A stretch of DNA of 64,000 nt from Tubulanus polymorphus (lineage: Eukaryota > Nemertea > Palaeonemertea > Tubulaniformes > Tubulanidae), in contig NC_134027.1 of NCBI RefSeq assembly GCF_964204645.1, positions 1,221,501 to 1,285,500 of the forward strand. Reading direction: 5' to 3'. The notes beneath the pieces are model-generated. The model was not told where the DNA came from and did not search any database. It saw only the letters and a list, made by a program, of their open reading frames with translations. The position numbers and the translations under genes are program-made. Shown piece by piece: positions 1 to 64,000 of the stretch; position 1 is the stretch's first letter, and each line of letters starts with the position of its first letter.

Positions 1-1164
1 AACTGATAGGTAAATGTGTATATTGTTTTGAAACTGACCCAGGCAAGTGGGAGTCGGGTCGTTCTGAGAAGAAAACCGTTAATTTGAATCATCAATTCAG
101 CAGAGTCGTTTGCAATATGATTATTGTAAGCCACGGGGTTCACTTCCGGCTGTTTCGACCAGACCGGAAGTGATGTCAAATTCGTCAAGGATTTATTGTG
201 AACAGGAAGTTGAGAAACGCTGGCATTCTTCGCACGCAAAAAGCATCGGGGAAACTCGAAGAGAATGGCGCTCACGAAAAAAAAACACAACTCAGATCGT
301 AATTATTCCGAATTGTGCTCGCTCATAGATCGCACTATAAATATAATAAAAGATACATTAAAGCTTTTATTTCGTCCATAAATTTCTTGACAATACGCGT
401 GCGTACTGCGCCCGCGGCTCTAGAGACCCGCAATCCAGGTGTAAATCGCAATCGATAATTGTAGCGATTTCGATCGATATCGGCCGCCAATTAATAGACA
501 TTAACCCGGAGTGTTTAACGTATAATAATGGCGTCGTTTTAGACAATCAGTGACTGAACAGCATAGGTCGCGCTGAAGGGATTAGTTATTGCCAGCGATT
601 CTGCAGGCTCCGCGATAAATCTCATCAATTGATTAGCGACAAATGTTCGAAAACTTGATGATACGACGACGACAGAATTGAAACTATTCACGAAATAAAG
701 GTCGTGTCAATAGCTGATATATTTTTCGACATGAAAACGTTCGCACTAAGATAAGACCACCGCCGGCTACAGCTGCCCGAGTTAAGAGGATTTTCATTGC
801 TAATTCCTATAACAGTTTCGTTTTGTCTGCGAGAGGTTTGTTCTCAGTCGCTGTCATTATGGATTCTGAACTACAGTGCGGCTTACGATGCTCTGGTCAC
901 GCCGATAACACAAGGGTTACCGAGATACAAGCAACAGAAACTTCGTGATCGATTGAAAGCGAATTTATAAACGCAAATCGTCGCTTAAACATCGAAATGA
1001 ATTCACTTGACATTTTAGACTCACGTCTCCTCATGAATATCAGAGAAGAAAAAACATTCTTTTTCTATGTTTTTTTCTATGTTGTCGAAAATTAACGAGA
1101 CGATCTTTGAAATCGAATACGCAAATGGATGAAAGTTCGAAGATCAATTTTGCTTTTAAAAAAG
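1..1164. other. No gene recognised
   Basis: I see only short open frames without splice context or recognisable motifs. A 72-codon frame at 110-328 has no family resemblance. The region is mixed AT-rich and CpG-containing intergenic sequence. Confidence 0.4.
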
Positions 1165-1281
1165 AATGATATCATTTTCACAAAAAAACTGGTTTTATAG
1201 GCCGGCATTACCTTTAACTCGGGCCGGGTTAAAGGTAATGCCGGCCTATAAAACCAGTTTTTTTGTGAAAATGATATCATT
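1165..1281. repeat. Perfect long hairpin, 54-bp arms with 9-nt loop
   Basis: Positions 1165-1218 are the exact reverse complement of 1228-1281, separated by a 9-nt spacer (1219-1227). The arms start and end with AATGATATCATT, itself a palindrome, and contain GCCGGC. Pairing stops abruptly at both outer ends. This fits a young fold-back or MITE-type insertion. A fold-back artefact of library preparation or assembly would look the same. No protein is encoded. Confidence 0.9.
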
Positions 1282-1969
1282 AATTCTAAAACCTTATTTT
1301 TAAAAATGTTTCAATTGTGTTATGGAATAAATGCATAATATTGACAAGAAAATAGTTTACATGAAGACAAACAGATGCAAATCACAAGACTCAGTTCTAT
1401 TAGTTAATTCTGAAATTGAGAATAAGTTAAATTCATTTTTCATTTCATTCGATCAACCCCTGATTTTTATTCTTAGTTCGTATGGATTTCATATTATTAT
1501 CCAATAACATCGTAATATAAACAGCGCTGATAAAATGTATACAGTTTGACACGTTAGGTTGAGGCTTATGATACAGTCAAGAAACGCCGTGTATGACACG
1601 TAGAAGTGGATCTACCGTCTATCGTCTTACACCAGTCACACTCACTCTCTCCGTCAGAGTTTGAGAGTTGAGATACGATACGCACTAGAACGAATTTTTG
1701 CCGTAGATAAAACCGTTAGAATTTGTCAAATACGCCGCTGCAATGTAAGAGCGTATCGCGAGAAAACACTTGTGAAAATAACAAATTGTAGCTATAGTCA
1801 AGTGGCATCAGTCTAATCTCTAAAGGTACATACTTCAAAATAGTGTTTACTTCAAGAATTCTTATCCCTGTTATTCAAAACGGGGGGCTTTAGGTGCGAC
1901 CGGTTGCTAAACAGCATTTTTCCTCTGACAAAGAAGAAAACAAAAATAATTTTTTGTTTTGAAAATTTG

Positions 1970-2041
1970 AATTATTTGGATTCGAACCCATATACCGTGC
2001 AGAAGGTAATGTACCTAAGTTACTGCTCCACCATTGGAATG
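1970..2041 (-). repeat. tRNA-like sequence, probable SINE head or tRNA relic
   Basis: On the minus strand a B-box-like GGGTTCGAATCC (complement of 1978-1989) is preceded by an A-box-like TGGAGCAGTAACTTAGG and an anticodon-arm-like TACC...GGTA. The two ends do not form an acceptor stem, so this is not a functional tRNA. A tRNA-derived SINE promoter is the simplest reading. Confidence 0.4.
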
Positions 2042-2539
2042 TAGCAGGTCACTCTTAAATTTCATCTCTCTCCCTCTTTTCTGCTTTTTCTCACAGTCGC
2101 CTGATACTCTTGAAATTATTTACTTGAAATATGTATAAAATTGTTGTCTGACTAAATCAACGATTTATTCACTTTGCTGCCTGTTCCTCTCCCTCCCTTC
2201 ACAAAATGTCCAAAATTTCAAATGTAATTTTGCAGCTTAAGAAAAAGTATTAGTTGTTTGGTTGGTTATACAGGTCTTGGACTGGTCTTAAGTGTTAGCC
2301 ATGGTCCTGTGCAATTACTGTCCCCTGGCCTGGAGTGTTCAGTTTTTCAAATCGTAGAAGTTCGATAAGTTTTTTTTTCTTCACAGCAGTTTTTCCTTCA
2401 CAAATGAAATCAGACGATTTGACTATTAACAGCAGGATGAAACTAACATTGTGTTGGCTGGCGGCAGTAATCAGTAATCACAGTACTGCGTGTGACAGCT
2501 CGTCCTCTCTCGGCTATCTTGTCTTATCAATACATTGAC

Positions 2540-4020
2540 ATATGTCTTTCGTGAAACGAACTAAAGAAATTTCATTCAGTACTCTGTCTTTTCTCGTGTC
2601 ACATCTGTGTGATGGTGCGACGAACTTCTCCATTTTTGTTTTTTGTCTTTGTTTTGTGGGATAGCGATGCGTTATCTGTTGCGGAGTGTAAAAGGGACGG
2701 CGCTACACGTGCGCCTGGGCAGGTTTTAAAGACACACGAGTAACGCATACTTACAACTTACTGTTTCGAATCTGTCGTCGAAAGACCATTTCAATTTTCT
2801 ATTTCATTTCTCAATAAATATTTAATCGTGTACATGATTACAATACATAACCTTGACAAAATATAATTTATTGAGAGGACACCCCCAAGTCTAAAGAATG
2901 TGCCAAATGATGGGGAGGAGGTGGGGGTGCCCGAAGAGATAAATAGTTAACCCTTTATCTTTATAGTACTTAAGTCATATAATCAATGATTTTTCAATGG
3001 CCAAGTTATCATTTATTCTGAATATAACGTCAAAAACGGTCAATTTTTTGAATGGTTTTAAACTCAATTAACTCAACTTATTGGTTTTAAAATCCTGCTG
3101 TTATACGTTTCGCGCTCAGGTCTACAAGTTACCTCAAAACTCAGCTGCAAACTGTGCACGTTTATTCAGTGGTAACGGGGTGTTTTCATTCACCGAGGTT
3201 CTACAGTGGTTTTGCTATGATACATCATGCAGCCAAAACTTTAACGACGATATATCTCGTGATGTATGAGGCCTAGCCTGGTGTAATGCTGTATAGCGTG
3301 TTGGACGATTTTAATTAGCTTTTGATTGAAACGAGATGGATTCATCCATTGAATGTTGGGCACTAATTTCCAATGGAACGGTTATAACGGACTCTGAAAG
3401 CGCCTATTGTCTCGTGAGTTCCGCTACGGTAGAGACAACCCGTGCCGAATGCTGACGGAAATTGCCGATATAGTTACACGACTACCCGAACATTGTCGAA
3501 TAGCTAAATCAAAGACCTTCTGATAATATACATGGTAAAAGCAAATGATTTGATTCTTAGGCAACGAACCGGTTACATAAACAAAATGCCATTAGCTCAA
3601 ACAGTGATTGTACAAGCACTTATTATGTATCCAATATTGTGTTGATTTTACGTCGCAGAATCGTTGCTCTAAACATTAATCTACTGTTCCTCTCAATTCA
3701 CCTCGGAACAATTCACGAGAAAACATATTTTAAGAGCATCTTTACATTTTTTTGGGATTTTTCTACTAACATTTTACGAACTATAACAATACTAATTCCC
3801 TGGGCCCAGTCAGTGGTCATAAATCTTAGAGGACCGGTCTCAAGTTGTTTTCGTATTAGCTAAAGAACTAAGATGGTCTTGATCTAGGTCATTACTGTGC
3901 AATTTGTCCACTGGGTATCGCTATTACTGATGTCGGGGTCGGAAAGGAGAGGGTTAAAACTGAGGTGTTCCTATAATAACTGTAAAAGCGACCGAATCTA
4001 CTAGATTTTAGTTACATTAC
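2540..4020. other. No gene recognised
   Basis: AT-rich intergenic DNA. Short open frames at 3081-3269 and 3639-3863 lack splice sites, motifs or compositional bias, and I do not regard them as genes. Confidence 0.4.
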
Positions 4021-4129
4021 AAACACAGCAGTTTTATCAATTCCTACTCATATATCTATCGATTATGGTAACAGATTTCTTTCGTCTAATAAACACAGTA
4101 ACTCGATTATGCCAAACAGGAAGATCGTC

Positions 4130-4201
4130 GGCCTGTTGGTCTAGCGGTATGATTCTCGCTTTGGGTGCGAGAGGCCCCGGGTTCGAATCCCGGACAGGCC
4201 C
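4130..4201 (+). tRNA. tRNA-Pro (anticodon UGG)
   Basis: A complete 72-nt cloverleaf. The acceptor stem GGCCTGT (4130-4136) pairs with ACAGGCC (4194-4200), with discriminator C at 4201. The anticodon stem CTCGC (4155-4159) pairs with GCGAG (4167-4171) around the loop TTTGGGT, so the anticodon is TGG at 4162-4164. The T arm contains GGGTTCGAATCCC, which also serves as the B box. There is no intron. A run of six T at 4209-4214 is the expected RNA polymerase III terminator. It delivers proline to CCN codons and looks functional. Confidence 0.96.
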
Positions 4202-4208
4202 CGTGATA

Positions 4209-4214
4209 TTTTTT
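4209..4214 (+). terminator. Pol III terminator of tRNA-Pro
   Basis: Six consecutive T residues eight bases after the tRNA discriminator base, the usual Pol III stop signal. Confidence 0.8.
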
Positions 4215-4256
4215 CCAGTTAAATGTTTTGCCAATTCTCTTACAATCCCATCTCCC

Positions 4257-4522
4257 CAGGCGCGGATCCCAGAGAGGTGGTTTCAGGGGTCGTGACCCCC
4301 CCCCCCCCCCGCTCAGCTACAAAAACAATTTTTTAATCGTTTTCTTGAAGGAATGTACTCAAGACAAAGCGGGCGAACAGTATTACATAAGCGGTAACAT
4401 ATCATCTTATGTTTGGCCAAACAATACGCCGTGTAGGCCCCCTATCAGAGATTTTAGTCGATGGTTTAACATCAACATTCTTTATGGACCCCCTCCTGAA
4501 AAAAATCCTGGATCCACGCCTG
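4257..4522. mobile_element. Non-autonomous TIR element with CAGGCGCGGATCC ends, copy A
   Basis: The element starts CAGGCGCGGATCC and ends GGATCCACGCCTG, an inverted pair with one mismatch. Its interior (GGCCAAACAATACGCCGTGTAGGCC, in two parts) reappears in reverse complement in the copies at 25793-26031 and 56700-56941. It encodes no protein, so it is probably a MITE. It lies just downstream of tRNA-Pro and contains a poly-C run near 4298. The superfamily is not determined. Confidence 0.7.
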
Positions 4523-5225
4523 TTCCCTCTCCCCATCTCCCTCTCTCGCCCTTTCTCTTTCTCCCGCTCTCCGATGTTGCATTATGCTGCTTGGTTTAAT
4601 GTATCGTTACGATATTTTTTCGGCAATTCAAAACTGTAAATTATATGTTAAAATACGCAAAATAAAGGGATTTAAATAAATCAGGACAATCTTTTAGTAT
4701 TGGACAATTTTTCCGTTACTATTAATAATTCATCAGTTTTCTTCATGGTATTATTTGCGACTGAAAACAGAAAAGTCGAAATAAAAAAAATAGCCGATCA
4801 AGGCCGTCCCGTCGTGAGGTTAAATCAATAATCCAATAGGGTTAGTCTTGGGAAACCAAGATCTGAACGACGTAAAGCCAAATTTGTTATTTGTTGTAGA
4901 CCAGAAATGTACGCGTTAAACCATTTGGTCTGGATCCAGTTCGACAGTTTGTGAGTTACGATTTGACTCGGAAGTAATAGATATATTGAAATTGAAAAAT
5001 CAACTAATTGTAAGTTAGAGTAACTCTATTTGTCTCACAGCTGTAAAACTGGATACTGAATTTATTGTTCATTTCGCTCGGTGCTGTGATTTCTGCTATT
5101 CTCTTACGATGCCCCGACCTCATGCGAAATGTCGGTGAACTAACTGGCAAATCCAAACGGAGTGCTTCAACGGTGGAAGTCGGACATTCGTTTCTTCGTT
5201 GCAGCCTCGATACGGTAATTAACTA

Positions 5226-5280
5226 GAAATATAGCTGCAAAGCAGCGATAACGGGTTTTCTGCACAGTTTTAGAATCCCT
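5226..5280 (-). repeat. Dispersed repeat shared with the 33-34 kb array
   Basis: The reverse complement contains CCCGTTATCGCTGCTTTGC followed by AGCTATATTT. The same words occur in three long modules of the tandem array at 33120-33160, 33530-33570 and 33935-33975. The long modules therefore carry an inserted dispersed repeat. Confidence 0.7.
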
Positions 5281-5283
5281 AAA

Positions 5284-5480
5284 TAGATGATGAACAGGGG
5301 TGTCCCGGGTTCGAACCCAGAAATTACTGATGCTGATTCGGAGTGGTCCTGATGCTGAATAGAGGATGAACAGGGGTGTCCCAGGTTTGAATCCAGATAC
5401 TGATACTGATTCAGAGTGTCCTGATGCTGAATAGAGGATGTACAGAGGTGTTCCGGGTTCGAACCCAGTAATTACTGACA
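5284..5480 (+). repeat. Three tandem units carrying B-box-like cores
   Basis: Units begin at about 5284, 5360 and 5432 (periods 76 and 72). Each contains TAGAKGATGWACAGRGGTGT followed by a GGTTCGAACCC-type Pol III B box. This is a short tandem array of a tRNA-derived or SINE-like fragment. Confidence 0.7.
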
Positions 5481-5587
5481 ATTTCTTGATTAAATAATCA
5501 TTAATAATCTTTTATCTCTTAATAACCATTCGAATTAAAAAAACATGACTTAGAACTGGTCATGCATGCGTAATAATTCTCCGAGCT

Positions 5588-5710
5588 CCAGCAACGCACA
5601 CGAATCATCCAACTTCCAGCAACGCACACGCATTCTCCAACTTCCAGCAACGCACACGCATTCTCCAACTTCCAGCAACGCACACGCATTCTCCAACTTC
5701 CAGCAACGGA
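5588..5710. repeat. 28-bp minisatellite, about 4.4 copies
   Basis: The unit CCAGCAACGCACACGCATTC plus TCCAACTT repeats from 5588 with period 28; the first copy is slightly diverged. Open frames on both strands here are products of the repeat. Confidence 0.9.
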
Positions 5711-5880
5711 TCAAGTTGCATAGACCAATAAGGGGTTTTCGGCCAGAGACTGAAGTGGTATGAGCTACGGCGAGCGACAATCAGATCATGGCAAGCGAGG
5801 GTGTTAAATTGTAATTGTAAGTGAGTCGGAGTACTCCTCGCGCAGAGCATAGACTGGTCGCCCGTCGGAACAATCTGCCT

Positions 5881-6250
5881 AGACAGATTAGATTAGATTA
5901 AACTTTTATTCTCCTGACTATGATGGAGGTTCGTACAATATACATGTATATATAACAAAATATCAAAACATACAACAAGAAGTAAATAGATATAAATAGA
6001 ATGGCAGTTATTCAGAAGGAATCAATAATTATGTGTTTTTCATTTACAATAAATAGGCTGTAAAGAGAATCAATTAATATATACATGTATTTACAATGAT
6101 TAGTCTAGCTAAAACAAATAAATAATATCAACAATTTTCTAGTTACAATGCAAACTTTAAATCAATGATATGTACAGATATATGTAACCAAGTAGCCTAG
6201 CCAGGTTTAAATGACTTGGACGTTAAAGGACAAGTATCATCAATGGAGGT
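5881..6250 (-). mobile_element. Possible 3' tail of a non-LTR retroelement
   Basis: A short GATTA repeat (5885-5900) abuts AAACTTTTATTCTCC and an AT-rich body. Microsatellite tails of this kind mark the 3' ends of CR1/L2-like elements on the opposite strand. No coding domain is visible, so this is tentative. Confidence 0.25.
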
Positions 6251-6509
6251 TCATACAAAATATTTTCCAAATTATCAGTGAGGATATTACAGTCACACTA
6301 GTTTCAAAATTTAATCAATTTATATATCACACTTGGACAAGAATCGTATAAGGCCGATGTTTTAAATCACCATCAGTGGTATTTACCAAAGCCTTGTATT
6401 TCAGAACATTTGGCGGACGCCAGAAAAAAGAGGGGATGTGTAACTTGCGTTTTGTTCGTAATGAATTGCATTCGAGTAAAATATGGAATTCATCACCTAT
6501 TTCTGCTTT

Positions 6510-6670
6510 ACCACATGATCCAATCAGCTTTCAGTATAGATTCAGATTTCATCACGTGAACAATGTAACATGGCCGCCTCCAGAGCCAAATTCGGTTTTT
6601 GTATCTAGCCGACTAGTGGTCGTAACTAATAAACGAATGCGCTTGATTTCCGGAATATAGTTCCGACTAA
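6510..6670 (+). promoter_or_regulatory. CpG-containing promoter-like block, inverted relative of 8884-8945
   Basis: The block contains an inverted or direct CCAAT (CCAATCAG), the E-box CACGTG and AACATGGCCGCC, a strong translation start context. The same order occurs in reverse complement at 8884-8945. A second part (about 6583-6670) recurs inverted at about 47083-47172. This may be a duplicated promoter with first exon, but no continuing open frame convinces me. Confidence 0.35.
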
Positions 6671-6915
6671 CAAACATTCGGTTTCGTTTAGTTCGACTAT
6701 AGTCGACTAACTCAGATAACGGAAGGTGGTCCAGAGTGTCTCGATTTACATTCCATGCACAGGGGTTTGGCGATGGGTTTGGATTGTATTTCCGGGTTGT
6801 TGATAATCTCGCGAGAATGGCGCTAAATATGAACTGCGAATAAATTCAAAATATCACGGAAATACCTTGTGTTAATATTGTTTATTTATCCGCTATAAAG
6901 TTCTGATAAACAATT

Positions 6916-7264
6916 GAGGCGTTTTTACGAGCATCCGATTTTTGCGATCGATCGTCGTAGGAACGCATTTACGAGCACCGATTTTTGCGATCGATTTCAC
7001 GATCGGCGTTTTTACGAACACGATTTTCCGATCGATTTTTGAAATCGACCAACTCGCTCGGCGAGCGATTTGGCGATTTGATTTCCAGGATGGCAGCACC
7101 GGGTAGTTCAAAACCATACATTTTTTTCCTCAACGTCGCCATATTTATGTCATGTGATTAGCCAAATCCATCGTCATTTTTACGAACGTTCGATTCGATC
7201 GTACGAACGGAGCAAATCGTTCACGAAATCGATCGCAAAAATCGGATGCTCGTAAAAACGCCTC
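6916..7264. mobile_element. 349-bp MITE-like element with perfect 37-bp TIRs
   Basis: Positions 6916-6952 are the exact reverse complement of 7228-7264. The interior is rich in CGATCG and ACGAACG words, which look like sub-terminal repeats. It has no coding capacity. Clear target-site duplications are not seen. Confidence 0.85.
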
Positions 7265-7273
7265 GGTTGGTCC

Positions 7274-8290
7274 CATCCTCCATTTTCGATGCATGTCAAA
7301 CATGTCAGTATCGAGTTAGTTCCGGGTTAAAATGGCGTCTCATCGAATAAGCGAAACTAAGAGTAATATCAAAATCGCACTAGAATGATTGATTACAGTA
7401 AATCAGCTGATAATCTATGAATCATAAATGTAATCAGCAAACAAACGGAAATTTAGAGACCGAAGAAAAGGCATTAATTGCTGTGAGTATCGAATTAATC
7501 CGCTGATATTACTCGGAATTCAAATAGCCACTAATGAATTGATACTTATTAATTTTGTAGGTAAGAAAAAGGGATCAGCTGTGATAGTCATTCTGAGGGA
7601 ACTTGGCTGAAGGGCGACATGGTTTCTTTGTCAACCATATGTAAAATATATTCACTCAATTGTTGTGTTTCTGATGATGTGAAAATGACTAAAGTCTGAA
7701 TAAAGTTTACAGTAGTTGAACTCCTTGTCAGTTTTTTTGATATCGATTATTTGGATCCAACGCTGCATCTCTACATATATTCCTTATGATACAGACAGCA
7801 AGTTGGGATAGACCAGTTATTCAGATCAACTGGATATTTGCAATATTTTCCTCTCCTCATGGACCATACATGATTTTTGCTAGAAATTGAGTATTAAATC
7901 CATCACGACAAACTCTTTTTTACTGGCAATTCTATATTTATTGTCCACTTTCTAGTACAAAATCTTATTCAATATACAGACAGCCTGACAAGACGGTGAT
8001 ATACGTATTTTGTGACAGCAAATTGTGTGTGACAACAGAATGATACTGATATCTCTAACTTAACTAGAATCACAAAGACCAAGTCTTGACCAGAAAGTAG
8101 GCCTAAATCCAATCTAAATTCCAATTGCATGCTCGCTCGTGTAGTAATCTCTTTGATTTGTGATTGAGGTTACTTTCTGAAATTAAACCGATATACATAT
8201 ACTAACAATTAAACGTGGATTGAGTTTTCAATTCATGTATCATCCGTTTTTCAAACTTACCATGATACAACAACAATTCATTCTGTGCAT
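7274..8290 (+). other. Mini transcription unit A, diverged relative of 48530-49610
   Basis: Shared order with the second copy: CATCCTCCATTTTCGATGC, an ATGGCGTCT start, a splice donor (GCT followed by GTGAGT), a short intron, and the polyadenylation signal AATAAA (7699-7704) in CTGAATAAAGTTTACA. Similarity continues for about 600 bp beyond. In this copy the frame after ATGGCGTCTCATCG closes at a TGA before the donor. This is probably an old duplicated short gene whose product is lost or non-coding. Confidence 0.45.
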
Positions 8291-8642
8291 GTTGAGCTCA
8301 TTCAATTTAATACGTATAACTTCTCATTCTTAAGAAAACCTCAGTTGTATCTCAGAAAATCAACATCAGAACACACACAGTGACCTACAATAGACAATCA
8401 ACAGAATATTTGTAAATAAGTATTCATTTACTGTTCACAAGTTTTAATAAAAGACATTGAAGTGAAGTAAGTGAAGTTACCTGGCGTAGGCTAATATTTT
8501 CACCATACTGATAGACTCCTAATATCTAGTGTCACATTCAGCATAATCAATCAGTCATCTTAAGTGAACAAACAAATTGCCGGTGTCGTGGCCTCTGCTG
8601 CATGGCTAGGTTCAGTTCAGTAATTCAGTCAGTAGAAATTGG

Positions 8643-8892
8643 TTATTCCATCTCAAGTTCGTCGGTTGTTGTCGATTGACGACCGTTCCTTTGAGCAAGG
8701 TAGATTTTGATGGTGCTGTAACGGAGACATACTGCCTTGTATGTCGATATCTTCGAGGCCACACGCAGTACAGGTTCTCGCAGAAGCGTTACCTGATAGT
8801 TTTGGTCGAGTTTCTTTCTTCCATCGATGTAAAAACCGACTTTTAAGAGGTCCATGGAACGTAAATCGAAACCCTTTTTTGGAGGCGGCCAT
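8643..8892 (-). CDS. Uncertain minus-strand open frame, possible first exon
   Basis: From the ATG at 8892 the minus strand reads MAASKKGFRFTFHGPLKSRF and onward for 79 codons, with a good start context (AACATGG). Upstream lie CACGTG and a CCAAT-like box. A GT donor (CAG followed by GTAACG) occurs about 34 codons in, so the coding part may be shorter. A second open frame overlaps. There is no family resemblance, and the promoter-like upstream block recurs inverted at 6510-6580. Confidence 0.25.
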
Positions 8893-9009
8893 GTTACATT
8901 GTTCACGTGATGAAATACTGAAATCTGATTGGATCCGTATATTCCGCGGAAGATGGCGTTAAACCTGTCCTATTCTGACTGCGAATGCAGGTGGCGCAGA
9001 ATTGGACAG

Positions 9010-9450
9010 GCGAACAGTCTACTTTGAAAAACCATTACTGAAATATGGTTGACGGAAATATTCATTTTATATCAGATTCTGAAATATTTTCTCATATTGA
9101 CTACACAATTTTCATTATCTTAATAAGATAAATCTGCCAAAGCTCAACAATTTGAATTAGTGAAAACCAACCAAGTGCGAAGTCGTCAATTCAGTAGCCT
9201 CATAGAGCCCGGTAACCAGTCTAACTGTCAATGTTCTTAGCGCGGGAATGAACGGGCAACCAGTCTACGATGAAAAGTCATTTCTGAAAAATTATGAACG
9301 GAGATATTCATTTTACTTTGAATTTTGATTTATCTTATAAAACTGACAGCCATATTAACCAAAGTATTAATAGTTAATCTGACAAAATCTAATTCTGGTT
9401 TTAGAATAGGTGAAAACTGATTTATGTGATGCCGTCGGTTCAGAAGACTG
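9010..9450. repeat. Diverged tandem duplication of about 240 bp
   Basis: The order CAGTCTAC, TGAAAA, ATTTCTGAAA-like, GGAAATATTCATTTTA, then AGTGAAAACCAACC occurs at about 9015-9170 and again, diverged, at about 9260-9425. It precedes the putative promoter of the 346-aa gene. Confidence 0.5.
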
Positions 9451-9489
9451 ATCCGTAGAATCGTTCGCCACTTTCTTCCGGTCCACTTA

Positions 9490-9631
9490 CTTCCGCGTTT
9501 GTGATTTGCATACAAGTAGTTTGAATGTTAAATGTATGAAGCCGCGTGTTGATTGGTTGAGGTCAGTGCGGTTTACTGAACGATGACCAGCTGTCAGCTG
9601 ATCGAATCATTCGTTTCACAGACATTACGAC
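9490..9631 (+). promoter_or_regulatory. Putative promoter and 5' UTR exon of the 346-aa gene
   Basis: ACTTCCG (ETS-like), an octamer ATTTGCAT (9504-9511) and an inverted CCAAT (ATTGG, 9552-9556) precede a possible exon that ends ACATTACGAC at 9631 before the donor GTAAGTATAT. A 5' UTR exon is needed because the start-codon exon at 13027 begins directly after an acceptor. The assignment is inferred from position and signals only. Confidence 0.4.
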
Positions 9632-10252
9632 GTAAGTATATCTTACATCTTTGATCAAAAATTGTAGTGTAAAAAAACTCAAAACTAAGGCCTCTATAAA
9701 TGATCGATTGACTTTAAATGATTACTTTTGCACAGCTCTTGTAGACAATGATTAGGTGTCATAGTAGTTTAGCTCGAAAGTGCACATATAAGGTTAATTT
9801 TCATCCCTTATTTAGAGACCGAGGTATTGAGCGTCCATTTCAGCCCTTAAAACATCATCAACCTACCTCAAACTGACTGTTTTTAAATCCAGCAATAGTT
9901 AACTATTGACTCGGCATGCATTCGATTCAAAAACAATTTTTGATGATCGTAGTGATTCGAAACATTTGAATTTTTGAAAAACACGAATGCTAAACCACGG
10001 ATCCGGACTTCGATTGCGGCCCAATGGCAGAGTTGATTTTCTTATTTGGAATTTGAAGATATAAATCACTGAAATCAATTGGTTTTCTCAACCAAAATTA
10101 GAATTAAGAAGAATTTAGGATGGAGATGTTTGATTTTCATTTTGTCTAAAATGCCGACTTAGAAATTAATTCAATTGAATCAAATTAATGAATTCATCAT
10201 TTCACGATATTATAGATAATCAAAATGTGAATATGAAATCACCTTTTCAATC

Positions 10253-11430
10253 GCTGTTTTTGGGTAAGATCACAGTTTTTAGGTTAGATCGCAGTTTTTG
10301 TGTTAGATCGCTGTTTTAGGTTATATCGCAGTTTTTAGGTTACATTGCAGTTTTTGGGTTAGACCGCAGTTTTTTTTTTAGATCGCAGTTTTTAAGTTAG
10401 ATTGCTGTTTTGGTTTAGATCACAGTTTTTGTGTTAGATCGCTGTTTTGGTTTAGATCACAGTTTTTGTGTTAGATCGCTGTTTTAGGTTAGATTGCAGT
10501 TTTTAGGTTACATAGCAGTTTTTAGGTTTGACCGCAGTTTTTTTTTTAGATCGCAGTTTTTAAGTTAGATCGCTGTTTTGGGTTAGATCACAGTTTTTGT
10601 GTTAGATCGCTGTTTTGTATTAGATCGCTGTTTTAGGTTAGATCACAGTTTTTAGGTTACATTGCAGTATTTAGGTTAGATCACAGTTTTTGTGTTAGAT
10701 CGCTGTTTTTGGGTTAGATCACTGTTTTTGTGTTAGATTGGTGTTTTTGGGTTAGATCGCTGTTTTGGGTTAGATCACAGTTTTTGGGTTAGATCGCTGT
10801 TTTGGGTTAGATCACAGTTTTTGTGTTAGATCGCAGTTTTTGTGTTAGATCGCAGTTTTTAGGTTAGATCGCAGTTTTTGTGTTAGATCGCAATATTTAG
10901 GTTAGATCGCAGTTTTTAGGTTAGATCGCAATTTTTTGTGTAAGATCGCAGTTTTTTGTTAGGTCGCTGTTTTTGGGTTAGAAAGCTGTTTTTATGTTAG
11001 ATTGGTGTTTTTAGGTTAGATCGCTATTTTTGTGTTAGATCGCTGTTTTTGTGTTAGATCGCTGTTTTTGGGTTAGATCGCTGTTATTGGGTTAGATCGC
11101 TGTTATTGGGTTAGATCGCTGTTATTGGGTTAGATCGCTGTTATTGGGTTAGATCGCTATTTTTGTGTTAGATCGCTGTTATTGGGTTAGATCGCTGTTT
11201 TTGGGTTAGATCGCTGTTTTTATGTTAGATCGCTGTTATTGGGTAAGATCGCTGATTTTGGGTTAGATCGCTGTTTTTGTGTTAGATCGCTGTTTTTGTG
11301 TTTGATCGCTGTTATTGGGTTAGATCGATGTTTTTGGGTTAGATCGCTGTTTTGTGTTAGATCGCTGTTTTTAGGTTAGATCGCAGTTTTTGTGTTAGAT
11401 CGCTGTTTTTGGGTTTGATCTCTGTTTTTT
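10253..11430 (+). repeat. Degenerate 18-21-bp minisatellite (TTAGATCGCTGTTTTTGGG type)
   Basis: Roughly 55-60 imperfect units such as GATCGCTGTTTTTGGGTTA, with variants GCAGTTTTTAGG and GTGTTAGATC. Sub-blocks of identical variants (for example four GTTATTGGG units near 11090-11160) show local expansion. It lies in the first intron of the 346-aa gene. Confidence 0.95.
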
Positions 11431-11485
11431 TTTGTTTTTGTCAATCATCATATCAAGATTTGCAATCCCAGTTGCCTTCAAGTTT

Positions 11486-12957
11486 CATATAGAGAATTAG
11501 TGGATGTGGTGTCCCTGGACCCCTACATGCACCATATAGAGAATTAGTGGATGTGGTGTCCCTGGACCCCTACATGCACCATATAGAGAATTAGTGGATG
11601 TGGTGTCCCTGGACCCCTACATGCACCATATAGAGAATTAGTGGATGTGGTGTCCCTGGACCCCTACATGCACCATATAGAGAATTAGTGGATGTGGTGT
11701 CCCTGGACCCCTACATGCACCATATAGAGAATTAGTGGATGTGGTGTCCCTGGACCCCTACATGCACCATATAGAGAATTAGTGGATGTGGTGTCCCTGG
11801 ACCCCTACATGCACCATATAGAGAATTAGTGGATGTGGTGTCCCTGGACCCCTACATGCACCATATAGAGAATTAGTGGATGTGGTGTCCCTGGACCCCT
11901 ACATGCACCATATAGAGAATTAGTGGATGTGGTGTCCCTGGACCCCTACATGCACCATATAGAGAATTAGTGGATGTGGTGTCCCTGGACCCCTACATGC
12001 ACCATATAGAGAATTAGTGGATGTGGTGTTCCTGGACCCCTACATGCATCATATAGAGAATTAGTGGATGTGGTGTCCCTGGACCCCTACATGCACCATA
12101 TAGAGAATTAGTGGATGTGGTGTCCCTGGACCCCTACATGCACCATATAGAGAATTAGTGGATGTGGTGTCCCTGGACCCCTACATGCACCATATAGAGA
12201 ATTAGTGGATGTGGTGTCCCTGGACCCCTACATGCACCATATAGAGAATTAGTGGATGTGGTGTCCCTGGACCCCTACATGCACCATATAGAGAATTAGT
12301 GGATGTGGTGTCCCTGGACCCCTACATGCACCATATAGAGAATTAGTGGATGTGGTGTCCCTGGACCCCTACATGCACCATATAGAGAATTAGTGGATGT
12401 GGTGTCCCTGGACCCCTACATGCACCATATAGAGAATTAGTGGATGTGGTGTCCCTGGACCCCTACATGCACCATATAGAGAATTAGTGGATGTGGTGTT
12501 CCTGGACCCCTACATGCACCATATAGAGAATTAGTGGATGTGGTGTCCCTGGACCCCTACATGCACCATATAGAGAATTAGTGGATGTGGTGTCCCTGGA
12601 CCCCTACATGCACCATATAGAGAATTAGTGGATGTGGTGTCCCTGGACCCCTACATGCACCATATAGAGAATTAGTGGATGTGGTGTTCCTGGACCCCTA
12701 CATGCACCATATAGAGAATTAGTGGATGTGGTGTCCCTGGACCCCTACATGCACCATATAGAGAATTAGTGGATGTGGTGTCCCTGGACCCCTACATGCA
12801 CCATATAGAGAATTAGTGGATGTGGTGTTCCTGGACCCCTACATGCACCATATAGAGAATTAGTGGATGTGGTGTTCCTGGACCCCTACATGCACCATAT
12901 AGAGAATTAGTGGATGTGGTGTTCCTGGACCCCTACATGCACCATATAGAGAATTAG
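11486..12957 (+). repeat. 47-bp minisatellite, about 31 near-identical copies
   Basis: The unit begins CATATAGAGAATTAGTGGAT and contains GTCCCTGGACCCCTACATGC. It repeats every 47 bp with almost no variation; the main variant is GTGTCC versus GTGTTC. It ends 69 bp before the acceptor of the start-codon exon. Such homogeneity implies very recent expansion or ongoing gene conversion. Confidence 0.97.
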
Positions 12958-13029
12958 TTCACTGAACCAGAATAAGACTGACTGATATATTTTCAAATGA
13001 TTTAATATTTTTACTTGTTTTTCTAGATT

Positions 13030-13092
13030 ATGCCAAAAGCACAGAGAAAAACCCGGGGTGCGGGCCCCTCAACTTCGAGTCCATACGAAATA
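13030..13092 (+). CDS. Coding exon 1 of the 346-aa gene (start codon)
   Basis: The acceptor TTTTTCTAG ends at 13026 and the exon reads ATT then ATG. It encodes 21 residues (MPKAQRKTRGAGPSTSSPYEI) shown here only as start and composition: basic, Ser/Gly-rich. The donor GTAAGT begins at 13093, phase 0. Confidence 0.8.
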
Positions 13093-14243
13093 GTAAGTAC
13101 AAATTTACTGCTTCCATGCTTATTTATTCATCCCATACTTAGTATTTTGTACCCCTGGGTCCAGTTTCACAAAAAGGATTAACGCCTAAATCGATTTAAG
13201 ATAAACTGAATTAATGAAGAAATCAAATCGATTTAAGAGTTAAACCTGTTTGTGAAACTGGGCCCTAAATTGCATCTAGAATGAAAAAAAAGAAAAAAAA
13301 AATATTGAAAATAACGTTGGTGAAATATTTCTGTATCTTTCTGGATTTCTGCTCAATGCATCGTTTAGTAAAATATCGATATTCTTTAAAAGTAAAGATA
13401 TAAGAATGAAAATACTGTTTGCGCTGCTAGTTGTTGCCCAACCCATAGCCTCATTTCTCTCCATTCTAAATTTGCATTGTTTAACATTGCCTGGTTGCTA
13501 TGGAAACTATTTAAGTTTCGTTGTGGTATCCATGGCAACAGTAACGTTTAGGTAGTGGCACCAATTATGGGTCCCAACGTTCCCATGGCGATACATGAGA
13601 ACATTTATCCTATTTTTGACCTTCATGACGTAAGATGGTAGTGAGTCGATGACGTCATTTTCGTCTCACCACTAATGAAAAAAAAAATGAAATGAAAAAA
13701 AAGGAAAAAATGGTTAGAATTACGTTTATAAAATTTTTCTGGATCGGCTAAATGTATTGTTCCATTAAATATCGACATTCTCTAAAATCATAGGCATCAA
13801 TATCAAAATGATGATACAGCAGACTCCGCTTAACTCTGTTCTATTTGGACCATTAATTAACCGAATACCGACTTTTTAAATTTTAGGATTTTAACTTTAA
13901 GGATCAGAAAATGTGTATGCAATATCAACCGGGTACCGAGTAGGGTGGCCGAGTCTACTGTAGTCTGCTGCCCCCTCGAATCCATTACCTTATTATCTCT
14001 CAATTTGCATTGTTTGACCTCGTCTGGTTGCTATGGAAACTATTTAGTTATATCAGGAACGGTTTTTTCGTGGTAACCAGTGGCAACATTTAACAGGCGT
14101 GTCCGTCCTAGAGATAAACTGATTTCAAGTCTTATTTCACATTCACATCCGTCCTGGAGATAAACTGTTAGATAAACTCTGATTTCGCATCCGTCCTATT
14201 TCTTGTCATTGTATGAATATGTTTTCTCTTTTATAGAGAACTC

Positions 14244-14283
<40 letters not shown>

Positions 14284-17200
14284 GCAGCAACAGCAACAAC
14301 GTTTTAACATATCCATGTCTGGGATTGACGTAAGTTATCATAAACGCCTGTTTGAAGTCATCATTCTTGAGCTTGAAACCGAAATTTATATATATAGAAT
14401 ATTAAACCCTGCTTCTGCTACTGACAGGTAATGTCTGTCATACATTACTGCATCGTCAAATCTATACCAGGGTGCACCCAGCCTGATCGTTCGCATCATC
14501 ACATGCAAAGGGCTGATTATTTTGGAACCCAGTTTTTATCAGCTGGAACATTCTGCACATTCGACCATATTGATTGATAGCCCGTTATAGACGAGTGGAG
14601 AAAAACTGAAAAACCAGTTCAATGTTACCTCATGGTAAACAAAAGGGAATTTCAATGAGTTTAACTCACATTTACAGAGTTTTAACGAGGTTAGACTGAT
14701 TAACCATTATTCCATCAATGGTGTGTTCTGTCCATCAAGGCTCCTCAGACGCACCGAGCAGTCAAATGCAGCAGTAGCACGAGGGTCGGGTGTTCTCGTG
14801 TGGGCAGACGGTCCGAACCCCAAAACCATTTACTTACACTATACAAATCAGATCAGGTTTTTAACATTGTCTTTGATTGTATTTTCAGTTTCTGCCGACA
14901 ACGCCGACAACGCCGCCAAGCGGTACTTCTACGCCGGTAAGTGATAACTATTTTCTAATAAATCACGCTTATTTCAATTTGTAATTTGAAAATAGAGGGT
15001 AGTAGCTGTTTTGCATAAATTATGCTATTTAGGAATAAAATCAAATTCGATTAAGTCTCATCATCGTAGAAGTCATATATTAATGATGCTATCTACAGTT
15101 GTCATTTAGATTAAGTGTTATATTTACTACTTAATTTGCTTCATGACCCAAAAACCTCTACTATATAACTACTGGTTTTGTTCTAATCTTGGAGAATTTG
15201 CTGCAAAATTTACTTATCATTTGTTAATCAGTTTTTATTGAAAACCCGAATCAGTGATACATGCATTCATGAATATCCATCTAATATTTTGTTTTATTTT
15301 ATCTTTACAGAACATATCACCGATACAGCACGTGGATGTAAGACATTAAACATTGATCTTGAATTTTAAGTTCAATCTAATTTATTTTTTATCTCACTCG
15401 GGACTATAGTTATTGCGTTCACTTTGCGTCCAGTTGTCTCGGCTAGTTTTTGATTTATCGTGTTGATAATTGGTTTATATACTCAAACTACTCAAACTCA
15501 AAATATTGGCGCAATTGGAATTAAGATGGCGGACTTGTATGACCATTTTTTACCGGCAAAATCAGCACTTTAGGATCAATTCTGTTGTTGTTATATTACA
15601 TTTAAATCAGAGTTTAATATATATCAGTATAGAGCAGGTTTTTGCTCTAGTTATAAATAAAGTTATAAATAATCTCATGACATGTTCTGTATATGTGTAG
15701 TGAGTTTCAATGTCTTTGGTTCCTTTTAAACCAGGGGGAGTTAGATTTGAAAATGTCAGATCGTCGAGCATTTCAGACCACTTCTAAAGTGGGTCCCTGC
15801 ACCCCTAGTTATACCGTTAATATTTTAATAATACATTAATATTTTTATTTGATAGAATATATTGATATACCATACATTGATATCGGTCTTGTAATTGGAT
15901 CAACAACCATGAGATCAAAACACAGCAAATATGAACCTGCTGTGAATCAATAGATTTGTGATAAATGTAATGAAATTGTTATTTTTCATATTGACTTTTG
16001 GAGTTAAGGGTCTGTTGTATAAGAGTCTTTGGTCTCGCGTCTCAATGTATGATATCAATCTGTTGTGTTTCCTCGTTCCAATGTTTAAAAGGTGTTCGTC
16101 ACCTTATATTAATATCCTCCGTGTTTAAAAACCTGTGCGTATTACTTTTACCGTTAGATGGCGCCATAAGTGTGGTATTTGATTTATGGGATACCCGCAT
16201 AACCAGCTATTCCACCAGATGGCGCAACGAGTAGTAGGTCGTTCGTTGTCAAAATTAGTTCATTTTCGATGAACTTTGAACTGGTTTGAAGAAGAAATAC
16301 TTTCATTCTTCTACTCTGATATCGGTTTAGTTCTCATTAATAATTGATTCATTTAAGAGAACAATTCATTCAGATTTAATTGAAATGTACAAGAAAATCG
16401 AACGCATACGACCAACTATTTACTAGCGACACCTGGTGGATCCTCGCCTGCCATAAGTGGAATCCTCGATTGCCACAGTAAGACTGCGGGTATCCCATTG
16501 TTTGGCGTGTGATAAAGTAAAGTTAGAAAACGAATGTTTAACTTTGTTGTGAAATGAAAGCGTTTTGGAGATTTTTAAACCGATCAAATCAATATTTTGA
16601 TATTACGCTTGAAACCCTTCCCACTCATATTCTGCTTACTAAGTATATATTCTTGTTTCCGTGGAAATCATGGTGAGTGGCGCCATCTATACAGTGGAGT
16701 TAGCTTTATAAATCGAGTATGATTTGACAAGTGGCTCCATCTATTCCCTAATACTGAAGCGAGGTAACCAGCAGCGCCCTCATATACAGGAAATGAACGC
16801 CTATCAAGTTTAACAATGCACGGTGTATTGTCCACAGTGACCGGTGATAATTATATCAATGTTGATTAGCTATTGCCATAGACAGGTCCGTAGCGTTTGG
16901 CTGGAACAGAACGGGGCCCGCTAACCAAAACAAATTTTGAAAACGTGCCCAGATAAATTGCCTCTGGGAGATTGATTTAACGAGGTTTTGATTAAATGAA
17001 CAAATTTTAATATTTGTAAGTTTAACATTTCTGTTTTTAATTTTTCTTTGTAAGGAACTGAATTTTCGAACCCCCCTGAACCGCTTCAAGCTACGTCCCT
17101 GATATAGTGCTAGCTATACCGGAATACTTTTCTCTTATTGAAATTGTTTAAAAAACCAGCACCTTGAACTAATGAACGTCATAATGAAAAATGTTGAAAA

Positions 17201-20200
17201 GTTCACCGTTTATGAATTTGACTAATATATTTATATTATTTTCATTTCTAGGGTCATATCGGTCGCCTTGCACCGTCTCCGTCTCTTAATGTAAGTATCA
17301 GTGACGCCCTCAATCTCACATGCCTCACTTTCCTCCTAGTGTACTGGTTCTTATGAAATTCCTCAAGAAAATATACTGATAATCTTAGAATACACGTTTT
17401 TGTACCCAGACCCCTTCATTCTACTGTGAACTATTGTGTAATTAGTGCCTGATGTGTAAATTTTCTATTGCATTGATTTTTATATTATTTCTATTTACAG
17501 TCTGACCTAAACAACAGTAGCAGCAGCAGCAGCAGCAGCGCACCCCTCCCGCCGGAGACGCCTCCCGACTTGCAAGCACGAAGTAAGTTCAGTCTTCAAA
17601 TACAATTTCAATGCATTCAATTTTTTAACAAGAGAAATCCCACAATAAGTTCAGCCAAAACGAGAAACTTGAATAGAAGAGTTATATATATTTGCGCAAC
17701 GTTTCGGCTAAAGACTATTAGCCATCATCAGGCGTGAACTTATTGTGGGATTTCTCTTGTTATCTTCTTACACGGATATTGTGTATCTTCTCGTCTCATT
17801 CAATTTTTTGTATGGTGTTAAAACAGTTAAAGTTGTGACCAGTTTTCATAACTCTGTGACGTCAGGTTCGGTGTAGGACAAAAAACAATATCATATTTCC
17901 TTCGAGTACCGGCCCCTTTCCTACGGTTTTTGCCAATATTTCTAAATTTGGATTGAATGATCGCCAGCGGTTTTTCTATACGACCTGGCTCTGCTGTATT
18001 GCATTTAGCCATCCTTTTTCTTGGCGTTTTTGATAAGAAGGTGTTTGATTTTGTGTCTAAGGGATTTAGGAATTCAAGAGAGACTTGCACTCTCTATACA
18101 GTGAGTACTTGTACTCTCTATACAGTGAGTTTGTCCTGTTTTTGTTCCCTCGTGAATTTTACGTTTGTTTGGTCTAATTTAATTTATTATAATCAAATCA
18201 AATCAGTGCATCTTTCTTGAATTGCGTGTATGTTATCAAATATCTGTTATATTTAAACCGAATATTTAATTGTTGTATTTTGAATGCGATAATGCCGCTC
18301 CCTGCTCAAGTCCAGCGTCGTCGTCGTCGTGAGGGATGCGGTCATCTGTTCGGGCCCTGATTGCGTTCTGTGTTCGTGGTGTTGGGCTAAATCGGGCGTT
18401 CAGAGTTAATCCTTCCTGGACTTGCGGTTTGTGGTCGGAAGATCCATGGTTCACCGGTCAATCAACGGTTCATCTGGTTCAGTTTCTGACTAGTATTACC
18501 TGCACATGACCAGTCCGGTCCGGGCTATTCCTAGCACCGGTCAAGGCATCACCGGGTACTGAACATCCGGTCAGCTCCGTGCACCGGGCCGGTCCAGGCA
18601 TCACCGGGTACTGAACATCCAGTCAGCTCCATGCACTGGTCCGGTCCAGGCATCACCGGGTACTAAACATCCGGTCAGCTCCGTGCACCGGTCCGGTCCA
18701 GGCATCACCGGGTACTGAACATCCAGTCAGCTCCATGCACCGGTCCGGTCCAGGCATCACCGGGTACTGAACATCCGGTCAGCTCCGTGCACTGGTCCGG
18801 TCCAGGCATCACCGGGTACTGAACATCCGGTCAGCTCCGTGCACCGGGCCGGTCCAGGCATCACCGGGTACTGAACATCCAGTCAGCTCCGTGCACCGGG
18901 CCGGTCCAGGCATCACCGGGTACTGAACATCCGGTCAGCTCCGTGCACCGGGCCGGTCCAGGCATCACCGAGTACTGAACATCCGATCAGCTCCATGCAT
19001 CGGTCCGGTCCAGGCATCACCGGGTACTGAACATCCGGTCAGCTCCGTGCACTGGTCTGGTCCAGGCATCACCGGGTACTGAACATCTGGTCAGCTCCGT
19101 GCACCGGGCCGGTCCAGGCATCACCGGGTACTGAACATCCAGTCAGCTCCGTGCACCGGGCCGGTCCAGGCATCACCGGGTACTGAACCTCCGGTCAGCT
19201 CCGTGCACCGGGCCGGTCCAGGCATCACCGAGTACTGAACATCCGATCAGCTCCATGCATCGGTCCGGTCCAGGCATCACCGGGTACTGAACATCCAGTC
19301 AGCTCCATGCACTGGTCTGGTCCAGGCATCACCGGGTACTAAACATCGGTTTTGTGTGACTCATTTGATTCTGATGTTTCAAATTTGAAACATAGTTATC
19401 ATGGCTCCAGTTTTGGTAAAGGGCGCTCTCCTACCAGATGCAGGAGTAAGGTCACCTTCACTGAGATCGAGACCGTTTAGGAAGTTCAAGTCGAGGGACC
19501 GTTTAGGAAGTTCATGTCTTTCACGTCGAGGGACCGTTTAGGAAGTTCATGTCTTTCACGTCGAGAGACCGTTTAGGAAGTTCATGTCTTTCACGTCGAG
19601 GGACCGTTTAGGAAGTTCATGTCTTTCACGTCGAGGGACCGTTTAGGAAGTTCACGTCGAGGGACCGTTTAGGAAGTTCACGTCTTTCACGTCGAAGGAC
19701 CGTTTAGGAAGTTCACGTCGAGGGACCGTTTAGGAAGTTCATGTCTTTCACGTCGAGGGACCGTTTAGGAAGTTCACGTCTTTCACGTCGAGGGACCGTT
19801 TAGGAAGTTCACGTCTTTCACGTCGAAGGACCGTTTAGGAAGTTCACGTCGAGGGACCGTTTAGGAAGTTCATGTCTTTCACGTCGAGGGACCCTTTAGG
19901 AAGTTCACGTCTTTCACGTCGAGGGACCGTATAGGAAGTCCTCACAAGAATCGGGATTTCCGCAATTTCGAAAGTAAAGTAAGACTTAAACTTGTTATTT
20001 TCATCTAAGCTACCGCAGTCACAGGTAGGCCTATTCCTAATTGCCCGGTTAGAAGTTCACCAACCCACTCATCAGTTATTCAGAATTCTGGCTGAATTTC
20101 TGATTTCAACGAGGATCTTGTTCCTGCCGCAATAAGCTTTTTACCCCTCAGCCGTAGGACGCAAGGGGTATTGTTGTCACGTGTGTCCGTACGGGCGTGG

Positions 20201-23200
20201 GCAGACGGGCGTGCAGCTATTGTTCCCACTCTGCAGGCTTCAGTTTTTCGTTGATTTTCTTGTGACTTGGTATGTTTATTTTAGGTGTGAGGAAGATGAG
20301 CCCTATTGTTTTTGACAAATATACGTCATCCAAGATGGCCTCCACAGTCGTTGTGATGTGTGAAATAGCTATTTTGAAGCTTATTCCCGCTCTACAGACT
20401 TAAGTTTTTGTTTGATTTTCTTGTGACTCGAGCAAAAGGAGGATGAACTCTACTGTGTTCGATGTGTGTAGGTCATCAAAGATGGCCACCACAGTTATAT
20501 CAGTGTCTTAAATAGCCGATTTGGAGCTTGTTACATCTCTAAGGTGTACAGGTTTAGACTATATAATTTTATTCATAGTTGTACTGTGGTTTATTTATGG
20601 TGGTCGGAGGATGAGCCCTACATGATTCACTGGTCAAGGGTCAATGTCTAGTTTGTTAAACGTGGAGGAACTCGTGCTATGCCCTCAGGCGGTCCCCGGT
20701 GAATCCCCCCCCCCCCCCGGTTTCAGCGGTTTCAAGAGAACGAGAGACTCGATTAGATACGCAATATTCAGGCAGTACGGTGGAATTAGAAGTTCTGCGA
20801 TGATGTCATGTCATTATAGCAACTGATTATGACTGCCATGTTGGACGTTATACAACGGCAACAATGGAAATTTGACAACAAAAGATTGATTTTATTGATC
20901 AACACGTTCCATATAGCGTCCAGTCCAAAATGTCGACATGTTATTTTGTAGAACCTCTGTAGGGGCCTTGCTGTGGATGCTGACTATACTCGGACATCGA
21001 TTGCAGAACCTCTGTAGGGGCCTTGCTGTGGATGCTGACTATACTCAGACATCGATTGTAGAACCTCTGCAGGGGCCTTGCTGTGGATGCTGACTATACT
21101 CAGACATCAATTGTAGAACCTCTGTAGGGGCCTTGCTGTGGATGCTGACTATACTCAGACATCGATTGTAGAACCTCTGTAGGGGCCTTGCTGTGGATAC
21201 TGACTATACTCAGACATCGATTGTAGAACCTCTGTAGGGGCCTTGCTGTGGATGCTGACTATACTCGGACATCGATTGTAGAACCTCTGTAGGGGCCTTG
21301 TTGTGGATGCTGACTATACTCGGACATCGATTGTAGAACCTCTGTAGGGGCCTTGCTGTGGATGCTGACTACACTCGGACATCGATTGTAGAACCTCTGT
21401 AGGGGCCTTGCTGTGGATGCTGACTACACTCAGACATCGATTGTAGAACCTCTGTAGGGGCCTTGCTGTGGATGCTGACTATACTCAGACATCAATTGTA
21501 GAACCTCTGTAGGGGCCTTGCTGTGGATGCTGACTATACTCAGACATCGATTGTAGAACCTCTGTAGGGGCCTTGTTGTGGATGCTGACTATACTCAGAC
21601 ATCGATTGTAGAACCTCTGTAGGGGCCTTGCTGTGGATGCTGACTATACTCAGACATCGATTGTAGAACCTCTGTAGGGGCCTTGCGCTCGTATTATTGT
21701 GTAACTCCGTGTGCTGTGGACTAGAGTCTCATCTGCCCACATTGCGGTTCAGTCTGGTATTCCTCTGCCTAAGTCTGGTCTGGTGGTAGTAACATCAATC
21801 CTGGATAACCTTACCAGGGTTTATAGTTCGTTCCAGGATATAGCTGTATTAACAGGTGAGCTACGTGAGACTCGCAGCCGTCCGTGGGTGGCTCCGAGCC
21901 TGAGATGGGTGGCTCCGAGCCTGAGTCAGTTACCCAGGTTATTCAATCCTTGGCTCCGTCTGTCCATTATCATTTCGGGGTCAGGTTAATCTTATTTTAG
22001 CTTCCCGCCAATCAGACTTGGACGGCGGGTCTAAGGTCTGTCTGCTAGATATGGACTCAATTAGGACTCTCTGTACCACCAGTTATCCCACTAGATGGCG
22101 TGTGTGTGATCAGTGCGACAACCTTGTCAAAATCTAGTTCATTTTCAATGAACTGTCATCTAGATTTTTAGCCTCCCTTATCAGAAATTAGGCAAATTAC
22201 TCCTCAGATGATCTTTAGGTTCATATTTAAGGTGGTTTTTACTGATCACTGTTCAAAGAATTTGAGAAATTATGGAAAGATTTGAATTGAATCTGAGAAG
22301 AAATGCGGGAGTTGTCTGAATGCACACTAGCGACACCTGGTGGATCCACGATTGCCACAAGTGGAATCCTCGATTGCCACAGTCGAACGTAGAGTATTAA
22401 GAGCTCAATTAGGTTCTTCTTCATGTCTATTCTCTGGTTGGAGTGCTCCAGTTTTGACCGAACGGAGGAATATTTGAGAGGTGCAGATTCAAGTCCACCA
22501 CGCGTAGATGCGTTCTGGCGGCTCGACTCAAACAATGCCAGCTCAAGCATCCATACTTTCTCAAGCGGCTACTAATGCTGGTTGGAGAACAAGCGGACAG
22601 CTCCAACATTCTCGTGCCCTGGTCAGAATAATTCTAGTTCATATCGGTGAAAGAGGAATGCTCCTAAAAGGAGCTCTTCCTCACGGAGAACCTCAAAATG
22701 AATTCTCGGGGCCAGTGGGACGATGTCTACAACGAGCAGCCACCTACTGATCCGGCGTTCCCGGGTTGTATCACGGCGGCTACTGTCTTCAATTCTGAAC
22801 ACCTCCCGACACGCGCCCGAAAGCAGGTCACGAGACGCTCATCTCGTCGGCTCTCGAAGATCTGGCCAAACAGAGAGCAATAAAACCGGTACGGGACGAA
22901 GCCACACCCGGATGGTTTTCCCGAATATTTATGCTCCCGTAGGCCACAGGGCGTCAATGGACTTTAATAATAGACCTATCATTCCTCAATCGGCACATCA
23001 TATCCCGAGGTTTCCAATTACCAAACCCAGATGGTAATTCTCCGCCCAGGTCGATGGGCAGCTTCATTGGACCGGGAAGTTCCTATTCACCGGAGAACTC
23101 GTCAATTTCACGGAATAAAGCGGAAAGGCCGCTAGTTCCAATTCCGGTCTCTTCCAGTCGGCCTCAGTACAGCCCTGGGTATTTACCAGCTTGGGTCAAG

Positions 23201-26200
23201 TCCAGACTACAGTCATAGGTTTCATAGATATGGAAGAAAAATAATTCCAGGGAACATTTTGAAATTTGTCAGTTATAACCATGGTTTCTCATTGTTGCTA
23301 TCGTGGTTGTCACCCAGATTGGCGATTATAACCAAGTATTTGTCTGTTGGTTTACCTCGACGACTGGTTACTAGTACCAAACTCGACTATAGAATGTCAG
23401 GAGGCGGTGACCACTGTCGTAGACTTAGTTCACCAGTTAGGGTCCCGGGTAAACTAAGTAAAATCTCACTTGATGCCGTCCCAACAGTTCACATATCTAG
23501 ACATGGACTTCGATCTCCGGATTAGCACGGTCTTTCCGTCCATGGCTCGAGTAGCCAATCTTCAAGAAGCTGTATAGCGGTATTTACAACAACTGCGAAG
23601 ACGGCTAGTTATCGGTCAAGCCTGTGGCTAAATGCAATCTCTGGCAATCTCCAAATTCTCGGAGAATATTACCTAAAACCATAGGAAAGGGTAAAGCACT
23701 ACTCGGAAATACAAATTTTATTTCCAAAAATTATGATATAATATGGATTGCAGCTGTGTGGAAGAAGTTTTTAAAATTATTTAGGAGCTTATAATTTGAA
23801 TACATGAATTGAGAACAATTTGAAATGTGTTGATATCCAAAAGTGTCTCCATTGACTTCACTCATTCACCTGATGAAGCTTCTATACATTAGTACCCAAA
23901 GCTTGTGTGTCAAATAAACTAGTTACACGTCCTATAAAGTACTACTTGTCTCGTTATATATTCTAAACCCCAGTTAACAATTCCAGTAAGTCAGGTTTAG
24001 GGAATAGATATTTAAACCTTGAGATGAAACCGATGTGATACAATCCCAGTAAGTCAGGTTTAGGGAATAGATATTTAAACCTTGAGATGATACCGATGTG
24101 ATACAATTCCAGTAGGTCAGGTTTAGGGAATAGATATTTAAACCTTGAGATGATACCGATGTGATACAATTCCAGTAAGTCAGGTTTAGGGAATAGATAT
24201 TTAAACCTTGAGATGAAACCGATGTGATACAATTCCAGTAAGTCAGGTTTAGGGAATAGATATTTAAACCTTGAGATGAAACCGATGTGATACAATCCCA
24301 GTAAGTCAGGTTTAGGGAATAGATATTTAAACGTTGAGATGATACCGATGTGATAGAATTCCAGTAAGTCAGGTTTAGGGAATAGATATTTAAACCTTGA
24401 GATGAAACCGATGTGATACAATTCCAGTAAGTCAGGTTTAGGGAATAGATATTTAAACCTTGAGATGAAACCGATGTGATACAATCCCAGTAAGTCAGGT
24501 TTAGGGAATAGATATTTAAACCTTGAGATGATACCGATGTGATAGAATTCCAGTAAGTCAGGTTTAGGGAATAGATATTTAAACCTTGAGATGAAACCGA
24601 TGTGATACAATTCCAGTAAGTCAGGTTTAGGGAATAGATATTTAAACCTTGAGATGAAACCGATGTGATACAATCCCAGTAAGTCAGGTTTAGGGAATAG
24701 ATATTTAAACCTTGAGATGATACCGATGTGATAGAATTCCAGTAAGTCAGGTTTAGGGAATAGATATTTAAACCTTCAGATGAAACCGATGTGATACAAT
24801 TCCAGTAAGTCAGGTTTAGGGAATAGATATTTAAACCTTGAGATGATACCGATGTGATACAATTCCAGTAAGTCAGGTTTAGGGAATAGATATTTAAACC
24901 TTCAGATGAAACCGATGTGATACAATTCCAGTAAGTCAGTTTTAGGGAATAGATATTTAAACCTTGAGATGATACCAATGTAATACAATTCCTGTAAGTC
25001 AGGTTTAGGGAATAGATATTTAAACCTTGAGATGATACCGATGTGATACAATTCCAGTAAGTCAGGTTTAGGAAATAGATATTTAAACCTTCAGATGATA
25101 CCGATGTAATACAATCCCAGTAAGTCAGGTTTAGGGAATAGATATTCTAACCTTGAGATGATACCGATGTGATACAATTCCAGTAAGTCAGGTTTAGGGA
25201 ATAGATATTTAAACCTTCAGATGATACCGATGAATTTAGCAATTTTGAATGAATTAAACCAATAGATTTCGATCCTAAGAATATTGGAAGCTTGTGTTTA
25301 ACGTTACTAAATAGTAATATTATATAAAGCTAGAAGGACACGAGGGTATCCATTTTTTTGCCCGATCGCGACGATTAAATTCGCCGGTGAATTTATACGC
25401 CCGATACGAGCGGGTACCGATCTATTTATAAACCGGCCATCACGGTGATTTCGTCGCCCACCGACATTAAACATTTTCGATATTTATGCCGGTGTTCGCT
25501 CGTCATGTCGGCAAGCTTAAAAAGATTTAGAAAAAAATACAAATTCTCATTCGTGAATGAACTGGATTCATCTGGGTTCAGTTTCATGAGACACAGTTCA
25601 AACTGCTCTAGAATTTGAGTTTGTAATTAATGTATGTGATTATAATGAATTGTATTTTTTGTTTTACAGCTTTGGCATTTCGGTTAAGTCGTGCGTTCCG
25701 GAGGGAGGAGTTTGTACGTTTGTTTCTCCCGGAGTGTAAGTAGTTTTACTATTTTCATACTATATCATTCAGTGTGACGTGTGTCGCTGAATCAGGCGCG
25801 GATCCAGGAATTTTTCCAAGAGGGGGTTCATAAAAATCCTGACTAAAATCTCTAATGATAGCCGGGGCCTATACGGCATATTGTTTGGCCAAACATAAGA
25901 TCATATGGTACCGGTTTTTTGGCTTTTCTCGAGTAAGCATTTACATTCCTTCAAGAAAACAAATTTTTAGAATTTTTGGTAGCTGATCAGCGGGGTCACG
26001 ACCCCTGAAACCCTCCCTGGATCCGCGCCTATGATATCTCCTCAAAATCTAATAAAAACATTCAACAAATTAATGCTATAATGACGATATGTAGCCTGTT
26101 ATATCTGTCTATTTGAATGCATTTGCATAAAGAAATAGTTGCGGAATTATCAACCGCAAGTAAAAGTGTAACCCTAGTGGGTCTTAAGAGACGGCCAGAG

Positions 26201-28597
26201 CCTTTTTATAGGTTGTTATGGCTCACAACCTGACTTGAGTTAGCTGTACGGACCTGTCAGATTAGTTACTTCTAGAAGTTATGTTAGTCACATTTTCTGA
26301 CTATATTCTGGAAAACAGTGGAAGCTTGTATCCACCCTAGATTAGAACCAATCAGAATAGAACCAATCAGAATAAAACCAATCAGAATAGAACCAATCAG
26401 AGGAAAGTGTTATCTCTGATCGGGTTAACTCGAGATATAAGCAGCTGTTGATGTGAAACCTGCGGCCGCGGTATCAACGTCTTACTATAATACGCTATTT
26501 TACAGATAATTGATTTATGACAGGGTTTGGTTAATTAGCATTTTTTCTCGAGTAGTTGCCGAAAAAGCATAAAATTCGATTCAATTTCATTCAGATTTAA
26601 ACAAACAAATCAAATTTAATTTAAATAAACTTCAAATCTAATTAAAATTTTGTTCAGTATGAATAAGTTGCAAATCATTGAGAGGAAAAAATAATTAATT
26701 GTGTTACTTAAAAAAATCACAATTGTACTGTGTTTATCAAAACAGGAGACCACAGGACCTTTGGTCCTCTAGTATTCTTTTCCTGGCAATTCCAAAAACA
26801 CTAAAACAGTCCAATCAATGATCGCTGCCAGACCAACACGATTACATTGAAATCAAACTTAAGTAGCATCAGGCGCCCCCTGTTGGAATAATATTCATAG
26901 CCGTAGCATCGAAACCATTCGACTTGTTGTTTAATGTATTTCTCTCTATTTTTATTTTACAGTGGTGAACATTTTAGAAGAATGTCCGTTTGGGGACTTG
27001 GTGGGGGAATTCAAAAGAAACTTGGTTCCCGATAGGATACCACCACCGGTTAATCCTATGTCGCCCGCTGCTGCCCCTCCCCCACGTCCATTAAATTCGC
27101 CTCAGCAGCGGCCTGTCAGACAGCCGCCCCCGGCCGCCACTCGTTCGTCAGACAGAGTCCGGGGACGGCTGTTTGAAGGAGATCTGACGGAGGTAAGAAT
27201 GTTTATTTGTTTTCATATTTTATTCAGGATATCAGTTGAAGTTCAGCAAATAAATTACCCTATATGTCTACAGTTAGCCACTAATTCAACAAAAACCTGT
27301 TAACGGAAAAGAAGTTATAAATTTCCGTTTGCGGGTAAAACCCCATAGTCGAAAACCTTCGGGTTATTGATCTATATCTGCATAAGACCAATGGTTGTAC
27401 ACACGATTGCGAAAACTTATCCGTGGTAACGCGTAGAGTACACTATGCGTGACTTACCGTTTCCTATCACTGGAAAACAATACTGTTTTTGACCATGAGC
27501 GCCATCTGCGGCGGTCATACGGACTGACTGGTCATTGGCTGAAATGCTCGTCTACCGTGGTGACGATTATTCGGTGTTACACGTGCAGCAGACACGTCTC
27601 TGAATATCTAACATATCACATATTTCCCGACAACATTTGATTTTGTTGTAACTCATCGGAAAAATGTGTTTATGAGTTGATTTTTCGTCGAAATTTTGTT
27701 CCGCAAATAATTGGCTGTGTACGTCAAGAAGGCAGCTGATATTTGTATCGTGTGACCTCTCGGCCCGGTAATATGCCGACACACATACACCAGATGCTTA
27801 TTCCGTTGTATTGGATATAAACGCTGGCGTGCTCGTGACTTCCAGCAATGTTCTTATTCACCAAAAATATCATGTTTTGTCCGAGTCTGGATTGAACGGA
27901 TGACACGTTCAAACAGAACTACGAAATCAATTCCAGAAGTCGTTTTATATTGAAACGGTCCCAGAAGTCCCTGTTATAATGGGTACTTTTTCAAAAAAAG
28001 TAACGAGAACTCCGATGGCTTTACGTATCAGATTTCTATAAGCGTCACTCGTAGCTATACCTAAGCGCCACCTTGTGGCACGATATCCTACCGGTAACTA
28101 CATATAGGTGTTTTATTTGCTGAATCGCTGGTTTTCTCATTCTGATTTTTTATACTCGTGTTTGATTTTATACTAAACAAATTTTTCATTTTTTCTCTTT
28201 ACAGACACGACCACCGCCAAAAAAAACAAGATCAAAACGAAAAAGAAAAGTTGCGGTCGTCGTGGCTCCGCAGGGAGGAGGAGCAAGAGTGGTCCCGGCG
28301 GATGGTGCGGCTGACGAAGGTAATCGGGAGGAAGGGGAGGGGATAAATAGGAAGCGGCCGAGGAGGGATGGTGGTGGGGCTGGGGATGGTGCGGGTCCTG
28401 CTCCTCCTGCTCCTCCATCCGTATCTCGGGCGGTCACTCGTTCACTCGCCAAAAAGCTGGCGAGTGAACGAGTGGCCCGAGAGGTAGAGGTGGTGGCCCG
28501 ACATACGGATGGAATGTGGGAGGAGCGGCTTCGTTCGGGGACAATTCCGGATTTGTTAAACGATTTAAAAAATATTCTTTCAGTGAAGGGATATTAG
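13030..28597 (+). CDS. Unrecognised 346-aa nuclear-type protein, nine coding exons
   Basis: Nine exons join with one open frame: 13030-13092, 14237-14329, 14889-14936, 15311-15337, 17252-17290, 17501-17582, 25670-25735, 26963-27192 and 28205-28597. All introns are GT-AG. Predicted protein: MPKAQRKTRGAG start; 19 Gln (about residues 24-42); Thr/Pro/Ser-rich stretch; 8 Ser (96-103); charged, probably helical block (118-160, containing AFRREEFVRLFLPEL); Pro/Ala-rich segment (164-200); basic clusters KKTRSKRKRK (222-231) and RKRPRR (265-270), both NLS-like; and a C-terminal helical region ending DLLNDLKNILSVKGY. No enzyme motif or named domain is recognised. Composition suggests a nuclear, low-complexity regulatory or chromatin protein, but that is inference. 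The start ATG is the first codon after a 3-nt leader in its exon. Exons 7-9 recur at 56580-59522. Confidence 0.8.
13157..13265. mobile_element. 109-bp MITE-like inverted repeat (GGGYCCAGTTTCACAAA ends)
   Basis: GGGTCCAGTTTCACAAA at the left matches the reverse complement of TTTGTGAAACTGGGCCC at the right, and the interior AAATCGATTTAAG is also repeated inverted. It lies inside the intron after coding exon 1 and has no coding capacity. Confidence 0.8.
13270..14100. repeat. Diverged tandem duplication, about 400-bp unit
   Basis: Both halves run: A-rich start, TTCTGGAT, AAATATCGA-ATTCT, then TTTGCATTGTTT and GGTTGCTATGGAAACTATTTA (split here). First unit is about 13270-13550, second about 13680-14095. 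The second is interrupted by the TA-flanked element at 13817-13970. The duplication therefore predates that insertion. Confidence 0.65.
13817..13970. mobile_element. 154-bp TA-flanked MITE, pogo/Tigger-like ends
   Basis: The left end CAGCAGACTCCGCTTAA and the right end (complement) CAGTAGACTCGGC are imperfect TIRs. TA dinucleotides flank both ends (13815-13816 and 13971-13972), as for Tc1/mariner-pogo insertions. The left end resembles Tigger/pogo termini from memory, so the family is tentative. Confidence 0.55.
14237..14329 (+). CDS. Coding exon 2, poly-glutamine tract
   Basis: The acceptor TTTTATAG ends at 14236. Codons read Arg-Thr, then 19 glutamines (mostly CAA, some CAG), then RFNISMSGID, and the donor GTAAGT begins at 14330. 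Phase 0 at both ends, 31 codons. The near-pure CAA run is a triplet microsatellite and probably length-polymorphic. Confidence 0.82.
14889..14936 (+). CDS. Coding exon 3, Thr/Pro-rich
   Basis: It lies between the acceptor TATTTTCAG and the donor GTAAGTG and encodes 16 residues, FLPTTPTTPPSGTSTP. Phase 0 at both ends. The sequence has an internal CCGACAACG duplication. Confidence 0.78.
15311..15337 (+). CDS. Coding exon 4, 27-nt microexon
   Basis: It lies between the acceptor ATCTTTACAG and the donor GTAAGAC and encodes nine residues, NISPIQHVD, phase 0. At 27 nt it could be skipped without changing the frame. Confidence 0.7.
16212..16225 (+). promoter_or_regulatory. CTCF-like motif
   Basis: CCACCAGATGGCGC fits the conserved bilaterian CTCF core CCASYAGRKGGCRS. 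It is intronic, with a second similar word (CCGTTAGATGGCGCC) at 16151-16165. Occupancy is unknown. Confidence 0.4.
16424..16439 (-). promoter_or_regulatory. CTCF-like motif within the dispersed repeat
   Basis: TAGCGACACCTGGTGG is near the reverse CTCF consensus. The same word occurs in the related repeat at 22328-22343 and in its duplicate at 53095-53110, so this site is repeat-borne. Confidence 0.35.
17252..17290 (+). CDS. Coding exon 5
   Basis: It lies between the acceptor TTTCATTTCTAG and the donor GTAAGTATC and encodes 13 residues, GHIGRLAPSPSLN. Phase 0 at both ends, like exons 1-4, so exons 2-5 could be skipped singly without a frameshift. Confidence 0.75.
17501..17582 (+). CDS. Coding exon 6, poly-serine tract
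   Basis: The acceptor CTATTTACAG ends at 17500. The exon encodes SDLNN, eight Ser (one AGT then seven AGC), then APLPPETPPDLQAR, and ends with a single A before GTAAGTT (phase 1). The AGC run is a triplet microsatellite. This is the last exon before the 8.1-kb repeat-filled intron. Confidence 0.8.
17628..17760. mobile_element. 133-bp TA-flanked MITE
   Basis: ACAAGAGAAATCCCACAATA at the left is exactly inverted at the right end (TATTGTGGGATTTCTCTTGT), and the pairing continues through AAGTTCA. TA lies at both flanks (17626-17627 and 17761-17762). The interior holds GCGCAACGTTTCGGC and GCCATCATC. It sits 45 bp downstream of the exon 6 donor. Confidence 0.85.
18084..18130 (+). repeat. 22-bp direct repeat, two copies
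   Basis: CTCTCTATACAGTGAGTACTTGTA is followed directly by CTCTCTATACAGTGAGT. Each copy contains CAG-GTGAGT-like splice words by chance. Intronic. Confidence 0.7.
18543..19345 (+). repeat. 52-bp minisatellite, about 15 copies
   Basis: The unit begins AGGCATCACCGGGTACTGAA and continues through CATCCGGTCAGCTCCGTGCA with CCGG-rich ends. Variant units (for example GAGTACTGAACATCCGATCA) recur at higher-order spacing, which suggests block duplication inside the array. It is GC-rich compared with its surroundings and lies in the intron between exons 6 and 7. Confidence 0.95.
19480..19935 (+). repeat. Mixed 35/26-bp minisatellite
   Basis: The core GAGGGACCGTTTAGGAAGTT is followed either by CATGTCTTTCACGTC (long) or by CACGTC (short). 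The long and short units interleave through about 13-14 copies. Confidence 0.93.
20215..20640 (+). repeat. Diverged tandem units of about 150 bp
   Basis: Three units share AGCTTATTCCCGCTCTACAG, TTTGATTTTCTTGTGACT, GGAGGATGAGCCCTACTGT and GTCATCAAAGATGGCC. The second and third are also the first sequence after the N gap at 50985. The third is strongly diverged. Confidence 0.55.
20950..21690 (+). repeat. 55-bp minisatellite, about 13 copies
   Basis: The unit begins TGTAGAACCTCTGTAGGGGC and continues CTTGCTGTGGATGCTGACTA with TACTCAGACATCGAT. Single-base variants (CTCGG/CTCAG, TTGTTG/TTGCTG) are distributed across the array. The partner array at 51490-52443 has about 17 copies. Confidence 0.96.
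21700..23660 (+). pseudogene. Degenerate DIRS-like retroelement (gag-like and RT remnants), copy 1
   Basis: The RT part is recognised by FQFRSLPVGLSTAL (from 23136) and, in another frame, YLDDWLLVP from 23353. These match the RT motifs typical of tyrosine-recombinase (DIRS-type) retroelements, including the YxDD catalytic box. Downstream words (FDLRISTVFPS, ARVANLQEAV) fit the region after the active site. Upstream, Ser/Arg/Lys-rich frames at 22500-22900 could be a gag remnant. Frameshifts and stops make it inactive. This copy has nonsense changes absent from its partner: TAG at 23133-23135 and at 23575-23577. No recombinase domain or inverted terminal repeats were seen, so DIRS is the best fit rather than proven. 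Confidence 0.7.
22088..22100 (+). promoter_or_regulatory. CTCF-like motif in retroelement remnant
   Basis: CCACTAGATGGCG fits the CTCF core. It pairs at 240-bp distance with the opposite-orientation TAGCGACACCTGGTGG at 22328-22343, so the element carries a convergent motif pair. Confidence 0.35.
23970..25230. repeat. 63-bp minisatellite, about 20 copies, copy 1
   Basis: The unit begins AATTCCAGTAAGTCAGGTTT and contains AGGGAATAGATATTTAAACC and TGAGATGAWACCGATGTGAT. Period 63 is a multiple of three and the minus strand lacks stops in two frames, giving artificial open frames of 236 and 334 codons made of 21-residue repeats. It starts about 300 bp after the DIRS-like remnant. Confidence 0.96.
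25670..25735 (+). CDS. Coding exon 7, charged helical block
   Basis: The acceptor TTTTTGTTTTACAG ends at 25669. The leading CT completes a Thr codon with the A of exon 6, then LAFRLSRAFRREEFVRLFLP-E, and the final T forms Leu with exon 8. The donor is GTAAGTAG. The pattern of Leu/Phe and Arg/Glu is that of an amphipathic helix. Exon 7' at 56580-56645 differs by one synonymous change. Confidence 0.82.
25793..26031. mobile_element. Non-autonomous TIR element with AGGCGCGGATCCAGG ends, copy B
   Basis: Left end CAGGCGCGGATCCAGG, right end CCTGGATCCGCGCCTA. The interior is the reverse complement of the element at 4257-4522 (GGCCTATACGGCATATTG, TTTGGCCAAACATAAG). It lies 57 bp downstream of exon 7 and is present in both copies of the large duplication, so it predates it. 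Confidence 0.8.
26345..26401 (+). repeat. 15-bp repeat of CCAATCAG, four copies
   Basis: AGAACCAATCAGAAT repeats four times here and five times at 57255-57327. Each unit contains the NF-Y core CCAAT in the same orientation. It could be a CCAAT cluster or merely a minisatellite. Confidence 0.85.
26871..26887 (-). promoter_or_regulatory. Strong CTCF-like motif
   Basis: The complement TCCAACAGGGGGCGCCT is very close to the vertebrate CTCF consensus. It lies 76 bp upstream of coding exon 8 and is conserved at 57796-57812. Confidence 0.45.
26963..27192 (+). CDS. Coding exon 8, helical then proline-rich
   Basis: The acceptor TTTTATTTTACAG ends at 26962. TG completes a Leu codon, followed by 76 residues starting VNILEECPFGDLVGEFKRNL, then a Pro/Ala/Gln-rich stretch and ending RLFEGDLTE before GTAAGAAT. 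Codon composition is GC-rich compared with the flanking introns. The partner exon 57888-58117 appears identical in sequence. Confidence 0.85.
27497..27514 (-). promoter_or_regulatory. Strong CTCF-like motif
   Basis: The complement CCGCCGCAGATGGCGCTC matches the CTCF core CCGCAGATGGCGC. It lies in the intron after exon 8 and is conserved at 58422-58439. Confidence 0.45.
28062..28079 (-). promoter_or_regulatory. Strong CTCF-like motif
   Basis: The complement GCCACAAGGTGGCGCTTA matches the CTCF core CCACAAGGTGGCGC. It lies 126 bp upstream of the last exon and is conserved at 58987-59004. Confidence 0.45.
28205..28597 (+). CDS. Coding exon 9, basic clusters and C-terminus
   Basis: The acceptor TTTCTCTTTACAG ends at 28204. 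It encodes 130 residues and ends at TAG (28595-28597). Features in order: TRPPPKKTRSKRKRK (basic cluster), Gly/Ala/Glu-rich region, RKRPRR, an AGPAPPAPPS linker, then a Lys/Arg/Glu-rich helical tail ending KNILSVKGY. The copy at 59130-59522 has one clear replacement in the first cluster (Ser to Pro) among several neighbouring silent changes. Confidence 0.85.
   Translation, partial: TRPPPKKTRSKRKRKVAVVVAPQGGGARVVPADGAADEGNREEGEGINRKRPRRDGGGAGDGAGPAPPAPPSVSRAVTRSLAKKLASERVAREVEVVARHTDGMWEERLRSGTIPDLLNDLKNILSVKGY
28415..28512 (+). other. Nested palindrome inside coding exon 9
   Basis: The inner arms CACTCGTTCACTCGCC (28435-28450) and GGCGAGTGAACGAGTG (28459-28474) are perfect complements with an 8-nt loop. 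The outer arms CCATCCGTATCTCGGGC (28415-28431) and GCCCGACATACGGATGG (28496-28512) pair with one mismatch. The structure is unchanged in the second copy (59340-59437). Confidence 0.9.
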
Positions 28598-28648
28598 GTG
28601 CCTTGAACGCATGAGTCGTTCATGTGCGCCTAATATGCCTTCACTGAA
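28579..28648 (+). ncRNA. 70-nt pre-miRNA-sized hairpin over the stop codon
   Basis: The 5' arm starts TTCAGTGAAGG and contains the stop (ATATTAGG). The 3' arm ends CCTTCACTGAA. A terminal stem GAACG/CGTTC encloses the loop CATGAGT. Only a few mismatches and one G-U pair interrupt about 31 pairs. In the second copy (59504-59573) a G-to-A change turns the G-U pair into A-U, preserving pairing. Size and shape resemble a miRNA precursor, but no known family is recognised. It could equally regulate the 3' end of the mRNA. Confidence 0.4.
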
Positions 28649-28719
28649 AAAAAATCAACTATAACATGTACCACATATTTTTTGATTTAATTTTAGTCCA
28701 ATTCCACAATTATTTCGGC

Positions 28720-28908
28720 TTACAATAGTGTCTTCAATTCTTTAAAGCCCAAAGCACCTTTTTGACTCAACATCCAGTATGAAGGTGGCCGGGAATTGGG
28801 CCTTTTTTCTTCCTTTTTTGTATCCCGCCCAGCATACTGGTTGTTGACTCGAAAAGGTGCTCGCTCTGGGAGCTTATCAAAGGCAGGTGATGGGAAAGGT
28901 GCCATCAC
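28720..28908 (-). pseudogene. Minus-strand open frame (62 codons), possible terminal exon, copy 1
   Basis: It reads MMAPFPSPAFDKLPERAPFR and continues with NNQYAGRD, RPPSYWMLSQKGALGFKEL. The residue mix looks like genuine protein rather than chance. A possible acceptor (CTCTAG) lies just upstream on the minus strand, so the frame may be a last exon. In this copy a TAA ends the frame after KTLL, whereas the copy at 59618-59833 reads nine codons further. Family not recognised. It lies tail-to-tail with the 346-aa gene. Confidence 0.3.
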
Positions 28909-29239
28909 ACACTCTCCTTTGATAAGTTTCCTAGAGTGTCACGGGCTTTAACGGGTTGAATTCACTATAATACCAATTTTCCAAAATCAATTTAATTTCT
29001 TTCAGGCCATTCTTTTTCCATGTTTTTCTGGTACATGTTATGGTTGATTTCCATTTTCGAAAATCCGGAATTGAAGCCGTTCGAAGTCGGGGGGATGGTG
29101 GTGGGGTTGGGTTAGTTTAGGGTTCCTCTCTGATTACCTTCTTTAGCTCATCATCCGTGCAGGTGGCGCTTGCTCTTCTAGCCGGTGTTCCCTGGGGTAA
29201 ACATTTTAAATTAAAAAGATCAAAAATTTAAAAAAAATT

Positions 29240-29945
29240 ATAAAATCTTTAAAAATCTCATCTCATTTCATCCAATTTATTTATTTGCGGGTGCGATCCC
29301 TATCGCACCCATTCATGTCATTCATCCAAAAAATTTAAAAAATCAAAAATAAAAAAAAATTATAAAATCTTAAAAAATCTCATCTCATTTCATCCAATTT
29401 ATTTGCGGGTGCGATCCCTATCGCACCCATTCATGTCATTCATCCAAAAAAAATTAAAAACTAAAAAAGAAAAAAAATATAAAAATTCAAAAAATCTCAT
29501 CTCATTTCATCCAATTTATTTATTTGCGGGTGCGATTCCTATCGCACCCATTCATGTCATCCATCCAAAAAAAATTAAAAAATTAAAAACAAAATAGAAA
29601 ATTATAAAATCTTAAAAAATCTCATCTCATTTCATCCAATTTATTTATTTGCGGGTGCGATTCCTATCGCACCCATTCATGTCATCCATCCAAAAAAAAT
29701 TAAAAAATTAAAAACAAAATAGAAAATTATAAAATCTTAAAAAATCTCATCTCATTTCATCCAATTTATTTGCGGGTGCGATTCCTATCGCACCCATTCA
29801 TGTCATTCATCCAAAAAAAATTTAAAAATTAAAAACAAAATAGAAAATTATAAAATCTTAAAAAATCTCATCTCATTTCATCCAATTTATTTGCGGGTGC
29901 GATTCCTATCGCACCCATTCATGTCATTCATCCAAAAAAAATTTA
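29240..29945 (+). repeat. About 120-bp tandem array with GGGTGCGAT/ATCGCACCC hairpins, copy 1
   Basis: Six units, each containing TCTCATCTCATTTCATCCAA, then GCGGGTGCGAT-YCCT-ATCGCACCC (a 9-bp stem) and CATTCATGTCAT. Spacers are A-rich. The GC hairpin in otherwise AT-only DNA is the conserved part. Open frames here follow from the repeat. Confidence 0.9.
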
Positions 29946-30199
29946 AAAACTAGAAATTAAAGTTCTAAGTTTGTTGTTAGATTCTATTCAAAGAACGTTG
30001 TAAAGTTCTTAATTTGTCGTAAAAAACGTTTGAAAAAAAGAACTTCTTAAAGTTCTCAATCTGCCGTAAAATGCAATTGAAAAGATTATAACTCACATGA
30101 AAATTAAAACGATAAAATAATTGATAAATAATCATTAATAAAAATTGAACTTTGGTCTCGCAATGTTTCCCCGTTATGCATTTTTTACTCGTCGTCAAA

Positions 30200-30815
30200 C
30201 ATCGGCAGCTCATCGTCGATACTAGCAGCTCGATACACACCAGCAGTTCGATACCAGCAGTTCGTCGTCGATACACACCAGCAGTTTGTCGTCGATACAC
30301 ACCAGCAGTTCGTCGTCGATACACACCAGCAGTTCGTCGTCGATACACACCAGCAGTTCGTCGTCGATACACACCAGCAGTTCGATACACGCCAGCAGCT
30401 CGGTACTCACCAGCAGTTCGTCGTCGATACACACCAGCAGTTCGATACTCACCAACAGCTCGATACACGCCAGCAGTTCGTCGTCGATACACACCAGCAG
30501 TTCGTCGTCGATACACACCAGCAGTTCGTCGTCGATACACACCGGCAGTTCAATACTCACCAACAGCTCGATACACGCCAGCAGTTCGTCGTCGATACAC
30601 ACCAGCAGTTCGATACACACCAGCAGCTTGTCGATACTCACCAGCAGCTCGTTGTTGATACACACCAGCAGCTCGTTGTTGATACACACCAGCAGCTCGA
30701 TACACACCAGCAGCTCGTCGACACTCACCAGCAGCTCGATACTCACCAGCAGCTCGTCGTCGATACACACCAGCAGTTCGATACACACCAGCAGCTTGAT
30801 ACCAAAACAGCTTTT
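30200..30815. repeat. 18/24-bp mosaic minisatellite, copy 1
   Basis: Units CGATACACACCAGCAG with an optional 6-nt TCGTCG insert give 18- or 24-bp steps, with sub-variants ACTCACCAACAGCTCG and ACGCCAGCAG. All unit lengths are multiples of three, so up to five frames stay open over about 200 codons. I interpret all of these as artefacts. Confidence 0.95.
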
Positions 30816-30819
30816 AGCT

Positions 30820-31770
30820 GGTGAAAACCTACCCCCCATCGGGGTTAAACATGATCAAGCTATTATTCTAGGAATATAGCTGTTGCAAGGGAAGTTAAGA
30901 TTCATTAACCTAAACTTGATACAAAGAGATTATTGCTAATTATGAATTTCAAGGGTTTAAAAACTGATTTAAAAATCTTGAAAGACGCTCGGTCTCACTA
31001 GAGATTTTCATCTTAAAGATTTATTGTCCTCTTACTATTGTTTAGGTGATCTATAATTTGGTAAATGCTGCTGTTGGAAAGATGCCAGAAGAAAGTTGAT
31101 TCATGCACATCTTCACTTCACGTATTTATTGCACAAGGCGCCGACTTGCACCTGCACTACACCATTCACACTTCATCACTTCTGCATCTTTATCAATTAA
31201 TTCTGGCATCTATTTGAAAATTACTTTAAACATCAGATCTCAAACTGAAACATTGAGGTATTGAATTTCAAACTGAAATATCGAGCTATCGAATCTCGAT
31301 CTCAAATGTTTACTGGAAGCCATATTTGATGTTGTATTATTCATCATAGATTGTTTAGTGTTTTCTGGCATATGCGGGCCATTTAAGATGGTCAGATAAA
31401 TTCCCCGGTGGAAAATATATCTCGTGGAAGAGTCATGGAAATGAAAAATATCTTATGTAGATGTGAAGTTAGGAACCTTGCAACAGTTATTCCACCTGAG
31501 GATAATTTGATATAAGATGAATCAGTTATTGGATCATTTAACTGAAGCCAAATATAGTGAAAAATCTTAGTACAAATTTGTCTCAAACTACAATTGAAAG
31601 GACTTATCACAGTTCTAATTCGACTCTAGGTGCGTTCAGAAGAACTTCTTAACAGTGAAAAAACTTGACTAAAAATCAGGAATCGACCCTGTTCATTGAT
31701 AAGATTTGATCTTTATTTGAAGATTAAGAATCAAACTCGCTAATTCACAATTTTTGGAAGTAAATACTGT
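30820..31770. other. No gene recognised in the 3' flank
   Basis: Unique-looking AT-rich DNA between two minisatellites, nearly identical to 61925-62890. A minus-strand 72-codon frame (31392-31610) lacks motifs. It could be part of a non-coding transcript, but no direct signal supports that. Confidence 0.35.
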
Positions 31771-31775
31771 TGATC

Positions 31776-31972
31776 CATCATATTCGCAGCCCCCGTGGGC
31801 TTACCAATCCATCATACGTGCAGCCCCCTTGGGTTTACCAGTCTATCATACTCGCAGCCCCAGTGGGCTTATCAATCCATCATACGTGCAGCCCCCTTGG
31901 GCTTACCAGTCTATCATACTCGCAGCCCCAGTGGGCTTACCAGTCCATCATACGTGCAGCCCCCTTGGGCTG
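31776..31972. repeat. 34-bp minisatellite with AGCCC-NNNN-GGGCT hairpins, copy 1
   Basis: About six units alternate between CATACTCGCAGCCCCAGTGG and CATACGTGCAGCCCCCTTGG types, each ending GCTTACCAGTCTAT or a variant. Every unit can form a small hairpin around AGCCC/GGGCT. The strict alternation implies that a 68-bp dimer is the amplified unit. Confidence 0.88.
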
Positions 31973-32689
31973 AATTTGAATATTTGATACGCGACACGCG
32001 TGATTGAAGCTTTGTTTATGTTCGTGCTTGCCGCGATGAATTGTCATAAATATATCCTCCGTACTGGAGGACCATGAAAAGGTTTGAAGGGATCCCTAGT
32101 TAGCGCCTGTCCAGGTTTGGCTCTGGACCCGCTTGTTCGACTAGGCATCTTGTTGGAAATTTTGTCGACTGAAACTTTCGTAACTTTCGTTTTAGACCTC
32201 GCTTAGAAACCGCCTTGTTCTTCTGCCGTAGATGTTGACTGTGTCGTACCCACAGTAGTATCATTTGAGATCTTCAAAGTCTCATTGCTTGAAAGTAGCC
32301 ATCTTAAATTCAAATAGTTTCGGACATTTGAGGTCCTCATCAACTCCGAGTCTTCATTCAACTGCAGTTACTGCCATTTGCCAGTGTCTGATGTAGAAGT
32401 GTCTGACTTGACATTTTGATTTTCAGAATTAAAACCTTTTTCTATTAAAGAAATTAGATATTGGTTAAAAAAAACGAGTGAATAATTGTTTGTAAGAAAA
32501 AAGAAAATCTTGTTAGAAAAAAATATAGATGTAAAAAAATATAGATGTAAGAAAAAAAAGTATATTGTAAATCGACAGACAACAGAACCAGCATCAGCAA
32601 CAACAACATCAGAGGAAGCAGTAACCAGTTATTTATCAGCTCCATAAATTACTGAAACGAAATCCACAACTTGGAAACCAGACACACTC

Positions 32690-34910
32690 GACTCTAGAAT
32701 TGTTTATACAACTGTCAACATGGAGTTCATCTCACAAGCAAATTAGGTAATTATCTTATGATTTTGTATGAAATGCTAATTTACATTTTTGCATTTAAGT
32801 TTAAATGAGTTAAAAATCACGTTTCATTTGTTGTTTATTTTGTCTTTTCAGTTTTCAATTTGCCGAGATCAGTCACAAAACTGTTACAACGGAAACTAAG
32901 ATATCAAAGACTTGATTCGGCAAAGATTGAAGAAATCTTGCGAAGAGATTGTTCATAGAACTGTCAACATGGAGTTCATCTCACAAGCAAATTAGGTAAT
33001 TATCTTATGAAATTGGATGAATTGCCAATTTTACATTTTTGCATTTCAAGTAGGTGTAATTGAATGTTTGTCAACCTAACTCTTATAAAACTGTGTTAAC
33101 CGTTGAACAGGATTCTAGAACTGTGCAGAAAACCCGTTATCGCTGCTTTGCAGCTATATTTATCTTATGATTTTGTATGAAATGCTAATTTTTGCATTTA
33201 CGTTTAAATGAGTTTAAAATCATGTTTCATTTGTTGTTTATTTTGTCTTTTCAGTTTTCAATTTGCCGAGATCAGTCGTCAGAAAACTGTTACAACGGAA
33301 ACTAAGATATCAAAGACTTGATTTCGGCAAAGATTGAAGAAATCTTGCGAAGAGATTGTTCATAGAACTGTCAACATGGAGTTCATCTCACAAGCAAATT
33401 AGGTAATTATCTTATGAAATTGGATGAATTGCCAATTTTACATTTTTGCATTTCAAGTAGGTGTAATTGAATGTTTGTAAACCTAACTCTTATAAAACTG
33501 TGTTAACCGTTGAACAGGATTCTAGAACTGTGCAGAAAACCCGTTATCGCTGCTTTGCAGCTATATTTATCTCATGATTTTGTATGAAATGCTAATTTTT
33601 GCATTTACGTTTAAATGAGTTAAAAATCATGTTTCATTTGTTGTTTATTTTGTCTTTTCAGTTTTCAATTTGCCGAGATTAGTCGTCAGAAAACTGTTAC
33701 AATGGAAACTAAGATAACAAAAACTTGATGCGGCAAAGATTGAAGAAATCTTGCGAAGAGATTGTTCATAGAACTGTCAACATGGAGTTCATCTCAGAAG
33801 CAAATTAGGTAATTATCTTATGAAATTGGATGAATTGCCAATTTTACATTTTTGCATTTCAAGTAGGTGTAATTGAATTTTTGTCAACCTAACTCTTATA
33901 AAACTGTGTTAACCGTTGAACAGGATTCTAGAACTGTGCAGAAAACCCGTTATCGCTGCTTTGCAGCTATATTTATCTTATGATTTTGTATGAAATGCTA
34001 ATTTTTGCATTTACGTTTATATGAGTTTAATCATGTTTCATTTGTTGTTTATTTTGTCTTTTCAGTTTTCAATTTGCCGAGATCAGTCGTCAGAAAACTG
34101 TTACAACGGAAACTAAGATATCAAAGACTTGATTTGGCAAAGATTGAAGAAATCCTGCGAAAAGATTATTCATGAATTGTTCATACAACTGTCAACATGG
34201 AGTTCATCTCACAAGCAAATTAGGTAATTATCTCATGATTTTGTATGAAATGCTAATTTTTACATTTTTACATTTAAGTTTAAATGAGTTTAAAATCACG
34301 TTTCATTTGTTGTTTATTTTGTCTTTTCAGTTTTCAATTTGCCGAGATCAGTCGTCAGAAAACTGTTACAACGGAAACTAAGATATCAAAGACTTGATTT
34401 GGCAAAGATTGAAGAAATCCTGCGAAAAGATTATTCATGAATTGTTCATACAACTGTCAACATGGAGTTCATCTCACAAGCAAATTAGGTAATTATCTCA
34501 TGATTTTGTATGAAATGCTAATTTTTACATTTTTACATTTAAGTTTAAATGAGTTTAAAATCACGTTTCATTTGTTGTTTATTTTGTCTTTTCAGTTTTC
34601 AATTTGCCGAGATCAGTGGTCAGAAAACTGTTACAACGGAAACTAAGATAACAAAGACTTGATTTGGCAAAGATTGAAGAAATCCTGCGAAAAGATTATT
34701 CATGAATTGTTCATACAACTGTCAACATGGAGTTCATCTCACAAGCAAATTAGGTAATTATCTTATGATTTTGTATGAAATGCTAAATTTTACTCGTTAT
34801 TTTTTTACTAATAAGTTGACTTTGAAATCTTTATTTATTTCTTGTTTATTTTGTCTTTTCAGTTTTGAATTTGCCAAGATTCACATGTAGCAGATATAAT
34901 GGAATTAAGT
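32690..34910 (+). repeat. Tandem array of exon-like modules flanked by splice signals
   Basis: Seven module starts follow TTTTGTCTTTTCAG, at 32852, 33255, 33662, 34066, 34331, 34596 and 34863. Six end AGCAAATTAG before GTAATTATC, at 32995, 33402, 33808, 34223, 34488 and 34753; a matching donor at 32744 precedes the first. Exon-like parts are 142-158 nt and intron-like gaps about 107-260 nt. The longer gaps contain the dispersed repeat also seen at 5226-5280. The short modules repeat exactly every 265 bp. The array start recurs at the window end (63921-64000). Confidence 0.85.
34172..34440 (+). CDS. Hypothetical 53-codon spliced frame in the module array
   Basis: ATG at 34172 opens MNCSYNCQHGVHLTSKL, crosses the splice 34223/34331, and continues as VFNLPRSVVRKLLQRKLRYQ to a Lys/Glu-rich end and TGA at 34438-34440. 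The TGA overlaps the next module's ATG (34437-34439) as ATGA. The upstream module ending at 34171-34175 has the same arrangement. Other modules are broken by a frameshift (second), TAA (third and sixth) or divergence (seventh). Coding status is doubtful. Confidence 0.25.
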
Positions 34911-34929
34911 ATTGAGAACCGCAACTTAA

Positions 34930-35790
34930 CAATAAACCGGATCAACTTAATATAGTGCTGAGGACCAAAAATAAACAATAAACTGACCAGTGTAATTCAG
35001 TGTCGAGAACCGCAGTTAAACGATGAACCCGACCAGCGTAATTCAGTGTTGAGAACCACAATTAAACGATGAACCAGACCAGTGTAATTCAGTGTCGAGA
35101 ACCACAATTAAACGATGAACCTGACCAGTGTAATTCAGTGTCGAGACCAACAATTAAACGATAAACCGGACCAGTGTAATTCAGTGTCGAGAACCTCAAT
35201 TAAACGATGAACCCGACCAGTGTAATTCAGTGTCGAGAACCGCAATTAAAGGATGAACCGGACCAGTGTAATTCAGTGTTGAGACCAACAATTAAACGAT
35301 AAACCCGACCAGTGTAATTCAGTGTCGAGAACCGCAATTAAACGATGAACCCGACCAGTGTAATTCAGTGTCGAGAACCGCAATTAAAGGATGAACCGGA
35401 CCAGTGTAATTCAGTGTCGAGACCAACAATTAAACGATAAACCCGACCAGTGTAATTCAGTGTCGAGAACCGCAATTAAACGATGAACCCGACCAGTGTA
35501 ATTCAGTGTCGAGAACCGCAATTAAAGGATGAACCGGACCAGTGTAATTCAGTGTCGAGACCAACAATTAAACGATAAACCCGACCAGTGTAATTTAGTG
35601 TCGAGGACCACAATTAAACGATGAACCGGACCAGTGTAATTCAGTGCCGAGAACCACAATTAAATGATGAACCGGACCAGTGTAATTCAGTGTCCAGAGC
35701 CGCAGTTAAACAATGAACCGGACCAGTGTAATTCAGTGTCGAGAACCGCGATTAAAAGATGAACCGGACCAGTGTAATTCAGTTTCGCAA
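34930..35790 (+). repeat. 46-bp minisatellite, about 18 copies
   Basis: The unit begins GACCAGTGTAATTCAGTGTC and continues GAGAACCGCAATTAAACGAT plus GAACCC. A three-unit block (variants ending CGATGAACCC, GGATGAACCG, CGATAAACCC) recurs from 35160 to 35590, indicating a higher-order repeat of about 135 bp. Confidence 0.94.
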
Positions 35791-35959
35791 TAACCGCAAT
35801 AAAACGATTATCTGGAGTTGTAATAGTGTTGTGTATTTGCGTAGTGGATCAAGTGGAAGGATTTTAAGTGTATTTGGTGACTTTAATTCGTTCGCATCCA
35901 ACAGAATCAACAAAGACATTACAAAAAACGACAAAAAATGATTGAATGTAAATGCATTG

Positions 35960-36960
35960 AATTTAGGTTTGATGATCAAGATAATCACTGATCAAGATTG
36001 ACAGTTATAATTCATAATTGTTGAACTTGATCAGAGATTTTCAAGATCGATTTTAAGGTGATTCAGAAGTTTAAATCTGATGTTTTAATCTCTGGGACTC
36101 AGATATTAAATCAATAGATTTTTACTGCTGAATGATCTTCATGTACAGATGAGCTACAATTGTTCCTAGTGTGTTCTGTTAAGACTGATTAAAGGGTGGA
36201 AAAACTTGACTCAAATTCAAATTGAGTCAAGTTTTTCTAAGATAATCTCTGATCAAGATCGGCAGTTACCGGTATAATCCATAATTGTTGAACTTGATTG
36301 GTGATTTTCAAGATCTGTTTTAAGGTGATTCACAAGTTTAAATCTAATGTTTTAATCTCTGGGTTCCAGATATTAAATCAATAGATTTTTACTGCTGAAT
36401 GACCTTCGTGTTCAGATAAGCTACAATTGTTCCTAGTGTGTTCTGTTAAGAAAGGGTGGAAAAACTTGACCCAAATTCAAATTGAGTCGAGTTTTTCCAA
36501 GATAATCTCTGATCAAGATCGGCAGTTATAATCCATAATTGTTGAACTTGATTGGAGATTTTCGAGAACTGTTTTTAAGGTGATTCAGAAGTGTGAATCT
36601 GATGTTTTAATCTCTGGGTTTCAGAGATTAAATAAATAGGTTTTTACTTCTGAATCACTTCGGGTTTAGGTAAGTTAAAGTGGTTTCTATTGTAATCTGT
36701 TAAACTGATTAAAGGGTGGAAAAACTTGATTCAAATTAATAATCTGAATCAAGTTTTCCAATGATAATCCGCGATCAAGTTCAGCAGTTATAATTCATAA
36801 CTGTTGAACTCAATTCACAATTAAATGAACTGCTTTAAGGTTATTCAGAAGTATAAATCTGATGTTCTAATCTCTGGGTTTCAGAGATTAAATCAATAGG
36901 CTTTACTTCTGGATCACTGTTGGGTTTTGATAAGTTGTAAGTTGTTCCTATTGTTTAAAT
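35960..36960 (+). repeat. Four tandem units of about 260 bp with internal hairpin
   Basis: Units share GATAATCWCTGATCAAGATY, TAATTGTTGAACTTGAT, TTTTAATCTCTGGGTTYCAG and AAGGGTGGAAAAACTTGA. At the unit junctions (36198-36236, 36458-36500, 36718-36760) AAAAACTTGACTCAAATT is followed by its own reverse complement, forming a hairpin of about 18 bp. The fourth unit is the most diverged. Confidence 0.85.
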
Positions 36961-36964
36961 GAAT

Positions 36965-37720
36965 TGGTAGAAATTCTATTTTTAGGTGACAGGTCAAATA
37001 GATTAGAGCAATAATTTATGCAGAGGTTGAATTAATTTAATGTTTAATATACCAAAGAATGGTTTATTGTGAAGATTTAATTAAAATCTTAAATAAAGAG
37101 TTGTTCAATTTCATAAATGTTTTGTTTTCGATGAAGTTTTTTCATTTTCTGGATTTGAGGAATTTGACTTTAAACACATCAGTGGATTCAGCACAGTTCT
37201 GTGGACACAGTTTTGGGACCAAGACCTGGAGACACAGCTCAAGACCCAGTTACAAGTTCAACTGGACTCCATCCCAAAAAACCCTGGGCCCTTCAAACCT
37301 TTAAGTAAGATGCTCACTTATAGATTCATAAAATTGACCCTTATTATCATGTCATCTGCAGCACCATCTCAGAGGCTTAAACCAAGAATTTCTTGTAATG
37401 TTCAACAAATGTGAATTACATTAAGTAATTTTTGAGATCGACTTACACCTGAGTTTTTTCTAAATCACAGTCTACTTATTTCATAGTCATCCACGATTTC
37501 ATAGCTCTCTAACTATTCAACCCTTTCCCTGATGGGCCCTGGCCCCAATTGCTGAACCCAGTTCTCCAAGTCTAATTTCTGGGTTTAGTGGTTTATCAGG
37601 AAATTATTGGATTAATTGGAAATATATCTAACAGTCATAATAAAGTTTAAAATTAATCATTTGACATATCGTAATTGATTTTGTTCGCCACAACGCCTTT
37701 CTCAGCAGGATTATAGCATT
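36965..37720. other. No gene recognised
   Basis: AT-rich. A stretch at 37180-37302 ends CCTTTAA before GTAAGAT and could be an exon of a non-coding transcript. Nothing else stands out. Confidence 0.3.
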
Positions 37721-37764
37721 TTACTTTCTATGGGTTTTTTAAAGGTAAGTTTTCAAAGGACAGA

Positions 37765-37971
37765 ATGTCCGAATATACGTCCGGATCCGCCTTTATATGC
37801 CTCATTCCGATTCTGCTCATTTGCATATATTTTCAGCAAGTGGAAATCCCCGAATTCCAAGATGGCGGCGACCATGATATATCAAATAACAACTATTTTG
37901 GGCCAAATCAACGCTTTCTCAAGCTCAATATGAGTTTTCCCGAGTGCAAATGTAACTTAAAGAGAAAATAA
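37765..37971 (+). CDS. Possible small membrane-anchored protein, 68 aa
   Basis: Open from ATG to TAA. After MSEYTSGSA comes a hydrophobic segment FICLIPILLICIYF (about residues 10-23), suitable as a signal anchor. A polar acidic segment with DGGDHD follows, and the tail PECKCNLKRK is basic with two Cys. This resembles the N-terminus of a type II membrane enzyme, but no family is recognised. A second frame from ATGGCGGCG (37861) overlaps it. No splice donor or polyadenylation signal is assigned. Confidence 0.3.
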   Translation: MSEYTSGSAFICLIPILLICIYFQQVEIPEFQDGGDHDISNNNYFGPNQRFLKLNMSFPECKCNLKRK

Positions 37972-38699
37972 TCCTGTTGGTTAGTTATATTTTTGATAAT
38001 CGAATTTATTTGCAATGTTAAAGTGAAGTTCCAATGACAGATAGAAACGTTGAAAGACTGGGGTAGATTGAAACATGCCCTAGCCACTGGCCACTATCAT
38101 ATGAACAGTCCTAAACGTTTTGATCCAACTGCACCAGTTGAGGTCACTAACTGTGTGGCCCTTATTTAACAATAATGTGTACATATAAGCACAACGGCCC
38201 CCAAACTGCAGTTGCTCTGTTGGTTTTAAACCTGTATATAGTCTTAGTCATTTTTGATCTTATCATCTGTTCTCCACCTTTTTGAGTGTGAGAGTTTTAT
38301 GAACTGTTGTGTAGATTGAGGAAGTCGATAGAAAGAGATGAAAATTGTTAAAGTTGTTATCATGAAAATGACTGAGCTTACTATGTACAGTATATACGAC
38401 CCAGAGGGACATGGCTTATTATGAGAAACATTGAGGTTTTCATGAAAGTTCATGAATTTTGCATGAAAGTACAATGTTGGAAAATATATCCCCTGTCACA
38501 CTCCCTGATTCTTTTTCATTGCCCTCATTTCTCTGAAAGGCCCTTCAACTGAATCAGTCTCCAGTCGAAAAGGTTCCTCTTATAAGTTCAATTGTCTATA
38601 ACTGATGATGTGATGTGAAGAGTCTACAATTGAACAAATACCGCATTGAAATCAAATCTTCTCTATTTCAGGCATTACTTCTGGCATAAAACACTATTC

Positions 38700-38850
38700 A
38701 AGCAATGTAGGAGCATTTATAGGCGCAGCAGGAAGGAGGAGTTCAGGAGCAGCATCATATAGGAGTTGCACAGGAGCAGCATCATAGGAGTAGTGCAGGA
38801 GCAGTGAGAGCTTCATAGGAGCAGCAAGACCAGCATCATAGATAGGAACA
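38700..38850 (+). repeat. Irregular short repeat of AGGAGCAGCATCATA
   Basis: AGGAGCAGCATCATAGGAGT-like words recur five or six times with variable spacing, just left of the long inverted repeat at 38925. The minus-strand frame across it is a by-product. Confidence 0.6.
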
Positions 38851-39539
38851 GTAGCTGAAGGAATGAAACAAGATAAGTAGCATTTGAAATATAGAAAATA
38901 GAAAAGCTGTAGAATGTTTTCTATTGTAAAAATATTTTCAAATTCAGTCTGATTTGTGCCAGATTGTAACTGTAGAAGTTTCACTCATTGTTTCAGTCTA
39001 ATTGAGATGTGGCTGGTGTACATGTAACATTGACTGTGTAACACTGCAGTCATTTCTTCAATTATTCCTCCTCAGTTGGAAGAATGTTTGTTCTCTTATC
39101 TTCATTAGCGATAAGAATCAATCCCATCCGTCTAACAACAGCATCGTAACATTTCCACTTATCTTATCCTAGAGGGAATGAGCAGTATGAGGTTTGGGTA
39201 TGGAGTGGGGCAGGGTAAGGTGTAGTTGACAGTTAGGGTAGGATAGGGTAATGTGATGAGGTAAGGTCGGTTTGATGATGCAGGGTTATTTGATGTGGTT
39301 GGATTCGATGATGAGTTTGATATGGAACTGGTCGAGGTGGGTGTTTGTGGTAGTGTACGGTGTGTATGTTCGGAGGGTGTATGATAACTGATTGATAGGT
39401 TGCTGTTAGAGGTCAGTGCAGTAGTGATGCTGGTATAGTTTGTGTAAGGTAGGCGTCGGTGTACCGGGTTAAGTATAGGGTAAGGCATGGTCAGAGTAAT
39501 GTTACCGTAGAGGAAAAGTTATGTGGGGAAGGGTGTTTT

Positions 39540-39775
39540 TGTTTTCAGCCCACTTGAGACTTAAGTCTCAGCGGGCCGTTGCATTTTCTTTTCATCCGTT
39601 GTCCGTTTGTGCATCCGCAGACGGAATACAGTTATTTTTGGAGGTTTTTAAGTTTTCCAACGCCACTGCATATGTTCTCCAGGGGGTGTTGAGTATAGAA
39701 TTTTCATATTGTCAGGAATTTCACCAAGTGTGCATGGTGTCCCTGGACTCCACAATTTTGAAATTAGGGTGAATT
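39540..39775 (+). repeat. Unclassified repeat-like block with GAGACTTAAGTCTC palindrome
   Basis: AGCCCACTTGAGACTTAAGT followed by CTCAGCGGGC is a short hairpin, and the block ends GTGTGCATGGTGTCCCTGGA, whose last words also occur in the 47-bp minisatellite unit. An open frame of 83 codons has no recognisable motif. Confidence 0.35.
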
Positions 39776-39779
39776 CTGT

Positions 39780-41450
39780 AGAATTCTAATGATTGGTTAA
39801 ATGGGCATCACTCTTTATTGGAATTCTGTGCTTAAAATATTGAATATGAAAGTAAGAACAGACGTCGTAGCTGTCACTGTGGACAGTGAATCTATTTCTG
39901 ATTTGTGTGGATGTGATGGCGCAGGTGGTGGCCATAACTTCGAGGTCACCTCTTAATCATTACATGTCCTTAGATGGATAGGACACAAGGGTAAATGAAA
40001 ACATTCTTTAGGTTACTGCCAGGTTTTAGGGTATCGTACCAAGCCTTACCTTCCCGACCTCCTTCCCGCGCTAGCTATTCCAAAATCTCTATATGAGATA
40101 CATCGATAACGATGCTACTGAAGATTGAATTCATCGATTCATTTTGGAATTGAAACTTGTTTCATGGAACAAATGGTGCTGCAAATAAACAATATCATCA
40201 AACAATGATTCTGATTGACTATAGTGAACTGCTGCCCTACTACTGGTTTTAAAAGCACTGATTGAGATAGATTCAAACCCAGTTCAATTACTTATTTCCG
40301 AACACTTACTGCCGGTTGGTACTGGTACATAGCCAGGAGAGACAGCCATAAGAAAAAGAAAGAAAATGAAGAACATGAAGAGTGGGGGGTTTAGTCCACT
40401 GTCTGCCTAGCGGGTAGGCAGTGGTCTATTACTACCTCGACTCAAAAAAAAGGTGAGCTTAAAGCCACCAAGCACAAAAGTGGGGTCCGAAGGGTAGTCC
40501 TCTGCTGGCTTAGAGGGCAGGCATTGGTCTATTCTTACCTCACGTGCTTAAAAATTTTCACAAAAATGGCTATTAAGAGAGAGAGAGTGAGAGAGAGGAG
40601 GTGCTAAGTTTCCTGTACTTGACTGGGTGTAAAGTGATCAATAATGGAAATCATTTACGGTAAACCTTGAGTTTACTAACAATGTATTTTGGGTTCAGAG
40701 TCTATTTCCCAACAGTTTGCTGTTCACAAGCTGGTAGTAGGGTAAAAACTACCGGTATTCAGAGATTTGTGAATCAGAAGTTTTGCCATCATTTGCTTCA
40801 TGAATCATTCACTTGTTAAAATGAATGATGTGACACACATGTAAAATACTGTTACTGATTTATCATTTTTGATGGTGTCTTGATATTCAATATGTTGCAG
40901 GTATCGTCTCCTAGTATTTCACATAGAATTGAGGAGTAGTTTGAGTGAGTGGGAGGCATGGAGAGATTGGGCTCAAGATATCTCACTCGTTTGTTTAGGT
41001 TTAGTTTGGGATCATCTTATTCAGCTTCAGTGTATATAATACATCCTCGACTACTTTTCAACTAGTAGTTCATCGTAGGTTTTTGACATCACATCCATAG
41101 CTCCTTCCACTACTCGTGAATTTACAATTCATTCCTATCCGATGATGCTATTTATGATGGAATGTGTTAAAGTAGATGTCTATGTGTTTTCATCTTTTGG
41201 TAAATCGTGAAAAATTCTGGCTAATTTGAATCGAAAGCCATTGATTATTATCTTGCGCGGTAATGATGGAAAAATTCAAAATGCGAATAGCTGTGTGGAA
41301 TAAGAGAATGTCTTGAAAGGATTTGAGACATTGAGATGTGTAAAGAGAGACTGATTACACCTGTACTGTCCTAGCCCCTCCCCAGGCAGTCACCACCTCG
41401 CCCCAACCAATTTTACCAAATCACCCTCACCTCAACAACATCAAAATCCC
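39780..41450. other. Interior of the long inverted repeat, no gene recognised
   Basis: Contains a loosely repeated GTAGGCAGTGGTCTATTACT / GGCAGGCATTGGTCTATTCT block (40395-40545) and a short GA microsatellite near 40577. No transposase-like frame is seen. Confidence 0.4.
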
Positions 41451-42779
41451 TTTCACTTTTCCTCTACCATTATTTTTACCATGCCGGCTACCTTATCCCT
41501 AACCCTGCAAACCACACTCTACTCTACACAAACCATACCAACATCACAACTGTACCGTCCTCCAGCACCAACCTTTCTTCATTGTCAGACACCTCTCTAA
41601 TTATACATCGTACACTACCACGTACACCCACCTCGACCGGTTCTATAACAAGCTGATCATCTAATCCAGCCATATCAAACAACCCTGCATCATCCAACCT
41701 GACCTTACCTTACCACAATACCCTATCCTCCCCTAACATGTCAATCACACCATTCCCTTTTCCATTCCATTCCCAAGCGCCATACTACTCATTCCCTCTA
41801 TGATTGAATAAGATAGAAATGTTACAATGTTGTAGTTAGACGGATGGGATTGATTTTCTTTGCTAATGAAGATGAGAGATCAAACATTCTTCTAACTGAG
41901 GAGGAATAAGTGAACAAACTACAGCGGTGTTACACACTCAATGTTACATGTACATCAGTTATATCTCAATTAGACTGAAACAATGAGTGAAACTTCTACA
42001 GTTACAATCTGACACAAATCAGACTGTGTCAGAAAACATTTTTACATTAGCCCCACGTGCTGAGTGGATGATAGACATCATGAGACTCATCAAATTTTGA
42101 GAAATTAGTTTAATTGAAAAATTAATCTAAGCAATGTCTGTTTTTGCATTTCAGAGGTTGATGTTACCTGAACATGCAGTTCTGAGCTGACTCCAGATCA
42201 GGTGAGCATGTATGCAGTGAAATTGGATAAAATCATGAGATTTTCCAAGAGCTCTTATTAGTGGAATTTTATCTCTAATAGCCCTTGATCCAAGTGCTGC
42301 CCAGTGAGACACTGTCTGGTGAACTCAACATCCAAGTGCTGCAGAATCTAGGTTTGAATTCTCTTAGATTTTTTAAACCTAAAATTCTAAGATATTCTGT
42401 AAAGACAACAATTTGACCAGTTGTCCTTTTGACTGCATGTTTTGAGTGATTTCCAATTAGCTACATGATTCAATGTGTGGTTGTCAAATGGCTCAATATT
42501 TCCCAAACCATTTTCTAATTCATAACTGTCAAAATTCATTTGTTCAATCATGAGGTCTAGAATTGGTTTTCATTGAATACATGAAATCCAGATATTTTAT
42601 TTGTTGATTTCAAAATTATTTATTTCGCCGATTCATTTCTAATCTCACTTTGGCAACTCATTCTGAATCAGCGACGGAAGGTGACAAACTAGTCACATCG
42701 AAATACGCTGTGCTCGGTGCCTCGGGATCCGAACCCAAACCTGACCACACGTATAAATCCAATTGAATCCATTCGGGTT

Positions 42780-43200
42780 CTTCCTTTTCTTAGTTAAACT
42801 CGTTTCTGTGGTTGCGAGACGGCGGGAAGAAAAATAGCGGTGGCGGTAAGGGGGGTGGTAGCCCTTTAAGTGAATATGCTCGGTGACAGGGATGGCGAAA
42901 GGCCACCCGGGGAGGACGATAGCATGAGGGCGTCGGACGCTCCTTTACTGAACCGCGGACTCTGGGGCCCGAGAGTATCGTGTGTATGATCACTTACTCG
43001 ATAGGGTAGTCATGTGCGTCAAGAGATACGGGCATTTCTATCCTAGCCTCAGTTGTCTGCGGGGACGCACCTTAAAACAGTTTGAAAAAATCACCTCGAA
43101 CATGTTTAAGCATAATTCACGGGCGCCAAAAAAAAGAATAAACAGAAAGAAAGAAAGAGGTGTCGGTCGTTTTTATAAACCACTAGGGGCGAGTTTAGCT
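42780..43200. other. GC-rich island of unknown nature
   Basis: Clearly richer in G, C and CpG than the AT-rich flanks, containing GGGGAGGACGATAGCATGAG and CGTCGGACGCTCC. It resembles neither rRNA nor tRNA to my reading. Open frames on both strands lack motifs. It may be an inserted repeat or CpG island. Confidence 0.35.
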
Positions 43201-43527
43201 TAGGCGAGGAATTTGGCATCTTAGAAATATATTCGAAATTCCTAGGTTTTAATAGAGAATTCAGCAGGGAAAATATTTGAGTATTTTATGTGATTCAATT
43301 CTAAATTGTAACCTCATCGTGCAATGTATTTTATTGGAATGAACTTAAACAATCAGGCTGGACTTTCACGTGATGTTTTGAAATATAGATTCAGGAACAT
43401 TGACAATTCCTGATTTGAAGCACATGTTTTTACCACAAAGCAGTTAAACTTTACTCTATCTACTGTATGATTACATTCTAACATGTATTTCTTTCCATTA
43501 TTTTTCTATCATTCACGCCGAGATCAT

Positions 43528-43785
43528 CTACTCCCAGTGAGAACTGTCTGGTGAACTCAACATCCAAGTGCTGCAGAATCTACCTCCAGTGATACACTGT
43601 CTGGTGAACTCGACATCCAAGTGCTGCAGAATCTACCCCCAGTGAGACACTGTCTGGTGAACTCAACATCCAAGTGCTGCAGAATCTACCTCCAGTGAGA
43701 CACTGTCTGGTGAACTCAACATCCAAGTGCTGCAGAATCTACCCCCAGTGAGACACTGTCAGGTGAACTCAACATCCAAGGAGAT
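43528..43785 (+). repeat. 52-bp minisatellite, five copies
   Basis: The unit CCCAGTGAGACACTGTCTGG then TGAACTCAACATCCAAGTGC and TGCAGAATCTAC repeats with period about 52. A single related unit lies at 42299-42350 and may be the progenitor. The array leads directly into the exon-like array. Confidence 0.9.
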
Positions 43786-46669
43786 GATCTGTTAATTACA
43801 CTCATGGTTGTGCTGGCTACTGATATGGGAGGTATGTATCCTATCCGGAGCCAATTTCACTTTGATTCCAACAACTAATTTCTTATGATACTCCATTTCA
43901 TTTTCCATTAGAAGGAACTGTGTTATTATGATTTGTCTGAGTGTCCGTTAATGTTAGTTGAACTGTAACCCAGAGAAGTGAACCGTGGATGTTATAACTC
44001 CACAGATGTCATGTATGTATCAGGACAACTTTCATTATCAATGAATATATGTTTTATTTTTTCATAATCTATGAAATAGATGTCATTGAATCTGTTATTT
44101 TCATTTCAGTGTCCTAAGTTTAACTGTAAAGGATAGAACCGATAGCTGAATTGAATTCAACTCCTCCGGCAATGTTTGAGTCAGCTTCAGATATGAGTGG
44201 TATGTGTGTATGGAGACGAATTCAATTTGTGAGAATCTGTGAGATATAAATGTTACAATGTAGAATTTGTTATTCTCATTTCAGTGTCCATCAATATTAA
44301 GCTGAACTGATGCAGAATGAACTTATAGATAATGAACTGAATTGCTGGAGTCAGCTACTACTGGTCTGTGGTATGTGTTTGGAGCCAGAAATTTAACAAT
44401 GACTGTAATATAATCTCAGAGCTGCCAACTGTTACTGATTTTCAGTATTTGTAACGATTTTGTTACGAGAAATACTGATTTAGTTAATTCACATTTTGAT
44501 GAAATGTTACTGAAAAAAGCTCAATTTGTTGGTGATAACACTTTTCAGGGGTTGGCAGCCCTGTAATCTGATAAATAGATGTAATAAACAGATTGTTCTC
44601 ATTTCAGTGTCCGATCAATGTTAGTTACACTATAAGGAATAGACGTAGCTGAATTGAACTGAACTGATCCACAGTGAATATTTGAGTCACCTTCAGATAT
44701 TAGTGGTATGTCTGTATGCAGACAAAATTCTATTTTAACAACTGAGTTTGTGTTTTAAATCTTTGAAATAAGTAGGCCTATAATATCATTGAATCTGTTA
44801 TTTTCATTTCAGTGTTTGTCATTATAAGCTGAACTGGTAAATAATTAACGTACAAACTCCACTGGTTGAGTCACCTACAGACACATGGTATGTGTATAGA
44901 GATTAATTCAATGAATCTGAAATACTTTGTTTCTTAGTTTTAAATGATTTTCCATTTTGTTTTAATCTGTTAGGAGATGAACTGAACAAATCAACAGTTC
45001 GAATTCTGTATCAATAAGTGGTATGTATGAAAACAGAATTTCAACAACTTATTTCATAATTTCCTGCAATAGAATCTGATAAATAATTGCTATTGAATCC
45101 GTTGTTTTCATTTCAGTGTCAATCATTGTTCGTTGAACTGTAAAGAATGAATGAACCAACATCTTATTTGAACTGAACTCTACAGTCCATGGTTGAATCT
45201 ATAGCTATAGACATACAGTACGTGGTGTGTGTGTATGGAGGCAATTTCAATTTAATTGAAACACTTGTTTCATTATAATTATTAATGATTATTATGATTA
45301 TCCATTTTGTTTTAATCTGTTTAGGAGAAACCTGAACCAAGGATGTTATATTGCCACAGATATCATGTATGTATCAACGTCTTTCTGTTTTATTCCGTTT
45401 CTGTTCTGCAGAAGAATCTGAGATGATTATAATGTTATGGACTGAATGTGTTTTCCATTTTAGTTTCCATCAATGTTAGTTGAACTGTAACTGATAGAAG
45501 AGAACCATGGACGTTATAACTCCCCACAGATGTCGTGTATGTATCTGTAGAGGAATCTTTGAGAGATAGATTTTATAGAATCTGTTATTTTCAGTGTTGA
45601 TCAATGTTAGTTGAACTGTAATGAGTAAAACCAGTAGTTACTTCACAGTCAATGGTTTAGTCAGTAACAATGTATGTGATGTGGTTTGTGTATATGGAGA
45701 CAATTTCATTATTTTCATTAATTATTTGTTAGGCAATGACCAATTGTCCATGGGATGACCGATTACTAGTAGATGACCAGGGTTGACCAATTGCCAGATG
45801 ACCAATTGCCAGAAATGATCAGGGAACAGTCAACATGTATGTATCGAGACAATTTTCTGTTGTTTTGAGGAATCTCATAGAATCTGTTATTTTTATTTCA
45901 GTGTCCGTCATCATGAGTTGAAACGAATATCTGATTTGAAGTGAACTCTGCAGTCATTCAACAGTTGAGGAGCCCTTACACATATATAAGTTACGTATTA
46001 GTGATATTTACCACTGACAGACAATTAAAACAACTTGTATTATAATGATTTGCTGTTTGTGAATGAACTTGAGAACAGTCGCTACTCCTTAATGCTATCA
46101 GTTACAGCCACCTTTTGATAGAATCTCTGTCTAAACCTCTTGCATGATCATCTCTATCTCAATTATAATATAATAAATACTAATCCTTCATTTTAACTCT
46201 CTTCTATTCTAATACATTGTATGAGTCAAAAGATGGTTGTCATCGATAGAATTAGGGACGCTATACAGCTGGCTAATTGTCATAATCTAAACCCTTTTCA
46301 CTGCATACTCTGTGACCCTCCACTTCAATACATTTTAATTGATTCAATTGCACCAACTTTTTATTTTTTTTTTCATGTCAGCGTCAATCGTTTTTACCTG
46401 CTGCAGGTAGAAATGAATCCACTGCTTGAGTGGCTATAAAAGTCGGTGGTGAAGACAAGTACACTCAATTGGAGACAATAATTTCTTTGAGATCTGACAG
46501 TGGTAGGAATTGTAACATTTTAATAAATAAGGGGTACATCTAGAAAATTGGAAGACACGTTTTAATTGATATCTGTTATTTTACGTGTTTCAGCTTCAAG
46601 TTCATCCGAGTTCTACCAAATGAGATTATTCACCCATGAAGACTCGACTGATTCATACCCACATAAGGT

Positions 46670-47240
46670 AGTTGTACTTTCATTTTTATTAAACATTTCA
46701 ATAATTAAAATTGGCGCTATTAAGAAGAAAAAAGAAATTCATAAATTGCATTATTTAAAGTACTTTGATTTAAAACCTATTCATAAATAACAATGCGGTA
46801 CCGCTGCATAATAGATGGCACCACTATACGGTCGTTGGTACTACTAGACTGGTTACCTGTATAATAAGTACAATACAATGAATTTTATTCGCACGGTGTC
46901 GGATGTATTGGCATTGAAGCGCTCACTTATAATTCTATTGTATTGAATGTAGACCCAGAAAACCACGAAGGCTGCATTACGATTGCACCTTACACACAGG
47001 GCCACCTTCGGTTATCGGAGTCAATCGACTTATAGTAGTCCCGGAACTCGGGTGCCGAGTAACTCATGTCAAATGTCGGAACTATATTCCGGAAATAGTT
47101 CGAAAATCAAGCGCATTCGGTTATTAGTTCCAACCACTAGTCGACTAGCTACCGATTAACGAATTTGGCCCAGCCTGTCTAACTCTGGATTCGCAACTGG
47201 CAACCGAGTTAAGTGCTTCTCGCTAGCCAGGTTGCCGCTA
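46670..47240. other. Repeat fragments, no gene
   Basis: It includes the inverted relative of 6583-6670 (about 47083-47172: ACTAGTCGACTAGC, AATCAAGCGCATTCG) and an AATACAATGAATTTTATT tract resembling a retroelement 3' end. Confidence 0.4.
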
Positions 47241-47340
47241 AGCGGCCACCAGTCTATAATATTAACCCAATCACACGTTGTTTGTCACTCGCTGATTCGC
47301 TACGCATCTGATTGGCTAGATATATAGACTGGTGGCCGCT
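47241..47340. mobile_element. 100-bp MITE-like inverted repeat
   Basis: AGCGGCCACCAGTCTATA (47241-47258) is exactly inverted at 47323-47340. The interior carries CCAAT words in both orientations. The end sequence ACCAGTCTA recurs elsewhere in the window (for example near 9260), so it may be a dispersed family. Confidence 0.7.
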
Positions 47341-48194
47341 TGACCATTGAGGCAAGCGAGGATGGTTGCGTGACTTATCGAAATGTTCGCTTGCCACAGC
47401 AGGAATACCGTCCAATGTAATAAGTGTTTATGTATTTATTGTAGGAATGCCTGGTGATGTAGATCAAGTTCACAGAAACTGAAAACAGAAAGAAACCTGG
47501 CGGAATCTATTGTGTATAAATAAATATATTTATTATCGTGTTGTGTTGTTTATTCTGAGTGCGATCTGTGGTGATTCAACCACTTGGTCCTCTCAAGTTT
47601 TTTCCCCATCCAAATGTTTGAATCCGTTTGCGCCGTTTTGACTGAAGTGATCTTTAAATTTGTATTAGTTCTAAGACTTAGACAGGTCTTAAATTCTTTC
47701 AGTTGCGGCCACCTCTCGACAAAAATCTATTGTACTAATCCTTAAAAACTTCTAATCGCATGCGTCGAAAGGTGGCTGTCATAGATGGAATTAGAGATAT
47801 GATCAATGTCTAAGATGAATACAATTGCGTTTAATTTGAAACTGCTAAACAGTTGCAGTAAGAGTTAAATAACGATCATCGCTGTATCTATGCTTTTGAT
47901 GCTTGTTCCACTCTCAGTAATTACAGAGCTGCCAACTGTTACTGATTGCAGTATTAGTTAGTATTTTATAACGAGAAATACTGATCTGATTTGTGAAGGT
48001 CTTGCCGTTGATTACTGATTAATTGAACATTCCTTTCATATTTCAATGAAACGTTACTGAAAAAAATTCAATTTGCTACTGATAGGACTTTTCAAAGGTT
48101 GGCAGCCCTGTAGTTATCTTGGTCTCGCAACTTTACCACCTTAGTACCGGCGACGCATCACTCGTAGTCCTCCCCTTCCATGCCGCGCATTTAG

Positions 48195-48280
48195 CTATCC
48201 TCGCTTGCCGCGTTTAATTGGATGCGTTGTTTTTGTACCAATAAATGGGCGCCAATTTAAACCCCGGCAAGCGAGGATTT
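48195..48280. repeat. Short inverted repeat around AAGCGAGGAT
   Basis: TATCCTCGCTTGCCGCG and CCCGGCAAGCGAGGATT form complementary arms of about 14 bp. The word GGCAAGCGAGGAT also occurs near 47352. Probably the ends of a small degraded element. Confidence 0.5.
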
Positions 48281-48529
48281 ATTTGCCACCGTTTGCTCCA
48301 GTACTGTGCCATTGTCAGTTAGACTGGGTCTGAAATGGTGGTGGCAAGCTGCAGGTCTGGACTGCGCGACCAACATTTTCCATTCCTACATCCGAAATCT
48401 ACACGTTTTCTTGGCAGTTTGGTTGGTTTTTGTTCGAACGCGCCTCTGGTAGTAGACTGGTTGCTAGTTTACATTAGACTGGTTACCGGTCTCTATCTTT
48501 CATTAGAGACCGGTTGTGCCCATCCTCCA

Positions 48530-49610
48530 TTTTACATTTTCGATGCATGTCAAATAAGGTCAAACATGTTAAGTAGTGGTTAAGATGGCGTCTCTTCGAA
48601 TCTGCTTGGCTTCGAGCGATATTAAAATTGTCCTTTATAATGGACGGAAAGACATTAATCGCTGTAAGTATCAGATAAATCCGCTGATAATTTACCTGGT
48701 ACTCGAAATACCAACTAACAAGGATCGAAATCTAATGCGAGGTGAGCTCTGCCGCGACCGTCACTGAATACAGAACATTCTGAAGGAACAGAGGACATCC
48801 TTCCTATAACTACCGTTCGTTGGATGTATTTAGTGAATTGATGTTTTAATACAGTGTTGTAAAATGACTATATTTAGTATCTGAATAAAGTTTACAATTG
48901 CTGAATTCCTTAGTGCTTTGTTAGATCAGATATTTGGATCCACCTCAGCCTACTGATTTCCTGATACAGACAGCAAGTTGGGACAGTCAAATTAAGAGAT
49001 TTGGTCAAGACAGGTTACTCAGATCACACTTGAAATTCGCAATATCCTCTCTCCTCATGGACCACACATTGTCAATGTTGACTTTGCTAGAAATCGATTA
49101 TAAAATTCATCACGACCAATTCTTTTTCACTGAATTCAATATTTATTGTTCACTTCTGGTACAAAATCTTGTTCAGCCCCTGACAAGAGAATAAACAATG
49201 ACACTACGTATTTCATGACATAGAACAGTAGTTTTTTTTTCATCGACAAATTGGGACGATCCTGATATCCCTGATTTGAATGATAGTGTCTTTAGAATCA
49301 TAAAGACCATGTCTCGACCAGACAGATAATCCAATCACAATTCAAATTGAAGGCTCGCTAGTGCAGTTATTCACAGAATCCAGCTCTTTAAACCTCATCA
49401 GTTTATCAGAATCGAGGAGTTTCACCGCCTGTTATTTGGAATTTCATTTCATGACAGCTAGTGCTGATTCTTTATTCTCTTTGATTACTGCATGATGTTA
49501 TCATTCTGAAATTAAAATACATATCACACTTATAATTAAAGCTGGATTGACTTTACAAATTAATGGTTCAGAATCCATTTTTCAAACTTACCTTGATTAG
49601 CATTTGATTC
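48530..49610 (+). other. Mini transcription unit B, diverged relative of 7274-8290
   Basis: Shared promoter-like words (CATCCTCCATTTT, TTTTCGATGCATGTCAAA) precede ATGGCGTCTCTTCG. The frame stays open for about 26 codons (MASLRICLASSDIKIVLYNG, then RKDINR) to the donor GCT followed by GTAAGT. The polyadenylation signal AATAAA is at 48884-48889 in CTGAATAAAGTTTACA. Unlike copy A, the first-exon frame is intact to the donor. The second exon and product are unclear. Confidence 0.4.
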
Positions 49611-49619
49611 TCTATATAT

Positions 49620-50380
49620 CGTCAGAACATGGACTCAGAGTGTTTCTTTAATGGTTAAGAATGTCTCTTTAACCAACATCCCCCTAGCCTGCTTCCTACA
49701 TATTCCTTCCCTTTCCTCCTGATTACCTTTGATCCCCACTGCCTAGCAGCTAACAGCTGCTGCTATTTTATCTGGTTTACATGTTTTGCAAATAGTGTCT
49801 GTTATGCTATAGTTGTTCTTTTAATTGTTTAACTTCTTCATCTGAAATTTCATTATTCTCATTTCAGTTTCACGCAGGAAATGGTTCATGAAAATCTGCA
49901 TTGAGACTGGGACGAAATGTGCATTGAGACGGATGAAATCTGCATGAACAGAGATATACTTTAAGATCCCCATTTTATCCATCGGAGTGAATGTACATCC
50001 ACTACTCACAGGTAGCAAACCTACAAACGCTAAACACTCATCCCTGGGCCCTGATTCAAAAATAAAAATAAAAGATTAAATTAAGAATTAACAATTTTAT
50101 GAATCAGTGATCAGTTTCATAAAATAAGTCCTAAATTAATTTTAGGGGTTTATTATTTCATATTGAAATGAATTCTTCATGTTTATGCAATTCTCATTAT
50201 CTTTCATTGCAGCATTTATATATTCATTTTTAATCATACATGTGAAATATATAATGTATTTTCAGGGAAACGTAAACAAGAAAGGAAGGGAAGAAAGAGT
50301 TGGATGATTAATGCGCACTTATTCTCCATTCCGAATTCCTGTATTCGACTCTAGGTGATCATCATACGAACGAGATATAG
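49620..50380. other. No gene recognised
   Basis: AT-rich sequence. One further TTCTCATTTCAG acceptor-like site at about 49867 resembles those of the 42-47 kb array, without a clear partner donor. Confidence 0.3.
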
Positions 50381-50384
50381 AAAA

Positions 50385-50660
50385 AAAACATTACTGAAGT
50401 CATCTCTATATTTTAGTCTCAATTTGTATTTCTAATTCAATTTACTAAGTGTGTAAGTCATCATTTGGAAGTGTAAGTCATAATTTGGATAAATCGTCAC
50501 ATTACTGAAGTCATCTCTATTTTTTAGTCTCAATTTATATTTCTAATTCAATTTACTAAGTGTGTAAGTCATCATTTGGAAGTATAAGTCATAATTTGGA
50601 TAAATTGCCACATTACTGAATTCATCCCTATTTTTTAGTCTCAATTTGTATTCAGTTTAC
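50385..50660 (+). repeat. About 112-bp tandem repeat, 2.5 copies
   Basis: ACATTACTGAAGTCATCTCT followed by TTTTAGTCTCAATTT and GTGTAAGTCATCATTTGG recurs at about 50390, 50502 and 50610. Confidence 0.85.
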
Positions 50661-50884
50661 TTCAGATAACGTAATTTGGTTTAATCACAAGTCGTCAACA
50701 TTATAATCAATGTAACTACAGTGACTACATTATTGTCCTTTTATTGAGAAATTTATGTTAATTTTTGATTTCTGGGATAAATCAAAATTCAAATGTTATC
50801 ATTTTTTGTATCAAAAATTGTAAAAAATTGAATAACTTGTGTGCTATTGAAACATTCAGTTATGGAGAGTTTTTAGCTCAGAAA

Positions 50885-50984
50885 NNNNNNNNNNNNNNNN
50901 NNNNNNNNNNNNNNNNNNNNNNNNNNNNNNNNNNNNNNNNNNNNNNNNNNNNNNNNNNNNNNNNNNNNNNNNNNNNNNNNNNNN
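50885..50984. other. Assembly gap (100 N)
   Basis: Exactly 100 undetermined bases, the conventional size for a gap of unknown length. The sequence after it restarts at the equivalent of 20334. Confidence 0.99.
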
Positions 50985-51489
50985 GATGGCCTCCACAGCC
51001 GTTTTGATGTGTGAAATAGCTATTTTGAAGCTTATTCCCGCTCTACAGACTTAAGTGTTTGTTTGATTTTCTTGTGACTCGAGCAAAAGGAGGATGAACT
51101 CTACTGTGTTTGATGTGTGTAGGTCATCAAAGATGGCCACCACAGTTATATCAGTGTCTTAAATAGCCGATTTGGAGCTTGTTACATCTCTAAGGTGTAC
51201 AGGTTTAGACTATATAATTTTATTCATAGTTGTACTGTGGTTTATTTATGGTGGTCGGAGGATGAGCCCTACATGATTCACTGGTCGAGGGTCAATGTCT
51301 AGTTTGTTAAACGTGGAGGAACTCGTGCTATGCCCTCAGGCGGTCCCCGGTGAATCCGTCACTATAGCAACTGATTATGACCGCCATGTTGGACGTTATA
51401 CAACGGCAACAATGGAAATTTGACAACAAAAGATTGATTTTATTGATCAACACGTTCCATAGCGTCCAGTCCAAAATGTCGACATGTTA

Positions 51490-52443
51490 TTTTGTAGAAC
51501 CTCTGTAGGGGCCTTGCTGTGGATGCTGACTATACTCAGACATCGATTGTAGAACCTCTGTAGGGGCCTTGCTGTGGATGCTGACTATACTCAGACATCG
51601 ATTGTAGAACCTCTGTAGGGGCCTTGTTGTGGATGCTGACTATACTCAGACATCGATTGTAGAACCCCTGTAGGGGCCTTGCTGTGGATGCTGACTATAC
51701 TCAGACATCGATTGTAGAACCTCTGTAGGGGCCTTGTTGTGGATGCTGACTATACTCAGACATCGATTGTAGAACCTCTGTAGGGGCCTTGCTGTGGATG
51801 CTGACTATACTCGGACATCGATTGTAGAACCTCTGTAGGGGCCTTGCTGTGGATGCTGACTATACTCGGACATCGATTGTAGAACCTCTGTAGGGGCCTT
51901 GCTGTGGATGCTGACTATACTCGGACATCGATTGTAGAACCTCTGTAGGGGCCTTGCTGTGGATGCTGACTATACTCAGACATCGATTGTAGAACCTCTG
52001 TAGGGGCCTTGCTGTGGATGCTGACTATACTCAGACATCGATTGTAGAACCTCTGTAGGGGCCTTGTTGTGGATGCTGACTATACTCAGACATCGATTGT
52101 AGAACCTCTGTAGGGGCCTTGCTGTGGATGCTGACTATACTCAGACATCGATTGTAGAACCTCTGTAGGGGCCTTGCTGTGGATGCTGACTATACTCAGA
52201 CATCGATTGTAGAACCTCTGTAGGGGCCTTGCTGTGGATGCTGACTATACTCGGACATCGATTGTAGAACCTCTGTAGGGGCCTTGCTGTGGATGCTGAC
52301 TATACTCGGACATCGATTGTAGAACCTCTGTAGGGGCCTTGCTGTGGATGCTGACTATACTCGGACATCGATTGTAGAACCTCTGTAGGGGCCTTGCTGT
52401 GGATGCTGACTATACTTGGACATCGATTGTAGAAACTCTGCTA
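51490..52443 (+). repeat. 55-bp minisatellite, about 17 copies, copy 2
   Basis: Same unit as 20950-21690 but about four units longer, with a different order of single-base variants. The last unit is mutated (GAAACTCTGCTAGGAGCATT). Confidence 0.95.
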
Positions 52444-52466
52444 GGAGCATTGCGCTCGTATTATTG

Positions 52467-54430
52467 TGTAACTCCGTGTGCTGTGGACTAGAGTCTCATC
52501 TGCCCACATTGCGGTTCAGTCTGGTATTCCTCTGCCTAAGTCTGGTCTGGTGGTAGTAACATCAATCCTGGATAACCTTACCAGGGTTTATAGTTCGTTC
52601 CAGGATATAGCTGTATTAACAGGTGAGCTACGTGAGACTCGCAGCCGTCCGTGGGTGGCTCCGAGCCTGAGATGGCTGGCTCCGAGCCTGAGTCAGTTAC
52701 CCAGGTTATTCAATCCTTGGCTCCGTCTGTCCATTATCATTTCGGGGTCAGGTTAATCTTATTTTAGCTTCCCGCCAATCGGACTTGGACGGCGGGTCTA
52801 AGGTCTGTCTGCTAGATATGGACTCAATTAGGACTCTCTGTACCACCAGTTATCCCACTAGATGGCGTGTGTGTGATCAGTGCGACAACCTTGTCAAAAT
52901 CTAGTTCATTTTCAATGAACTGTCATCTAGATTTTTAGCCTCCCTTATCAGAAATTAGGCAAATTACTCCTCAGATGATCTTTAGGTTCATATTTAAGGT
53001 GGTTTTTACTGATCACTGTTCAAAGAATTTGAGAAATTATGGAAAGATTTGAATTGAATCTGAGAAGAAATCCGGGAGTTGTCTGAATGCACACTAGCGA
53101 CACCTGGTGGATCCACGATTGCCACAAGTGGAATCCTCGATTGCCACAGTCGAACGTAGAGTATTAAGAGCTCAATTAGGTTCTTCTTCACGTCTCTTCT
53201 CCGGTTGGAGTGCTCCAGTTTTGACCGAACGGAGGAATATTTGAGAGGTGCAGATTCAAGTCCACCACGCGTAGATGCGTTTTGGCGGCTCGACTCAAAC
53301 AATGCCAGCTCAAGCATCCATACTTTCTCAAGCGGCTTCTAATGCTGGTTGGAGAACAAGCGGACAGCTCCAACATTCTCGTGCCCCTTCTGGTCAAAAT
53401 AATTCTAGTTCATATCGGTGAAAGAGGAATGCTCCTAAAAGGAGCTCTTCCTCACGGAGAACCTCAAAATGAATTCTCGGGGCCAGTGGGACGATGTCTA
53501 TAACGAGCAGCCACCTACTGATCCGGCGTTCCCGGGTCGTATCACGGCGGCTACTGTCTTCAATTCTGAACACCTCCCGACACGCGCCCGAAAGCAGGTC
53601 ACGAGACGCTCATCTCGTCGGCTCTCGAAGATCTGGCCAAACAGAGAGCAATAAAACCGGTACGGGACGAAGCCACACCCGGATGGTTTTCACGAATATT
53701 TATGCTCCCGTAGGCCACAGGGCGTCAATGGACTTTAATAATAGACCTATCATTCCTCAATCGGCACATGATATCCCGAGGTTTCCAATTACCAAACCCA
53801 GATGGTAATTCTCCGCCCAGGTCGATGGGCGGCTTCATTGGACCGGGAAGTTCCTATTCACCGGAGAACTCGTCAATTTCACGGAATAAAGCGGAAAGGC
53901 CGCCAGTTCCAATTCCGGTCTCTTCCAGTCGGCCTCAGTACAGCCCTGGGTATTTACCAGCTTGGGTCAAGTCCAGACTACAGTCATAGGTTTCATAGAT
54001 ATGGAAGAAAAATAATTCCAGGGAACATTTTGAAATTTGTCAGTTATAACCATGGTTTCTCATTGTTGCTATCGTGGTTGTCACCCAGATTGGCGATTAT
54101 AACCAAGTATTTGTCTGTTGGTTTACCTCGACGACTGGTTACTAGTACCCAACTCGACTATAGAATGTCAGGAGGCGGTGACCACTGTCGTAGACTTAGT
54201 TCACCAGTTAGGGTCCCGGGTAAACTAAGTAAAATCTCACTTGATGCCGTCCCAACAGTTCACATATCTAGGCATGGACTTCGATCTCCGGATTAGCACG
54301 GTCTTTCCGTCCATGGCTCGAGTAGCCAATCTTCAAGAAGCTGTATGGCGGTATTTACAACAACCGCGAGGACGGCTAGTTATCGGTCACGCCTGTGGCT
54401 AAATGCAATCTCTGGCAATCTCCAAATTCT
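52467..54430 (+). pseudogene. Degenerate DIRS-like retroelement, copy 2
   Basis: Same element as 21700-23660 but less damaged. A 164-codon frame (53802-54296) includes FQFRSLPVGLSTAL (after Gln at 53904), where copy 1 has a stop. YLDDWLLVP lies at 54124 in a different frame. Trp is intact at the position of copy 1's second extra stop. Shared stops and frameshifts show the element was already dead before the copies split. Confidence 0.7.
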
Positions 54431-54749
54431 CGGAGAATATTACCTAAAACCATAGGAAAGGGTAAAGCACTACTCGGAAATACAAATTTTATTTCCAAAA
54501 ATTATGATATAATATGGATTGCAGCTGTGTGGAAGAAGTTTTTAAAATTATTTAGGAGCTTATAATTTGAATACATGAATTGAGAACAATTTGAAATGTG
54601 TTGATATCCAAAAGTGTCTCCATTGACTTCACTCATTCACCTGATGAAGCTTCTATACATTAGTACCCAAAGCTTGTGTGTCAAATAAACTAGTTACACG
54701 TCCTATAAAGTACTACTTGTCTCGTTATATATTCTAAACCCCAGTTAAC

Positions 54750-56130
54750 AATTCCAGTAAGTCAGGTTTAGGGAATAGATATTTAAACCTTGAGATGAAA
54801 CCGATGTGATACAATTCCAGTAAGTCAGGTTTAGGGAATAGATATTTAAACCTTGAGATGAAACCGATGTGATACAATCCCAGTAAGTCAGGTTTAGGGA
54901 ATAGATATTTAAACCTTGAGATGATACCGATGTGATAATATTCCAGTAAGTCAGGTTTAGGGAATAGATATTTAAAAATTGAGATGATACCGATGTGATA
55001 CAATTCCAGTAAATCAGGTTTAGGGAATAGATATTTAAACCTTGAGATGAAACCGATGTGATACAATTCCAGTAAGTCAGGTTTAGGGAATAGATATTTA
55101 AACCTTGAGATGAAACCGATGTGATACAATCCCAGTAAGTCAGGTTTAGGGAATAGATATTTAAACCTTGAGATGATACCGATGTGATAGAATTCCAGTA
55201 AGTCAGGTTTAGGGAATAGATATTTAAACCTTGAGATGAAACCGATGTGATACAATTCCAGTAAGTCAGGTTTAGGGAATAGATATTTAAACCTTGAGAT
55301 GAAACCGATGTGATACAATCCCAGTAAGTCAGGTTTAGGGAATAGATATTTAAACCTTCAGATGATACCGATGTGATAGAATTCCAGTAAGTCAGGTTTA
55401 GGGAATAGATATTTAAACCTTGAGATGATACCGATGTGATACAATTCCAGTAAGTCAGGTTTAGGGAATAGATATTTAAACCTTCAGATGAAACCGATGT
55501 GATACAATTCCAGTAAGTCAGGTTTAGGGAATAGATATTTAAACCTTGAGATGATACCGATGTAATACAATTCCTGTAAGTCAGGTTTAGGGAATAGATA
55601 TTTAAACCTTGAGATGATACCGATGTGATACAATTCCAGTAAGTCAGGTTTAGGAAATAGATATTTAAACCTTCAGATGATACCGATGTAATACAATCCC
55701 AGTAAGTCAGGTTTAGGGAATAGATATTTTAACCTTGAGATGATACCGATGTGATACAATTCCAGTAAGTCAGGTTTAGGGAATAGATATTTAAACCTTG
55801 AGATGAAACCGATGTGATACAATCCCAGTAAGTCAGGTTTAGGGAATAGATATTTAAACCTTGAGATGATACCGATGTGATACAATTCCAGTAAGTCAGG
55901 TTTAGGAAATAGATATTTAAACCTTCAGATGATACCGATGTAATACAATCCCAGTAAGTCAGGTTTAGGGAATAGATATTTTAACCTTGAGATGATACCG
56001 ATGTGATACAATTCCAGTAAGTCAGGTTTAGGGAATAGATATTTAAACCTTGAGATGATACCGATGTGATACAATTCCAGTAAGTCAGGTTTAGGGAATA
56101 TATATTTAAACCTTAAGATGATACCGATGA
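54750..56130. repeat. 63-bp minisatellite, about 22 copies, copy 2
   Basis: Same unit as 23970-25230. The order of AAACCG/ATACCG and TTGAG/TTCAG variants differs in the middle, and a block near the 3' end is duplicated. Confidence 0.95.
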
Positions 56131-56579
56131 ATTTAGCAATTTTGAATGAATTAAACCAATAGATTTCCAAAAGAGATTTCGATCCTAAGAATATTGGAAG
56201 CTTGTGTTTAACGTTACTAAATAGTAATATTATATAAAGCTAGAAGGACACGAGCGTATCCATTTTTTTGCCCGATCGCGACGATTAAATTCGCCGGTGA
56301 ATTTATACGCCCGATACGAGCGGGTACCGATCTATTTATAAACCGGCCATCACGGTGATTTCGTCGCCCACCGACATTAAACATTTTCGATATTTATGCC
56401 GGTGTTCGCTCGTCTTGTCGGCAAGCTTAAAAAGATTTAGAAAAAAATACAAATTCTCATTCGTGAATGAACTGGATTCACCTGGGTTCAGTTTCATGAG
56501 ACACAGTTCAAACTGCTCTAGAATTTGAGTTTGTAATTAATGTATGTGATTATAATGAATTGTATTTTTTGTTTTACAG

Positions 56580-56645
56580 CTTTGGCATTTCGGTTAAGTC
56601 GTGCGTTCCGGCGGGAGGAGTTTGTACGTTTGTTTCTCCCGGAGT
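56580..56645 (+). CDS. Coding exon 7' (second copy)
   Basis: Same splice sites and peptide as exon 7 at 25670-25735. AGG is replaced by CGG, both Arg. No copies of exons 1-6 are present upstream in this window, because the duplication begins after exon 6. Confidence 0.8.
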
Positions 56646-56699
56646 GTAAGTAGTTTAACTATTTTCATACTATATCATTCAGTGTGACGTGTGTCACTG

Positions 56700-56941
56700 A
56701 ATCAGGCGCGGATCCAGGAATTTTTCCAAGAGGGGGTTCATAAAAATCCTGACTAAAATCTCTAATGATAGCCGGGGCCTATACGGCATATTGTTTGGCC
56801 AAACATAAGATCATATGGTACCGGTTTTTTGGCTTTTCTCGAGTAAGCATTTAAATTCCTTCAAGAAAACAAATTTTTAGAATTTTTGGTAGCTGATCAG
56901 CGGGGTCACGACCCCTGAAACCCTCCCTGGATCCGCGCCTA
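56700..56941. mobile_element. TIR element with AGGCGCGGATCCAGG ends, copy B'
   Basis: Duplicate of 25793-26031 with almost identical sequence and position relative to exon 7'. Confidence 0.8.
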
Positions 56942-57254
56942 TGATATCTCCTCAAAATCTAATAAAAACATTCAACAAATTAATGCTATAATGACGATAT
57001 GTAGCCTGTTATATCTGTCTATTTGAATGCATTTGCATAAAGAAATAGTTGCGGAATTATCAACCGCAAGTAAAAGTGTAACCCTAGTGGGTCTTAAGAG
57101 ACGGCCAGAGCCTTTTTATAGGTTGTTATGGCTCACAACCTGACTTGAGTTAGCTGTACGGACCTGTCAGATTAGTTACTTCTAGAAGTTATGTTAGTCA
57201 CATTTTCTGACTATATTCTGGAAAACAGTGGAAGCTTGTATCCACCCTAGATTA

Positions 57255-57327
57255 GAACCAATCAGAATAGAACCAATCAGAATATAACCAATCAGAATAG
57301 AACCAATCAGAATAGAACCAATCAGAG
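57255..57327 (+). repeat. 15-bp CCAATCAG repeat, five copies
   Basis: One unit longer than the counterpart at 26345-26401; one unit reads ATATAACCAATCAG. Confidence 0.85.
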
Positions 57328-57887
57328 GAAAGTGTTATCTCTGATCGGGTTAACTCGAGATATAAGCAGCTGTTGATGTGAAACCTGCGGCCGCGGTATC
57401 AACGTCTTACTATAATACGCTATTTTACAGATAATTGATTTATGACAGGGTTTGGTTAATTAGCATTTTTTCTCGAGTAGTTGCCGAAAAAGCATAAAAT
57501 TCGATTCAATTTCATTCAGATTTAAACAAACAAATCAAATTTAATTTAAATAAACTTCAAATCTAATTAAAATTTTGTTCAGTATGAATAAGTTGCAAAT
57601 CATTGAGAGGAAAAAATAATTAATTGTGTTACTTAAAAAAATCACAATTGTACTGTGTTTATCAAAACAGGAGACCACAGGACCTTTGGTCCTCTAGTAT
57701 TCTTTTCCTGGCAATTCAAAAAACACTAAAACAGTCCAATCAATGATCGCTGCCAGACCAACACGATTACATTGAAATCAAACTTAAGTAGCATCAGGCG
57801 CCCCCTGTTGGAATAATATTCATAGCCGTAGCATCGAAACCATTCGACTTGTTGTTTAATGTATTTCTCTCTATTTTTATTTTACAG

Positions 57888-58117
57888 TGGTGAACATTTT
57901 AGAAGAATGTCCGTTTGGGGACTTGGTGGGGGAATTCAAAAGAAACTTGGTTCCCGATAGGATACCACCACCGGTTAATCCTATGTCGCCCGCTGCTGCC
58001 CCTCCCCCACGTCCATTAAATTCGCCTCAGCAGCGGCCTGTCAGACAGCCGCCCCCGGCCGCCACTCGTTCGTCAGACAGAGTCCGGGGACGGCTGTTTG
58101 AAGGAGATCTGACGGAG
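57888..58117 (+). CDS. Coding exon 8' (second copy)
   Basis: Same borders, length and sequence as 26963-27192 as far as I can see. The lack of change across 230 bp compares with scattered differences in the introns. Confidence 0.83.
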
Positions 58118-59129
58118 GTAAGAATGTTTATTTGTTTTCATATTTTATTCAGGATATCAGTTGAAGTTCAGCAAATAAATTACCCTATATGTCTACAGTT
58201 AGCCACTAATTCAACAAAAACCTGTTAACGGAAAAGAAGTTATAAATTTCCGTTTGCGGGTAAAACCCCATAGTCGAAAACCTTCGGGTTATTGATCTAT
58301 ATCTGCATAAGACCAATGGTTGTACACACGATTGCGAAAACTTATCCGTGGTAACACGTAGAGTACACTATGCGTGACTTACCGTTTCCTATCACTGGAA
58401 AACAATACTGTTTTTGACCATGAGCGCCATCTGCGGCGGTCATACGGACTGACTGGTGATTGGCTGAAATGCTTGTCTACCGTGGTGACGATTATTCGGT
58501 GTTACACGTGCAGCAGACACGTCTCTGAATATCTAACATATCACATATTTCCCGACAACATTTGATTTTGTTGTAACTCATCGGAAAAATGTGTTTATGA
58601 GTTGATTTTTTGTCGAAATTTTGTTCCACAAATAATTGGCTGTGTACGTCAAGAAGGCAGCTGATATTTGTATCGTGTGACCTCTCGGCCCGGTAATAAG
58701 CCGACACACATACATCAGATGCTTATTCCGTTGTATTGGATATAAACGCTGCTGTGCTCGTGACTTCCAGCAATGTTCTTATTCACCAAAAATATCATGT
58801 TTTGTCCGAGTCTGGATTGAACGGATGACACGTTCAAACAGAACTACGAAATCAATTCCAGAAGTCGTTTTATATTGAAACGGTACCAGAAGTCCCTGGT
58901 CTAATGGATACTTTTTCAAAAAAAGTAACGAGAACTCCGATGGCTTTACGTATCAGATTTCTATAAGCGTCACTCGTAGCTATACCTAAGCGCCACCTTG
59001 TGGCACGATATCCTACCGGTAACTACATATAGGTGTTTTATTTGCTGAATCGCTGGTTTTCTCATTCTGATTTTTTATACTCGTGTTTGATTTTATACTA
59101 AACAAATTTTTCATTTTTTCTCTTTACAG

Positions 59130-59522
59130 ACACGACCACCGCCAAAAAAAACTAGACCTAAAAGGAAAAGAAAAGTTGCGGTCGTCGTGGCTCCGCAGGG
59201 AGGAGGAGCAAGAGTGGTCCCGGCGGATGGTGCGGCTGACGAAGGTAATCGGGAGGAAGGGGAGGGGATAAATAGGAAGCGGCCGAGGAGGGATGGTGGT
59301 GGGGCTGGGGATGGTGCGGGTCCTGCTCCTCCTGCTCCTCCATCCGTATCTCGGGCGGTCACTCGTTCACTCGCCAAAAAGCTGGCGAGTGAACGAGTGG
59401 CCCGAGAGGTAGAGGTGGTGGCCCGACATACGGATGGAATGTGGGAGGAGCGGCTTCGTTCGGGGACAATTCCGGATTTGTTAAACGATTTAAAAAATAT
59501 TCTTTCAGTGAAGGGATATTAG
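59130..59522 (+). CDS. Coding exon 9' (second copy)
   Basis: Same length and stop as exon 9. Differences cluster in the first 50 bases: ACA to ACT and CGA to AGG (both silent) and TCA to CCT (Ser to Pro) in the basic cluster. The nested palindrome (59340-59437) and stop-codon hairpin (59504-59573) are both kept. Confidence 0.83.
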   Translation, partial: TRPPPKKTRPKRKRKVAVVVAPQGGGARVVPADGAADEGNREEGEGINRKRPRRDGGGAGDGAGPAPPAPPSVSRAVTRSLAKKLASERVAREVEVVARHTDGMWEERLRSGTIPDLLNDLKNILSVKGY

Positions 59523-59573
59523 GTGCCTTGAACGCATGAGTCGTTCATGTGCACCTAATATGCCTTCACTGAA
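59504..59573 (+). ncRNA. Pre-miRNA-sized hairpin, second copy
   Basis: Counterpart of 28579-28648. The single difference (GCGCC to GCACC) improves base pairing. Confidence 0.4.
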
Positions 59574-59617
59574 AAAAAATCAACTATAACATGTACCACA
59601 TATTTTTTGATTTAATT

Positions 59618-59833
59618 TTAGTCCAATTCCACAATTATTTCGGCTTTCAATAGTGTCTTCAATTCTTTAAAGCCCAAAGCACCTTTTTGACTCAACATCC
59701 AGTATGAAGGTGGCCGGGAATTGGGCCTGTTTTCTTCCTTTTTTGTATCCCGCCCAGCATACTGGTTGTTGACTCGAAAAGGTGCTCGCTCTGGGAGCTT
59801 ATCAAAGGCAGGTGATGGGAAAGGTGCCATCAC
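59618..59833 (-). CDS. Minus-strand open frame (71 codons), possible terminal exon, copy 2
   Basis: Same frame as 28720-28908, but it continues past KTLL to KAEIIVELD and a TAA or TAG stop. One further replacement (EEK to EEN) separates the copies. This is the fuller version. Family not recognised. Confidence 0.3.
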   Translation of the reverse strand: MMAPFPSPAFDKLPERAPFRVNNQYAGRDTKKEENRPNSRPPSYWMLSQKGALGFKELKTLLKAEIIVELD

Positions 59834-60164
59834 ACACTCTCCTTTGATAAGTTTCCTAGAGTGTCACGGGCTTTAACGGGTTGAATTCACTATAATACCA
59901 ATTTTCCAAAATCAATTTAATTTCTTTCAGGCCATTCTTTTTCCATGTTTTTCTGGTACATGTTATGGTTGATTTCCATTTTCGAAAATCCGGAATTGAA
60001 GCCGTTCGAAGTCGGGGGGATGGTGGTGGGGTTGGGTTAGTTTAGGGTTCCTCTCTGATTACCTTCTTTAGCTCATCATCCGTGCAGGTGGCGCTTGCTC
60101 TTCTAGCCGGTGTTCCCTGGGGTAAACATTTTAAATTAAAAAGATCAAAAATTTAAAAAAAATT

Positions 60165-60870
60165 ATAAAATCTTTAAAAATCTCATCTCATTTCATCCAA
60201 TTTATTTATTTGCGGGTGCGATCCCTATCGCACCCATTCATGTCATTCATCCAAAAAATTTAAAAAATCAAAAATAAAAAAAAATTATAAAATCTTAAAA
60301 AATCTCATCTCATTTCATCCAATTTATTTGCGGGTGCGATCCCTATCGCACCCATTCATGTCATTCATCCAAAAAAAATTAAAAACTAAAAAAGAAAAAA
60401 AATATAAAAATTCAAAAAATCTCATCTCATTTCATCCAATTTATTTATTTGCGGGTGTGATGCCTATCGCACCCATTCATGTCATTCATCCAAAAAAAAT
60501 TAAAAACTAAAAAAGAAAAAAAATATAAAAATTTAAAAAATCTCATCTCATTTCATCCAATTTATTTATTTGCGGGTGCGATTCTTATCGCACCCATTCA
60601 TGTCATTCATCCAAAAAAAATTAAAAACTAAAAACAAAATAGAAAATTATAAAATCTTAAAAAATCTCATCTCATTTCATCCAATTTATTTATTTGCGGG
60701 TGCGATTCCTATCACACCCATTCATGTCATCCATCCAAAAAAAATTAAAAAATTAAAAACAAAATAGAAAATTATAAAATCTTAAAAAATCTCATCTCAT
60801 TTCATCCAATTTATTTGCGGGTGCGATTCCTATCGCACCCATTCATGTCATTCATCCAAAAAAAATTTAA
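60165..60870 (+). repeat. About 120-bp hairpin-bearing tandem array, copy 2
   Basis: Six units as at 29240-29945. Two GC stems carry single mismatches here (GGGTGTGAT and ATCACACCC). Confidence 0.9.
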
Positions 60871-61129
60871 AAACTAGAAATTAAAGTTCTAAGTTTGTTG
60901 TTAGATTCTATTGAAAGAACGTTGTAAAGTTCTTAATTTGTCGTAAAAAACGTTAGAAAAAAAGAACTTCTTAAAGTTCTCAATCTGCCGTAAAATGCAA
61001 TTGAAAAGATTATAACTCACATGAAAATTAAAAAGATAAAATAATTGATAAATAATCATTAATAAAAATTGAACTTTGGTCTCGCAATGTTTCCCCGTTA
61101 TGCGTTTTTTACTCGTCGTCAAACATCGG

Positions 61130-61920
61130 CAGCTCATCGTCGATACTCGCAGCTCGATACACACCAGCAGTTCGATACCAGCAGTTCGTCGTCGATACAC
61201 ACCAGCAGTTCGATACACGCCAGCAGCTCGATACACACCAGCAGTTCGTCGTCGATACACACCAGCAGTTCGTCGTCGATACACACCAGCAGTTCGTCGT
61301 CGATACACACCAGCAGCTCGATACTCACCAACAGCTCGATACACGCCAGCAGTTCGTCGTCGATACACACCAGCAGTTCGATACTCACCAGCAGCTCGTC
61401 GTCGATACACACCAGCAGTTAGTCGTCGATTCACACCAGCAGTTCGTCGTCGATACACACCAGCAGTTCGATACACACCAGCAGCTTGTCCATACTCACC
61501 AGCAGTTTGTCGTCGATACACACCAGCAGTTCGTCGTCGATACTCACCAGCAGCTCGATACACACCAGCAGTTTGTCGTCGATACACACCAGCAGCTCGA
61601 TACTCACCAGCAGCTCGTCGTCGATACACACCAGCAGTTAGTCGTCGATACACACCAGCAGTTCGATACTCACCAACAGCTCGATACACGCCAGCAGTTC
61701 GTCGTCGATACCCACCAGCAGTTCGTCATCGATATACACCAGCAGTTCATCGTTGATACACACCAGCAGTTCGTCGTCGATACACACCAGCAGTTCGATA
61801 CTCACCAGCAGCTCGATACACACCAGCAGCTCGTCGATACTCACCAGCAGCTCGATACTCACCAGCAGCTCGTCGTCGATACACACCAGCAGCTCGATAC
61901 ACACCAGCAGCTTGATACCA
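61130..61920. repeat. 18/24-bp mosaic minisatellite, copy 2
   Basis: Same unit types as 30200-30815, but about 170 bp longer and with extra variants (CAGTTAGTCG, TTCATCG). Open frames on both strands are by-products of triplet-length units. Confidence 0.95.
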
Positions 61921-62892
61921 AAACAGCTTTTAGCTGGTGAAAACCTACCCCCCCATCGGGGTTAAACATGATCAAGCTATTATTCTAGGAATATAACTGT
62001 TGCAAGGGAAGTTAAGATTCATTAACCTAAACTTGATACAAAGAGATTATTGCTAATTATGAATTTCAAGGGTTTAAAAACTGATTTAAAAATCTTGAAA
62101 GACGCTCGGTCTCACTAGAGATTTTCATCTTAAAGATTTATTGTCCTCTTACTATTGTTTAGGTGATCTATAATTTGGTAAATGCTGCTGTTGGAAAGAT
62201 GCCAGAAGAAAGTTGATTCATGCACATCTTCACTTCACGTATTTATTGCACAAGGCGCCGACTTGCACCTGCACTACACCATTCACACTTCATCACTTCT
62301 GCATCTTTATCAATTAATTCTGGCATCTATTTGAAAATTACTTTAAACATCAGATCTCAAACTGAAACATTGAGGTATTGAATTTCAAACTGAAATATGG
62401 AGCTATCGAATCTCGATCTCAAATGTTTACTGGAAGCCATATTTGATGTTGTATTATTCATCATAGATTGTTTAGTGTTTTCTGGCATATGCGGGCCATT
62501 TAAGATGGTCAGATAAATTCCCCGGTGGAAAATATATCTCGTGGAAGAGTCATGGAAATGAAAAATATCTTATGTAGATGTGAAGTTAGGAACCTTGCAA
62601 CAGTTATTCCACCTGAGGATAATTTGATATAAGATGAATCAGTTATTGGATCATTTAACTGAAGCCAAATATAGTGAAAAATCTTAGTACAAATTTGTCT
62701 CAAACTACAATTGAAAGGACTTATCACAGTTCTAATTCGACTCTAGGTGCGTTCAGAAGAACTTCTTAACAGTGAAAAAACTTGACTAAAAATCAGGAAT
62801 CGACCCTGTTCATTGATAAGATTTGATCTTTATTTGAAGATTAAGAATCAAACTCGCTAATTCACAATTTTTGGTAGTAAATACTGTTGATC

Positions 62893-63100
62893 CATCATAT
62901 TCGCAGCCCCCGTGGGCTTACCAATCCATCATACGTGCAGCCCCCTTGGGCTTACCAGTCTATCATACTCGCAGCCCCAGTGGGCTTATCAATCCATCAT
63001 ACGTGCAGCCCCCTTGGGCTTACCAGTCTATCATACTCGCAGCCCCAGTGGGTTTATCAATCCATCATACGTGTAGCCCCCTTGGGCTTACCAGTCTATG
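62893..63100. repeat. 34-bp hairpin minisatellite, copy 2
   Basis: Same alternating units as 31776-31972, followed by about 114 bp (63097-63210) not present in copy 1. Confidence 0.88.
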
Positions 63101-63920
63101 AGAAACATTCAGACATAGTAACCTCATGCTTTTCAACGACACCTTCTTATCACTCTGTAGAATGGCAATCGCAGCGTGAAATTTGTAATCGTATTTCTCC
63201 GCTGAATTTGAATATTTGATACGCGACGCGCGCGATTGAAGCTTTGTTTATGTTCGTGCTTGCCGCGATGAATTGTCATAAATATATCCTCCGTACAGGA
63301 GGACCAGAAAAGGTTTGAAGGGATCCCTAGTTAGCGCTTGTCCAGGTTTGGCTCTGGACCCGCTTGTTCGACTAGGCATCTTGTTGGAAATTTTGTCGAC
63401 TGAAACTTTCGTAACTTTCGTTTTAGACCTCACTTAGAAACCGCCTTGTTCTTCTGCCGTAGATGTTGACTGTGTCGTACCCACAGTAGTATCATTTGAG
63501 ATCTTCAAAGTCTCATTGCTTGAAAGTAGCCATCTTAAATTCAAATAGTTTCGGACATTTGAGGTCCTCATCAACTCCGAGTCTTCATTCAACTGCAGTT
63601 ACTGCCATTTGCCAGTGTCTGATGTAGAAGTGTCTGACTTGACATTTTGATTTTCAGAATTAAAACCTTTTTCTATTAAAGAAATTAGATATTGGTTAAA
63701 AAAAACGAGTGAATAATTGTTTGTAAGAAAAAAGAAAATCTTGTTAGAAAAAAATATAGATGTAAAAAAATATTGATGTAAGAAAAAAAAGTATATTGTA
63801 AATCGACAGACAACAGAACCAGCATCAGCAACAACAACATCAGAGGAAGCAGTAACCAGTTATTTATCAGCTCCATAAATTACTGAAACGAAATCCACAA
63901 CTTGGAAACCAGACACACTC

Positions 63921-64000
63921 GACTCTAGAATTGTTTATACAACTGTCAACATGGAGTTCATCTCACAAGCAAATTAGGTAATTATCTTATGATTTTGTAT
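63921..64000 (+). repeat. Start of the exon-like module array, copy 2 (truncated by window end)
   Basis: It reads CAACATGGAGTTCATCTCAC and onward to AAATTAG and the donor GTAATTATC, matching 32690-32769. The array presumably continues beyond the window. Confidence 0.85.

What the first reader, a model, noticed from the sequence alone, without database searches (positions are those of the whole stretch)
20334..64000. 12-13 kb co-oriented duplication whose second copy starts exactly at the N gap
50985-64000 matches 20334-32769 with few substitutions, but minisatellite lengths differ at every array. The match starts at the first base after a 100-N gap, which is the pattern of an unpurged second haplotype joined by scaffolding. 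The alternative is a recent segmental duplication including exons 7-9 of a gene. Gene counts and any two-copy biology depend on which is right.
Basis: partly seen in the sequence, partly recalled or inferred. Interest (0 to 1): 0.75.

Follow-up and report, generated by a model that had tools for sequence, protein, structure and literature searches.

The report
Tandem gene array split by gap
The repeated stretch is most likely part of a real array of roughly 46-kb gene units rather than a stray second haplotype, and the genes in it have small exons whose silent letters differ far more between copies than the introns beside them, which is unusual.

Summary
The duplication is real but about 30 kb long: 20334-50884 matches 50985-82238, running past the window edge. 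A third co-oriented unit (C) follows in the same gap-free sequence, and the family's last exon has at least 37 further matches, all near one end of three large contigs. The gap therefore most likely interrupts a tandem array (B-to-C period 46.4 kb) and hides about 15.4 kb. A plain unpurged haplotype is disfavoured: over the first 15.5 kb B differs from A at 139 of 9,345 sites, from C at 56, and A from C at 133; beyond a 46-bp minisatellite B follows A (55 of 13,377). A C-left/A-right hybrid lying between A and C is what one unequal crossover would leave, though smaller conversion patches are also present. Reads are needed to exclude a chimeric assembly. Each unit carries a gene of at least five predicted exons with no Pfam, NCBIfam or PDB relative. 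Between units, exon 1, exon 2 and the start of exon 4 differ at 11-16% of sites, sampled introns at 0.2-2.5%, the last exon's core at 0.1%. Exon-1 differences are mostly silent (pS 0.36, pN 0.08), so positive selection on the protein does not explain them. Species unnamed.

The parts
6968..50541 (+). Unit A of the array (left limit of homology to unit C to the limit of homology to unit B)
   Evidence: self-alignment of window plus 60 kb
50501..50884 (+). End of unit A running into the start of the next unit; matches the B/C junction at 81854-82238 (98.4%)
50885..50984 (.). 100-N gap inside the array; about 15.4 kb of unit B (its exons 1-3) probably missing here
   Evidence: spacing of exon 5: A-B 30,925, B-C 46,358 (positions)
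50985..64000 (+). Unit B, left-truncated by the gap, continuing to 82006 beyond the window
13027..13092 (+). Predicted exon 1 of the unit A gene (ATG at 13030), hypervariable between units, mostly at silent sites
14889..14936 (+). Predicted exon 2, hypervariable between units
17501..17582 (+). Predicted exon 3; not hypervariable in the two units compared
26963..27192 (+). Predicted exon 4; first 48 bp hypervariable, rest nearly invariant
28205..28597 (+). Predicted last exon with stop codon; core 28265-28559 has 2 variable sites of 295 among 25 units
28424..28482 (+). Long hairpin inside the last exon (fold of 28405-28520, z = -10.1)
28585..28642 (+). Hairpin at and after the stop codon (z = -7.7)
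57888..58117 (+). Exon 4 in unit B
59130..59522 (+). Last exon in unit B
34985..35783 (+). 46-bp minisatellite; its counterpart in B (66203-66863 in extended coordinates) is where B switches from C-like to A-like
20946..21686 (+). 55-bp minisatellite, 741 bp in A, 962 bp in B
23977..25232 (+). 63-bp minisatellite, 1256 bp in A, 1382 bp in B

Best explanation
The two copies are neighbouring units of a true tandem array. Copy B is a third unit, between A and C, made by unequal crossing-over: a C-type left part joined to an A-type right part, with the switch in a 46-bp minisatellite, followed by smaller conversion patches. The assembler broke inside B and the scaffold gap hides about 15.4 kb of it. 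Shown: array context, third unit in gap-free sequence, hybrid affinity of B, place of the switch. Inferred: that B exists as a separate unit on the chromosome, the crossover itself, and the size and content of the hidden piece.
For: Unit C follows B without a gap. The sequence left of the gap already runs past the end of A into the start of another unit. Three-way counts: left part A-B 139, B-C 56, A-C 133 of 9,345; right part A-B 9, B-C 222 of 1,681 sites shared by all three, and A-B 55 of 13,377. 356 informative sites fall in 30 runs where 155 are expected, z = -15. The long-range switch lies between 66189 and 66978, where the 46-bp array sits at 66203-66863. Spacing of the last exon is 46,358 from B to C and 30,925 across the gap; in the other C3 cluster four of six spacings are 42.8-46.3 kb (positions). 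Arrays of the same unit occur at C3 0.40-0.76 Mb and C6 1.05-1.75 Mb. Both tested flanks are single copy in full length. At 5 of the 16 sites in the exon 4-5 region where A = C differ from B, B has the state most common in the other units.
Against: A gap between duplicates is a known mark of false duplication. B differs from C on the left by 0.60% and from A on the right by 0.41%, which alleles could do. B has 0-1 differences from C in the first 2,763 non-repeat sites after the gap, so an assembly chimera is conceivable. The left part is not purely C-like: A-like runs occur within it, so one crossover alone does not explain it. No read data.
Confidence: 0.7

Rival explanations
1. Unpurged second haplotype: contig 1 ends in A, contig 2 begins in the allele of A (B) and goes on to C, so the chromosome has two units here, not three; the left part of the B allele was converted by C.
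For: Gap between the copies; flush overlap of both contig ends; average A-B difference 196 of 22,731 is in the range of ordinary heterozygosity.
Against: A-B difference on the left (139) is not below A-C (133), and B is closest to C (56); needs an extra conversion of about 15 kb. No second copy of the tested flanks.
Confidence: 0.17
2. Assembly chimera: reads of the second haplotype of C (left part) and of A (right part) were joined through the shared minisatellite, giving a unit that does not exist.
For: The switch lies in a minisatellite; both parts differ from their nearest relative by a similar amount, 0.60% and 0.41%.
Against: The 55-bp array differs in length between B (962 bp) and C (about 740 bp), so B-left is not a simple repeat of the same C sequence; hybrid units are also the normal product of crossover in arrays.
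Confidence: 0.1
3. For the exon pattern: exon variants are old and were kept apart while introns were homogenised by conversion, with no exon-specific process.
For: Exon dN/dS is low (exon 1 0.18, exon 2 0.11), so the variants have been under purifying selection for some time; overall exon-1 and intron-1 distances correlate (Spearman 0.36 over 276 pairs).
Against: The change of level falls at the exon edges; within C6 the correlation is weak (0.14, p = 0.19); units whose intron 1 differs by 0.2% have exon 1 differing by 16.7% (L026/L027).
Confidence: 0.4

Closest known systems
False heterotype duplications in genome assemblies (PMC9516828; passages read)
   Same: Two co-oriented near-identical copies on one scaffold with a gap between them.
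   Different: Third unit in gap-free sequence and many further copies; B is nearer C than A over 15 kb; depth and k-mers untested.
Tandem arrays evolving by unequal crossing-over and gene conversion (general knowledge, recalled)
   Same: Hybrid unit between its two parents, patchwork of conversion runs, units homogenised at about 1%.
   Different: Three small coding segments escape homogenisation at silent sites while neighbouring introns do not.
185/333 (SpTransformer) genes of sea urchin (PMC1988830; listing with start of abstract only; details recalled)
   Same: Large clustered gene family with strongly variable coding segments.
   Different: No sequence comparison was made; here the proteins look nuclear and basic, and variation is mainly silent.
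[quoted passage not shown] outline and abstract)
   Same: Variation confined to a defined coding part with conserved surroundings.
   Different: HYP are single-gene loci varying in motif number and order; this is a multicopy array varying by substitution, mainly silent.
Drosophila amplified drive genes countered by hairpin RNA (PMC10292708 and PMC10317233; listing only)
   Same: Amplified, nuclear-looking gene family with inverted, broken copies nearby and strong hairpins.
   Different: No RNA data, no homology, sex linkage unknown; resemblance of situation only.

Membership tests
Unpurged haplotype (false heterotype duplication) | Gap between the two copies on one scaffold | tested here: met
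   100-N gap at 50885-50984
Unpurged haplotype (false heterotype duplication) | Second copy is allelic: nearer to the first copy than to any other locus along its length | tested here: not met
   Left 9,345 sites: A-B 139, B-C 56, A-C 133; met only on the right part
Unpurged haplotype (false heterotype duplication) | Half read depth and one-copy k-mers over both copies | not testable with these tools
   No reads are held
Tandem segmental duplication | Two or more co-oriented copies in gap-free sequence | tested here: met
   B and C in 50985-124000 without N
Tandem segmental duplication | Single-copy sequence on both sides of the array | tested here: met
   Window 1000-3000 and C3:1342500-1345000 each match in full length once, other matches being short repeats
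Unequal-crossover hybrid unit | Unit between two parents with one parent's left part and the other's right part | tested here: met
   with additional short patches that one crossover does not explain
Unequal-crossover hybrid unit | Unit physically present on the chromosome | not testable with these tools
   Needs spanning reads
HYP effectors | Single-gene locus with variation in number and order of motifs | tested here: not met
   Many gene copies; variation is substitutions with a few in-frame indels
Known protein family of Pfam | Match above curated cut-off | tested here: not met
   10 reading frames; exons 4+5; distant branch; best are below cut-off
Amplified drive gene with hairpin-RNA suppressor | Small RNAs from inverted copies target the gene | not testable with these tools
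   No RNA data; inverted broken copies exist

The most novel reading that the evidence does not exclude
Three small coding segments of an amplified nuclear gene family are diversified at the nucleotide level by a process that sees the spliced message and not the introns: either selection on the mature mRNA to escape homology-based silencing (inverted broken copies in the same arrays could be the source of the silencing RNA), or exon-bounded exchange of cassettes templated by RNA or cDNA. The last exon is held nearly constant even at silent sites, perhaps through its hairpins.
Probability: 0.25. Interest if true: 0.8.

Novelty: new variant of a known kind. Interest (0 to 1): 0.5.

Why it matters
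For the assembly: gene counts here should not be halved as a haplotig artefact without read evidence; more likely one gene of a large family lost its first three exons in a gap. For biology: silent sites are usually taken as a neutral clock close to introns. A family in which exon silent sites differ by 0.2-0.4 per site while neighbouring introns differ by 0.01-0.025, and another exon is frozen, would make it possible to test what acts on mature messages (small-RNA escape, RNA-templated exchange) against ordinary concerted evolution.

Tried and rejected
Tried and of no use: Pfam scans of ten window reading frames and of joined exons 4+5, PDB by sequence and by a four-sequence profile of the C-terminal part, and NCBIfam: nothing significant. 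AlphaFold without an alignment gave mean pLDDT 57.9, pTM 0.21, with two low-confidence helices at the C-terminal end, so no fold search was made. A COX1 search to learn the species found nothing in the assembly. Rfam and ARAGORN gave only one tRNA-Pro in the window. A screen for codons under selection between A and D was not informative.

Considered and rejected: positive selection on the protein as the cause of the variable exons (pooled dN/dS 0.18, 0.11 and 0.50 for exon 1, exon 2 and the first 16 codons of exon 4). The rest of exon 4 has dN/dS 1.42 but on almost no differences (dS 0.006, dN 0.009). Artefact of choosing units by exact exon flanks: 20 of the 24 exon 1-2 rows were chosen through, which fixes 13 and 15 flanking bases; the four rows not so chosen (A, C, D8, E) show the same, 79 of 396 in exon 1 against 9 of 822 upstream and 119 of 6,523 in intron 1. 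The exon 4-5 rows were chosen by the last exon, not by exon 4.

Results against or weakening the exon reading: the unbiased island scan found 9 islands against D and 6 against E, of which 3 and 1 lie on predicted exons and the other 11 do not. Exon 3 is not hypervariable in D or E. Overall exon-1 and intron-1 distances correlate at 0.36. In the 174-bp triple repeat of exon 1 only one of three pairs has an unchanged downstream intron (0 of 68, exon 9 of 66, upstream 4 of 40); the other two pairs differ at 19 of 68. The exons are predicted from splice signals, frame and conservation, not from transcripts.
Full report
Observation. The window holds one N run, 100 bases at 50885-50984, and a co-oriented match begins at the first base after it. 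The window is C3:1221501-1285500 of an unnamed 267.8-Mb genome in 77 contigs. I fetched the next 60 kb; it contains no further N. Coordinates above 64000 below are this extension. The match goes on past the window edge to 50541 = 82006, and the last bases before the gap, 50501-50884, match 81854-82238 at 98.4%. So the left contig already runs beyond unit A into the start of another unit.

A third unit. From about 82.0 kb a third co-oriented unit, C, follows B without a gap and matches A from 6968 onward. The left flank (window 1000-3000) and a right flank (C3:1342500-1345000) occur once in full length in the assembly, their other matches being short repeats.

Three-way comparison. Outside minisatellites, over 50985-66500, 9,345 sites align in all three: A-B 139 differences, B-C 56, A-C 133. 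In the first 2,763 of them B-C has 1 and A-B 30. Over 66501-82006, A-B is 55 of 13,377, and where C aligns B-C is 222 of 1,681. The 356 informative sites form 30 runs against 155 expected (z = -15). The last long C-like run ends at 66189 and the A-like part begins at 66978; the 46-bp minisatellite of B lies between, at 66203-66863. Short A-like runs within the left part and B-specific sites at 58-60 kb show that conversion has also acted. A C-left/A-right unit lying between A and C is the product expected from one unequal crossover of an A-C pair. The rival readings, an allele of A converted by C or a chimera of second-haplotype pieces, are not excluded, because 0.60% and 0.41% divergence from the nearer parent is also what alleles could show and no reads were available.

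Missing piece. The last exon lies 30,925 bases apart between A and B, across the gap, and 46,358 between B and C (positions). If the period holds, the gap hides about 15.4 kb, which would carry B's exons 1-3. No exon-1 or exon-2 match with exact flanks was listed on a small unplaced contig.

The wider family. The last exon gives 40 scored DNA matches (40 of 88 candidates scored): 10 on C3, 24 on C6, 6 on C8. With the protein, 121 of 121 candidates were scored and 34 matches cover all 130 residues without a stop, 10 on C3, 18 on C6 and 6 on C8. They lie at C3 0.42-1.33 Mb (contig 27.8 Mb), C6 0.65-1.75 Mb (23.0 Mb) and C8 15.14-16.31 Mb (16.7 Mb), that is, near one end of each. Exact-flank patterns found 41 copies of exon 1 (27 forward, 14 reverse), 30 of exon 2 and 30 of exon 4. 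Inverted copies of the last exon on C6 are broken by stops in the two that I read, and one search lists further partial or stop-bearing matches.

Gene model. Splice signals, frame and conservation give five exons on the + strand of unit A: 13027-13092, 14889-14936, 17501-17582, 26963-27192 and 28205-28597. Phases agree. No transcript evidence exists here, and more exons may be missing. No relative was found in Pfam, NCBIfam or the PDB. The protein has basic stretches that look like nuclear localisation signals (by eye, not tested). A distant branch shares only the last 60 or so residues, 44-45% identical, on C11, C9 and C8.

Exon divergence. Across 24 units, mean pairwise difference per site is 0.160 in exon 1 and 0.124 in exon 2, against 0.010 upstream, 0.024 in intron 1 and 0.023 in the first part of intron 2. 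Across 25 units it is 0.110 in the first 48 bp of exon 4, against 0.0016 in the 51 scorable sites of the preceding intron end, 0.025 in intron 4, 0.008 in the rest of exon 4 and 0.001 in the core of the last exon (two rows, D8 and E, are cut short there). Variable sites: exon 1 26 of 66 against intron 1 89 of 1,391 (p = 1.7e-13); exon 2 13 of 39 (p = 1e-6); exon 4 start 18 of 48 against intron 4 117 of 941 (p = 1.8e-5); last-exon core 2 of 295 (p = 1.5e-12). None of 1,494 intronic 66-bp windows reaches exon 1's value; the highest, 0.109, is a microsatellite. Sites within units are not independent, so p-values are descriptive.

The differences are mainly silent. Exon 1: pS 0.36, pN 0.08 in 23 ungapped rows; exon 2, 15 rows of equal length: pS 0.32, pN 0.05. 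Among 41 exon-1 copies there are 31 distinct coding sequences and 40 of 41 keep the frame. Four third-position sites carry three or four different bases in that set. The last-exon core has pS 0.000. Older C8 copies, whose intron 4 differs at 37-39% of alignable sites, keep the last 213 bases of the coding part at pS 0.07-0.12. The last exon holds a long hairpin (z = -10.1) and another lies at its stop codon (z = -7.7).

Linkage. Exon-1 and exon-2 distances are uncorrelated (Spearman -0.03 over 276 pairs). Exon-1 and intron-1 distances correlate at 0.36 overall but 0.14 (p = 0.19) within C6. Units L026 and L027 differ by 0.2% in intron 1 and 16.7% in exon 1. At C3:654303-654744 exon 1 occurs three times at 174-bp spacing; two neighbours have identical downstream introns (0 of 68) but differ at 9 of 66 exon bases, and one of them has the same exon 1 as the C8 unit (0 of 66).

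Mechanism. For the duplication: tandem array with unequal crossing-over (most likely). For the exons I cannot decide between old variants spared by homogenisation (0.4), nucleotide-level selection on the mature message or exon-bounded templated exchange (together about 0.25), and something else. Positive selection on the protein alone does not fit.

Literature. Seven library searches showed no description of such a family in the rows listed; several returned more papers than were listed. I read passages of PMC9516828 and the outline and abstract of PMC11228951; other papers were seen as listings only.

Noticed in passing
L074 (C11:2084300-2085300), L075, L076, L077: A second branch sharing only the last ~60 residues (44-45% identity), with closely similar copies on C11, C9 and C8, long basic and acidic repeats and no significant Pfam match.
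   Followed up: partly
C3:654303-654744 (L073): Exon 1 repeated three times at 174-bp spacing on the minus strand with different exon sequences.
   Followed up: partly
L018 and L020 (ends of C3 and C8): The start of C3 and the end of C8 carry the same GGGACTGGAGTGGA-type minisatellite; no runs of the usual telomere repeats were seen in the seven sampled contig ends.
   Followed up: no
window 5282-5478 and L019 (start of C6): A 72-bp repeat left of unit A resembles sequence at the very start of C6.
   Followed up: no
window 22242-23522 and 53009-54293: Broken reading frames that look to me like a degenerate retroelement (recalled impression); ten of the window's frames including these had no significant Pfam match. 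The nearby stretch 52517-52780 matches about 20 other places at 67-83%.
   Followed up: no
C6:1128865-1130957 and C6:1162103-1164195 (L034, L035): Two units 33 kb apart with no difference in exon 1, exon 2, intron 1 or the upstream flank compared.
   Followed up: no
window 4130-4201: A tRNA-Pro gene (TGG) left of the array.
   Followed up: no
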